Source: a virus
Virus record (IMG/VR): IMGVR_UViG_3300021389_000055
Location: 1-39,764 of that record
Strand: one strand, 5' to 3'
Length of the DNA: 39,764 bases
In this document: positions 1 to 39,764 of the stretch, piece after piece
Layout: each line of letters starts with the position of its first letter
Position numbering within the stretch: position 1 is the first letter of the stretch
Notes under the pieces: generated by a model
Seen by the model: only the letters and a program-made list of their open reading frames with translations
Told to the model about the DNA's origin: nothing
Databases searched by the model: none
Translations under genes and position numbers: made by a program

Positions 1-230
1 GACCGTGAACCCCTGTCAATAGTGACGTGAGAGGGAATGACCGTAAATGTTTTGATATTGGGTTAACCAAGCCTCTCTGAATGGGCGGGGTAAAAAGCGG
101 GGGACGGGGTTTGCACCTCTAGACGAGCCTAAAGCGAGTCGACTACTATACTGCACTACTGTCATAAGCTACCCGAACAACGTGAGTGTGCTTAAGTGCT
201 AACTTATAGTATATCAGGTTACTAACTTAA

Positions 231-246
231 TTCGTAAATATAATAA
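231..246 (+). promoter_or_regulatory. Partial late-promoter-like motif
   Basis: TTCGTAAATATAATAA shares its first nine bases with the 18-bp late motif found at 3532, 11363 and 19016, but has ATAATAA in place of TATAAAAAG. It may be a weaker or differently regulated promoter reading toward the first late gene, or a decayed copy. Confidence 0.35.
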
Positions 247-257
247 CGGTATAGTAA

Positions 258-274
258 CTGAGTATAATACTCAG
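258..274. promoter_or_regulatory. Perfect inverted repeat, operator candidate
   Basis: CTGAGTA and TACTCAG form a perfect 7-bp inverted repeat around a TAA centre. It contains a consensus TATAAT hexamer at 263-268, so a protein bound here would cover a possible -10 box. The right half continues as TACTCAGGT (268-276), repeated at 36210-36218. Confidence 0.4.
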
Positions 275-279
275 GTAGT

Positions 280-302
280 ATACTGAGTTAGGAGAGTATA
301 TA
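280..302 (+). promoter_or_regulatory. Shared control module ATACTGAGTTAG-N5-TATATA
   Basis: The 12-mer ATACTGAGTTAG is followed after five bases by TATATA. The same 12-mer followed after four bases by TATATA is on the - strand at 36247-36226. Both copies point toward genes (rightward here, leftward there), which suggests a promoter with an upstream element or an operator next to a -10 box. Confidence 0.45.
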
Positions 303-387
303 CTGTAGTATAACTTATAGTATAGGCACACCTGACACGTAGGATAGACTTGAGGTGTGTATGAGAATGAATGCACCTTACTCAAAA

Positions 388-405
388 TTCGTACATTATA
401 AAAAG
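388..405 (+). promoter_or_regulatory. Late-promoter motif, copy 1
   Basis: TTCGTACATTATAAAAAG differs by one base from the exact 18-mer at 3532, 11363 and 19016. It ends 8 bases before the ATG at 414, the first gene of the rightward arm. The TATAAA core resembles the -10 of T4-type late promoters (TATAAATA). A transcript started here would have almost no leader; the alternative is a translation-level element. Confidence 0.6.
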
Positions 406-413
406 AGACAGTA

Positions 414-728
414 ATGACAAACAAGGAAATGTATTTAGGTATCTTAGGTAACGGTATACCAAAGGGAGAAACTAAGGCCGCGATGTTTGCGCTACACAAC
501 AAGTGGTATGGTAAGAGTCCTTACATCTTAAAGGTGGAGAACCCTAATACTTTCTGCGGGTCGTGTATCCAACGTGTGAAGGCTAACGTATGGAAGCTGT
601 ATCACAGCGACCTGTATCGGTGGTCTTATAAAGAGATTGAGTTTACAGGTAAGTTAGGATTGCACAACGCACCTATCTACAAACTGACACAAGAGGAGTT
701 GAGTAAGAATATAATTAGAAGAAAATAA
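414..728 (+). CDS. Hypothetical protein, first gene of the rightward arm
   Basis: A 104-residue soluble protein that I do not recognise. It is basic, rich in Lys, Tyr and Trp, and has a CGSC pair near residues 48-51 that could bind a metal or nucleic acid. It sits directly after late motif copy 1 and one base before the next gene, so it begins the terminase transcription unit. Small DNA-binding or packaging-accessory proteins are common at this place, but nothing in the sequence proves that role. Confidence 0.7.
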   Translation: MTNKEMYLGILGNGIPKGETKAAMFALHNKWYGKSPYILKVENPNTFCGSCIQRVKANVWKLYHSDLYRWSYKEIEFTGKLGLHNAPIYKLTQEELSKNIIRRK

Positions 729-729
729 T

Positions 730-1035
730 ATGACAAGTTTATTACTAGCAGCCGCAATTACATTATCACCAACAGATACTATAGGCTTTGGTAGCCTAGG
801 CACAGAGATTAGAAACACAACAGTGATGACTTCTAGCTTTTACGAGTTTGATTTGATAGCTGACTTCTTAACTAGTGCTCGGTTCACGGAAGCTTACACA
901 CTAGAGGACGGTCAAGAGATAGTTATATTCCATAACAACCTAGACTACACACGTAGAGATACCGTGCTTATACGTGAGGTATCAGACGGCGCAGACGAGC
1001 ATTACAAGATGTACTACAAACCACAACAGAATTAA
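730..1035 (+). CDS. Hypothetical protein with hydrophobic N-terminus
   Basis: A 101-residue protein of unknown function. Its first 12 residues (MTSLLLAAAITL) are hydrophobic but short and lack the Lys/Arg of a normal signal peptide, so export is uncertain. The rest is polar and acidic, with a likely beta-rich centre. It starts one base after the upstream stop codon and ends one base before the small terminase gene, so the three are almost certainly co-transcribed. Confidence 0.65.
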   Translation: MTSLLLAAAITLSPTDTIGFGSLGTEIRNTTVMTSSFYEFDLIADFLTSARFTEAYTLEDGQEIVIFHNNLDYTRRDTVLIREVSDGADEHYKMYYKPQQN

Positions 1036-1036
1036 A

Positions 1037-1495
1037 ATGAAGAACGGTAACAGAGACAAGAAAGGTAAGGTAGTTGTAGGGCGTGGCTCTGAGCTGTCAG
1101 GAAAGCAGCAGGAGTTTATCACGCGCGTTGCAGAAGAAGGCCTAGACAATGCAGCGGCTATTAGCCGTGAGATGAACTATACATCTTACTATCGTGACCG
1201 CAGAAACGTAGGGACGGCATTCCACACAGAGCTTATGAAGCTAGTGGACTCTGAGCAGAAGTCTATAGAGGCAGCAAAGGGAATGAACCTCAACAAGCTA
1301 ATTACTATACGCGACCTCGCTATATCTAACGGTGATATGAAGGTTGCTATGGAAGCTATCAAGATAATGAACTCTATGCAGGGCCATAACGCTCCTAAAG
1401 AGGTTAAGCAGACTAAACTAGACGTTACTGCTACTATCGACTTGACAGCACCTGCAAACGACGAAGACGGTTACATTGACATAGACGCTCTCTAA
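1037..1495 (+). CDS. terS: Terminase small subunit (probable)
   Basis: A 152-residue protein directly upstream of the large terminase. Residues about 15-65 read as a helix-turn-helix (AAAISREMNYTSYYRDRR region), followed by a helical stretch and an acidic C-terminal tail ending in DIDAL, as is usual for TerS proteins that recognise the packaging site and contact TerL. The reading frame is open upstream to 974, but the ATG at 1037 is chosen because it follows the previous stop by one base after an A-rich stretch. The assignment rests mainly on position and the helix-turn-helix. Confidence 0.7.
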   Translation: MKNGNRDKKGKVVVGRGSELSGKQQEFITRVAEEGLDNAAAISREMNYTSYYRDRRNVGTAFHTELMKLVDSEQKSIEAAKGMNLNKLITIRDLAISNGDMKVAMEAIKIMNSMQGHNAPKEVKQTKLDVTATIDLTAPANDEDGYIDIDAL

Positions 1496-1535
1496 GGGCT
1501 TATCTCAGTCCAAACAATACACTGATACCACAAAT

Positions 1536-1569
1536 ACCCCTAGAGGCTCTTAAAACGTCTCTCAGGGGT
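1536..1569 (+). terminator. Hairpin between terS and terL
   Basis: ACCCCT-AGAG pairs with CTCT-C-AGGGGT, giving ten base pairs with one bulged C and a 13-nt loop. It is followed by CTTAATT, not a clean T-run, so it would act as a weak terminator, an attenuator or an RNA-processing site in the 87-base gap. Confidence 0.45.
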
Positions 1570-1582
1570 CTTAATTCTCACG

Positions 1583-2833
1583 ATGAAGTTAAAACTATAT
1601 ACACCTACACAGCCTCAGGTAGATTTCCACAGGTTGGTAAACGAAGACAAGCCACTTATATCTGTACTTGTTGCGGGACGTCAGACAGGTAAGACATACT
1701 TTATGCAGAACGACGCAGTAATGCGTTGCCTAAACACACCTAAACAGCGTGTATGGTTTGTATCACCTATTCAGGCGCAGTCCAATAAGGTAATGAAGGA
1801 CATCGAATCTATGTTCTCTGCACACCAAGAGCTATTCAACCAAATCATTGTTAGGTTTGATAGAAAGAACAACGAGATATACTTCCACAACGGGAGCTTC
1901 TTGAAGTTTAAGTCTGCGGATTCAGGGGATAACCTGCGTGGTGCTACCCTAGATATGATATATTTGGATGAGGCGGCGTATATGAAGCTAGACCTCATTA
2001 ATGCTGTACTACTTCCTATGATTACGCGTACAAACGGGCGTGTGATTGCAGCGAGTACCTTTAACGGTCCTAATTGGTTCTACGATTGGTTCACTCAGGG
2101 ACAGGACTCAGAGGTGTGGGAAGATATGAAGTCTATTAAGCGTACATACCTAGACCTACACGACCCTGAGGTGACTAAGGTTGTTATGGGTGTTAAGAAG
2201 TCTATGACTAAATCACAGTTCGACCAAGAGTATATGTGTCTACCTGTAAGCGCAGGGGTGTTGTTTAGCAATATGGAAAGCTCAATGAGCGACGAGATTG
2301 TTACAGACTACGAGCGCGTGTACATCGGAATGGATATCGGGGTGGCTCAGGATTACACTGTGATGACTGCAATGACTGAGGATTTCAAGGTTATTGACAT
2401 ACACAGATTCAACTACAAAGAGGAAGACCTTGACTATCAGGACTTTAAGCAGCGTATCCGTGACTTTTACTTTAAGCACGACGACAAGCTAGCGGCCTGT
2501 TACTTCGAGGTTAACAACAACGACTTACTGTTTGACGACCTTACAGAAGCTGAGGATATGTATAAGATGATACCTTTCCTTACAACCGCTAAGAGTAAGC
2601 CTGATATGATACGTAATCTAGTCAAGCTGTTCGAGGATAGAAAGATACAGATACCTAGAAACAATGAGCTACTCAAAGAACTTTATGACTTTAAGTCTAA
2701 GCGTAACGCTATCACAGGCAATCTACAATTCCAAAACACAGAGGGTAAGCACGATGATATGGTTATGTCCCTCGCTATTGCAGCGTACTGTGCATTCGAA
2801 GAGCAAGACGGAGGTGTAACAATGTTCTTATGA
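1583..2833 (+). CDS. terL: Terminase large subunit
   Basis: A 416-residue packaging motor that cuts and translocates DNA into the prohead. The ATPase domain has a Walker A motif AGRQTGKT (31-38), the typical LRGATLD segment (118-124) and Walker B MIYLDEAA (125-132). The C-terminal RNase-H-like nuclease domain shows the first acidic residue in YIGMDIG near 247, FEVNNN in the middle and the conserved HDDMVMSLA near 390. Length and motif order match complete TerL proteins. It overlaps the next gene by four bases (ATGA). Confidence 0.96.
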   Translation: MKLKLYTPTQPQVDFHRLVNEDKPLISVLVAGRQTGKTYFMQNDAVMRCLNTPKQRVWFVSPIQAQSNKVMKDIESMFSAHQELFNQIIVRFDRKNNEIYFHNGSFLKFKSADSGDNLRGATLDMIYLDEAAYMKLDLINAVLLPMITRTNGRVIAASTFNGPNWFYDWFTQGQDSEVWEDMKSIKRTYLDLHDPEVTKVVMGVKKSMTKSQFDQEYMCLPVSAGVLFSNMESSMSDEIVTDYERVYIGMDIGVAQDYTVMTAMTEDFKVIDIHRFNYKEEDLDYQDFKQRIRDFYFKHDDKLAACYFEVNNNDLLFDDLTEAEDMYKMIPFLTTAKSKPDMIRNLVKLFEDRKIQIPRNNELLKELYDFKSKRNAITGNLQFQNTEGKHDDMVMSLAIAAYCAFEEQDGGVTMFL

Positions 2834-3531
2834 TAACACTACAAAAACATATAAGCATACAGAAAGTCCTAGAGGCAGACGGTAGTATGGAGCTGTTCTA
2901 CAAGGACTTAGACCCTATAGGCGTAGAGCTGTTCTTTAACGACATAAAAGATTCCTACCCTGTCAACGAGAATGTAAAGAAGCCTACGTTTAAAAAGAGG
3001 ATATACTACGGAGTTGAAGAGATGGTATTCGGTCAGTTCATTATGGTCGAGCAGATACTCACGGGTAAGGCGGGTATAAACAACCACACCGCAGACCTAG
3101 AGCTAGCGAAGCTGCTTATAAGACCCGCTGAAGACATTATATTCGATAACGAAGACGGACACAAGGAGATAGCTAACGAAGAAGACATACTGTCGTACGA
3201 CCTCAGGGAAGTCTACTATGTTCTTAATAGGTTTGTTAACCGTAGGAATAAAACTATGTTTCAGGACTACTCAGGTGTCTTCTACGACCCAAAAGAAGAG
3301 TCTGAAGACGACGACGAAGGAACTGTACCTGACGACGGACCTAATTTTCATCAGCAGTGGTATTACTACTCGCTAGTTCGTATGCTAGCGAACGAGGATA
3401 TAACAAAGTACAACGAGATATATATGCTACCTATGAAAGAGGTGTTACCTGAGATGAGCTACTTATCGCAGAAACGCAAGATTGAAGAGGCTGAGCAACG
3501 CAAGCAACAGGCACTGTCCAAGATAAAATAA
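2830..3531 (+). CDS. Hypothetical helical protein after terL; tail-chaperone candidate
   Basis: A 233-residue acidic protein without a motif I can name with certainty. It has a helical N-terminal domain (about 1-150), a strongly acidic linker (EESEDDDEG near 153-161) and a C-terminal helical segment with a Trp-Tyr-rich start, ending in a Lys/Glu/Gln-rich tail. The C-terminal pattern (MP-x-K/E-EVLP near the end) recalls tail assembly chaperones encoded upstream of tape measure genes, but two genes intervene and I see no frameshift extension. It is coupled to terL by an ATGA overlap and ends at late motif copy 2. Confidence 0.7.
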   Translation: MITLQKHISIQKVLEADGSMELFYKDLDPIGVELFFNDIKDSYPVNENVKKPTFKKRIYYGVEEMVFGQFIMVEQILTGKAGINNHTADLELAKLLIRPAEDIIFDNEDGHKEIANEEDILSYDLREVYYVLNRFVNRRNKTMFQDYSGVFYDPKEESEDDDEGTVPDDGPNFHQQWYYYSLVRMLANEDITKYNEIYMLPMKEVLPEMSYLSQKRKIEEAEQRKQQALSKIK

Positions 3532-3549
3532 TTCGTAAATTATAAAAAG
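3532..3549 (+). promoter_or_regulatory. Late-promoter motif, copy 2
   Basis: An exact copy of TTCGTAAATTATAAAAAG. Its AATT flank overlaps the stop codon of the upstream gene, and it ends nine bases before the ATG at 3559. It opens the tail gene unit 3559-11362. Confidence 0.65.
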
Positions 3550-3558
3550 ACACACCTT

Positions 3559-4008
3559 ATGAATAACTACATTTCGACATTCTCTAAAGACTTGAAGAAT
3601 TTCGCGGACGAACACCGTATGATTGATTCCGTTAAGTTTATTAGTGGTGAAGCTGAGTTAGACAATATGGTGTTTGATGTAAAGACTCTGCTAGTCTCTA
3701 TGCTGTCTGCAAATCTAGACAACGAGGACGGTCGTCCTGTCTATGACGTTGAATACGTTATCGCTATTATAGACAAATCTCCTAATGGACTTTACGGTAA
3801 CAGTTCTACCGTAGAGGAAAACCTTTTTGTTATGAGTCAGTTGCAAGACTACTTACAACAAGAAGGTTGGAGCGTTGTTTTCGGTGACGTAGACATACAA
3901 GGCAATTGGGACGCCTCAGGAGACTTAGTGGCTACCATAGGCTCTGCAACGGCACAGTTCGGCAGGGGTATGAGCGGTGAACTAGCAATGGGTGAGGTAA
4001 CTCTTTAA
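3559..4008 (+). CDS. Putative tail terminator/completion protein
   Basis: A 149-residue acidic protein with mixed alpha/beta character and a Gly-rich C-terminus. I do not recognise a named motif. Its place, directly before an HK97-gp10-like protein and the tape measure gene, is where tail terminator or head-tail joining proteins usually sit. It is the first gene after late motif copy 2 and is linked to the next gene by TAATG. The functional name is inference from context. Confidence 0.65.
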   Translation: MNNYISTFSKDLKNFADEHRMIDSVKFISGEAELDNMVFDVKTLLVSMLSANLDNEDGRPVYDVEYVIAIIDKSPNGLYGNSSTVEENLFVMSQLQDYLQQEGWSVVFGDVDIQGNWDASGDLVATIGSATAQFGRGMSGELAMGEVTL

Positions 4009-4628
4009 TGGCTAGCATAGGTCAGTTTAAAAACAGGGCTAAGGTAATAATCGTAGCCGCTGTAGGCAAGGAGTTTAAGAAGGCTCAGATAGTAGCTAGG
4101 ATAATAAACAGAGCAAAGCAGGAGGGCCACGTAGCAACAGGAAAGCTAGTAGAGCCTAGGAGAACTAGGAGTATAACGCCTTTCGCAGACGACAGGTGGT
4201 TGATTAGAAAGGATGCTGTCATAGTTAGTGCTGTTAAACTTCCTAGCGAAGAGTATATGGTAAGCAACGTAACAGTAAGGGTTAGATACGGACTAAACGG
4301 TAAGTATCAGAACCTATCTCAAGCATTCGCAAGCGGTAAGAAGTGGTTTCCACCTGTAAACGCAATAGCGAAATGGATAGAGGCTAAGAAGGGTCAGGGC
4401 GAGTTCTCAGACGTATCTCATAAGAATATAAAGAAGGTTGCATTTGCGATAGCACTCAAGCAACAACAAGAAGGAATAAAGAAGACTAAGTTTGCGGACG
4501 CATTCTTCGACAAGAGAACAGGAGTTGCCCCTACATTAAGAAAGGGTATTGCTAAGGCGTCTAAGAGACTAGAGTTTCTGTACGCTACATCTATCGAGAG
4601 GTCAATACTTAAAATGATACAACTATAA
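4008..4628 (+). CDS. HK97 gp10-like tail completion protein (probable)
   Basis: A basic 206-residue protein. The central region, with YGLNGKYQNL, then KKWFPPVNAIAKWIEAKKGQ, resembles HK97 gp10-family neck/tail completion proteins, where an aromatic-Pro-Pro segment precedes a Trp-Ile helix. The N-terminal 60 residues and C-terminal 50 are Lys/Arg-rich. It is joined to both neighbours by TAATG overlaps (4008 and 4628), so translation is likely coupled with the tape measure protein. Confidence 0.6.
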   Translation: MASIGQFKNRAKVIIVAAVGKEFKKAQIVARIINRAKQEGHVATGKLVEPRRTRSITPFADDRWLIRKDAVIVSAVKLPSEEYMVSNVTVRVRYGLNGKYQNLSQAFASGKKWFPPVNAIAKWIEAKKGQGEFSDVSHKNIKKVAFAIALKQQQEGIKKTKFADAFFDKRTGVAPTLRKGIAKASKRLEFLYATSIERSILKMIQL

Positions 4629-7600
4629 TGGCTCAAACAACAAAACAATTAGCCGCTAATCTAGACGGTATTTCAGCAAAGGTAGCAAAGCTACAACTTG
4701 AGATGTCAAAGCTCGATAAGGGCACGACTGAATACAAGACAAAGCAGAGAGCGCTGAACGAGGAGCTTAAGAAAGGCGAGAAAGCTGCTAATAAACTAGC
4801 GGTTGCACAACAGAAGCTAAACAAGGACAACAGACAGCACAAGAGTTCTGTGGACGCGGGTACTCAAGCGCAGAAGCGTTGGAACGCTACCCAAGGCAAG
4901 AGTGTTATAGCTGCTAAGAAAAGCAGTGGTGCTTTAGGTGGTCTATTCAAGAGAATGACTGTATTAGGTAAGTACCTATTTGCTTCCGCAGGTATTGCGG
5001 CAGGTATGTCTCTTTTGAACGAGCTGTTTATAAAGTCAGCTAAGAGAGCAATTGCACTAGAGAAAGCTATCGCAGACGTTGGTGCTGTAGCAGGACTTAC
5101 CGCAGAAGAGATGGAGAAGCTAAAGAAGGTAGCAGAAGACACCGCAGGTGCTACCTCTCTAACGGCTATTGAGGTTGTCGGTCTACAGAAGGAACTAGCT
5201 AAGTTAGGTGTAAGCATAGACGATATAAGTAACCTTACTAAGCCTATAGCGCTATTGTCTCAGGCACTAGGTACTTCAGGTGCGGCTACCGCAGAGGCTT
5301 TACAGAAAATACAAAACCAATTCGGTTTAACATCAGACCAAGCAAACATAACGGCTAACGAGATTGTTGGAGCTGTAAACGAGTCGGCACTTAATATGGG
5401 TGACTTGGCTACTGCTATGCAGTATGTAGGACCTATCGCTAGACAAGCAGGACTAACCTTTGGAGAGACAGCATCTTTGTTAGGTGTATTAGCTAATAAC
5501 GGATTTAGCGCATCTAAAGCGGGTACAGGTCTTAGAACTATACTTATAGAGTCTCAAAAGGCGGGTGTGCCTTTCAATGAGTTTATGGAAGAGTTAGCAG
5601 CTAATGGTATATCTGTCGCTGACGCTACCGAGCAGTTTACAAAGAGGGGCGCTGCTGCTGCCGTTACATTCGCTACTCAGTACGACGAGGTGAAGAGACT
5701 TAACGAAGAGCTAGAAGACCACGACAGACTATTGTTTGCTAACGCTAAGCAAATGGGTTCTACTCAGGGTCAGATAGACCTTTTGGCGTCTGCCTACGAC
5801 AAGGCATCCACTAGACTAGGTGCTTGGATAACTAATACAGAGTTCTTTATAGAGCTTATAGAGAGACTAGACCCTGAGGTTGCAGGTCAGGCTAGAGCAT
5901 ATAAAACACTATCCAACGCAACTGAAACAGGTAAAGAAGCGTTTGATGACCTTACTAAATCATTAATAAGCTACAAACAAGAAACAGAAGGCGTTTCGAG
6001 AGAAGACGCTCTTGAAGCAGAGGTTCAGTTCTTAAGAGAGGGTAGCGAGCTTGACGAGAATAGAATTTTACTACTTAAGTCACAGTTCATTACAGCTAAA
6101 GCGAAGGACGAGCAATTGACATTCTCTAATTTCTTACAGGCACAGAGCAACGAACTAAGTAAGGACGCAGGTCTATTGCTAGAAGGTATAGTTGGATTGG
6201 CGGCTGAGAGAGCTAACGAGGATACCAAGGCTAAGATTACTGCTGACGCTATGAACGCTACCTACGCGGACACGGTTGAGATTCAAGAGGATTTGAACAG
6301 CCTAGCACTTCAAGGTAAGATGACTGAAGAAGACAAGGCTAATGCTTTGGCCCTAGTGCAGAGACGTATAGCCGAGTCTACTCAATTACTCGCGAACTCT
6401 AACGACTTAGACTCTAACAAGCTGTACGAGAGACGTATAAAGTTATACGAAGACTTGGAAGAGGTTATAGAAAACACAGCTAACACAGAGAGAGCTGTTA
6501 ACAAGGGTGGTCAGTCAAAGGCTAGGTTTGACCTAGAGCATTACAAGATTATGCGTGACGAGAGGCTTCAGGAGTTGGCCGACAGAAGAGCTTTCGAGCT
6601 TCAGGCTGCTAAGACTGCTGAGGAGAGAAACGATATAGAGGTGGAGTACAGTCAGACTGTAGCTACTGTCAACAGAGAGGCCGCTGAAGGATTGTCTAAG
6701 GTAGATGCTGCGCTATACTCTAACAAGGTGTCTATCGAGAACACTATAGACTCTTGGACTAAACTAGGAACTGTAACAGGTGAGGAGAGCGTTGATATAT
6801 TCGAAGGCTTCTTAAAGGGTCTTACAACAGAAGTTAAAGAAGACGTTAAGGAATTAGGCAAGCTACTAAAAGACGGTGTAATAACTGTGGACGAGTACAA
6901 CGACAGGGTTAACGAGTCTATAGCTAAGAACAAAGACGTAGTAAAACAAGGACTAGCGTCTTTAGTTGCTACTAACGAGCTTACTCAAGAGCAAGCAGAC
7001 CAACTTGGTAAAGCACTAGACAATGTAGAGTTAGACCCTAAGAAGAAGTTCCAAGCTAAGGACACATTGCTAGGCCGACTTCTAGGAGTGGATGCTGAAG
7101 AGATTATAGGTGATAGTGCAGAGGCTGTTGCAGCTAAGAGAGCTGAAGAGCTAGAGAAAGCTGTAAAGGAAGACCTCACATCTATACTAGGAGAGACGGG
7201 AGAGATATACGACGCCTTTGCTCAGGAGAGACTCGACAACGTTATAAACGAAGCTAAGTCAGAGCTAGACGTTATTAAAGAAAGATACTCTATAGAAGAA
7301 GAGATATTGAAGTCCTCTTTGAACAACCAACTGATTACAGAGAGTCAGTTCCGTGTTAAGCAGAAGGAGCTTAAGAAAGCTCAGTTAGCTGAAGAGAACG
7401 CTGTGAACCAAAAGATATTTGACGCTCAGAAAAAGCAAGACAAGCAGAGTGCTGTGGCTGAAGGACTAGAGGCGGCGGCTATTGCTGTTGTAAACGCTTG
7501 GAAGACGGGTGAGCCTATAACAGCTCAGGTTAGAGCGGGGTTATCCTTAGCAGCTATTGCAGCTTCTACAGGCGCTCGCGTAGCGGCTATCGACCAACGT

Positions 7601-8002
7601 CAGTTCTTCCCTAAGAAGTTCGAGGATGGTGGTATGGTATCAGGCCCTAGTCACGCGGAAGGCGGTGTTCCGTTTACTGTTCAAGGCAGAGGTGGTTACG
7701 AGATGGAAGGTGGTGAGTATATCATTAACAAGCGTAGCGCATCTATGCATAGAGAGCTGCTAGATAGAATAAACAGCTCAGGTAGAACCTCAGCAATCCA
7801 AGGCACTCGCAAGTTTGCTCAGGGCGGTGAGGTTATAGGTATGCAGGGCGAGTTAGGTGTTGAATACCTTAAGGTAATAGCCGAAGGTGTTGCAGCTACC
7901 AACGACGAGCTTAAGAAACCTACTAGAGCGTTTGTGTCTAGCGCAGACCTCAGAACAGACAGCAGAGAAAGAAGTATACGTAACAATAACGACAGAGTAT
8001 AA
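4628..8002 (+). CDS. Tail tape measure protein
   Basis: An 1124-residue protein that sets tail length and helps DNA enter the cell. Residues about 10-100 are Lys/Glu-rich coiled coil; 103-135 hold a hydrophobic segment; 136-300 match the TP901-type tape measure core (ADVGAVAGLT, ATSLTAIEV, GTGLRTILIE). A long helical middle follows, then a Gly-rich C-terminal region (998-1070) with EDGGMVSGPSHAEGG and FAQGGEV, typical of these proteins. At roughly 0.15 nm per residue the tail would be about 170 nm, fitting a long-tailed siphovirus. No sheath gene is present. Confidence 0.95.
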   Translation: MAQTTKQLAANLDGISAKVAKLQLEMSKLDKGTTEYKTKQRALNEELKKGEKAANKLAVAQQKLNKDNRQHKSSVDAGTQAQKRWNATQGKSVIAAKKSSGALGGLFKRMTVLGKYLFASAGIAAGMSLLNELFIKSAKRAIALEKAIADVGAVAGLTAEEMEKLKKVAEDTAGATSLTAIEVVGLQKELAKLGVSIDDISNLTKPIALLSQALGTSGAATAEALQKIQNQFGLTSDQANITANEIVGAVNESALNMGDLATAMQYVGPIARQAGLTFGETASLLGVLANNGFSASKAGTGLRTILIESQKAGVPFNEFMEELAANGISVADATEQFTKRGAAAAVTFATQYDEVKRLNEELEDHDRLLFANAKQMGSTQGQIDLLASAYDKASTRLGAWITNTEFFIELIERLDPEVAGQARAYKTLSNATETGKEAFDDLTKSLISYKQETEGVSREDALEAEVQFLREGSELDENRILLLKSQFITAKAKDEQLTFSNFLQAQSNELSKDAGLLLEGIVGLAAERANEDTKAKITADAMNATYADTVEIQEDLNSLALQGKMTEEDKANALALVQRRIAESTQLLANSNDLDSNKLYERRIKLYEDLEEVIENTANTERAVNKGGQSKARFDLEHYKIMRDERLQELADRRAFELQAAKTAEERNDIEVEYSQTVATVNREAAEGLSKVDAALYSNKVSIENTIDSWTKLGTVTGEESVDIFEGFLKGLTTEVKEDVKELGKLLKDGVITVDEYNDRVNESIAKNKDVVKQGLASLVATNELTQEQADQLGKALDNVELDPKKKFQAKDTLLGRLLGVDAEEIIGDSAEAVAAKRAEELEKAVKEDLTSILGETGEIYDAFAQERLDNVINEAKSELDVIKERYSIEEEILKSSLNNQLITESQFRVKQKELKKAQLAEENAVNQKIFDAQKKQDKQSAVAEGLEAAAIAVVNAWKTGEPITAQVRAGLSLAAIAASTGARVAAIDQRQFFPKKFEDGGMVSGPSHAEGGVPFTVQGRGGYEMEGGEYIINKRSASMHRELLDRINSSGRTSAIQGTRKFAQGGEVIGMQGELGVEYLKVIAEGVAATNDELKKPTRAFVSSADLRTDSRERSIRNNNDRV

Positions 8003-8004
8003 TT

Positions 8005-8580
8005 ATGGATTACAAATTCAGAAAAGGCTACGGCAACAGTGTCAACTTAAACTGTACTAATAACACAGTTGGTGAGCTAGACTTAGACAACACCGTTACA
8101 GGTGTAGCTGTCTACGATAACGGAACGCCTGTGCGTATCGAATGGAACGTTGCGGGGCAAATAAAGGGCCTCTACGGGATTTACAATGGTGATTCGGACA
8201 AAGTATACTATGACCCTAGAGTTTATACAGGAGAAGTCATCTCAGGGGGTACTATGTACTCTTACGAGGGTAATGACCTTATGAAAGTTCCTGTTTACAC
8301 ATTACAATCGGAAATAAGTAACGCTACTTACAGCAATGCTCATATTCCCTACTACTCAAATGTAGACTACACAATAAAGACCCCTATACACAGAGGTCGT
8401 CGCGCAGACATAGAGAGCTTATTATTCCATACAGGTGTAACAACTGTAGAGGATAGCGGTATCGTGTTTATAGATACGTGTAACAATTGGGCTTACTCGG
8501 TTTCGCCAACAACGGAATCGCTCAACACTATCAACAACAAGTTTGCACGTTCATTTGAATTTAAAGTAGCTAAAAAATAA
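8005..8580 (+). CDS. Putative distal tail protein
   Basis: A 191-residue protein predicted to be beta-rich, lying between the tape measure protein and a large tail-tip protein. This is the usual place of the distal tail (Dit) protein, which joins the tube to the tip. I see no diagnostic motif, so the name rests on order and size. It starts two bases after the tape measure stop and ends one base before the next gene. Confidence 0.6.
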   Translation: MDYKFRKGYGNSVNLNCTNNTVGELDLDNTVTGVAVYDNGTPVRIEWNVAGQIKGLYGIYNGDSDKVYYDPRVYTGEVISGGTMYSYEGNDLMKVPVYTLQSEISNATYSNAHIPYYSNVDYTIKTPIHRGRRADIESLLFHTGVTTVEDSGIVFIDTCNNWAYSVSPTTESLNTINNKFARSFEFKVAKK

Positions 8581-8581
8581 T

Positions 8582-11362
8582 ATGGTAGATTTTGCACTAA
8601 GTATAAGTAGAAACGGTACAGACTTCTACACACTAGACCTATTTCCCGACCAACAGTTGGACTACGACATAGACTTCTACGACAGTTTGTCTTTAGATAA
8701 GATTAAGTTGCCGTTCAGCACGTCTATGAAATTGCCCCTTACGACAAATAATATGTCGGCCAACAGAGTAGACTTTAACCCGTTTAGCTCTGACTCGGCT
8801 GACTACCCCACTGATGACTTCTTTTTTGAGCTACGTATATTCGGAGCCTCTGTAAGTATACTGACGGGCATACTCAATGTATCTAGTATGGAGTATAACA
8901 GCGGAGAGCCTTATATATCTATAGAGCTTAAAGACCAACTGTCTTATTATCTATCTAAGATTAAAGAGGTAAATATGTCTGAGCTTTACGACCAAGCCAA
9001 GTATACTGATACTAGCCTGACACTCAAGAAGTTCACTAACTACACAGAGACTAATGCTTTCATATTCGGTCAGAGAGGTCAGGTAGGAGTTGAGCCTGAC
9101 AGCAACGCTGCTATCGTTTTCCCTTACGTGGATATGAATAACGACCTAGAGAAGTATAAGTACCCTCAGCGTCAGTTCCTAGAATACGGAACAGGCATAA
9201 AGAGATGCGGTCTTATCCCCGCGTTCTCTGTACAGAAGTTCCTAGAGTATGTAGGAGACTACCTAAGCACTGCGGGATTCCCTGTTAGGGTTGACTCTAA
9301 GCTGTTTGCTATAGGAGCGTTTGATGGCGCACCACACGATGCAGACTTCCACCCTGACAAGCTAAGGTTTACCAACTCAGCACACTTACTAGCGAAGCAA
9401 AGCGTTAACACTAGAACGTTCACACTTAACCAAGCATTAGCGTGGGCAGGTACTAACTCCTCTATGCAGTATATGAACGGGACAGAGGTTAGCTTCAGAT
9501 ACAACAACGGTGGCTCAGCAGATACTGAAGAAAAGTGGTTTAGAACTTCTTATTGGGGCAATATGGAGATACACGGAAACGCGGGTGGCGTTACCTCAAC
9601 ATCTTACCAACAAAGAGAGTTCGGTGTTAAGAAGCAGATGACTTCATACCCTACAGATGTTAACCAATCTGTTAGAGGTTGGTTTTGCCCCAAGGTTTCT
9701 TATAACGCCAATCTTAGGCTTAACGGAAACCCTACATTACCTGTCAATATATCAGGTCTTAAGCTAGAGGTTCCTGTCGTTAAGGACGATGGATTGGTTG
9801 TAGATATACAGTCCGACAACTCTCTCACAACAATGGAGTTCGCATTCAACGTGGGTATCTACGAGGATGGTATGATGATTAAGAAGATTGCTTTGCAGGA
9901 CTCTAACGGAGACGACCTAAGACTAAGACCTTCAGGTAGGGACTACACAGGTGGCTCTAACAAGAGCGACGCTACAGCTCAGGGCGACTACTACACAGAG
10001 AACGATGACATCGTAGTAGCTTGGAACAACACTTCTTTAGGCATTAGAGACGTGCTTACTTTCTCTGATGTAGATGTATACTTCCCTACAGATGTGGACG
10101 TGTTCGTGAACGGCGGCTCTAGATACTCTATAAACTATTTCCTAGAACCTGTTGACGGAGTTCTTCAGGCTAGAGTTATAACGGACTTTATTGACACCGT
10201 ATACATAGACCCCGTAACAAGTACTAACAAACCTATGAGAACAGGTGACGGAACTACTCCGCCTTGGATTGACTTTGACTTCTTTGACCTAAAGAAACTT
10301 ATTACTAGAATATCTACTATAAGCGAAGCTCAGGAGTTAGCTGTCACGTTCCTAGCGAACGAAGACTTCCTGCCTCACCAAGAGGAAGACAAAATAGTTA
10401 TAAAGGATTCTATAGCTCAGACAACAAAAGATACTATATACGACGTTCTACTTAAGATAAGCAAGAGGTTTAACTGCGGTATGTTCTACGAGTACGACTC
10501 GGTTGGTAATACAAACGTTTTACGTGTAGACCCTCTACACATAGTTAGGTCAGGCAGTCAGGACATTTCTACTATGATTGACGACTCTAACTCTTTCAAG
10601 GTTGTCAAGGGTGGGAGCAAGATTAAGAACCTAACGCTATCTAACGAGAACTATGACAGATACTTTGACGACGAGGATAGAGACGGTGTTACCACAGGCT
10701 CTACAACTCAAGAGATAAATAGCGAGGGTATCGAGGACTTAGAGATTAAACTAGAGTCTGCTGTATTCTACAAGTCGCTTTGTAGCGGGGAAGCTAACGA
10801 GCGCCCTGAGAACCTTACTTCAGGAGCGTTTAGCGAAGAGCAACTAGGACTAGCTAAAAACATATTCTCTCAGAACGACGAGGTAGGGTTTAGATTCGGG
10901 TACGTGAAAGCTCCTAACTACAAGACTTGGTTGTTGCACCCATTCATAGTATTTAACCCTGACGAGGATTTCTCAGGAGCTATGAAGACGGCTACAGAGA
11001 GAACCTACTCAAGAGGTAGTATAGGGTTCAATGAACTTAGCGGCAGCGACGCGCATTTCGTATTCAACGGAGAGATGACCCACATAAGCCCCTCAGGATT
11101 CGATTTAAGAGCAGAAGATGAGTCAGGTAACACTACAGACTACTATGACCTTTATAGTGCAGGAGAAGGGCTTAAAACAGCTAACCTACCCACTGTGGAG
11201 TTTGATATGGTTGTGCCTACATCTAGCCTATCCAACCTAGACTTCTTTATGCAGACTTTAACTGCGGCAAACGTGACTAACAACACGATATACGTCAAGA
11301 GTGCGAAAGGTCAAGTATACGGAGACTTTGCTTATTTAACTGTCGAAGGGTTAATAGATTAA
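8582..11362 (+). CDS. Large tail-tip/baseplate structural protein
   Basis: A 926-residue, acidic, Asp/Asn/Tyr/Ser-rich protein. The N-terminal 130 residues form beta-rich sequence in which the protein states its own tail-tip character: a strand-rich LFPDQQLDYDIDFYDS start followed by TGILNVSSMEYN. The whole has no visible enzyme motif. Its size and position after the Dit-like gene fit a tail-associated hub or tip protein such as those of other long-tailed phages. The stop codon overlaps late motif copy 3, so this gene ends the tail transcription unit. Confidence 0.7.
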   Translation: MVDFALSISRNGTDFYTLDLFPDQQLDYDIDFYDSLSLDKIKLPFSTSMKLPLTTNNMSANRVDFNPFSSDSADYPTDDFFFELRIFGASVSILTGILNVSSMEYNSGEPYISIELKDQLSYYLSKIKEVNMSELYDQAKYTDTSLTLKKFTNYTETNAFIFGQRGQVGVEPDSNAAIVFPYVDMNNDLEKYKYPQRQFLEYGTGIKRCGLIPAFSVQKFLEYVGDYLSTAGFPVRVDSKLFAIGAFDGAPHDADFHPDKLRFTNSAHLLAKQSVNTRTFTLNQALAWAGTNSSMQYMNGTEVSFRYNNGGSADTEEKWFRTSYWGNMEIHGNAGGVTSTSYQQREFGVKKQMTSYPTDVNQSVRGWFCPKVSYNANLRLNGNPTLPVNISGLKLEVPVVKDDGLVVDIQSDNSLTTMEFAFNVGIYEDGMMIKKIALQDSNGDDLRLRPSGRDYTGGSNKSDATAQGDYYTENDDIVVAWNNTSLGIRDVLTFSDVDVYFPTDVDVFVNGGSRYSINYFLEPVDGVLQARVITDFIDTVYIDPVTSTNKPMRTGDGTTPPWIDFDFFDLKKLITRISTISEAQELAVTFLANEDFLPHQEEDKIVIKDSIAQTTKDTIYDVLLKISKRFNCGMFYEYDSVGNTNVLRVDPLHIVRSGSQDISTMIDDSNSFKVVKGGSKIKNLTLSNENYDRYFDDEDRDGVTTGSTTQEINSEGIEDLEIKLESAVFYKSLCSGEANERPENLTSGAFSEEQLGLAKNIFSQNDEVGFRFGYVKAPNYKTWLLHPFIVFNPDEDFSGAMKTATERTYSRGSIGFNELSGSDAHFVFNGEMTHISPSGFDLRAEDESGNTTDYYDLYSAGEGLKTANLPTVEFDMVVPTSSLSNLDFFMQTLTAANVTNNTIYVKSAKGQVYGDFAYLTVEGLID

Positions 11363-11380
11363 TTCGTAAATTATAAAAAG
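11363..11380 (+). promoter_or_regulatory. Late-promoter motif, copy 3
   Basis: Exact TTCGTAAATTATAAAAAG. The AATT flank overlaps the stop codon of the tail-tip gene and the motif ends 12 bases before the ATG at 11393. It opens the capsid and fibre unit. Confidence 0.65.
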
Positions 11381-11392
11381 AGAGATATATTA

Positions 11393-12739
11393 ATGGCTAC
11401 CTATAACGACTATCCTGAATCCGCTTCTAACAACGCTAAGAAAGTATTGGCTTGGAAGAAGAAGTACGGCAAGGAAGTTAAGGGAATGACCTCTGTGGGT
11501 TGGACTCGCGCAAACCAATTGGCTAGCAATGAAAAACTCTCCTACAAGACGATTGCTCGTATGGCTGCATTTAAGCGCCACCAAAAGAACGCGACTATCG
11601 ACCCTAAGTATAAGAGCACTCCGTGGAAAGACCGCGGCTACGTAGCTTGGTTAGGTTGGGGCGGAACGTCAGGAGTTAATTGGGCAATCAAAAAAGCTGA
11701 GTCATTACGTAACAGTATGAGTGAGCAAGAATTTAACGATATGAACGAACTACCATTATTCAACATTACTCTAGACGACTTCGTAGAGGGTATGTATAAA
11801 ATATCACTAGTAGACAAGCCTGCTATCGAAGAGAACTTCCTTTACTTCAGCGAGCAAGAAGCTCCTAAGTTAGAGTTTGCTAACTCTGAGAAGAAAGAAG
11901 TAGTAGGCCCTATTATGATTCCTAACAAACCTATACTCAGACATTCTCCTGAGAAAGGTTATTACAACGTTCAATTTACTGAAGAGATTATCCAAGAGAT
12001 AATGTATAAGTATAGTAAGGATGGACTTTGGAACTCATTCGGCATACACCACTCGTACGACACGCACGATGTGACTATGCTAGAAGTTTGGATGAAAGAG
12101 TCCGATAACGATAAGTCTAAGGACTATGGTTACGACCTTCCAAACGGAACAGTATTCGTAAAGACTAAGATTGAGTCTGACGAATTATTCAACGCTATCA
12201 AGGACGGAGAGGTCAATGGATTCTCTATCGAGATTGAAGCGAATATAGAACTAACTAAACACGAAGAAGAAATGAACGAATTTTCATTTGGTATGGAGTT
12301 GGGCAAAATGATTACGCGTATTGAGGCTTTAGAGGCTCAGAACGCTGAGTTCGTTGCACAACTAGAGAACTTCAACGCTCCTGTAGAGGAGGTTGTCGAG
12401 ACTACAGAAGAGGTTTCTATCGAGTTGAACGTAGAGGAAGCAATTGAAGAGGTAGCTGAAGAAGCTGCTCCTGAGGTTGTTGCTGAAGAGGTTCAAGAGG
12501 AAGTTGCTGAGGTTGTAGAAGAAGAGCTGTCAGTCGTTGACGAGACAGTTGTAGAAGAAACAGTAGAGGAAGAGTTTTCTGCGGAAGAAGAAGTTAACGA
12601 AGAAAAGGTTGAGGAAGAATTTGCAGCACTTCAAAATGAAGAAGAAGTTGCAGAAGAGCCAAACACCGTTCTTGAGTTCAACGGAATCACTCCTGAGAAA
12701 GTTAACTTAGTTAACGATTTCTTTTCACGTTTCAAATAA
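11393..12739 (+). CDS. XkdF-like prohead protease fused to scaffold
   Basis: A 448-residue three-part protein. Residues 1-105 are a Trp/Lys-rich module (TSVGWTRANQLA, VAWLGWGGTSGVNWA) of unknown role. Residues about 125-300 match the XkdF family of putative phage serine proteases (ISLVDKPAIEENF, PIMIPNKPILR, GIHHSYDTHD, GFSIEIE). From about 305 a short coiled coil leads into a very acidic Glu/Val repeat region (330-425), as in scaffolds, ending with a conserved-looking basic-aromatic tail (VNDFFSRFK). It lies just before the major capsid gene, so it probably shapes and matures the prohead. The fusion and order are seen; the protease role is family-based. Confidence 0.8.
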   Translation: MATYNDYPESASNNAKKVLAWKKKYGKEVKGMTSVGWTRANQLASNEKLSYKTIARMAAFKRHQKNATIDPKYKSTPWKDRGYVAWLGWGGTSGVNWAIKKAESLRNSMSEQEFNDMNELPLFNITLDDFVEGMYKISLVDKPAIEENFLYFSEQEAPKLEFANSEKKEVVGPIMIPNKPILRHSPEKGYYNVQFTEEIIQEIMYKYSKDGLWNSFGIHHSYDTHDVTMLEVWMKESDNDKSKDYGYDLPNGTVFVKTKIESDELFNAIKDGEVNGFSIEIEANIELTKHEEEMNEFSFGMELGKMITRIEALEAQNAEFVAQLENFNAPVEEVVETTEEVSIELNVEEAIEEVAEEAAPEVVAEEVQEEVAEVVEEELSVVDETVVEETVEEEFSAEEEVNEEKVEEEFAALQNEEEVAEEPNTVLEFNGITPEKVNLVNDFFSRFK

Positions 12740-12775
12740 TCAATTAACAATAATATTACTCTAAACAAAAACAAA

Positions 12776-13672
12776 ATGAGTTTATCTATTTCAAATTTGC
12801 CTTACGGCGACAGACGTCCTGATACTTTTATCGACACTATGGTAAAGAGTGCAGGTGTATTAAACCGCTTCCGTTTGGTTGACGGTGTAAAGAACAAAGT
12901 AAATGTTCCTATCTTTGATGCTGCTTTAACTTTCGGTACAGATATCTGTGCTTGGGACCCTCAGTCAACTGCGACTATCGGTGAGAAAGAAATGAGCGTT
13001 GACACTTACAAGTGGTCATTCCTTAACTGTAAAGATGCTCTTGAGTCTTCTTACCGTGGTTTGATGCTTAAGAAAGGTCAGCACAATGCTGAGACTATGG
13101 ACGCTGAGTTCAAGGATTGGGTATTCGATTACTTCGCAAAATTGTCTGCACAAAAAGCTCTTGAGCTTGCTGCTACTAAATTAGTTACTGAATTAGACGC
13201 TGACGGAAACGTTATCGCTTTGGATACTAACGTTGCGACTATCGCTAAAGCTAACATCTTAGGTGTTCTTGAGGCTTCTTACGAAGCAATGAGTCCTGTA
13301 ATGCTTTCTGCTATCTTCGGAGATGCTGACCGTGCTTACCGTCCTGCATTCTTTATGGGTACTGCTGCTTACCAAGCTTACCAATTGGCTATCGCTGACA
13401 AGTTCACGACTACTCCACAAGGTATCATCGAAGGAGCTATCCCACAATACTTAGGTATGGAGATTATCCACTTCCCGTCAATGGCTGCTAACGAGGTTCT
13501 CGTTTCTGCTCCTGACAACATCGTAATGCTTACTGACGACTACAACGACGTTAAAGCTATCGATATGAAGTACGAAGCTGAATTGTCTTCTGATAAAGTA
13601 TGGGGTCAGTTCAAGTTAGGTTTCTCTTACTTGAAGTCTGAGGAAATCGTTTACGGTAAAGACCGCGCCTAA
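12776..13672 (+). CDS. Major capsid protein
   Basis: A 298-residue protein following the protease/scaffold gene. Its composition, length and segments such as PNVPIFDAALTF-like N-terminal strand, a long helix (residues 95-140) and a C-terminal domain with GAIPQYLGMEIIH and KLGFSYLKSEEIVYG fit an HK97-fold capsid protein. The gene is preceded by an A-rich leader (AAACAAAAACAAAATG) and uses CGT and GCT codons much more than the tail genes do, as expected for the most abundant virion protein. A strong hairpin follows. Confidence 0.88.
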   Translation: MSLSISNLPYGDRRPDTFIDTMVKSAGVLNRFRLVDGVKNKVNVPIFDAALTFGTDICAWDPQSTATIGEKEMSVDTYKWSFLNCKDALESSYRGLMLKKGQHNAETMDAEFKDWVFDYFAKLSAQKALELAATKLVTELDADGNVIALDTNVATIAKANILGVLEASYEAMSPVMLSAIFGDADRAYRPAFFMGTAAYQAYQLAIADKFTTTPQGIIEGAIPQYLGMEIIHFPSMAANEVLVSAPDNIVMLTDDYNDVKAIDMKYEAELSSDKVWGQFKLGFSYLKSEEIVYGKDRA

Positions 13673-13692
13673 TCAATTAAATTAACAGTGAG

Positions 13693-13715
13693 GGGGAGAG
13701 CTTAGTGCTCTCTCC
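13693..13715 (+). terminator. Hairpin after the major capsid gene
   Basis: GGGGAGAGC pairs with GCTCTCTCC around a five-base loop (one G-T pair). The T-run that normally follows is missing, so it may stabilise the capsid mRNA 3' end or act as a partial terminator and lower downstream expression. Confidence 0.6.
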
Positions 13716-13740
13716 TAAACTAACCTAAAGACATAAAAAA

Positions 13741-14304
13741 ATGGCTTGTAATGTAAATCTTTCAGGTATTTCTTTCTCTTGTACTGACCTTCCCGTTGGC
13801 GGATTGACTCAGGTTTTAATCGGAGAGAAAGCAGACCTAGACGCTCTTGTTGCAGTTGATGCTGACAAGACTAGCGTAAACTACGGAGAAGTTACTATCA
13901 CACCTACTACTGCTAACTTGTTAGCTGACGGTGATGTTGTTGAATTGAACTTCAATAACAAAGATGGTTTCTCTGTATTCAACGATGTTAAAACTGTAAA
14001 CGGAGATGGTTCTGTTTCTTCTATTCCAACTATCGCTATCGAGTTCCCTGTAATGAACGTAGCGAAGCGTGATGCTCTTGAGCAGATGGCTGTAGGTGGT
14101 GCTGAGTTAGTTGCTTTCGTTCAGACTGCGGCAGGTACTCATCACTTAGTAGGTTTCGAGTACGGATTGTACGCAGGAACTGTTGATGGAACTTCAGGTG
14201 CTTCACGTACTGACAAGAACCGTTACCAATTGACTTTAACAGGTGAGGAAAGCTCTTTGGCTTTTGCTTTATCTGCTGCTAATTGGGCTTCAATCGCAGG
14301 ATAA
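13741..14304 (+). CDS. Major tail tube protein (probable)
   Basis: A 187-residue, beta-rich, Ala/Gly/Val-rich protein. It is a paralogue of the next gene: both begin MA-x-N-C/V, both contain a NKDG...F...K-T-x-NG core (here near residues 80-100) and a related C-terminal strand pattern. Codon use is as strongly biased as in the capsid gene, so this copy is likely the main tube subunit. Hairpins on both sides isolate it as its own expression unit. The tube role is inferred from abundance, size and the tandem pair. Confidence 0.7.
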   Translation: MACNVNLSGISFSCTDLPVGGLTQVLIGEKADLDALVAVDADKTSVNYGEVTITPTTANLLADGDVVELNFNNKDGFSVFNDVKTVNGDGSVSSIPTIAIEFPVMNVAKRDALEQMAVGGAELVAFVQTAAGTHHLVGFEYGLYAGTVDGTSGASRTDKNRYQLTLTGEESSLAFALSAANWASIAG

Positions 14305-14327
14305 TATCCCGCATAGAATAACTTAGG

Positions 14328-14353
14328 GGGTGGGGGCAACCCCGCCCTTTTTT
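14328..14353 (+). terminator. Rho-independent terminator after tail tube gene
   Basis: GGGTGGGG and CCCCGCCC pair around a GCAA tetraloop (one T-G pair), followed directly by TTTTTT. This is the clearest intrinsic terminator of the left arm. Confidence 0.85.
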
Positions 14354-14378
14354 CTAACTAATCGCAAAATACTAATTT

Positions 14379-14903
14379 ATGGCTTTTAACTGTTCAATAG
14401 CGTTCAGCGATATAGATATCAACTGTCAGGCAATGGACATTGGTGGTATCAAGGCAGTCGTGCTTGGTAAGCAGTGTGACCTCACTATGGGGTTCGACAC
14501 CGTTACAGGTACTACGTTGACCTCGCTAGACCTGACAAACTCAGTTAGATTCCAACACAACAAAAAGGACGGCTCTACTACATTCTCAGAGTCTAAGACA
14601 ACTAATGGTGGTCTAGGTATCGTTAATACAGAAATAACTATACAACTACCTCGCTTAGACAACAAGGTGAATCAGTTAGATTTTATGAGCCGCAGACAAG
14701 ATATAGTTTGTCTAATGCTACACAACAACGGCAGTATCACTGTCAGTGGCTTTATGGATGGGCTAACAATGGATTACTCCGCAACTAGCGGAACAGGCAT
14801 ACAAGACAAGTCTTTCGTTGACGTTAAACTTTCAGCAACGAGTTGGATATCTTCTATTGTTTTAGACGATGACACCGCACTCACAACACCGCTGTTTGGA
14901 TAA
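14379..14903 (+). CDS. Second tail-tube-like protein
   Basis: A 174-residue paralogue of the protein encoded just upstream. The shared core includes HNKKDGSTTFSESKTTNG (about residues 60-77) and the strand order after it. Codon use here is ordinary, unlike the upstream copy, so it is probably a minor subunit, for example a tail-tip-proximal tube ring or a tube-fibre adaptor. It follows the strong terminator and is linked to the next gene by TAATG. Confidence 0.65.
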   Translation: MAFNCSIAFSDIDINCQAMDIGGIKAVVLGKQCDLTMGFDTVTGTTLTSLDLTNSVRFQHNKKDGSTTFSESKTTNGGLGIVNTEITIQLPRLDNKVNQLDFMSRRQDIVCLMLHNNGSITVSGFMDGLTMDYSATSGTGIQDKSFVDVKLSATSWISSIVLDDDTALTTPLFG

Positions 14904-15091
14904 TGTATACACTAGGAAGGCAAATCGGATATAATTCTATTTGTAGTTCGACAGGAGAAACTGCACTATATATAGAAAACAGAACTTACTACTCTTGCAC
15001 TAGCATAAGCGTACCACCGATAACTTGGGAGCTATGGGCAGTGAATTGGGAGACTATAACAACTAATTGGGAAAACGAGGTATATAATTAA
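14903..15091 (+). CDS. Small hypothetical protein in fibre block
   Basis: A 62-residue protein that I do not recognise, rich in Tyr, Thr and Trp. Its C-terminal third repeats a W-E-x-x-x-x-N-W pattern (PITWELWAVNWETITTNWE). It starts by TAATG overlap with the second tube-like gene and lies two bases before a fibre gene, so it is probably a minor virion protein or assembly helper. Confidence 0.6.
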   Translation: MYTLGRQIGYNSICSSTGETALYIENRTYYSCTSISVPPITWELWAVNWETITTNWENEVYN

Positions 15092-15093
15092 TT

Positions 15094-15522
15094 ATGGCTA
15101 CACTACAGGGACAGCAACCAAAGGACACGTATAAGGGTCTGATTAAAACCTCTGACTCACTAGAGGCAACAACAGAGAAGAGCTTAGAGGATGGCGCGGG
15201 TAACGCGCTGCCTATGAGTGTGTCTCCTACTGCTGTGGGTTTCTCAGGTGATATAAAAGACAACAATGGTAGTACAGGCCTACAAGGTCAGGTATTATCT
15301 AAAACACTCAACGGTACGGAATGGTCAAACAGAACGTTTACCTTTAACCAAACTGTGAGTACGAATATATGGAGCATAACTCATAACATTGGAGCTTTCC
15401 CCGCGGTCACGGTTGTTGACTCGGTAGGCAACTTTGTTGTAGGCGACGTTTCTTATACTGACGATAGGTCGTTGACCTTGACATTCAAAACTGCCTTCAA
15501 GGGTAAGGCTTATCTTAACTAA
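15094..15522 (+). CDS. Fibre/adsorption accessory protein
   Basis: A 142-residue protein. The N-terminus (residues 8-60) has the KDTYKGLIKTSDS and LQGQVLSKT-type sequence seen in phage fibre N-termini, and the C-terminus (85-142) is a small beta domain with WSITHNIGAFPAVTVVD, which resembles C-terminal fibre modules. It probably attaches to or extends the fibres encoded next to it. The function is inferred from composition and location. Confidence 0.65.
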   Translation: MATLQGQQPKDTYKGLIKTSDSLEATTEKSLEDGAGNALPMSVSPTAVGFSGDIKDNNGSTGLQGQVLSKTLNGTEWSNRTFTFNQTVSTNIWSITHNIGAFPAVTVVDSVGNFVVGDVSYTDDRSLTLTFKTAFKGKAYLN

Positions 15523-15540
15523 TAACTAATAACAAAACAA

Positions 15541-17229
15541 ATGGCTTCTAAATTTTTGATTGACATTGACCTTAACGGGAATGAGATTCAGAACTTCGGT
15601 ATTCAAACTACAGGAACTCTGCCTACATCTCCATTTAATGGTCAGGTTGTAAACCACAGTGGTGTCATCAAAGTCTACGAAACGTCTTCTACATCTTGGA
15701 AGTATGTTGGTATGGCTGCTGATGGAACTACTATCACTGAGTCTTCAGGCGTTATCTCTGTAGGTGCTATACCTCAGTCTAGCGTTACAGGCCTTGCTAC
15801 TTCTTTAGGTGGTAAAGTTGACGACTCTCAAGTATTAACAAACGTACCTTCAGGCGCGGTATTCACGGATACTACTTACACTGCGGGTGACGGTCTTGGC
15901 TTATCAGGCACTGAATTTACTGTAGACAGTACAGTTGTACGCACTAGTGGCGCACAGACTATCGCGGGTAACAAGACTTTCTCTAATGACGTTATCATTA
16001 GCGGTGACCTTACGGTTAGCGGTGCAGTTACCTCTAAGTTATCTGAAGAGGTTCTTATTGAGGATAACGTAGTAGTACTAAACTCTAACGAAGCAGGAAC
16101 TCCTAGCGAGGATGCGGGTATTGAGGTAGAGCGTGGAACAGGTTCTAACGTAAAAGTATTATGGGACGAGTCTGCTGACCGTTGGACATTTACTAACGAC
16201 GGTTCAACTTACAACAACATCCCTGTACCTTCTGAGTATTCTACGTCTAACGACATCGACTACGTAAGCGGTGGTTCTTTCAACTCTTCTAACGGTGAAC
16301 TTACTCTTACGGGTACGGGTAACGCAGGAGCAGTTATAGACCTAGACGGACGTTACTTAACTTCATTCACAGAGAGCAATGACTTCGGTACAATCGAAGT
16401 AAACGGACAGACCGACGTAGACGCGGGTGCTCAGGGAGCTGCTGTAGAGTTTGCTGCCTCAGGTGGTATGACTATTACTACTTCAGGAAGTCAGGTTAAC
16501 TTTAGCTCAGCTAACGATAATGATATCGACTACATTAGCGGAGCTTCTTTTGCTAGTGGTACTCTTACCTTAACAGGTACGGGTAACGCAGGTGCTTCTG
16601 TATCTTTAGACGGACGTTACTTACAATCTTTCACTGAAACTGACCCTGTATTCCTTGCACACGTTGCTAACGGAATTAGTGCTACTCAGATTTCTAATTG
16701 GGACGATGCTTACTCTTGGGGTGACCACGCTGATGAGAACTATTTAACTGCTGTACCTGATGCGGGTATCGGTGCGGGAACTCACGGAGACGCTGCTGAC
16801 GGAACTAAGATTGATACAATCACAGTTGATGCTAAAGGTCGTATTACTGCTATAGCTACAGGTCCTGTAGTTGACAACAATACTCAGCGTACTGACGAAG
16901 AGATTGAAGACGTTGTAGGCGCTATGTTCAGTGGAAACGTTGAGAGCGGACTAAGTGTTACTTATCAAGACAGTACTGCTGACATCGACGTTGTAACTAC
17001 TCACCATACCTATACTCATACAGAGAGTAGCTATGCGGGTGGAACACTTAAAATCGGCGGTCACAATATGGATTTGAACAGCGGTGCTGTGGTTCAAGTA
17101 TACGATGTGTCTAGCAGCAATTACCAACAGGTAGCTACAGATGTAGTATTGGATACAAATAACCAAGAGATTAACGTGACTCTTCCTGCGGGCGATTGGA
17201 AAATCGTTTCACACGGAACGAGAGCTTAA
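15541..17229 (+). CDS. Tail fibre protein with internal repeats
   Basis: A 562-residue Ser/Thr/Gly/Asp-rich protein typical of trimeric fibres. Two related 45-residue blocks (nucleotides about 16248-16375 and 16521-16640) share DIDY-x-SG-x-SF, LTLTGTGNAGA and DGRYL. A WDDAYSWGDH motif near residue 385 is repeated in the next gene. The C-terminal 80 residues (from HHTYTHTESSY) read as a separate beta domain. Codon use is biased like the capsid gene, so it is likely abundant. A hairpin terminator follows. Confidence 0.75.
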   Translation: MASKFLIDIDLNGNEIQNFGIQTTGTLPTSPFNGQVVNHSGVIKVYETSSTSWKYVGMAADGTTITESSGVISVGAIPQSSVTGLATSLGGKVDDSQVLTNVPSGAVFTDTTYTAGDGLGLSGTEFTVDSTVVRTSGAQTIAGNKTFSNDVIISGDLTVSGAVTSKLSEEVLIEDNVVVLNSNEAGTPSEDAGIEVERGTGSNVKVLWDESADRWTFTNDGSTYNNIPVPSEYSTSNDIDYVSGGSFNSSNGELTLTGTGNAGAVIDLDGRYLTSFTESNDFGTIEVNGQTDVDAGAQGAAVEFAASGGMTITTSGSQVNFSSANDNDIDYISGASFASGTLTLTGTGNAGASVSLDGRYLQSFTETDPVFLAHVANGISATQISNWDDAYSWGDHADENYLTAVPDAGIGAGTHGDAADGTKIDTITVDAKGRITAIATGPVVDNNTQRTDEEIEDVVGAMFSGNVESGLSVTYQDSTADIDVVTTHHTYTHTESSYAGGTLKIGGHNMDLNSGAVVQVYDVSSSNYQQVATDVVLDTNNQEINVTLPAGDWKIVSHGTRA

Positions 17230-17245
17230 TAATAACTTTATAGCG

Positions 17246-17263
17246 GGGCGGTTAACGCCGCCC
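17246..17263 (+). terminator. Hairpin terminator after fibre gene
   Basis: GGGCGG and CCGCCC pair around TTAACG, followed by TTCTATTT. It separates the abundant fibre gene from the weaker fibre genes downstream. Confidence 0.7.
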
Positions 17264-17295
17264 TTCTATTTATAACCACAAACAATAATAATAAT

Positions 17296-17793
17296 ATGGC
17301 TAATAAGGTAATAACAGATTTAGAGGTAGAAGGCACGGTAACTGCAACAAGCGGTAATTCCACTAATTGGAATACAGCTTACTCTTGGGGTGACCACGAC
17401 GGCCTCTACGATAACTATTCTTCATTCAACCTTAAGACCAATGGAACACAGCGTACTACCGTAACAAGCGGCGGTACAGTTGATATTACTGCGGGAACCA
17501 ATGTGGGCGTTGCGTATGGCGCAGGGGGTGTGGTTACTCTTTCGTCTACGGACACCACATATTCCGCAGGCACAGGTTTGGACTTGTCGGGGACTACGTT
17601 CTCTGTCGAGTCTGACTTGCGCGATGTTTCTTACATAGGTAAGGACTCAAACAATTATATACAATTCAATGTAGACGGCAATGGAGATATGGACTTCTAC
17701 GCCGCAGGAGATTGGGTAGCTAGGCTACAGAACGACGGAGCTTTACACGTTAAAGGCGATATCGTAGCATTCTCTGACATCTTTAACCCTTAA
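17296..17793 (+). CDS. Short tail fibre protein
   Basis: A 165-residue fibre-like protein. Residues 20-40 carry NWNTAYSWGDHDG, the same motif as in the larger fibre encoded upstream, followed by Thr/Gly/Val-rich beta repeats and a compact C-terminal domain (VDGNGDMDFYAAGDW). It may be a partial duplicate of the large fibre that caps or partners with it. It begins after a terminator, in a leader rich in AAT. Confidence 0.7.
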   Translation: MANKVITDLEVEGTVTATSGNSTNWNTAYSWGDHDGLYDNYSSFNLKTNGTQRTTVTSGGTVDITAGTNVGVAYGAGGVVTLSSTDTTYSAGTGLDLSGTTFSVESDLRDVSYIGKDSNNYIQFNVDGNGDMDFYAAGDWVARLQNDGALHVKGDIVAFSDIFNP

Positions 17794-17797
17794 TAGT

Positions 17798-18763
17798 ATG
17801 GCCCTACAATCTAGCGGTCAAATAAAGTTCTCTGAACTAAACACTGAACTCTCTAGAACATCTACAGACATAATAAGTCTAACAGATGCTTCTACGGGAG
17901 TATTAGGTGCTATAAATACAAATAACGCTGTAGCTGACAGACCTGACCAATCTGAACCTCACGCTATAAGCGAATGGTTCTCTTATGACCATAACGCGTC
18001 AGGTGCTTACACTAACACTCACTACTATAATATGAGTAGAAACGCCCTTAGAAGAAGCGCGACTACCTCTCCATTTAATCTTAGTGGTTCTCAGGATTTA
18101 ACTGTGTCTATGTGGGTAAAACAAAAGCCTACTACTGCTAATGAGATTATGTGGGACTTTTCCAACGGGTCCGCCAACTCAGCTAACAGGTTCTTCTTGC
18201 AGTATCACAAGTCTCTTAACAGGCTTGTAGCCCGTCACAGAACTAGCAGTACTAACTACGACAGACAGTGGTCTTTGCACGATAACAATGCCATAACAGG
18301 AACGGGCACTAACTCAGGAGTGCCTTGGAGTGACACGAATAGAGGTAATGTAAACGCTGACGGTTGGGGTATGCTAACCGTAGTTTACGACGCGTCTCAG
18401 TCTAACTCTGCTAACGGCCTTAAGCTGTATTGGAATGCTACAGAAATAACTAGCTCTGCGGCTAACGCCTCAGGAACTAGAAGCACCTCAGCGGTCAATG
18501 ACTTCACTATAGGTAACAACAATCACAACTCAACGACCACAGCGGGTGGAATGAATGCTAATATCGACGAATTAAAGATATTCACAAGCGCTCTAAGCGC
18601 GTCTAACGTAACATCTCTATATAATAGTGGTGTAGTAGCAAATGCTGCTAATTCGTTCAGCACAGGGCTTCTAACAGAGTTTAGCTTTGATAGTAACACT
18701 ACTGACTCTAACAATAACTTCCCTACGTCTCAGGTAGATACAGGGACAAGAACAGCGTACTAA
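17798..18763 (+). CDS. LamG-domain fibre protein
   Basis: A 321-residue protein with a short N-terminal attachment region (1-60, QSSGQIKFSELN typical of phage fibre starts) and a concanavalin/LamG-like jelly-roll domain (about 85-300: DLTVSMWVKQKP, RFFLQYHKS, GWGMLTVVYD, NIDELKIFTSALS). Such domains bind surface glycans, so this is a likely receptor-recognition protein. It ends in a TAATG overlap with a membrane protein gene. Confidence 0.75.
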   Translation: MALQSSGQIKFSELNTELSRTSTDIISLTDASTGVLGAINTNNAVADRPDQSEPHAISEWFSYDHNASGAYTNTHYYNMSRNALRRSATTSPFNLSGSQDLTVSMWVKQKPTTANEIMWDFSNGSANSANRFFLQYHKSLNRLVARHRTSSTNYDRQWSLHDNNAITGTGTNSGVPWSDTNRGNVNADGWGMLTVVYDASQSNSANGLKLYWNATEITSSAANASGTRSTSAVNDFTIGNNNHNSTTTAGGMNANIDELKIFTSALSASNVTSLYNSGVVANAANSFSTGLLTEFSFDSNTTDSNNNFPTSQVDTGTRTAY

Positions 18764-19014
18764 TGAGCCGCATTTTAAAGATGCTGCGCTCAAAGAGACA
18801 GAACGGTAGATTGGTCGTGATTCCACACCTTTACTTTACCTATCTGTTTATGGGTTTTGTTAGCAGTGTCCTATACAGGCTTCTAGGAAGAGATGTCTTA
18901 GTTTCCTTATTTAGTTGGTATTACCTTAACGGTATAGACACGTTCCTTCTTACGATAGCTGTCATAGAGTTTGTAGTAAGGGTGAGGCTTATAAACAAAA
19001 AACACATACAATAA
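18763..19014 (+). CDS. Small membrane protein after fibre block
   Basis: An 83-residue protein with a basic start (MSRILKMLRSKRQNGR) and two likely transmembrane segments (about 24-45 and 55-74). It is the last gene of the capsid/fibre unit, joined by TAATG to the LamG fibre gene, and ends at late motif copy 4. It could serve lysis or virion exit, but nothing specific is seen. Confidence 0.65.
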   Translation: MSRILKMLRSKRQNGRLVVIPHLYFTYLFMGFVSSVLYRLLGRDVLVSLFSWYYLNGIDTFLLTIAVIEFVVRVRLINKKHIQ

Positions 19015-19015
19015 T

Positions 19016-19033
19016 TTCGTAAATTATAAAAAG
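19016..19033 (+). promoter_or_regulatory. Late-promoter motif, copy 4
   Basis: Exact TTCGTAAATTATAAAAAG, two bases after the stop codon at 19012-19014. It lies 22 bases before the ATG at 19056, the longest gap of the four copies, and opens the portal/receptor-binding unit. Confidence 0.65.
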
Positions 19034-19055
19034 GGCATTACTTTAAATAACCACT

Positions 19056-19289
19056 ATGAAGTTAACTAAGAAGGAGCTATCTAATCTAAGAGAGATTGTA
19101 GCTGAAATTAAGAAGGTAGAAGGCGTAGTAGCCAATCTAGAACTTCAAAAATCAAACGCTGTTAATCATTATCGTGCTATGCGCGAGTCAGTTGACAGTT
19201 ACAAGGAAGTATTGCAGAAAAAATATGGAGACGTTCAAATCGACGTAGCTTCAGGGAACATCACAAAGACGGATGAAGAGACTAAATAA
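19056..19289 (+). CDS. Small coiled-coil protein
   Basis: A 77-residue Lys/Glu-rich protein predicted to be almost fully helical with heptad-like spacing (ELSNLREIVAEIKKVEG). No family recognised. First gene after late motif copy 4; it overlaps the next gene by 17 bases. A structural or assembly-helper role near the portal is possible. Confidence 0.65.
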   Translation: MKLTKKELSNLREIVAEIKKVEGVVANLELQKSNAVNHYRAMRESVDSYKEVLQKKYGDVQIDVASGNITKTDEETK

Positions 19290-19614
19290 TCAGGAAGTAA
19301 ACATTATTTCCGTAATCAGAACTTACGATATGAGCAGCCAATTCTATGAGGTGGATGTTCAATCGACTTCTGATGCGTCTCGTAACTACACCTTCTCAGT
19401 TGGTGTACACTTACCTAGCAATTGCAAAGACTTTGCGACGGTGATTGTAGACTTAACTGCTAACAGTGTGGAATCGGGCGAGTATATTGTTGGTCTTAGA
19501 GACGTTAGTTCTAACGGTTCTGATACAGTTATAGAGTTTTTAGCTCTTGTAGAGGATAACGATAGAACAGAAGTGAACACCGCTGATGTATATGGCGATT
19601 CTATAATCTTCTAA
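19273..19614 (+). CDS. Hypothetical protein before portal
   Basis: A 113-residue, acidic, strand-rich protein of unknown function. The start at 19273 overlaps the previous gene by 17 bases; an in-frame ATG at 19330 (MSSQFYEVD) is an alternative. Its place just before the portal gene suggests a head-related or joining role. Confidence 0.6.
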   Translation: MKRLNNQEVNIISVIRTYDMSSQFYEVDVQSTSDASRNYTFSVGVHLPSNCKDFATVIVDLTANSVESGEYIVGLRDVSSNGSDTVIEFLALVEDNDRTEVNTADVYGDSIIF

Positions 19615-19625
19615 AAAGAAATTAA

Positions 19626-20876
19626 ATGGGTTTATTCGACAGAATTAGTGAAACATTTGCTTCGTACACAAACGTACAGGCTACAACTAGTAGCATAGCT
19701 TCCAATGAGTTGGAGAATGCTATTAGAGACTTAAGCGGTAAGTATCGTTTAGGGCAAACAAACAAAGGCTCGTATATCAAGTTCGGTGTACAGGATGATT
19801 TCCCTGTGATGCTAGACAAGATGCTACGTCAGTCTCCTGTTCACGCAGGTATCCTAACAAAGAAAGCTAAGATGGTTGTAGGTACAGATGTATCTTACGA
19901 CGATAGCTTCCTACAAACTAAGAAGGCTAAGGCTGAGCTTAAGGTATTTGTACAGAACTGTGCGGGTGCTAATAAGGGTTTGTACGACGTACTTACTCAC
20001 GCTGCTTTCCAATACGAGAAGTCAGGCGCTTATGCGCTTTACGTTCGTTGGAACAAAGACCGTACTAAGATGCTAGAGCTTTGCTCTCTAGACATTAAAG
20101 GTGTACGTGCAGCAGAGCCTGATGCTAAAGGAAATGTCACTAGCTATATCGTGCGCCGTATGTTCGGTCAGGGTGCAGACTCAATGCAACACAACGAGGC
20201 TAGAGTATATCCTGCTTTCAACAAGTGGGATAAGAAGCAAACAGAAGCTGTATTATATGTCACTAACCCATTCTCAGGTAATGAGTTCTACGGTGTGCCT
20301 AACTACATTTCTGCGTTTCACTATATCTCTGCTGACTTTGCTTTCGGTAAGCATATTAAGAATAGCGCAGAGAACGGCTTTACGCCTAAGGTTATGGCTA
20401 CGTTCGTTGGACGTAATATGTCACCTGAGCAGAAAGCTAAAGAGTACGAAGCGTTTAAGAACTCGTTCACAGGAACTGACGGAGAGCAAGCTATGCTAGC
20501 GTGGGTCAAGAAGCCTGAGGACAAGCCTACGATTGAATCACTAGACATCTCTAACCTAGACAAGACGGTTGACGTTCTATCTAGATTAAACGATGCTAAA
20601 ATACTAACAGCCCACAATGTTACAAGCCCTACATTATTTGGCGTTATGGTTAGCGGTAAACTTGGGGGTACAGGTAACGAGCTTGTCACTGCGTACCAAA
20701 TTTTCCGCGCTACTGAAACGCTACCTAACAGAGAAATTCTATTTAACGGTGTGCAGCGTCTGTTTGATACAGTTGGTTTGGGAGAAATGTCTCTCGATGT
20801 AGTAGAAGAAGCTATAAACCTAGAGAGTATCAAAGGAGCTAATACAACCGACGTAACCCCTAAAGAAGAAAAGTAA
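19626..20876 (+). CDS. Portal protein
   Basis: A 416-residue protein forming the ring through which DNA is packaged and leaves. The N-terminus (DRISETFASYTN), the middle with FQYEKSGAYALYVRWN and LDIKGVRAAEPD, the PNYISAFHYISADF stretch and the C-terminal helix region with NDAKILTAHNVTSPTLFGV and SGKLGGTGNE match the order seen in long-tailed phage portals. Length is near the short end of the family. The gene lies about 17 kb from the terminase, after the capsid and fibre genes, which is unusual. It joins the connector gene by TAATG. Confidence 0.88.
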   Translation: MGLFDRISETFASYTNVQATTSSIASNELENAIRDLSGKYRLGQTNKGSYIKFGVQDDFPVMLDKMLRQSPVHAGILTKKAKMVVGTDVSYDDSFLQTKKAKAELKVFVQNCAGANKGLYDVLTHAAFQYEKSGAYALYVRWNKDRTKMLELCSLDIKGVRAAEPDAKGNVTSYIVRRMFGQGADSMQHNEARVYPAFNKWDKKQTEAVLYVTNPFSGNEFYGVPNYISAFHYISADFAFGKHIKNSAENGFTPKVMATFVGRNMSPEQKAKEYEAFKNSFTGTDGEQAMLAWVKKPEDKPTIESLDISNLDKTVDVLSRLNDAKILTAHNVTSPTLFGVMVSGKLGGTGNELVTAYQIFRATETLPNREILFNGVQRLFDTVGLGEMSLDVVEEAINLESIKGANTTDVTPKEEK

Positions 20877-21421
20877 TGGTAGATATCTTATTCATCGACG
20901 ACAACTACTTGTACAAGAACTTCCCTCTGCCTACCAAAATGGACAGAGCGCACTTGTTGTCTATCATTCAGATTGAGCAGTTCACAACGCTACAGGATAT
21001 TCTAGGAACTTGTTTATACGAACACCTAGAGGCCGCTATGTTAGCTCAGACGCTAACTACCGAAGAAGTAGAGCTTATGAAGCTAGTTAAGTATTGTTTA
21101 GCTATGCATACGGCTAAGGCTGCTATCACTTTTACACGTACGGCTGCTGCTTCACACAGCAACACGGATGCACAGAGTCAAACTCAGTACACTTTAGACG
21201 CTCTTACAGACTCTATAATGTCAAAAGCAAGCTACGTGTCCGATAGAATAATTAAGTTCGTTAAAGGCGATGCTACGATACTCGCTATCGCTCAAGCGAC
21301 AGGTTGTGATAACGACCTATTCAACGACGAAGACGAAGTAGGATTCGACGGCGGTTCAGTTTTTTACCCTAACCCAAGCAGTTCAGCTAGCGATAGTACC
21401 GATAGCAACAACGGCTGCTGA
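20876..21421 (+). CDS. Head-tail connector (DUF6712-like)
   Basis: A 181-residue mostly helical protein directly downstream of the portal. The N-terminal pattern (ILFIDDNYLYKNFPLP, then IQIEQFTTLQDILGTCLYEHL) resembles the DUF6712 family of adaptor-like proteins in Bacteroidota phages. The C-terminal 40 residues are acidic then Ser-rich and probably flexible. TAATG overlap with the portal gene supports joint assembly into the neck. Confidence 0.7.
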   Translation: MVDILFIDDNYLYKNFPLPTKMDRAHLLSIIQIEQFTTLQDILGTCLYEHLEAAMLAQTLTTEEVELMKLVKYCLAMHTAKAAITFTRTAAASHSNTDAQSQTQYTLDALTDSIMSKASYVSDRIIKFVKGDATILAIAQATGCDNDLFNDEDEVGFDGGSVFYPNPSSSASDSTDSNNGC

Positions 21422-21433
21422 TAAAACAAGTTT

Positions 21434-22258
21434 ATGAGTTTACAAAACAGCGATAAGATTAATATATCTCATTCTGTTGCTCGTAAGACAGGTGTCTATG
21501 GCCTAGAATGGGACGTAGCCAACGAAGCCTTACAAGTAAAGAGAACAGAGACAGACGGAACTGTAACGGAATACCCCGTTCAATCAGGTCAGTCAGGTAG
21601 CGGAGAGTCAGGGTATTCTCACACGGGTGCGTTTGCAGACAAACCTACCTCAAACAACTACGTTTGGGAAGCAGGTGGTGGTATAAACTACACTCAGGGC
21701 GACGTTGACGCAGGGAGTTATAAGGTTCTTAGCCTTAGCGAAGCTGTACACCTCGCTGTCGACAACCCTTATTGGTCTACACCAACACCTTCGGGTACAA
21801 CAGGAATAGGTCTTTTTCAAGGTGCTAACCTTCCTGAAGGAGTTTCATCGCTTTTTGATTACAACTTTGACTACGATACTGCCTACCCAAGCTCAAGCGG
21901 CACAGGGTACGAAGGTTCTACAGGGCGTATAAAGCTAAACGACCTAGAGTACGGCGACCAACTGAGAGTTCGTTTTGATTTCAACGTTATACCTCAGATT
22001 GCAAACACTACCATAGAGCCTGCATTGTGGTACTCTAACCGTAACGATAGCGATGCTATTACCTACACATTCCCTCTTACAACATCTCCTGTATTCTATG
22101 GTCTAGGTACAGTGGGTAACACCTACTTGAACAGGGTAGAGATTTCGGCTTGGATTACATCTAACGAGGATGTCAACGCTTTAGCACTACCCGCTATCAA
22201 AGCTGACAATCCTGTAATCATTCAGCCTTTGGGTTTATTAGTAACTATTTTAAGATAA
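21434..22258 (+). CDS. Fibre or tail-tip accessory protein
   Basis: A 274-residue Ser/Gly/Thr/Tyr-rich protein. Its N-terminus (SVARKTGVYGLEWDVANEAL) looks like an attachment module and the C-terminal two thirds are predicted beta-strand (residues 170-274). It lies between the connector and the large receptor-binding fibre and is probably a structural adsorption protein. I recognise no named domain. Confidence 0.65.
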   Translation: MSLQNSDKINISHSVARKTGVYGLEWDVANEALQVKRTETDGTVTEYPVQSGQSGSGESGYSHTGAFADKPTSNNYVWEAGGGINYTQGDVDAGSYKVLSLSEAVHLAVDNPYWSTPTPSGTTGIGLFQGANLPEGVSSLFDYNFDYDTAYPSSSGTGYEGSTGRIKLNDLEYGDQLRVRFDFNVIPQIANTTIEPALWYSNRNDSDAITYTFPLTTSPVFYGLGTVGNTYLNRVEISAWITSNEDVNALALPAIKADNPVIIQPLGLLVTILR

Positions 22259-22262
22259 CAGT

Positions 22263-24980
22263 ATGGCTATAAAAGTAACTAGAAACGATGCGGGTAACTG
22301 TATCACGTTCGTAGGGTCAACAAACCCTGTATATTGGAACTCTTGTCTCGAAGGAGAGATTAACGAGAACAACTCGAATAACATAAACGTAATAAATAAA
22401 ATCAGAACTGTAGAGGAAGGAACTGTAATCTATGAGTTCTTTAACTTGCCTTATACAGACTTTCAGGACAGAGACGGGAACGATTTTGTATCTCCTTCAG
22501 ATTGTGCTGAATACATCACAGCTAATGCAAACGTACTAAGCAACACAGGTACTTTTGTATTTAGTCAAACCGACCTTTTGGACGCTCAAAGAGACGCTAC
22601 CGATACTACTGTATTGTTTAGCAATGGTGATATCTACGCTGTTAACTCACTACACGCTTCTAGCCAAGCTGACGGAACTATCAAGATATCTACCGTTCGC
22701 GGAAACAAGGATATCTACACACATTTAAGATACTACAACGTAAGTGTTCTAGACGGAACTGTAACAGGTTTCAACACTATTAACGCTGCTGTAGACAGAC
22801 TCAACGAGGTTCTAGGTGGAACTACCGTTGGCTCTAACACGGGTAACACACAGACTACCGTTACTACAACGAGTAGCTCTGCAACATTTACTGTTTACGG
22901 AGACAGAATCACGGAGACAGGCTCAGGCTCAACCCTAGGCTACACCTCAACCGCTGAAGCGGGTAACTTCGATACTAGCAATGGACTATACTCTAACGAG
23001 ACAATTTCTGAAAACGGAGAATACTTTGAGTTCGAGCAAGACAGCGGAGATTGGACTAACTCGCGCGGTGTTTACATAGGCTTGTTTGACGAGACTACTT
23101 ACGATGTAGCAGACTTAGACGAGGATGTTGCGGGTAACGCTGTTAAGGGCATTTTATACCTTAGACTATATCCTTCTGCATTCACTTTTGCGGATAGCGA
23201 AAACGGTGCGGGTAAGATTAACGAAGCGGGATTCTCTAACAATCCACAGACTAAGACTAAATTTAGATTAGGTCGCGATAACGACGGTAGAGTGTATATA
23301 GCTCACGAAACTTCTACCAACGTATTTGAGGTTATCTGTCGTAGCGAGAATACCGTAGCCGTTGACACAGAGCTTAGGTTCTTCGCTGTTATGCCTTTGG
23401 CTAACGAGCTTAACGGTATCAGAAATATGACAGTAAACGAAGCTGTTCTAGGAGCAGAGTTTACTTGGTATTATGTAGAGTCTCCTGATGGTGAGTTCTA
23501 CTACCCGTTATTTAGTGCAGAGGCAGACGCAGAGGCTGTTGACGAACTATACGGAACAGCAGCGGACGGAGCAGGTGCGGCGCACACGCATACCTTTATC
23601 GACGAGCAGCCAACCGTTCAGACTTGGTATATGCCTGACACGTATATGACTCACGCTAGCTCTTCTGCTCCCGTAGGACCTGAAGGAATAGCTTGGAACG
23701 AGATACAAACAGGTGATGATGCTAACTACATACCTAGTCAGTTCAGTCAATCTATAACGGTAGTCGAGGGGGATAACATCAACCTTCAAATCAAACCTGC
23801 GGGTGATGCTAACACTTACGCACTAAGCAACATACCTGCGGGATTGGCTTACAACTCTGTCTCAGGATACTTACAAGGTACGGCTCCTGAAGTAACAGGA
23901 GACAATGTAGCTAACCCTAGCGACTTATACAGCATTACTGTAACTAAAGCAAACTCTTATGGTAGTAGTGTAGGCTCATTAGAGCTAACTATAACTAACG
24001 AGGATGCTCCTGCGCCAACCAACCTAACCTCTTGGACTAAGGCTGTAGACTTCAGTGGTGGTAACGAGCATTTAAAGCAAGTAAGCACTTCAGGTAATAA
24101 CAACGCTCTTAGAATGGCCAATCTAAGTGCAACAGCTAGCGCTCATAGTAGCAATAGTGATTATACTTCTGACCATTCTAATGCTAGACCTTGGGCTACT
24201 GCAATTGTATTTAAAACAGATAGAAACAGTAGTAACCAACACATTTGGAATAGTGGTGAAGGAGCTTCTACAGGTAACGACAATATCTATTTGAGAATTG
24301 ATGCTAACGGTCAAGTATACTTTGGATGGGGTCGTGAAGGCTCAGGCTACAATGAATGTGAAGTACACAGTATATCTTCTCTAGGAAGCTCACAATGGTA
24401 TGGGATTTATATTGCTCACAAAGGAACTAGACTAAGTGGCTCTAATGCTAGTGCTAGTAACTTAGCAGATGCTTTTGATATTAGAGTAATGAGTAGTGGT
24501 GATTCTTTTGCTACACTAGGAAGTAACTTGTCTACGAGTGCTAATTGGACATCTACAGGTAACAGAATGGATAGAAGTGTTGTAGGTGATTTTACTATTG
24601 GTGGTCGTGGAAGCAACAGAAACTTTCACGGGCAGGTTGCTAGTATGGTTGTAACAACTCTAAGAACAAACTTTGCTATACCTACTGATGCTGAGATTAA
24701 GCTAATGATTACTGACCCTAAGAAATGGGAAGATGACTACAGAGTTGGACAATTTGTTAGATGGACTAACTCAACTTCATTCTCGGGTTACACTCCTGCA
24801 AATCAATATATTGGTTATGGTGGTACTCAGATTTACTTGATGGGCGATGGTAGCTCTGACTCTTTTGCTAATGGAATTAGAAACGAAGTTTATCCTTCAG
24901 ACCAAAACCATACCAAGCTGCAACTTAACAGTATGCAGGCTAACGATATTCAGACTGTAAATATAAGCGGATTAACTTAA
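22263..24980 (+). CDS. Receptor-binding fibre with Ig-like and LamG domains
   Basis: A 905-residue multidomain protein. Residues about 1-200 form an N-terminal region of repeated beta structure; 200-230 is a Thr/Ser linker; about 490-580 is a putative Ig/cadherin-like domain (VVEGDNINLQI, LSNIPAGLAYNSVSGYLQG); 600-820 is a LamG/concanavalin-like domain (WATAIVFKTDR, GQVYFGWGREG, WYGIYIAHKG, FTIGGRGS); 830-905 is a C-terminal cap. From about nucleotide 24060 codons shift from AAC/GAC to AAT/GAT/AGT, so the distal binding part may have been acquired separately. It is the best candidate for the host-range protein. Confidence 0.78.
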   Translation: MAIKVTRNDAGNCITFVGSTNPVYWNSCLEGEINENNSNNINVINKIRTVEEGTVIYEFFNLPYTDFQDRDGNDFVSPSDCAEYITANANVLSNTGTFVFSQTDLLDAQRDATDTTVLFSNGDIYAVNSLHASSQADGTIKISTVRGNKDIYTHLRYYNVSVLDGTVTGFNTINAAVDRLNEVLGGTTVGSNTGNTQTTVTTTSSSATFTVYGDRITETGSGSTLGYTSTAEAGNFDTSNGLYSNETISENGEYFEFEQDSGDWTNSRGVYIGLFDETTYDVADLDEDVAGNAVKGILYLRLYPSAFTFADSENGAGKINEAGFSNNPQTKTKFRLGRDNDGRVYIAHETSTNVFEVICRSENTVAVDTELRFFAVMPLANELNGIRNMTVNEAVLGAEFTWYYVESPDGEFYYPLFSAEADAEAVDELYGTAADGAGAAHTHTFIDEQPTVQTWYMPDTYMTHASSSAPVGPEGIAWNEIQTGDDANYIPSQFSQSITVVEGDNINLQIKPAGDANTYALSNIPAGLAYNSVSGYLQGTAPEVTGDNVANPSDLYSITVTKANSYGSSVGSLELTITNEDAPAPTNLTSWTKAVDFSGGNEHLKQVSTSGNNNALRMANLSATASAHSSNSDYTSDHSNARPWATAIVFKTDRNSSNQHIWNSGEGASTGNDNIYLRIDANGQVYFGWGREGSGYNECEVHSISSLGSSQWYGIYIAHKGTRLSGSNASASNLADAFDIRVMSSGDSFATLGSNLSTSANWTSTGNRMDRSVVGDFTIGGRGSNRNFHGQVASMVVTTLRTNFAIPTDAEIKLMITDPKKWEDDYRVGQFVRWTNSTSFSGYTPANQYIGYGGTQIYLMGDGSSDSFANGIRNEVYPSDQNHTKLQLNSMQANDIQTVNISGLT

Positions 24981-25025
24981 TAACAAATCATAAACAATCA
25001 ACGGAGGTAGGGTAGGGATTGGATT

Positions 25026-25199
25026 ATGGAACACGGTAAAATGGGTATAAACGACTTAAAATTCTACGCTGTGAATTTATCAGCGATAGGCTTCGGGCTA
25101 GTAGAAATAAATGTAGCATTAACTACTATGACTCTACTTGTAGGTTTAGGATACTCTCTACATAAGTGGTACTTACTTAGTAAGCGCGAGCAATCTTAA
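25026..25199 (+). CDS. Holin-like small membrane protein
   Basis: A 57-residue protein: a short polar N-terminus (MEHGKMGINDLK), two hydrophobic stretches (about 13-27 and 30-45) and a basic C-terminus (HKWYLLSKREQS). The size, two membrane segments and charged tail fit a class II type holin. It is the last gene of the rightward arm, 64 bases from a convergent second holin, so it would be made late with the virion proteins. Function is inferred. Confidence 0.65.
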   Translation: MEHGKMGINDLKFYAVNLSAIGFGLVEINVALTTMTLLVGLGYSLHKWYLLSKREQS

Positions 25200-25218
25200 C
25201 CACAGGAAAGTATAAACC

Positions 25219-25249
25219 AAAAAAAAGGGGAACCCGCTATGGATTCCCC
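25219..25249 (-). terminator. Terminator at the convergence of both arms
   Basis: GGGGAA and TTCCCC with an inner CC/GG pair form a hairpin (25227-25249). Read on the - strand it is followed by eight T (25226-25219), a good intrinsic terminator for the leftward arm. On the + strand the following bases are TCTCTTGG, so termination there would be weaker. Confidence 0.8.
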
Positions 25250-25263
25250 TCTCTTGGTTGTGC

Positions 25264-25674
25264 CTACTTTTCTTTGCTCTTCCAAACACGCATAGCTTTC
25301 TCAACACCACGACTACCAATGTAGAATGTGATATAAGCAGTATACGTTGTCTCTATAAGCGGTAGGTACGCTTTGTTAATCTCGAACGAACCTATGTTAC
25401 CGTCGGTGAATATGATTGCTAGAATCATTACCGTCCATATCATAAACCCTAACGGCCTTACAGATTTGGCTAACTGATTGTCGCTACCCATATCCGCCTG
25501 TAGGCGCTTCGTTAACTCCCTTTCGTACTCAACCTCTGCGTTGAAGATTTCTTCTTCGGTTAGCTTGTACTCATCTAGGAGCTTAGCGACGGACTCAATG
25601 CCGCCGCCGCTCTTGACCGCGGTCTGTACACCATTGTACAAACCTCGTATTGTTTTAAATAGACCCGAACTCAT
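25264..25674 (-). CDS. Holin, three-TM gene-transfer-agent type (probable)
   Basis: A 136-residue protein. Residues 1-60 are soluble and helical; about 65-110 hold hydrophobic segments (RPLGFMIWTVMILAIIF) with a preceding Arg-Pro and a C-terminal YIGSRGVEKAMRVWK, as in the 3-TM holin family of gene transfer agents. The reading frame is open to 25695 but the ATG at 25674 is chosen because it overlaps the endolysin stop (TAATG). It would make the inner-membrane hole that releases the endolysin. Confidence 0.78.
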   Translation of the reverse strand: MSSGLFKTIRGLYNGVQTAVKSGGGIESVAKLLDEYKLTEEEIFNAEVEYERELTKRLQADMGSDNQLAKSVRPLGFMIWTVMILAIIFTDGNIGSFEINKAYLPLIETTYTAYITFYIGSRGVEKAMRVWKSKEK

Positions 25675-26267
25675 TAGCTTCCGCAACCTTCGCAATCGGG
25701 GTTATCAATAGAACAAGCATCCTCGTTCTTTACATCGTTTGTCAGTTCGTCCACGAAGTCCGCAAAGTCACCTTCCATTTCAAAGTCATCTACCATTGTT
25801 TCTTCTTTTACAGTGTTGTTGTTAATGTAATAATACTCAGCCTGAACGTCAAAGCTAGGACAAGCCTTAGAGCTAAACTCGTTGTGTCCGTGCAGTGTCG
25901 CTTTAGGATAAATCTTCTTAAGGTCAGACAGCAAGTTGTGTAGTGCATAGAGCTGAGGTTCAGTTCTAGTGTCCTTAGGTGTCTTACCACTCTTAGTTAA
26001 ACCACCAATGTAACATACCGCTACGCTGTCTTGGTTATGACCTTTAGCGTGTGCGCCGTCTAGGTTTATACTACGTCCCTCTTCTACTGTTCCGTCTAGC
26101 TTCACTACATAGTGATAGCCAACGTCTCTCCAACCTTTGCTTGTATGCCATAGTCGGATGTCTTCAACATCGTGTTCGCGCCCCTCAGGAGTCGCAGAGC
26201 AGTGTAAGAATATCTTAGTGATATTTCGCTTGGACCTCTTGAGTCCATACATTTCTAAATTAGCCAT
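25674..26267 (-). CDS. Endolysin, N-acetylmuramoyl-L-alanine amidase
   Basis: A 197-residue amidase_2 (T7 lysozyme type) enzyme cutting the amide bond between muramic acid and peptide. Zn ligands H22 (LHCSAT), H128 and C136 (GHNEFSSKACPSFD), plus Y51 and K134, keep the spacing of T7 lysozyme (H17, Y46, H122, K128, C130). After the catalytic domain (to about 150) comes an unusual acidic tail with three Cys (C185, C192, C195). The start at 26267 is preferred over an upstream one whose extra residues are antisense-like poly-Arg. It overlaps the holin gene by TAATG. Confidence 0.92.
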   Translation of the reverse strand: MANLEMYGLKRSKRNITKIFLHCSATPEGREHDVEDIRLWHTSKGWRDVGYHYVVKLDGTVEEGRSINLDGAHAKGHNQDSVAVCYIGGLTKSGKTPKDTRTEPQLYALHNLLSDLKKIYPKATLHGHNEFSSKACPSFDVQAEYYYINNNTVKEETMVDDFEMEGDFADFVDELTNDVKNEDACSIDNPDCEGCGS

Positions 26268-26281
26268 AATCTTTTTTTTAG

Positions 26282-26422
26282 TTATTCTTCTTCTTCTTCT
26301 TCTCGTTCCGCGTTGTACGCGTCCCAAAATTCCTTGTCTCTACGAACCATTTGGTCAGCTTTATCACCAACCGCAATAGTTGCATTATCGTTCTCGAAGT
26401 TGTCAATTGTTAAGTATCTCAT
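26282..26422 (-). CDS. Small acidic protein, poly-Glu end
   Basis: A 46-residue protein ending in six Glu (REEEEEE). It starts by TAATG overlap with the sigma-like gene upstream and lies 14 bases before the endolysin start. No family recognised. The tight overlap is the main evidence that it is translated. Confidence 0.6.
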   Translation of the reverse strand: MRYLTIDNFENDNATIAVGDKADQMVRRDKEFWDAYNAEREEEEEE

Positions 26423-26856
26423 TATAATAAATCGTTAATGTTATCACCGCTTAATAGTCTGCTTATAGTGTCGTCTTTAGCGACTTGAATCAACTCAGAC
26501 TTTCGCTGACCCTCTTGGCTTACAACCCTTACGTGAGATTTGTTTAGCTCACCATACAAGTCTTTCCAACGAGTTGCTCTAGTCCTGTCAATCATACCAC
26601 TATGTATCATACTTATAATCAGGTTAGCAGCAGACCTTCCCTCAACGTATTTGTCTAGGAAGTCCTCACAAACCTTCATAACGGCGTAGTCTACTAACGC
26701 TATGTGATACTCATTAGAGTGAGGCTTGAAGATACCCGCAGATATCTCTTCAGCCCTGTCTAATATGAATTGACCAATATGCTCGGATAGTCTTCCGTCT
26801 CTTACGGATTTGATAGCCTCGCTTTCTATCAGTTCTTTATCATAACGCTTACTCAT
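26422..26856 (-). CDS. Candidate T4 gp55-like late sigma factor
   Basis: A 144-residue helical protein. The pattern LI-E-x-AIKSVRDGRLSEHIGQ, then DYAVMKVCEDFLDKY, then SAANLIISMIHSG followed by a basic helix resembles sigma region 2 as found in T4 gp55-type late sigma factors (short, no clear region 4). It would direct host RNA polymerase to late promoters; four near-identical AT-rich motifs with a TATAAA core precede the late genes. The match is by pattern, not by a database search, so it stays a hypothesis. It overlaps the neighbouring HTH gene by eight bases. Confidence 0.5.
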   Translation of the reverse strand: MSKRYDKELIESEAIKSVRDGRLSEHIGQFILDRAEEISAGIFKPHSNEYHIALVDYAVMKVCEDFLDKYVEGRSAANLIISMIHSGMIDRTRATRWKDLYGELNKSHVRVVSQEGQRKSELIQVAKDDTISRLLSGDNINDLL

Positions 26857-27094
26857 TCGAACTCTCCATTAACTGTCTCTCCATTTCTAGAATCTCAGGT
26901 AGGTAATCCATAAGCTCCTTAGGGGAAACCCTGACTATCTTAGAGATAGCTACTAGGCTTACCTTGTCTCCGTTGGACATAATCCGCATAACTGCTTCGT
27001 AAAGTCCTAGAAGGAACTCGGTTTCCATACCCGTAATCTCCTCGTAGGAGTGCGAGTTTGTGAACTCTTCTATTTTAGTTGTTCTCTTTTGCAT
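26849..27094 (-). CDS. Small winged-helix-like protein
   Basis: An 81-residue protein with a likely helix-turn-helix in the centre (VSLVAISKIVRVSPKELMDYL, so residues about 47-65 give the two helices) and an acidic C-terminus. It lies directly upstream of the sigma-like gene with an eight-base overlap, so it could be a DNA-binding or co-activator partner, as T4 gp33 is for gp55. That pairing is inference. Confidence 0.6.
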   Translation of the reverse strand: MQKRTTKIEEFTNSHSYEEITGMETEFLLGLYEAVMRIMSNGDKVSLVAISKIVRVSPKELMDYLPEILEMERQLMESSNE

Positions 27095-27336
27095 TAATAT
27101 AATTTTCTAAAGGTTAGTTCTGCGATAAAGGCGCAGATAATTGAGTACATAGGGTTTATGCCGATATATAGTAACACTAGTATGCTACCCCAAAAGGTCA
27201 TACAGAATAAACAATTGAACGGCTTAAAGTTCAGGTATCTGTCAGTTAACTTGTTGTACGGTTCGAACACAAACAGCCCAACAAACAGAAGCGCCGTGCT
27301 AAGAATACCAAGAGCGCTATCATAAATAACTTCCAT
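27094..27336 (-). CDS. Small membrane protein with CxxC
   Basis: An 80-residue protein with two or three transmembrane segments (about 7-25, 45-60, 62-75) and a FNCLFCMTFWG motif, a CxxC followed by Phe/Trp, reminiscent of DUF1360-type phage membrane proteins. Coupled by TAATG to the next gene; overlaps the RusA gene by 17 bases. Function unknown. Confidence 0.65.
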   Translation of the reverse strand: MEVIYDSALGILSTALLFVGLFVFEPYNKLTDRYLNFKPFNCLFCMTFWGSILVLLYIGINPMYSIICAFIAELTFRKLY

Positions 27337-27697
27337 AATCTACATCTTTAAAGGTTACTTTAGCAACAAAGGTATCGTTAGGCAATCTGAGGTCTACTTT
27401 TATAGACATTTCCTGAAAATACTTTTTGCTGTCATCTTTCACTATGTTCAAGTGAGTAATAGAATCTGAGAGAAACTTAACAGCGATTATCGCATTATCA
27501 CAATCGTAACGGCTGTTGTAAGTTAAGTCTATTCTAAAGGTCTTAGCGTTGAACGGGTCATAATCCTCAAAGAATGACTTGATGTTCGCTAAGTAAAGGT
27601 CTTTAGCCTTTTTGCGTTTCGTCCAATGTCCACCCGCATAGTATGCGTTCAGACTTGGAGGCTTTAGTAGAGGAATCTCTAAGACTAACTCTGTCAT
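27320..27697 (-). CDS. rusA: RusA-like Holliday junction resolvase
   Basis: A 125-residue endonuclease that resolves four-way DNA junctions before packaging. The diagnostic acidic residues are present: YDCDNAI (D65, D67), then D78 and KDDS (D88, D89), in RusA spacing, with the N-terminal PPSLN motif (13-17) also conserved. Length matches the family. It belongs to the recombination set together with the ERF and RecE-like proteins encoded upstream. Confidence 0.9.
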   Translation of the reverse strand: MTELVLEIPLLKPPSLNAYYAGGHWTKRKKAKDLYLANIKSFFEDYDPFNAKTFRIDLTYNSRYDCDNAIIAVKFLSDSITHLNIVKDDSKKYFQEMSIKVDLRLPNDTFVAKVTFKDVDYGSYL

Positions 27698-27975
27698 TTC
27701 GTGTAGAAGTTAGACTTGCTCAGTTCCTTGCGGCTAAACTCCTCAACAAAGTGAAAGTCGTAGACCGCCTTCCCTGTAGCTCCTAGAGCCTGCATAACCT
27801 GACTAACTAGAACAGGGTTCTTATTCATCTCAGCTATACTCTCGTTTCTAGTAACTATACCTACAGAGTCACCTTCCGTGCCCCTGTAGTTGTTTACATA
27901 ACCACTGCCTCTAGTCTTGCGCTTCCAAGCTACCCTGACCTCGACGTGATATATCATTGCTTTCTCTTCATCCAT
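27694..27975 (-). CDS. Hypothetical protein
   Basis: A 93-residue mixed-charge protein that I do not recognise. The N-terminal half is basic and strand-rich (VEVRVAWKRKTRG), the C-terminal half helical. It overlaps RusA by four bases and the upstream gene by eight, so it is inside the same operon. Confidence 0.6.
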   Translation of the reverse strand: MDEEKAMIYHVEVRVAWKRKTRGSGYVNNYRGTEGDSVGIVTRNESIAEMNKNPVLVSQVMQALGATGKAVYDFHFVEEFSRKELSKSNFYTK

Positions 27976-28153
27976 TTGATAAGTTGTTTGCTAGGTTAAT
28001 AAACTTGTCGTAGAACTGATTGTAGTTCGTGACTCGGAAAGTATAAACACCCTCAGAGTTCTTACGACACATAGTGTAGCCTTCTCTAATAAGTAGATAG
28101 GCAACCGTCTTTGAACACTCTACGGTTACATCCTCTAGGCCCTTACCTGACAT
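27968..28153 (-). CDS. Hypothetical protein
   Basis: A 61-residue protein, unrecognised. An ATG at 28153 is chosen; a TTG at 28171 would add six residues. It contains two Cys (VECSKT, TMCRKN) and a small alpha/beta pattern. Overlaps both neighbours by 8-11 bases. Confidence 0.55.
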   Translation of the reverse strand: MSGKGLEDVTVECSKTVAYLLIREGYTMCRKNSEGVYTFRVTNYNQFYDKFINLANNLSNG

Positions 28154-28487
28154 ATCGGAAGTACCTGTCAAACAGCAACTTAACCGCTGTTAGAAGTGTA
28201 ACGCATCCTAGCAATACTAGCAAAGGTCTGTTCAGAGTGAACGCCGCCGTAGCGTAGGTGCATATAAAAACAGAATACACTGCTAGCCATACCCAATCGG
28301 GTAGCTTGCTTATCATTGTAGCTTTACGCTTACGCAACACTGTAGATAATGCTGAGCGCATATTAGAGCCGTGCGCTATATCTGAATGCTCGTTTCCTTC
28401 TTTGTCTATCCAATCTATACGATAGGTCTTAACACCCGTGTCGGGGTTGTGGGCGATTATCTCAGCCCTTTCTGCGTATGCTTTCAT
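28143..28487 (-). CDS. Membrane protein with soluble N-terminal domain
   Basis: A 114-residue protein. Residues 1-60 are soluble and polar; 63-83 and 87-105 are hydrophobic and likely cross the membrane (LPDWVWLAVYSVFICTYA, LLVLLGCVTLLTAV), with a basic end. Unknown function; first of a run of envelope-directed genes. Confidence 0.65.
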   Translation of the reverse strand: MKAYAERAEIIAHNPDTGVKTYRIDWIDKEGNEHSDIAHGSNMRSALSTVLRKRKATMISKLPDWVWLAVYSVFICTYATAAFTLNRPLLVLLGCVTLLTAVKLLFDRYFRYVR

Positions 28488-28488
28488 A

Positions 28489-28659
28489 TTACTTATTGTT
28501 TATTGATTTAAAACCCTCTAGAATAAACATCATTGTGCCCCACATTAGTGAGCAAAATAAGCCCTCTAAAATACTCTGTGATACAATCATTGCTCCCGTC
28601 CCACAAGCGATAATGCCTTGCATATTCATTCGTAGGAAATTTCTGAAATCTGTACTCAT
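28489..28659 (-). CDS. Tiny membrane protein (56 aa)
   Basis: Translated from the sequence: a polar start (MSTDFRNFLRMNMQG), two hydrophobic stretches (about 15-28 and 32-47) and a Lys-rich end. No family recognised. It stands in an unbroken run of small - strand genes; the + strand reading frame over it is judged a shadow. Confidence 0.55.
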   Translation of the reverse strand: MSTDFRNFLRMNMQGIIACGTGAMIVSQSILEGLFCSLMWGTMMFILEGFKSINNK

Positions 28660-28661
28660 AT

Positions 28662-28739
28662 CTATTGTTTTTTCATTTTATAAATTAGGTAGCCATTCCA
28701 AGCTACCACAACTATCAAACCAATAATAATATCAATCAT
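28662..28739 (-). CDS. Microprotein with one membrane segment (25 aa)
   Basis: MIDIIIGLIVVVAWNGYLIY then a basic tail KMKKQ: a single-pass membrane peptide. Its start lies inside the end of the upstream gene (eight-base overlap) and it stops two bases before the next start, the spacing used by genes in this arm. Short length keeps confidence moderate. Confidence 0.45.
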   Translation of the reverse strand: MIDIIIGLIVVVAWNGYLIYKMKKQ

Positions 28740-28851
28740 CGTCTTCGCTCATTATTTCGAGCAACGCTCTGACTAATAACTTGGTTCTATCCATTTGCCG
28801 CTGTAACCAAATATTGTGCGCGGCTAACACTAATAATACTACTATTAACAT
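28732..28851 (-). CDS. Tiny single-pass membrane protein (39 aa)
   Basis: An N-terminal hydrophobic helix (LIVVLLVLAA region, residues 2-11) is followed by a basic-amphipathic stretch and an acidic end MSEDDD. It begins two bases after the stop of the sorting-domain reading frame. Topology is like small i-spanin or toxin-like phage peptides, but no motif proves either. Confidence 0.5.
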   Translation of the reverse strand: MLIVVLLVLAAHNIWLQRQMDRTKLLVRALLEIMSEDDD

Positions 28852-28853
28852 AA

Positions 28854-29057
28854 TTAAAATATACTTGTTGATAAAAACGACTTGTCTACTAAGGGCTTGA
28901 ATGGTGTGTTAGGGAAATAGACCCTAGTTATGTATATACCACTCGGCAGGTTAGGAGCTACGTAATAGTCAAGCGGACTAACGTGGGTTTTCTCCATAAT
29001 TAGTCGACCTGTCATATCGAAGAGTTGGAAGTCTATGAAGCCCTCATATTCCTCCAA
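28854..29057 (-). CDS. T9SS type A sorting domain, probably the -1 frame end of the upstream gene
   Basis: The 67 residues contain FQLFDMTGRLIMEK and NLPSGIYITRVYF, the core of type A C-terminal sorting domains that route proteins through the type IX secretion system. Read upstream in the same frame, the sequence stays open to 29111 and adds VVGGTFRIGGLEEY, the first strand of the same domain, which lies before the only local start (TTG 29057). So the domain is most likely made as part of the 29084-29851 protein by a -1 shift at A-AAG (29090-29087). A separate TTG start or a sequence error are alternatives. Confidence 0.65.
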   Translation of the reverse strand: MEEYEGFIDFQLFDMTGRLIMEKTHVSPLDYYVAPNLPSGIYITRVYFPNTPFKPLVDKSFLSTSIF

Positions 29058-29083
29058 CCCTCCAATCCTAAATGTACCTCCTA

Positions 29084-29851
29084 CTACTTTACGTAGATAC
29101 GGAATGGATTCTCATTGACGTTAGTTACGTTAATGTAGATATCCTCTTCGTAAGACTGACCGCCGTTATTACGTGTAGCCTTTACACGAACCGTAATCCA
29201 CTCGTTCTTTTCGTGGTCGAGAGGGGCCGTGATTTGAAGTTGGTCGTTCTGTACCAAGTAAATGGGAAGCGTAGTAGATACTCCGTTGACAACAGAGTAA
29301 GGTGTACCGTCTATAGATAGTATCTCTAGTGTTACCTTATTCTTGTTAATCTTCTTAGCTGTTCCGTTGCTCTTAGTCCACCAAGCAGACATAGTAGTAG
29401 AGAGAACCAATTGGCTGTTCTCTGCGATTGTAACAGTGTCGACTTGAATGTCGTCAATGTCCTTGCGTCTAACAACAACCTTAGTAGCGACAACCATATC
29501 TAAACCACCTGCATCTGTTATGATAGTGTTGAACAGGTATTCGTCTTTGGTGTCCGCGTCTAAAGCAGATACAGGCTCTATCTGTCCGATATCTCCGTTA
29601 GAGCTAGTTACGTTAGCAGTAGCGGGTGACATTTGAAACGCAGAGCCTACACCGTCAAACGTTACGGTTAGGTTGTCCGAACCGTCTTCGTCGCTACCGC
29701 CTATAGTAGCGAAGGCCGCTGTCTCTCCGTCTTCAACCTCTATATACAAGATGTCCGAAGGGTTGACATTTGCGTTAATGCTGTCAATCTCATTCTGAGC
29801 ATACGTGGTTGTTGTAGCCACCACTAGGGCTGTTAAAAATATCTTCTTCAT
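29084..29851 (-). CDS. Secreted cadherin-like protein (T9SS cargo candidate)
   Basis: A 255-residue protein with a clear signal peptide (MKKIFLTALVVATTTTYA, cut before Q19), so it is sent across the inner membrane. The mature part is acidic, Asp/Thr/Val-rich and beta-rich, with Asp-rich turns (GGSDEDGSDN, DADTKDE) and a VNENPF end as in cadherin-like repeats that bind calcium. It stops at two TAG codons in a row (29086-29081); the -1 frame continues into a T9SS sorting domain. If joined, the product would be about 332 residues and placed on the cell surface. Linked by TAATG to the nuclease-like gene upstream. Confidence 0.75.
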   Translation of the reverse strand: MKKIFLTALVVATTTTYAQNEIDSINANVNPSDILYIEVEDGETAAFATIGGSDEDGSDNLTVTFDGVGSAFQMSPATANVTSSNGDIGQIEPVSALDADTKDEYLFNTIITDAGGLDMVVATKVVVRRKDIDDIQVDTVTIAENSQLVLSTTMSAWWTKSNGTAKKINKNKVTLEILSIDGTPYSVVNGVSTTLPIYLVQNDQLQITAPLDHEKNEWITVRVKATRNNGGQSYEEDIYINVTNVNENPFRIYVK

Positions 29852-30249
29852 TATATTTTATTTGATTGTTTAATATTAAGGTTAGACACCACCTTGTCAA
29901 TCCATTCTCGTCTGTCAAAATTCGAGGTTGCGGGTAGTTTCTTAGTGAACCATTGCGGTTCGGGTAGCCTACTTAGATTAAAGGCAAACGTGCCGTCAGG
30001 TGTTTGCGAAATGTAAATGGCCTCTGTGCCGTGAGCTGACGCCCTCGACATTAATTTATCGTACTTAATCTTCTCTATCATTAGAGTTGGGTAGTGCTTA
30101 TGCCTGTACTTCAACTCTATCTCACAGCGCTTTTCAACCGAGTAGCAGTCGTAAGGGCTGTAGTCCCCTAGGTCGGAGTATTTTAAGTCAGGAATATAGT
30201 TCTGCTTTAGGTACTCGAACATTGCGTCCTCGTTGCGCTTCCAACTCAT
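29851..30249 (-). CDS. PD-(D/E)xK nuclease-like protein
   Basis: A 132-residue protein. YSPYDCY (D34) followed by CEIELKYR (E45-x-K47) forms a D...ExK arrangement typical of restriction-type nuclease folds, with a preceding Tyr/Asp-rich segment and a helix after it (IEKIKYDKLM). Possible roles are host DNA breakdown or DNA processing. It overlaps its neighbours by 1 and 4 bases. Confidence 0.6.
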   Translation of the reverse strand: MSWKRNEDAMFEYLKQNYIPDLKYSDLGDYSPYDCYSVEKRCEIELKYRHKHYPTLMIEKIKYDKLMSRASAHGTEAIYISQTPDGTFAFNLSRLPEPQWFTKKLPATSNFDRREWIDKVVSNLNIKQSNKI

Positions 30250-30620
30250 ATATCCTCGCCTCTTTTAAAGCGTTCTAAGGCCGCTAAAGCTCTCCAAGCA
30301 ACCTTCGCTAAGTGTAACACTCCGTCGTCGTCTACAGGGTCTACGCTGTGGTCTGTGAGGTGACGCACTAAAGCGTCTAGCTCGTCAGCACTCTTACTCA
30401 TATCCCAATGTAGTGGTTTGTCAGGGTGGTGTTGGTCGTTACCCGCCTTCGAGCATTTAGCAACCTCAGCTAATGCGTTAGGGAAGTACTTGATAACCCC
30501 GCTGTACATTGGCGTGGCTTTGCGCGTCTGCGCTTTGTCGACTACTGTCGCTTCTGCTTCTAAAGCAGTGCCGTAATCTGTAGTTGTAGTCTCCGTGTAT
30601 CGTGGGAATCCGTCTCTCAT
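30246..30620 (-). CDS. dATP/dGTP diphosphohydrolase N-terminal-like (DUF5664)
   Basis: A 124-residue helical protein. IKYFPNALAEVAKCSKAGNDQ, then a DKPLHWDMSKSAD segment, ALVRHLTDH and DDDGVLHLAKVAWRALAALE follow the order of the DUF5664 family, annotated as the N-terminal domain of dATP/dGTP diphosphohydrolases. It may adjust nucleotide pools during infection. The first 35 residues are poorly conserved-looking. Evidence is motif order from memory. Confidence 0.7.
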   Translation of the reverse strand: MRDGFPRYTETTTTDYGTALEAEATVVDKAQTRKATPMYSGVIKYFPNALAEVAKCSKAGNDQHHPDKPLHWDMSKSADELDALVRHLTDHSVDPVDDDGVLHLAKVAWRALAALERFKRGEDI

Positions 30621-30621
30621 A

Positions 30622-30684
30622 TTATTGTCCTATATCTTCGTTAGTTAAATCTAAATCTATGTCGGTGAAATCAAACTCTATCAT
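30622..30684 (-). CDS. 20-residue acidic micro-ORF
   Basis: MIEFDFTDIDLDLTNEDIGQ starts by ATGA overlap with the lipoprotein stop and ends one base before the next start. Such exact fitting on both sides suggests translation. It is strongly acidic (net about -8) and hydrophobic in an alternating pattern. Function unknown; a coupling peptide is possible. Confidence 0.4.
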   Translation of the reverse strand: MIEFDFTDIDLDLTNEDIGQ

Positions 30685-31112
30685 AACTCTGTTAATACCA
30701 TTGTTTGAATATCCTGACCCATTCCGTTGTACTCAGTGTAGCGGCTAATGTGAATGTCTCCGTTTGAGATACGTGCTAAGTACCAAGTCTCATTCCCTAT
30801 CTCTAAGGAAGTATCTGTGAGTTCAGCAGCAAACTTAAATTCCGTTTCGTATCTGTTTCCTAGCACGGGTATCGGTGTTATGACAGAATCCATAGTCATA
30901 GTCCACATAGTGCCGTAGTTAAAAGCAAGTATACAAACTTCCTCGAAAGACTCGCTAGAGTTAACGCCACCTGCCCAACCTGCTACTGAGGCAGACAACA
31001 AGTCAACCTTGTAGAATCCGTTGGTTGTATTAATGACACCTAGTGTCTTTACTTCGTTTGAGCAACTCGCTAGAGTCGCAGTAGCTACTAGAGCTAATAA
31101 TAGTTTCTTCAT
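30681..31112 (-). CDS. Predicted lipoprotein
   Basis: A 143-residue protein with a type II signal peptide: MKKLLLALVATATLASC, lipobox LASC with Cys17 as the lipidation site, followed by SNE. The mature domain is beta-rich (ETWYLARISNGDIHISRY near the end). It would be anchored in the envelope. Phage lipoproteins often block superinfection or serve as outer spanins; here the length and folded domain favour the former, but this is inference. Confidence 0.75.
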   Translation of the reverse strand: MKKLLLALVATATLASCSNEVKTLGVINTTNGFYKVDLLSASVAGWAGGVNSSESFEEVCILAFNYGTMWTMTMDSVITPIPVLGNRYETEFKFAAELTDTSLEIGNETWYLARISNGDIHISRYTEYNGMGQDIQTMVLTEL

Positions 31113-31116
31113 TTGC

Positions 31117-31272
31117 TTATTTGTTAATCGACTCCGCTGTGTTGTCGTAGTTTCTAATCCACTCTACAACCTCTTGAGGGTTTTTTAGTGGCTCTCTGTT
31201 CTCCATTTGTAATCCGTCTACTACCCCCTTCAGGTAGATAGCATACAAGGACTCGCTGTTTACTTTATACAT
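31117..31272 (-). CDS. Small hypothetical protein (51 aa)
   Basis: MYKVNSESLYAIYLKGVVDG begins a 51-residue soluble protein, unrecognised. It is the first gene after the repeat-rich region 31273-31452 and stops four bases before the lipoprotein start. Likely co-expressed with the lipoprotein. Confidence 0.55.
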   Translation of the reverse strand: MYKVNSESLYAIYLKGVVDGLQMENREPLKNPQEVVEWIRNYDNTAESINK

Positions 31273-31344
31273 ATTATATTGTAATCTGTTTATTGATACA
31301 TTACCCTCGTAAGGTTATAGCCTTACCGAAATCAAATCTCGTAA

Positions 31345-31398
31345 GGTTTTACCCTTACTTTGTGTACCATATCGTCACGGTTTTACCCTTACTTTGTG
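31345..31398. repeat. 20-bp tandem direct repeat
   Basis: GGTTTTACCCTTACTTTGTG occurs at 31345-31364 and exactly again at 31379-31398, 34 bp from start to start (about three helical turns), so bound proteins would face the same side of the DNA. Confidence 0.8.
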
Positions 31399-31415
31399 AC
31401 AATTTAAGGTTGAAG

Positions 31416-31448
31416 TAGGGGAAGGTAAGGGCAGTTGACCCTCCCCTA
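31416..31448 (-). terminator. Nested hairpin downstream of 31453-31734
   Basis: TAGGGG (31416-31421) pairs with CCCCTA (31443-31448) and, inside, AGGG (31428-31431) with CCCT (31439-31442), with a 6-nt bulge. No T-run follows on either strand. It may protect the mRNA end or contribute to the control region. Confidence 0.45.
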
Positions 31449-31452
31449 TCCT

Positions 31453-31734
31453 CTACTCGTCGAACAGGGACACTTCCAATTTGTAAGCCTTTCCCTTTCC
31501 GCTTCGTTCAATATAAATTCTTCCGTTGCTAGTGTTGTAGAATACGTAGGCGTCTTTAACGCCCCTGTAGTCATCAACGTCTAAGTGATACTCCGTACCA
31601 TTCAAGACTAGGTTAGCTTCGTCTGTTACTTCACAGGTTGTTATCTGAGGTACGTTTAACTTCAGGAACATTCTGATTAGCTCTGCAAACGACTTCTGTC
31701 TAGTCTTTATTAGACTTCTTTGGTCTTCTGTCAT
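31453..31734 (-). CDS. Hypothetical protein
   Basis: A 93-residue protein of unknown function with a helical N-terminus (EDQRSLIKTRQKSFAELIR) and a beta-rich C-terminal half. The frame is open to 31770, but the ATG at 31734 is preferred: it follows GGAGAG and removes a region that overlaps the small membrane protein gene almost entirely. The overlap with that gene is still 35 bases. Confidence 0.6.
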   Translation of the reverse strand: MTEDQRSLIKTRQKSFAELIRMFLKLNVPQITTCEVTDEANLVLNGTEYHLDVDDYRGVKDAYVFYNTSNGRIYIERSGKGKAYKLEVSLFDE

Positions 31735-31822
31735 CTCTCCAATGTGTGTCGATATACCACAGCGTAGCACCCGTGAGAATCCCCACGAACACTACTACTG
31801 AGTAATACATTAATACTAACAT
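31700..31822 (-). CDS. Tiny membrane protein (40 aa)
   Basis: MLVLMYYSVVVFVGILTGAT is a likely transmembrane segment; the rest (DTHWRDDRRPKKSNKD) is charged and would stay in the cytoplasm. It starts by TAATG overlap with the metallophosphoesterase gene. Not recognised; fits the series of very small envelope proteins in this arm. Confidence 0.55.
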   Translation of the reverse strand: MLVLMYYSVVVFVGILTGATLWYIDTHWRDDRRPKKSNKD

Positions 31823-32571
31823 TACTTTCTGTCTTCTAGCTTCATAGGGACAGCAATTGCGGTAGTCCCGTCAAGAACAACGCCACAACCGATAGCAGAC
31901 TTCTTACCGCCTTTAGCGTAGCCCATAGCGTAAGTTCTGTCATCGATACCACATCCTACAGCCATACCAAATACTCTGCGGTTAGCACCAACGTGGTAGT
32001 TAACGTAGAAGTCAGTGTGGTAGTGACCCGTTACCGTAGACTGCATATCGCGAACACAAGCAGACTTAGCTTTTCCTGAGCCGTCTCCGTGAGTGTAGCG
32101 AACGCCGTCTAAGTAGTAGTCGTACATAAACTCCCACTTAGGGACTTGTAGAACTTCGCTCATAGACTTAATCCACTCAGCAGGTATACCGCCTGTCTGC
32201 GCCTTACGCATAATCAATCTGTCGTGGTTACCCCACATTACCTTCGCTTCAGGGAACGCCTTGTAGTAAGGAGCTAACTTCTTAATAGCGAAAGCCAACT
32301 CAGCACCGCCGCCCAAGCCGTCAGCGTCTGTTTCGTGGTAAGACGAGTAGTGATTGTCAATAACATCACCAATAAACACAACCTTGTTGCAGTTGTAACG
32401 CTCGTAGGTTTCCTTACAAAACTCTAAGTAACCCTTCAGGTCGAACGGAGCGTGAATGTCACCGATAACCAACACGCGGTTAGTGTCGTTGTTGAAATAG
32501 TCGTGGTTTGTTTTCTTCGCGCCACTCAATCGTGGGCGTGATTCAACTTGCTTCTTCTTTCTCATCTTCAT
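31822..32571 (-). CDS. Calcineurin-like metallophosphoesterase
   Basis: A 249-residue enzyme. The full set of two-metal motifs is present: GDIH (37-40), GDVIDNH (68-74), GNHD (114-117), H161 in THGDG and GHYH (182-185). A basic N-terminal 20 residues may bind nucleic acid. Phage members of this family act as phosphatases or DNA-processing nucleases; position next to the helicase suggests a DNA role, but the substrate cannot be read from sequence. Confidence 0.88.
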   Translation of the reverse strand: MKMRKKKQVESRPRLSGAKKTNHDYFNNDTNRVLVIGDIHAPFDLKGYLEFCKETYERYNCNKVVFIGDVIDNHYSSYHETDADGLGGGAELAFAIKKLAPYYKAFPEAKVMWGNHDRLIMRKAQTGGIPAEWIKSMSEVLQVPKWEFMYDYYLDGVRYTHGDGSGKAKSACVRDMQSTVTGHYHTDFYVNYHVGANRRVFGMAVGCGIDDRTYAMGYAKGGKKSAIGCGVVLDGTTAIAVPMKLEDRK

Positions 32572-32575
32572 TGTT

Positions 32576-33580
32576 TTAATTAAACGCCTCTGTAGGACTA
32601 GCCTCAGGCGGTGGTGGTTGCATAATAGTTAATTGCTCAGGCTCCTTAGGAGCATTCGCGGGATTGTCAATAGCGTACTGCTTAGTGCCGTCGCTGTTCT
32701 GCTCGTAGTATCTGTTGCTTAGTCTATCGTAGAACATAGTAACAGTTCCTAGCTTTCCTACAATCTTCGGCTTCGCCTTAGTTATTGTAATCTCAACTTG
32801 GTTAGCGGCGTAAGGAACTCCGTTAGGGTCGTTGACTCCGAATGGACAACGCCAAACGCTAATCATCATCATTCCCTTACGTGACCACATTTGTCCACCC
32901 GCAATGTCATTGTATGTAGGCTTAGGTATAAATGAAATACCGTCCTGAATACGTGACTGAATATACTTAGTGTGAACAGAGATAATGGTGTGAACTCTGT
33001 GCTCCGCTGAATACTTACGCACCTTAGTGAGTACCGTACCGATTGCAAGGTCTTCACGCTGTCCTGACATAACGTCAGTGGTAAGCTCAGTAAACGGGTC
33101 AATAACACAGCCGTCCATTTTAAGTCCTGTAGATTCCTCTAACTCACCGACTGCTGTATAGAACCCTTCGATAGTCAAACTATTAAGCCCGCTGTCGATA
33201 ATAAAGAAGTGCTTCTCGATAAACTCAATAGCTTTAGCTACCTCTTCGTCTGTTGCACAAATCTCATCGAACGCTAGGAAAGGCTTACGCAAGTAAACCC
33301 ATAGCAATTCGCTAAACACCTCAGCGGGAGAACCCGTTTCAGGAGAGTAGACTGCGAACTTCCAACCGCTGTATTGCGCGACGTTCATAGTCATCTCCCA
33401 AGTAAACTGCGATTTACCCGCGTGTGCACCCGCATAAATATATGTGGTTGAACCCTTCTTCATTGAGTAGTATTCTGAAAGCATTGGTAAGCCTACCCAC
33501 TCACCTCGCTTGACTCCGTTAGTCCGTAGACTCATTAGGCTGTCCTTGACATCACCTAACTGAAATACATTGTTTCTCAT
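32576..33580 (-). CDS. RecA-fold replicative helicase (DnaB-like)
   Basis: A 334-residue P-loop ATPase. Walker A is AGAHAGKS (50-57), the Walker B Asp is D161 in CVIDPF, and HTIISVHTKY with the following KPTYNDIAGGQMWSRKG stretch corresponds to the DnaB/Twinkle C-terminal motifs including the arginine finger region. There is no primase domain. The C-terminus is Pro-rich (QPPPPEASPTEAFN). It likely unwinds DNA for the host polymerase, as no phage polymerase or primase is encoded here. Confidence 0.82.
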   Translation of the reverse strand: MRNNVFQLGDVKDSLMSLRTNGVKRGEWVGLPMLSEYYSMKKGSTTYIYAGAHAGKSQFTWEMTMNVAQYSGWKFAVYSPETGSPAEVFSELLWVYLRKPFLAFDEICATDEEVAKAIEFIEKHFFIIDSGLNSLTIEGFYTAVGELEESTGLKMDGCVIDPFTELTTDVMSGQREDLAIGTVLTKVRKYSAEHRVHTIISVHTKYIQSRIQDGISFIPKPTYNDIAGGQMWSRKGMMMISVWRCPFGVNDPNGVPYAANQVEITITKAKPKIVGKLGTVTMFYDRLSNRYYEQNSDGTKQYAIDNPANAPKEPEQLTIMQPPPPEASPTEAFN

Positions 33581-33597
33581 ATCTGCCCTTTTATATT

Positions 33598-33891
33598 TTA
33601 TGAGTAGAACTTAGCTAGTTGAGCGTTAGCGATAGCCAACTCCTTCTTAACCTTGTCCAATTCTTTTAACTTGTCTAGAGCTTCGTGCTTGTCGTCCAAC
33701 GCTTTGTTTAAGATAGCATCAAACGTGCTGTGCTGTTGCTCTAGATAGATAGTCCAATTAATGATTCGCGCCGTAGCATCTCTCATCTCTGTAATCTCAG
33801 GATTGGAGGATTTCTCCGACCATTTGATAGCTAAGTCACAAACCGTTTGAAGGTCGCTGTGTGCCTGTAGCTTTATTAAATCTCTAGCCAT
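33598..33891 (-). CDS. Small coiled-coil protein after tRNA-like element
   Basis: A 97-residue helical protein; the second half (LDDKHEALDKLKELDKVKK) is a likely coiled coil. No family recognised. It follows the tRNA-like element by 19 bases and precedes the helicase gene, so a helicase-loading or accessory role is possible but unproven. Confidence 0.6.
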   Translation of the reverse strand: MARDLIKLQAHSDLQTVCDLAIKWSEKSSNPEITEMRDATARIINWTIYLEQQHSTFDAILNKALDDKHEALDKLKELDKVKKELAIANAQLAKFYS

Positions 33892-33910
33892 AAGTGTAAT
33901 TTAAGTTAGG

Positions 33911-33965
33911 AGAGTGTCGGGGAATCGAACCCCGACCTAGCATAAGACTATGTACCATACACTCT
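33911..33965 (-). tRNA. Minimal tRNA-like element lacking a full D-arm
   Basis: A perfect seven-base acceptor stem (AGAGTGT with ACACTCT) and a perfect T-arm (CGGGG-TTCGATT-CCCCG) stack into 12 continuous base pairs. Only 24 nt lie between them, instead of about 41, with one weak hairpin (CATA-GTCT-TATG). So the element is 55 nt, with no D-stem and no standard anticodon arm; a TGGTA piece recalls a D-loop. CCA is not encoded and the base after the stem is C. It lies in an 82-base gap between two genes and could be an mRNA processing signal, a tRNA mimic, or a degenerate tRNA. Confidence 0.6.
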
Positions 33966-33973
33966 AAAGCCGT

Positions 33974-34237
33974 TTAGAACGGCAAGTCATCTGAAGGTGC
34001 TGCCTGATTAACAGGAGCCGCCTTTGCTTCGCCACCCTGTGCGGTAGGCTTGAAGTTGTCAATCTGTGCGTAAGGGTTTCCGTCACGTCCTGTGAGGATT
34101 TCTAGGTTTACCCAACCCGCCGCGTTCTTCTCAGCGTTTAACTTCTCGAAGTCATTAGGTCCGAAAGACAATTTAGTAATCTGTCCGAACTTAGTAGTAA
34201 TACCTTTTGCTTTTCCTACGTAAATCTTGTCGCTCAT
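33974..34237 (-). CDS. SSB-like single-stranded DNA binding protein (small)
   Basis: An 87-residue protein with a compact beta-rich core (IYVGKAKGITTKFGQITKLSFG) and an Ala/Gly/Gln-rich linker ending in DDLPF, the acidic hydrophobic tip by which SSB proteins recruit partners. It is shorter than bacterial SSB (about 170 residues). The ATG at 34237 is chosen over a GTG at 34252. It stands among recombination and replication genes. Confidence 0.7.
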   Translation of the reverse strand: MSDKIYVGKAKGITTKFGQITKLSFGPNDFEKLNAEKNAAGWVNLEILTGRDGNPYAQIDNFKPTAQGGEAKAAPVNQAAPSDDLPF

Positions 34238-34294
34238 AAATCTGTGTTGCACGTCTGCTAGTTAAGGGCGTCCCCAAGTTAAAAATAATTGTTA

Positions 34295-35086
34295 TTAAAT
34301 GTTTCCTACTACTGCGCTGTAAGGTTTGTAGTTACCCTCTATAAAAAGGTGTTCGTATTGCAGAACTGAATCTTCAAACATCTTTTTGCCCTTCGCTATA
34401 AACTCAGGCGTCGCTTTAAATATACCGACCTCATAGGGAAAGGTCTTCGTTATCACTGCGAAGTGAAACTCCTCAGCCTGAAACAACTCAGTGTAAAGAT
34501 ACGCTTGGCGTGGGTAACTTCCGTACCACGCGTTGCGCTTCCAATCACTCAAGCCCTTCGCTGAGGTCTTTAAGTCCAACAGAGTTGGCGCGCTGAACCC
34601 GTCGCCTAGTAGCAAATCACCTTTGCCCTTCACCGCAATCTTGTTGCCTGAGGGTGTAGTGACAGTCGCTGTAGCCGCTAGCTCAGGTTGCCTCTCTGTG
34701 AACCTTCCCACAAACTCCTGAAGCTCAGGTACTTTGTGAAGTTTATCTACCATACTGCTAACTAAGTTATAGTCAGTAGTGGGTAGAACTAGCTTGTCAG
34801 GATTCTCTTGCTTGGCCAACTTGTAGGCCTTCGTCGCTCTAGTCCCTTCAACTAGTAATCTGTTATCAACTCCTTCGAGGTATATATTGTGGACCGCTGT
34901 ACCAATGTCAAAATAAGATTGACTAGGGTAGGACCACTTCCCTTTAAGGAATAGGTCAAACTTGGTAGGCGACTCGTCTAAGATACCTAGCATTGAGTTA
35001 CTTAGTGCTGTCTTGTCTGCGAAATAGAAAGTATCGTCTCCTAGTTCGTCAGCTATTCTGTGGTTACTAAAAGTGAATCCCGACAT
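34295..35086 (-). CDS. RecE/Cas4-like PDDEXK exonuclease (DUF3799-like)
   Basis: A 263-residue nuclease. GTAVH (62-66) with E71, then D157 in KGKGDLL, DLK (171-173) and Q194 in YPRQAYLY follow the RecB/RecE/Cas4-type active site. It would resect double-strand ends to give single strands for the ERF annealing protein encoded next door, a common phage recombination pair. It overlaps the next gene by 20 bases. Confidence 0.85.
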   Translation of the reverse strand: MSGFTFSNHRIADELGDDTFYFADKTALSNSMLGILDESPTKFDLFLKGKWSYPSQSYFDIGTAVHNIYLEGVDNRLLVEGTRATKAYKLAKQENPDKLVLPTTDYNLVSSMVDKLHKVPELQEFVGRFTERQPELAATATVTTPSGNKIAVKGKGDLLLGDGFSAPTLLDLKTSAKGLSDWKRNAWYGSYPRQAYLYTELFQAEEFHFAVITKTFPYEVGIFKATPEFIAKGKKMFEDSVLQYEHLFIEGNYKPYSAVVGNI

Positions 35087-35360
35087 CTGTGTATACTATT
35101 TCGATTAGCTCCTTCATTGTAAGTTCGTCAAGAAGACCTCTGCGTTCTGCGCCTCGAACCGTTTCTAGCGTGTGTAATACAATAGACTGCAACAAGGCAG
35201 ACTCGTATATACCCGCAACAGCTAAAGCGTCTTCAGCGTTGTCTGTCAACTCCTCTCCGTACAATTCGTCGATTAGGAAGTTCACTGAGGACTCAGGGAA
35301 TTTGTATTCCTCAAGTACCTCAGCGTTGACCTCTGTTGTTAACGTGCTTCCCGTAATCAT
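35067..35360 (-). CDS. Hypothetical acidic protein between annealing protein and exonuclease
   Basis: A 97-residue acidic, mostly helical protein that I do not recognise. It is coupled to the ERF gene by TAATG and overlaps the exonuclease by 20 bases, so it may be a recombination accessory factor, for instance an adaptor between the two or an inhibitor of host RecBCD-type nuclease. Confidence 0.6.
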   Translation of the reverse strand: MITGSTLTTEVNAEVLEEYKFPESSVNFLIDELYGEELTDNAEDALAVAGIYESALLQSIVLHTLETVRGAERRGLLDELTMKELIEIVYTDVGIHF

Positions 35361-35902
35361 TATCCTAAGATTTCCTTACGCATCGCTTCGGACGCGTTGT
35401 ACTTAGAATCTAATGCGGCTTTAACAGCATCAACATTACCCGCCGCAACCGCCGCCTTCATAGACTCGATTTGCTTAGCGTTCGGGATTGGCTTCATAGC
35501 CGCCTTCGGCTTGTGGTCATTAGAAGCGTCAGCGTCCTTCGTGTCGTCGATTAAGAACATTCCGTTCATTGCGTACTTACGAGCGTAAGAACTAGATGAA
35601 CCGAAAGACTGAGCGATATCCATACCCTTGCGATTAGGGTCGACACCTGCCTGTGCTGTTGCTGAAACTGAATCCGTTCCGTCGCTAACAACTACCTTCG
35701 AGGTAATAACAACCATACCGCCTAGCTCCTCTACTGAGTCGCTGATAGTCATAGACAATCCGTTTGCATTAAGAAGTGGCTTAACCGCTTCGAGAATGTC
35801 TTCTGCGCTTCGATAGTTATACTTACCAAAGTTGTTGCGTTGATTCTTAGGAGCCTTTAGCTCCGATTGCACTGCGATTAGTGCGCTGTTCAAGTTACTC
35901 AT
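35360..35902 (-). CDS. erf: ERF-family single-strand annealing protein
   Basis: A 180-residue recombinase. APKNQRNNFGKYNYRSAED at 18-36 is the signature start of ERF proteins, followed by the Gly-rich AQSFGSSSSYARKYAM segment (98-113) that fits the family's conserved core. A helical C-terminal domain follows from about 135. It anneals complementary strands during recombination-dependent replication or repair. Confidence 0.9.
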   Translation of the reverse strand: MSNLNSALIAVQSELKAPKNQRNNFGKYNYRSAEDILEAVKPLLNANGLSMTISDSVEELGGMVVITSKVVVSDGTDSVSATAQAGVDPNRKGMDIAQSFGSSSSYARKYAMNGMFLIDDTKDADASNDHKPKAAMKPIPNAKQIESMKAAVAAGNVDAVKAALDSKYNASEAMRKEILG

Positions 35903-35912
35903 ATATAATTGT

Positions 35913-36140
35913 TTAATTGATTACTTCTTCAGTGTGTGAATAGGCTATCAGGTTGTTAACGCCTGAGGTCTTAACCACGTTCGCTACTATATAACCTTTA
36001 CGCTTATTGCTTAGTGCATCCTTAGCAGTGAATAGGTCATCGTAGTAGGCCGTTTTACCGCTGAGCTGTGCCCAAGTACCTTTTGTTGTGAGATAATCGC
36101 CTGAGCGCGTTCTAACGCAATAGTTTTCTGTGTACTGCAT
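35913..36140 (-). CDS. Hypothetical small protein
   Basis: A 75-residue protein, unrecognised, with a strand-rich pattern (YCVRTRSGDYLTTKGTWAQ). The ATG at 36140 is chosen; the frame runs further upstream into the control region. It is the first gene after the 36141-36284 control region, ahead of the recombination genes. Confidence 0.55.
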   Translation of the reverse strand: MQYTENYCVRTRSGDYLTTKGTWAQLSGKTAYYDDLFTAKDALSNKRKGYIVANVVKTSGVNNLIAYSHTEEVIN

Positions 36141-36191
36141 ATAAATTATTTTAGTTAATACTAATAGTTGCCTGACGTCAGTACCTAACTG

Positions 36192-36208
36192 AACCCCCAA
36201 AAGGGGTT
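36192..36208. promoter_or_regulatory. Perfect hairpin in control region
   Basis: AACCCC and GGGGTT pair perfectly around CAAAA. No T-run on either side in the leftward direction, so it may be an mRNA leader structure or protein-binding site rather than a terminator. Confidence 0.5.
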
Positions 36209-36209
36209 C

Positions 36210-36247
36210 TACTCAGGTTCTAACTTATATAGTTTCTAACTCAGTAT
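36210..36247 (-). promoter_or_regulatory. Leftward control module shared with the left end
   Basis: On the - strand, ATACTGAGTTAG (36247-36236), AAAC and TATATA (36231-36226) repeat the module at 280-302. On the + strand, TACTCAGGT (36210-36218) and CTAACTTATA (36220-36229) repeat 268-276 and 199-208. Three shared words in 40 bases in the same AT-rich setting indicate a common regulator or promoter type. The full gap 36141-36284 contains no gene. Confidence 0.55.
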
Positions 36248-36284
36248 GAGTAACAGGGTTACACTCTTATATACGACGTTTGAA

Positions 36285-37001
36285 CTACGATTCCTGCAAA
36301 TCCTCAACATAAACTGCTAAAGTATTTGTAGATATTGCTCCAATGTACTCATTATCAAGCCATTCCGATAAGAAAAATAATTCAATATTATTTCTGTAAT
36401 CGGTTTCGCCATACGGGGTCCACTCCTTAGCAGAGTGTCCTGAACGTAGGTCCGCGCACTTGCGCTTAATAGCGTCTAGTAAATCGTAAACCTTAGCCTT
36501 CGTGAGACCCAACTCCGTAGCTACCTCGTCAACTGAACGCTGTCCGTTCAACCTGTAGTCTAAGTATTTATATTCTGTAGTTGTTAGAATATCCATAACA
36601 GCCTCTAGCTTAACGTCGATTTCGTCACGCTTAGTAAAGTCAACGTCTTCGTGCTTTAGTCCCTCAGGTAGTGTAAGGTCAGTATACTCGTAAGCGTTTG
36701 TAGCACCCTCTACAAAGTCGTCTATGTTTTGTAAATGAACTTGACGCTTCGCACGCTTGGTCCACTTAACAGCATCTGCAAAGGCTAGCTTATAGACAGC
36801 GTAAACGGTGTTCTCTAAGTGCTTAGCAGTCTCGTAGCTGAGGTCAGCGTTAAACTGACGCATAAGGCCTTCGGTTATGTACGCTCTATAAACTTCCTCT
36901 AGGTCAACGCTTAGCCTGTCATAGTCAGCGCGTATACCACTGCGGTAGTATTTAGGATTGTCTAGAACTTCGCCTAGTTTCTTCTCTGTAAATCTAATCA
37001 T
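36285..37001 (-). CDS. Sigma-region-4-like transcription regulator
   Basis: A 238-residue protein. Residues about 135-190 (LTTTEYKYLDYRLNGQ, then SVDEVATELGLTKAKVYDLLDAI) form a helix-turn-helix like sigma region 4, which contacts -35 DNA. The N-terminal 130 residues are helical and charged, without a clear region 2. It may be an early regulator acting with host RNA polymerase. It overlaps the upstream gene by eight bases and is followed by a control region that could be its target. Confidence 0.6.
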   Translation of the reverse strand: MIRFTEKKLGEVLDNPKYYRSGIRADYDRLSVDLEEVYRAYITEGLMRQFNADLSYETAKHLENTVYAVYKLAFADAVKWTKRAKRQVHLQNIDDFVEGATNAYEYTDLTLPEGLKHEDVDFTKRDEIDVKLEAVMDILTTTEYKYLDYRLNGQRSVDEVATELGLTKAKVYDLLDAIKRKCADLRSGHSAKEWTPYGETDYRNNIELFFLSEWLDNEYIGAISTNTLAVYVEDLQES

Positions 37002-37206
37002 AATATTCGTTTTGTGGGTCGTAAGTTAATTCACTAAATGTCTTGCTTCGAAAGGCTCCGTAATCTTCGCCGTTCTCGTCGGTAATGGCTACCATACCTA
37101 CCTCGTTGCTCATTGTAATTCCTAGCTCTTCGCCTTCATTAATGAACTCGTTGTATTGGTACTCAGCATCTAGAAAATTGTCTGTGATATTGTTTTGTAA
37201 ATTCAT
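36994..37206 (-). CDS. Small acidic early protein
   Basis: A 70-residue acidic protein, unrecognised, with an Asn/Glu-rich N-terminus and Tyr near the end. It overlaps the regulator gene by eight bases. Small acidic proteins early in infection often act on host factors, but no specific target is seen. Confidence 0.55.
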   Translation of the reverse strand: MNLQNNITDNFLDAEYQYNEFINEGEELGITMSNEVGMVAITDENGEDYGAFRSKTFSELTYDPQNEYYD

Positions 37207-37209
37207 TGT

Positions 37210-37470
37210 TTAGTGTATTAGGTTAGTTCTCCAAAATCCTTCAAATTCATAAGTCCCGTAGTAAGTCTTTATAATTATTGTAAAGTCTCCTTCAGGTGTC
37301 ATTGAACGCTCTATACTATGCAGAGTATCCATAGCGTTAAACTCGTCTTCGATTAGCTTAACGTACTTCTCCGTAATCTCGTTCCCTTCCTTCGCATCAG
37401 CAAAGTTCTGAAACTCCTCTAGTTGGCTACCGAAAAACTCAGCAACCGAAAAAATCCTTTCTTCTTTCAT
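37210..37470 (-). CDS. Hypothetical early protein
   Basis: An 86-residue acidic protein, unrecognised; helical first half (FSVAEFFGSQLEEFQNF), beta-strands in the second half. Its start overlaps the stop of the upstream 36-residue membrane protein (ATGA). Confidence 0.6.
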   Translation of the reverse strand: MKEERIFSVAEFFGSQLEEFQNFADAKEGNEITEKYVKLIEDEFNAMDTLHSIERSMTPEGDFTIIIKTYYGTYEFEGFWRTNLIH

Positions 37471-37577
37471 TTGATAGCAAATAAATAATTACACAAAAAT
37501 AGGCTTAGAACTGAACTCATTGTCATAATCAATCCTGCCCACAATAATAGCACGGCCTTAGTAAGGCGCGTCTTCAT
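37467..37577 (-). CDS. Tiny membrane protein (36 aa)
   Basis: A basic start (MKTRLTKA) leads into a long hydrophobic helix (VLLLWAGLIMTMSSVLSLFL). It ends by ATGA overlap with the next gene and starts inside the end of the upstream one. Likely a single-pass inner-membrane peptide of unknown role. Confidence 0.5.
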   Translation of the reverse strand: MKTRLTKAVLLLWAGLIMTMSSVLSLFLCNYLFAIK

Positions 37578-37809
37578 TAATCCTCCACTCTTGATACTTT
37601 GCATTTTCTTTAAGTGTTAAGTTAATAATATCTCCCTTCGCTATAGGCCCTACGGACCTCATAGCTTCACCTCTAAAGGCTTTAACCACCCCGAAGTGTA
37701 TCTCATATACATCGGAGCGATTAAGGGCTAGAAACTGCTGCTCTAGCGTTACCTCTTCTATAACCTCTTCGAGGTCTAGCTGAGCAAAATTGTAAAGTGA
37801 GTTGTTCAT
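37558..37809 (-). CDS. Hypothetical early protein
   Basis: An 83-residue acidic protein that I do not recognise; helical N-terminus (LDLEEVIEEVTLEQQF) and a small beta region. One base separates it from the 346-residue gene upstream. Confidence 0.6.
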   Translation of the reverse strand: MNNSLYNFAQLDLEEVIEEVTLEQQFLALNRSDVYEIHFGVVKAFRGEAMRSVGPIAKGDIINLTLKENAKYQEWRINEDAPY

Positions 37810-37810
37810 A

Positions 37811-38851
37811 CTATTCTACATTTAAATTAATACCTAAGCCTTTAAGCATCTCGCAAGATACTATGTGACCTGCTAGCTCTCTAGTGTGGAACTCTAACTC
37901 TTCACGCTCTATAATAGTATTAAAGGTAGCAACCTCGCCTTCGCTGTTGTTTCTCATTCTCCAAACGTCTTGATGCTTCGAGTTCTTGCGCTTCGGCTTG
38001 TCAATAGTTATGCAGATAGTCCCTTCAAGCATTGCGGCTTCGCTGAACATACGAACTAGGCAGTTTCTGTAAGTAAACGAACGCTTACGTAGTTTCCCTG
38101 TGTGGTCCACTTCTAGCAAGTCGCTGTTTGTCAAGAACTTAGCCCTGAAGTCGTCAGGGTTAATGCCCTTTCTTAATTCGCTAGTAATCTCAGCAACAAC
38201 CGCTTCAAAGGCTTCGTCGAAAGCAGAACGCTCATTTGATTCAGCCTCGTCAGTCGCTAAAATCATATATTTGCGAGCCTCTCTAAAGGCCGTTAGCTCG
38301 TCGTTTAGCTCTTGAATGATAGCCTGAGCCGTATTTCCTAACAAAGTCTCTGTAAGGCCTTCCATTGCCTTCTTAGCCGCGTTTAGCCCGTTGCTTAGGT
38401 TAAGGTACATAGGGGCAGTGCCTTCTGTCCTGCCGTGCTCGGTTCTGTCACCGCCCTTCATTGAAAGGCTAGACGTGACCTTTGCATTGATTAGGCCCGT
38501 TCCTGCTACCTTGTCCCAATCCTCTGTAAAGTAATCAACCGAGCGCACAAAAGACAGCGTGAAAACTAGCGAGCCTAATGGTATGGGAATTATAGCTTCA
38601 ATGCTGTCGAACTTCTCGCCTTGGTGCTTAAAATACAAAGATTCTTCGCCTTTTCTATTGGTGCGGTGAGAGTTGCGGCCCTTCATTGTCGGTTTAGACC
38701 CGTTCTCCTGTAACTGAGAAATAAAGGCCTTCACTGCTTTCGTAGCTAGGTCCAATTCTTTTTGGTCTCTGTTTCCAATGATTACGTTGACAGCCGAACG
38801 TCTAGCCTTTAGCTGTGGGCTTAATTGCTTAATGTCTGTAAATGATAACAT
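37811..38851 (-). CDS. Large early protein of unknown function
   Basis: A 346-residue soluble protein, the largest early gene, with no motif I recognise. It has a basic segment near 60-70 (KGRNSHRTNRKGEE), a Gly-rich polar loop near 130-145, a long helical middle (160-230) and a second basic stretch near 285-295 (DKPKRKNSKHQ). Basic patches suggest nucleic-acid contact. It follows the acidic early protein by 18 bases. Confidence 0.7.
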   Translation of the reverse strand: MLSFTDIKQLSPQLKARRSAVNVIIGNRDQKELDLATKAVKAFISQLQENGSKPTMKGRNSHRTNRKGEESLYFKHQGEKFDSIEAIIPIPLGSLVFTLSFVRSVDYFTEDWDKVAGTGLINAKVTSSLSMKGGDRTEHGRTEGTAPMYLNLSNGLNAAKKAMEGLTETLLGNTAQAIIQELNDELTAFREARKYMILATDEAESNERSAFDEAFEAVVAEITSELRKGINPDDFRAKFLTNSDLLEVDHTGKLRKRSFTYRNCLVRMFSEAAMLEGTICITIDKPKRKNSKHQDVWRMRNNSEGEVATFNTIIEREELEFHTRELAGHIVSCEMLKGLGINLNVE

Positions 38852-38869
38852 AATAAAAAGTTGTTTAGT

Positions 38870-39328
38870 TTATCCGTAAATGATTCCGCCCAATAACAGG
38901 CACTGCAAAAACGCGTCGTGCGTATCTCCGTCGTCGTTCCCCTTCGCGAAGTCGTCTAGTATCCAATCCTCGTTTATCTGCATCTCGTTAAGATTCCCAT
39001 AGACGTCGTCTAGTGTAATAGTTTCGCTCAACGTTTGGTCGTCTGCTCCGTATTCCATTACGATTAAGTTACCCGCCTTAAATACCTGAGTCCAAACGTC
39101 TTCCGAGCAAATGTAGTAATCGCCTTTTACGTATTCTTCAGGGCTTCCCGCTTTTAGAATCTTCACCGCTTCCCGCGCTTCGTCGTATGCTTCCTTCGAG
39201 GTGCAGTCTAATTGTACTTCGCCATATCCGATTGACCCGCTACATAGCGAGTTCCAAAATAGTGCTAAGATAGCCTCGTCGTCTAGTTGGTAGGTGGGTT
39301 TTAAAACCGCCTTTAAATTTAAATCCAT
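38870..39328 (-). CDS. Strongly acidic early protein
   Basis: A 152-residue protein with about 30 Asp/Glu against about 9 Lys/Arg, most excess negative charge lying in the C-terminal half (TITLDD, INEDWILDDF, GNDDGDTHD). The pattern fits DNA-mimic anti-restriction proteins in charge and length, but no family motif is seen. It is preceded by a 99-base structured leader, so its expression may be controlled at RNA level. Confidence 0.65.
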   Translation of the reverse strand: MDLNLKAVLKPTYQLDDEAILALFWNSLCSGSIGYGEVQLDCTSKEAYDEAREAVKILKAGSPEEYVKGDYYICSEDVWTQVFKAGNLIVMEYGADDQTLSETITLDDVYGNLNEMQINEDWILDDFAKGNDDGDTHDAFLQCLLLGGIIYG

Positions 39329-39428
39329 TGTTCACGTGTTTAAGTGCCTTTTAAGGCTGTTAGGGGACGTTAACCGCAGTGAGCGGTATAAAGTGTCATT
39401 CACAACGTCCAACGCTCTTAGAAGCGTT
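39329..39428 (-). promoter_or_regulatory. Structured mRNA leader
   Basis: Reading leftward: hairpin AACGCT-TCTAAG-AGCGTT (39428-39411); outer stem GGACGTT/AACGTCC (39410-39404 with 39371-39365) enclosing GTG-AATGA-CAC and ACCGC-TCACT-GCGGT; then GCCT-TAAA-AGGC (39357-39346) and the palindrome CACGTG. Three neighbouring stems, one of them a multi-branched junction, in under 100 bases suggest a regulatory RNA, not a simple terminator (no T-run follows). Confidence 0.5.
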
Positions 39429-39532
39429 TAAAATAGGTTAATAAATAAGGAACCAACCAAGGCCAATAAAAGCAGTAAGGCGGTCCCACGAATGGCTAGG
39501 TCTTCGAAGCCCTTAACTTTAGCCCACTTCAT
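39428..39532 (-). CDS. Tiny membrane protein (34 aa)
   Basis: MKWAKVKGFEDLAIRGTALL leads into a hydrophobic helix ending LVGSLFINLF; a single-pass membrane peptide. It starts by TAATG overlap with the first early gene and its stop codon touches the first leader hairpin. Confidence 0.5.
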   Translation of the reverse strand: MKWAKVKGFEDLAIRGTALLLLLALVGSLFINLF

Positions 39533-39744
39533 TAGAAAACCTTTTGAAATTCCACGCTAACACTAGACAGAAAATCCCCGTCAGCAATGGCCTCGTCGCG
39601 TAGCTTATTAGCGAAGTTCTCCGCGTCTTCGAAGCGTTTGAATGCTCCTTCAATTTGCACAAAGGAACCTAGGCTACCTTGGCCCCTGTATACCACAATA
39701 AAAACGCCGTCTATTATGGCTTTAATGTCTTTTAAATTACTCAT
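39532..39744 (-). CDS. First early protein, hypothetical
   Basis: A 70-residue alpha/beta protein, unrecognised (FIVVYRGQGSLGSFVQIEG, then a helix DAENFANKLRDEAI). It is the rightmost gene and, if the ends are joined, the first gene behind the consensus promoter that spans the junction. Confidence 0.6.
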   Translation of the reverse strand: MSNLKDIKAIIDGVFIVVYRGQGSLGSFVQIEGAFKRFEDAENFANKLRDEAIADGDFLSSVSVEFQKVF

Positions 39745-39754
39745 AGGTCATTAG

Positions 39755-39760
39755 ATATTA
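39755..39760 (-). promoter_or_regulatory. Possible -10 box of an early promoter
   Basis: On the - strand TAATAT. If base 39764 is joined to base 1, TTGACA (- strand 19-14) lies exactly 17 bases upstream. The pair would drive the first early gene from a start point only a few bases before its ATG. This needs a circular or permuted genome, which the window itself cannot show. Confidence 0.35.
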
Positions 39761-39764
39761 GTTC

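Follow-up and report, generated by a model that had tools for sequence, protein, structure and literature searches.

What turns on the virion genes of an uncultured virus in which the same 18-bp sequence recurs ahead of each block of late genes? The DNA analyzed here, referred to below as the window, is the entire 39,764-base IMG/VR record IMGVR_UViG_3300021389_000055. Its virion genes lie on the plus strand in four blocks (Table 1), the first of which contains the large terminase gene (TerL), identified by homology search, and a gene whose assignment as the small terminase subunit is probable. The early genes, which include those for an ERF recombinase, a PDDEXK-like protein, and a phosphoesterase, lie on the minus strand. 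TerL shares 27% identity with that of Thermus phage P23-45, among its best named hits, and the portal protein shares 24% identity with that of Nonlabens phage P12024S. The capsid protein matched no cultured phage, and a terL scan of bacterial genomes found no prophage relative. Since the nearest cultured phages are remote, a Bacteroidota host is something we can only infer; the hosts of this uncultured virus are probably marine flavobacteria. To our knowledge, late gene control has been little studied in Bacteroidota phages, and the present group has no cultured member close to it in sequence.

The motif, TTCGTAAATTATAAAAAG, is present as an exact copy at sites 2, 3, and 4 and with one mismatch, reading TTCGTACATTATAAAAAG, at site 1 (Table 1). 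No further match with up to three mismatches was found on either strand of the window; dinucleotide shuffles gave an expectation of 0.06 such copies, and four copies were reached in 0 of 100 shuffles. The count of three exact copies and one single-mismatch copy given in a preliminary description of this DNA is therefore borne out, as is its placement of the motif 8–22 bases before the first gene of each block. Its statement that copies overlap stop codons has to be corrected: sites 2 and 3 begin on the base after the TAA of genes 2830–3531 and 8582–11362, respectively, and site 4 begins one base further past its stop codon. Site 1 is the sole strong copy that heads the late genes. The partial copy reported at 231, TTCGTAAATATAATAACG, does exist and is kept in two close relatives, yet it differs at 5 of the 18 positions and is not clearly the same element; it is possibly a second start or an operator. 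Upstream of site 1, at 327–359, lies an inverted repeat (CACACCT...AGGTGTG), largely kept in two relatives (G001 and G002), which may be an operator or a hairpin. A search of Rfam gave no match.

Table 1. Coordinates of the motif copies, gene blocks, candidate readers, and hairpins in the window; promoter roles and start sites (+1) are predictions.
Feature	Coordinates	Strand	Description
Site 1	388–405	+	8 nt before gene 414–728; predicted block 1 promoter; predicted +1 A404, leader 10 nt
Site 2	3532–3549	+	9 nt before gene 3559; predicted block 2 promoter; predicted +1 A3548
Site 3	11363–11380	+	12 nt before protease gene 11393–12739; predicted block 3 promoter; predicted +1 A11379
Site 4	19016–19033	+	22 nt before gene 19056–19289; predicted block 4 promoter; predicted +1 A19032
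Look-alike	231–248	+	Partial copy of the motif
Block 1	Starts with gene 414–728	+	Small protein, probable small terminase subunit, TerL, gene 2830–3531
Block 2	From gene 3559	+	Tail genes, including tape measure 4628–8002
Block 3	Starts with gene 11393–12739	+	Head protease, then major capsid protein and fibres; head-protein and protease PHROGs, tail-fibre match
Block 4	From gene 19056–19289	+	Portal 19626–20876 (portal PHROG), downstream genes to 24980
S1	36285–37001	−	Early-strand sigma-70-family-like protein with region-4 helix-turn-helix; candidate reader
S2	26422–26856	−	Early-strand 144-aa gene; second candidate reader
Hairpin	14327–14354	+	Terminator-like, with T run; within block 3
Hairpin	17245–17274	+	Terminator-like; within block 3
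Hairpin	25221–25255		Probable terminator where the late and early gene sets converge

A terL search of viral contigs returned 80 loci, and sixteen records (G001–G016) were examined at full length. In nearly all of the ~80 relatives, as far as their sequences reach, a copy of the motif lies ~700 nt after terL, mostly directly behind a stop codon and 4–12 nt ahead of the next start codon. The conserved core in the relatives is TTGTAAATTA, to which TTCGTAAATTA corresponds in the window. The motif search in related phages that had been proposed as a check places the motif above chance: the 14 less similar relatives carry 64 exact copies of TTGTAAATTA on the late strand, where ~1.5 would be expected, against 4 on the opposite strand, and 53 of the 64 fall within 60 nt before a late gene, although many sites are orthologous and the counts are hence not independent. 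After dereplication to 58 sites, only the core and an A-rich stretch behind it are conserved, and neither a −35 signal nor any other conserved upstream element was detected among them. The earlier reading of TATAAA as the core was rejected, since the relatives differ in this stretch but retain T(T/C)GTAAATTA. The sigma-A consensus of Bacteroidota consists of TTG near −33 and TAnnTTTG near −7 (PMC9723704). No such TTG...TAnnTTTG promoter was found ahead of any of the four blocks, which agrees with the preliminary description on this point. Matches to the 18-mers in unrelated viral contigs (e.g., L085, L088, and L224–L228), which have no genes in common with the window, were dismissed as chance, and a literature search for the motif and for promoters of this kind found no matching description. 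Elsewhere in the window, at 28679–28707, TTTATAAATTAGGTAGCC and an adjoining minus-strand hairpin recur in G005, G007, G009, and G015, and nearly so in G006; this is possibly a second conserved element, for early or middle genes.

The strongest evidence for the function of the motif comes from a concerted switch in its sequence. One relative (G001, TerL 96% identical) has the window's motif type at the same four places. Another (G002, TerL 91% identical) has CTTGTATATCACTAAAAG at site 1 and TTTGTATATCACTAAAAG at site 2 instead, and a pattern scan found two more contigs, L222 and L223, with capsid proteins 98–99% identical to the window's and with the switched variant at sites 3 and 4 (L222) or at site 3 (L223). 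All five switched copies carry the same five substitutions relative to the window, at positions 3, 7, 10, 12, and 13. These copies lie on different contigs rather than in one genome (sites 1 and 2 in G002, sites 3 and 4 in L222), and their flanks vary independently. The virion proteins beside the sites in the switched lineage are nevertheless 96–99% identical to those of the window (99% for the portal). The window's motif is kept unaltered at three sites in G001 and at two in L095, despite flanks that differ by up to 34%. Independent drift would not place the same substitutions at all copies, which argues for one trans-acting reader that changed. The concerted switch thus suggests that a virus-made protein reads these sites to turn on the virion genes late. 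Site 4 and its flanks occur twice in the 51.6-kb record G001 (L098–L100), at 24505 and 34537, ~10 kb apart, a duplication that is likely assembly redundancy.

From the sequence comparisons we infer, with good but not full confidence, that the window carries four copies of a late promoter specific to the phage, that the 18-bp motif forms its core, and that a sigma-like factor encoded by the phage reads it. A dedicated late promoter unlike the host TAnnTTTG box is well supported by the comparisons with relatives, namely by the strand, position, and number of the copies and by the way they switch together, so that the earlier proposal of a dedicated phage promoter would stand, apart from its TATAAA core and its clean division into four units. 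A −10-type late promoter with very short leaders or none would agree with where the sites lie and on which strand, with the missing −35 signal, and with the lower limit on their distance from the start codon. Taking TAAATT as −12 to −7 places the predicted +1 seven bases past the last T, where an A is found at nearly all sites. From this base the start codon lies at a distance of exactly 0 at 16 sites, −1 at one, and 1–50 nt at the others, although the placement was partly guided by the conserved A and these distances are not a fully independent test. By this geometry the window's mRNAs would have leaders of 10–24 nt, and in many relatives the mRNAs for protease and portal would have none; for comparison, leaders in Flavobacterium psychrophilum have a median length of 24 nt, and 5.5% of its mRNAs are leaderless (PMC9723704). 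In the mechanism we propose, a sigma-like factor encoded among the early genes of the minus strand would redirect the host RNA polymerase to TTCGTAAATTA, which would serve as an extended −10 element with no −35 box, and transcription would start ~6 nt downstream. The four starts would then give rise to nested transcripts for the packaging, tail, head/fibre, and portal genes.

The arrangement of hairpins argues against the four separate transcription units originally proposed. No terminator-like hairpin was found before sites 2, 3, or 4, and two such hairpins lie inside block 3 (Table 1), which makes nested, overlapping transcripts likelier than four separate operons. In several relatives (G003–G007, G009, G012, and G014–G016; L102–L131), copies of TTGTAAATTA are followed immediately by the hairpin of an intrinsic terminator (e.g., CTTGTAAATTAACACAAGGGGGAGTGGAGCAATCCTCTCCCCTTTTT); these pairs are situated close behind the capsid gene and, in some relatives, a second time ~3 kb further on. 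The first element of any transcript initiated at such a copy would be a terminator, an arrangement not expected of a plain promoter. At the corresponding places the window keeps the hairpins and the motif is absent; TAATCAATTAA is found at 12740 and at 13673, running across the protease stop codon and the capsid stop codon, and these are places where relatives have TTGTAAATTA.

The motif might alternatively act at the RNA level, as a processing or translation-start site to which a nuclease or RNA-binding protein of the phage would bind. The two copies directly before hairpins in relatives speak for such an element, as do the copies that adjoin stop and start codons within gene clusters, and an RNA-binding reader would also be compatible with the concerted change. 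We nevertheless consider an RNA element unlikely: the distance to the start codon, 5–55 nt with hairpins in between, is too variable for a ribosome site, while its floor equals the usual spacing between a −10 element and +1. Moreover, only a few genes per genome carry the motif, and a promoter is required at the head of the late genes, which is where site 1 lies.

Direct reading by a host sigma factor of the main or ECF type, with no phage specificity factor involved, appears more improbable again. Although TAAATT is compatible with a TAnnnT box and TTCGTA includes the CGT box reported for an ECF-type −10 element of F. psychrophilum (PMC9723704), the motif has no host TAnnTTTG box, the switched type and most relatives (TTGTAAATTA) lack the CGT, and a host reader would leave unexplained why the sites switch together between phages whose virion genes are nearly identical. 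We give very little credence to the motif being an operator, where a phage repressor or activator would bind over an ordinary promoter. Some relatives do have near-palindromic copies (ATTGTAAATTAATACAAT), but the palindrome is mostly due to the adjacent ATG, the distance from motif to start codon is too short for a separate promoter downstream, and no further conserved element lies upstream.

Two early-strand genes, S1 and S2 (Table 1), are candidates for the reader of the late promoter. S1 matches PHROG sigma factor families with E values of 2e-4 to 1e-3, and these profiles cover it partially. Its homologues in G003 and G006 score over the cut-off for PF04545 (sigma-70 region 4), the S1 of the window itself scoring weakly, and a profile of the homologues matches region 4 of FliA and SigA in the PDB (E = 4.5e-5). 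A sigma-70 region 4 helix-turn-helix is thereby recognizable in S1 via its homologues; Pfam region 2 gave no hit in S1. The S1 proteins are 86% identical in G001 and 50% identical in the switched-motif relative G002 (TerL 91%), and no gene common to the window and G002 has diverged more than S1 and two small genes beside it. No homologue of S1 was found, even by profile, in G007–G011, all five of which carry TTGTAAATTA, and S1 was therefore rejected as a universal reader. At the place of S1 in G007–G010 (L110–L118), between the recombinase gene and the late region, we noticed by eye a DnaA-domain-IV-like helix-turn-helix protein.

S2 is present in nearly all long motif-carrying relatives. A scan with the single window sequence found no S2 loci; an alignment query found 80, none of them from the switched lineage, so that covariation in these data cannot choose between S1 and S2. 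Searches of family libraries placed S2 in no database family and did not recognize it as a sigma factor. Because S2 looked gp55-like by eye, we compared it with T4 gp55. Single-sequence comparison gave nothing, and comparison of family profiles gave a weak co-linear match that ranked first of 49 families (P = 0.004, hhalign probability 9–11%), a hint that is too weak to call homology. Hence we regard S1 and S2 as about equally likely to be the reader, possibly acting together. More speculatively, and with considerable doubt on our part, S2 may found a family of its own, whose members would be minimal late sigma factors for −10-only promoters, gp55-like in action but not recognizably related to gp55. 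It would drive leaderless or nearly leaderless virion mRNAs in a large group of uncultured siphophages, probably of flavobacteria, in which promoter and factor would switch as a set. If so, natural phages would supply paired specificity variants.

Conservation of the motif across dozens of phages, together with a naturally switched variant, offers a direct test of which protein reads it, and might be a source of promoter-factor pairs that work orthogonally in Bacteroidota. How such hosts initiate translation without Shine-Dalgarno sites is a question on which the predicted leaderless starts also bear.

Several known systems invite comparison. Thermus phage P23-45 encodes its own RNA polymerases, and its late genes use a modified host polymerase (PMC10770324). 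The window has a distantly related TerL in common with this phage but differs from it in that a simple motif search found no DxDGD motif of the two-barrel RNA polymerases. Like the promoters of Bacteroidota hosts, the sites studied here would go with tolerance of short leaders and with the absence of Shine-Dalgarno sites; unlike host and ECF promoters, they lack the −7 box and the −33 TTG, and CGT is not conserved across the relatives. The SPO1 proteins gp33 and gp34 are an example of phage sigma-70-family factors that switch late transcription. The window resembles SPO1-type systems in having an early gene for a sigma-70-like protein and late genes with a putative non-host promoter class, although S1 is very diverged, is absent from some of the motif-carrying relatives, and has a putative role. 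The late promoters of T4 (TATAAATA) are read by the phage sigma factor gp55 with gp33 and gp45. The present motif differs from them in sequence, being TTCGTAAATTA or TTGTAAATTA rather than TATAAATA, and no counterpart of gp33 or gp45 was identified here. Like the T4 late promoters, however, it is a short, AT-rich, phage-specific, predicted −10-only element that occurs in several copies before virion genes and has no −35 box. By analogy, the motif may thus work as known phage late promoters do, with its −10-only architecture providing the likeness to the T4 gp55 system.

Follow-up and report, generated by a model that had tools for sequence, protein, structure and literature searches.

A two-frame phage gene with a probable, divergent type IX secretion sorting domain in the -1 frame and a predicted frameshift signal

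Two overlapping reading frames and their conservation

The window analyzed here is the whole 39,764-nucleotide stretch of viral DNA in IMG/VR record IMGVR_UViG_3300021389_000055. Its minus strand carries a frame-0 open reading frame (29084..29851) for a 255-residue protein with a signal peptide and one or more cadherin-like beta domains. The predicted Sec signal peptide, MKKIFLTALVVATTTTYA (29798..29851, minus strand), was read by eye with cleavage before Q19, so that the N terminus reads MKKIFLTALVVATTTTYA followed by Q, and it is conserved in the second phage described below. The search against cadherin profiles suggested by the original prediction gave a PF00028 match at residues 202-242 (29126..29248, minus strand). 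Its score of 25.6 bits (E 1.7e-5; 25.0 bits in the second phage) missed the cut-off of 28.8, and the domain is named cadherin-like rather than cadherin. AlphaFold produced no usable model of the frame-0 protein (pLDDT 37).

The C-terminal stretch of this protein is VTNVNENPFRIYVK, ending in ...NENPFRIYVK and followed by TAG TAG. The frame-0 stop (29084..29086, minus strand), which comparison with the second phage showed to be TAA there, stands directly 3' of an AAG codon and falls inside the first strand of the sorting domain discussed below. The -1 frame stays open between 29111 and 28854, and the first ATG, GTG or TTG in it is a TTG at 29057. Counted from the junction, this frame (28854..29087, minus strand) comprises 77 codons (VVGGTFRIGGL...STSIF) and a stop, and profiles, fold and selection indicate that it encodes a divergent type A sorting domain (CTD) of the type IX secretion system (T9SS). 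Both the signal-peptide protein with its two TAG codons and the open -1 frame were therefore as originally described. Readthrough of the double stop was rejected as a means of joining the two parts, since the downstream CTD is in a different frame. Elsewhere in the window, just before the terminase gene, two plus-strand ORFs that are in different frames, 730-1035 and 974-1495 (the latter with a GTG start), share 62 nt, which is either another frame junction or a wrong start.

We compared the locus with an independent 62,108-nt IMG/VR contig from another metagenome (L004). The two-frame layout expected in related phages was present there; both frames and the slip site are the same, and the stop is TAA instead of TAG. 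The two genes are 77% identical at the nucleotide level, and their products are 87% identical in frame 0 and 75% identical in the -1 part. Frame 0 displayed a dS of about 1.6-1.9 and a dN/dS of 0.05. Downstream of the stop, the -1 part gave a dS of 1.31, a dN of 0.205 and a dN/dS of 0.157; the same DNA read in either wrong frame gave a dN/dS of >1.5. Synonymous changes were in excess in the -1 frame (p = 1e-6). The low dN/dS, the excess of silent changes and the conserved layout indicate that both frames and the intervening stop are under selection. If the long protein alone were needed, a one-base insertion would have done away with the stop.

A single base would restore one frame, as might be expected of a sequencing or assembly error or of a decaying pseudogene. 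However, the same layout recurs at 77% nucleotide identity in another metagenome, and purifying selection acts on both frames. Moreover, a second, near-identical contig (L002) showed 2 differences from the window in 5.3 kb of matching sequence, neither of them within the gene. Because the divergent phage keeps both frames and the stop, we consider an error or a fresh pseudogene excluded, its probability being close to nil. A 32-nt block identical in both phages, AATGAGAATCCATTCCGTATCTACGTAAAGTA (29085..29116, minus strand), finishes with the slip site and the first two bases of the stop codon. A scan for synonymous conservation at and after this block gave P values from 0.007 (22 codons) to 0.11 (10 codons); since the latter was just 0.11, we regard the block as supporting evidence, not proof.

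The structural proteins of the two phages, where they match at all, are about 33-52% identical. Identity rises to 84-92% for the two-frame gene, a metallophosphoesterase and an Erf-like protein. As these genes are far more alike than the structural ones, they appear to form a shared module that was kept or exchanged between phages. The 62,108-nt contig was the one independent relative in the collections searched. In INPHARED, nucleotide and tblastn searches with the region, the frame-0 protein, the -1 protein and the CTD segment of NucA found no relatives, and a generic CTD query returned two weak, unannotated records. The frame-0 protein had no relative among GTDB genome contigs, and in 400 Flavobacteriaceae genomes a profile search yielded a single match, weak and generic, to the cadherin-like region. 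Scans of IMG/VR returned, beyond the 62-kb relative, L002 and an in-frame cargo gene (L017, below), just chance matches.

Candidate slip site and branched RNA at the frame junction

The original prediction pointed to a possible A-AAG slip site facing the stop. We found that this tetramer (29087..29090, minus strand), placed immediately before the frame-0 stop, is the sole Z_ZZN motif in the two-frame overlap and is conserved in the second phage. It precedes a conserved overlapping -1 coding frame, with a dS above 1 and the low dN/dS given above. A_AAG sites without a stimulator slip little in E. coli. Given a 3' structure, A_AAG is by far the shiftiest tetramer in that organism, within a tested range of up to 5.6% (PMC4066793). 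It is used by IS1222 and has been seen in Bacillus cdd (PMC5009743).

Downstream of the slip site, a two-sequence consensus fold revealed a three-way-junction RNA of 128 nt (28954..29081, minus strand) that starts 5 nt after A_AAG. Its outer stem pairs 29074-29081 with 28954-28961 and encloses two arms on the same strand. Arm 1 (29017..29065) is a 20-bp hairpin with a 2x2 internal loop; it is the most stable intragenic 52-nt hairpin of the phage and, with both strands of the entire phage considered, ranks in the top three 52-nt sites for stability. Arm 2 (28970..29011) has 9 bp. The other very stable hairpins, around 36224 and 25262 (minus strand), are each found shortly beyond the end of a gene (36285 and 25264) and resemble transcription terminators. 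Arm 1 alone was rejected as a stimulator, being about 20 nt from the slip site and thus too far. The outer stem closes this gap through pairing of GGAG-UAC, just past the stop, with GUA-CUCC some 120 nt further downstream.

Empirical rules for -1 stimulators of the IS3 type call for simple or branched hairpins of 17-140 nt, located 4-10 nt after the motif, whose first pair is G-C followed by at least 3 more pairs, with a stability of at least 7.6 kcal/mol (PMC4066793). The window RNA has all four properties: it spans 128 nt after a 5-nt gap, begins with G-C and then G-C, A-U and G-C, and folds with about -50 kcal/mol. The phage has 73 in-frame A_AAG sites, and downstream folding energy is lowest at the one in the junction.

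All 39 of the 39 base pairs are kept in both phages, with 5 one-sided changes and 2 double changes (C-G to U-A in the outer stem and A-U to G-C in arm 2); slid controls were 36-53% paired. The consensus fold reached -42.3 kcal/mol, compared to -17.4 +/- 3.2 for column shuffles (z -7.7) and -17.8 +/- 3.9 after synonymous resampling with both proteins left unchanged (z -6.3), and none of the controls (300 or 400) was as low. Covariation shuffles were as high in 124 of 500 cases, a comparison of two rows that has little power, and for this reason the energy nulls carry the argument for the RNA. The pairing probability of the outer stem was 0.99 in the window and, depending on context, 0.37-1.0 in the second phage (0.37 with longer flanks). 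A search of Rfam found no family for this RNA.

Branched RNAs have many roles, and this one is supported by two sequences. The structure could act in mRNA stability or attenuation, with the two frames being joined in some other way, for example, by transcriptional slippage. We find this very unlikely, since the site has no homopolymer run beyond AAA, no U tract follows the stem, and both the position and the starting pair fit frameshift stimulators. With both frames and the stop conserved in a divergent phage, and a branched RNA at the right distance, the originally proposed joined -1 product of about 332 residues gains support. A peptide spanning residue 255 would be missed by trypsin, because K255 is at once the junction and the cleavage site.

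The probable sorting domain and rival readings (ALTERNATIVES)

The claim that the -1 frame encodes a type A T9SS sorting domain was examined by several routes. The suggested TIGR04183 search gave 22.9 bits (E 6e-5), 0.1 below the curated cut-off of 23, and 17.8 bits for the second phage; the former score, although under the cut-off, is more than chance. PF18962 gave 14.7 bits against a cut-off of 27. We also built a profile from 20 type A CTDs of one Flavobacteriaceae genome and searched 834 sequences, consisting of the window ORFs of at least 40 aa and 500 shuffles; the -1 ORF ranked first (E 2e-4). A profile made from the two -1 sequences matched a single PDB sequence at E<1, namely 8glk_D (E 0.022), the NucA CTD as captured within the Flavobacterium johnsoniae T9SS translocon (PMC10994853).

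The fold pointed to the same protein. An AlphaFold model of the -1 part, based on the two-sequence alignment, had a pLDDT of 78 and six strands, compared to the seven-stranded beta-sandwich that defines the type A CTD fold. Foldseek placed 8glk_D first among 350,542 PDB chains (probability 1.00, TM 0.56-0.62, E 0.05), and another T9SS CTD, 5hfs_A, appeared further down the list. As an E of 0.05 is weak alone, the fold match counts through its agreement with the other routes.

In the alignment with the 20 flavobacterial CTDs, FRIYVKVVGG falls on xxIYPNPxxx across the shift, and PFRIYVKVVGGTFRI falls on KLRIYPNPTSNFITV without gaps. The core motif D-x-x-G-[RK] is present as DMTGRL and DMAGRL in the two phages, and SG-[IVM]-Y is present as PSGIY in both. 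PL[VI]DK, also in both phages, aligns its lysine with the terminal lysine of host CTDs; a lysine near the CTD C terminus is almost invariant and important (PMC10994853). The PNP motif is absent, VKV taking its place, although the preceding xRIY aligns. The slip position is where host CTDs carry PNP. Since PNP is missing and the curated cut-offs were missed, we call this a divergent type A-like CTD and assign no family membership; to that extent the type A claim stands, with the NucA CTD as the top PDB match in both sequence and fold.

In the joined protein, the match to the NucA CTD starts at residue 257, a point that precedes every start codon of the -1 frame. The first strand thus does lie before any usable start, as had been noted for GTFRIGGL, but the domain probably begins earlier than was thought. 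Because the alignment with flavobacterial CTDs spans the shift, we take the last residues of frame 0 as the start of the first CTD strand. Judging from these sequences, the CTD probably straddles the shift, with FRIYVK (the xxIYPNP strand) coming from frame 0 and the rest from the -1 frame.

The -1 ORF could instead be a separate gene, translated without slippage by internal initiation or stop-coupled re-initiation at TTG 29057 or at ATT/ATC 29066. The TTG is conserved in both phages, and a GGAGG stretch lies just past the stop. We therefore looked at the translation starts of the phage. A Shine-Dalgarno (SD)-like sequence was present at 3 of the 47 gene starts examined, the remainder having A-rich leaders, and the start codon was ATG at every one of the 47. 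Ribosomes of Bacteroidota largely do without SD pairing (PMC6847099, PMC8710568). Such A-rich, SD-poor leaders are a Bacteroidota-like initiation signature that is useful for host assignment. Flavobacterial -33/-7 promoter motifs were not enriched, and a scan with the ERF protein gave broadly spread matches that indicated no host. Since phage starts are nearly free of SD sequences, in the Bacteroidota pattern, GGAGG is better read as half of the outer stem. Furthermore, both candidate starts are within the base of the 20-bp stem, and a product begun at TTG would lack the GTFRIGG strand that matches the CTD and, having no signal peptide, could not reach the T9SS. Taken together, these observations make a separate gene improbable, and translation of the -1 part by frameshifting is the reading that we retain.

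A slightly more credible alternative, albeit an unlikely one, is that the frameshifting is real and the extension is an Ig-like decoration, virion-bound or periplasmic, instead of a T9SS tag. Ig-like domains appended through -1 frameshifting are known from phages (PMC5009743), a type A CTD is itself a small beta sandwich, and the CTD profile score is borderline. The protein nevertheless carries a signal peptide, and its gene sits among replication, nucleotide-metabolism and lysis genes, not among structural ones. A translocon-bound CTD came first in both sequence and fold searches, and D-x-x-GRL, PSGIY and the near-C-terminal lysine occur in both phages, all of which favors the sorting domain.

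The same minus-strand gene run includes a small lipoprotein, MKKLLLALVATATLASC... (30681-31112), with an LPAM_1 match and a 42% identical relative in the 62-kb phage; it is a possible envelope or superinfection-exclusion factor. Because this neighboring gene encodes a lipoprotein and has a relative in the other phage, the operon may target the envelope. Directly after the CTD are three consecutive tiny ORFs (28489-28851, minus strand). Two of them encode single-pass membrane peptides (28732-28851, 39 aa, and 28662-28739, 25 aa), and the third (28489-28659) encodes a 56-aa hydrophobic protein. All three resemble small membrane proteins of the holin or spanin type.

Proposed mechanism, known systems and meaning

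According to our model, one gene in this phage of Bacteroidota-type bacteria would give rise to two exported proteins. Most ribosomes would end at the frame-0 stop and produce the 255-residue, Sec-exported, cadherin-like protein, which should remain periplasmic because it lacks a complete sorting domain. The three-way-junction RNA, 5 nt beyond A_AAG, would slow a minority of ribosomes, allowing tRNA-Lys on AAG to slip back one base and re-pair on AAA. Reading on in the -1 frame would then yield a 332-residue protein with the type A-like C-terminal sorting domain. Since the slip lies inside the first CTD strand, the export tag would be present in the shifted product only. The host T9SS would carry this long form over the outer membrane (via SprA/PorV), where it might be released or anchored. 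The division between periplasmic and exported forms is in line with the use of mCherry lacking a CTD as the control in T9SS export assays (PMC10994853). Assays of this kind, with mCherry-CTD fusions, exist in Flavobacterium johnsoniae (PMC10994853).

We consider it probable that, through programmed frameshifting, a minority of the protein receives a T9SS export tag and that the protein is thereby split between periplasm and surface. In this reading, which draws on two independent genomes, we infer the frameshifting and the export and guess at the function. That slippage occurs, at some frequency, and leads to T9SS export and surface display is what these sequences most likely imply. Because the export tag lies in the shifted frame behind a conserved RNA, ribosome slippage probably sets how much protein reaches the surface. 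With somewhat less confidence, we favor the view that -1 frameshifting serves as a secretion dosage device, which would set the tagged fraction and hold periplasmic and surface or released forms in a set ratio. The function itself is a guess: the product may modify the surface of the infected cell through adhesion, for example as an adhesin present in two compartments, or through receptor masking or superinfection exclusion, any one of which is individually doubtful.

The phage protein resembles T9SS type A cargo (TIGR04183/PF18962), such as F. johnsoniae NucA, in its N-terminal signal peptide and C-terminal beta domain, and shares with it D-x-x-G-[RK], SGIY and the near-C-terminal lysine. It differs in that it is phage-borne, its domain is split over two frames, VKV replaces PNP, the score is just under the cut-off, and an 8-residue tail follows the conserved lysine. 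Phage use of the T9SS had been expected to be unusual; however, phage-encoded sorting domains have been described in cryophage T9SS cargo (PMC7468147) and in T9SS ORFs of crAss-like cluster 2 (PMC6949934), and what is new is the two-frame control. Their cargo consists of hydrolases and PA14 or BACON proteins, and the available text of these papers describes no frameshift. Unlike the cargo described there, the window gene has its tag out of frame within a frameshift cassette.

Two further sorting domains turned up in our searches. An IMG/VR contig (L017, 3300030104_000135) encodes at 433-3201, in a single frame, a protein of 922 aa whose T9SS sorting domain is typical (IYPNPTTD...); this is a further in-frame T9SS cargo on a viral contig or host DNA in the contig. 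In a Flavobacteriaceae genome (L120, minus strand), the sorting domain EYPADSYIHISLPETD...IKKLIKK stands as an orphan, no frame for a cargo protein being open upstream of it, and is probably a pseudogene remnant.

On the recoding side, the T3 capsid and Lactobacillus phage A2 also make a minority product with a C-terminal beta domain via -1 slippage (PMC5009743). Those extensions decorate virions, whereas the one described here has the appearance of a secretion signal carried by an exported protein. The A_AAG tetramer is shared with IS1222 (G_CGA_AAG) and Bacillus cdd (A_CGA_AAG) (PMC5009743), and the branched hairpin 4-10 nt downstream with its G-C pair is shared with the stimulators of the IS3 family (PMC4066793). 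In contrast to these, the window has C_GUA_AAG followed by an immediate stop, and its product would be exported, instead of being a transposase or an incidental extension. In function, the nearest analogue would be the eukaryotic peroxisomal targeting signals made by readthrough. The LDHB and MDH1 isoforms (PMC4359377, PMC4207609, PMC5133446) likewise gain a recoded C-terminal targeting signal and a dual localization, but by eukaryotic stop readthrough and with a very short signal, and they bear no family relation to the window gene.

In the literature searched, we found no bacterial or phage case of frameshifting that creates a secretion-system sorting signal, and T9SS and frameshifting were not found together in one paper. 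Phage T9SS cargo (PMC7468147, PMC6949934) and C-terminal additions by phage frameshifting (PMC5009743) are each known; their combination is new.

Recoding and protein secretion are usually studied separately. In the present case, the share of a protein that is tagged for export over the outer membrane of the host seems to be set by a structured element within a phage mRNA. Annotation pipelines would report an exported protein of 255 aa while missing the tag or giving it a wrong start, and recoded phage secretion signals may therefore go overlooked. If our model is true, the gene would be a compact natural device that divides one protein between two compartments, and a bacterial counterpart of the targeting signals that eukaryotes make by readthrough.
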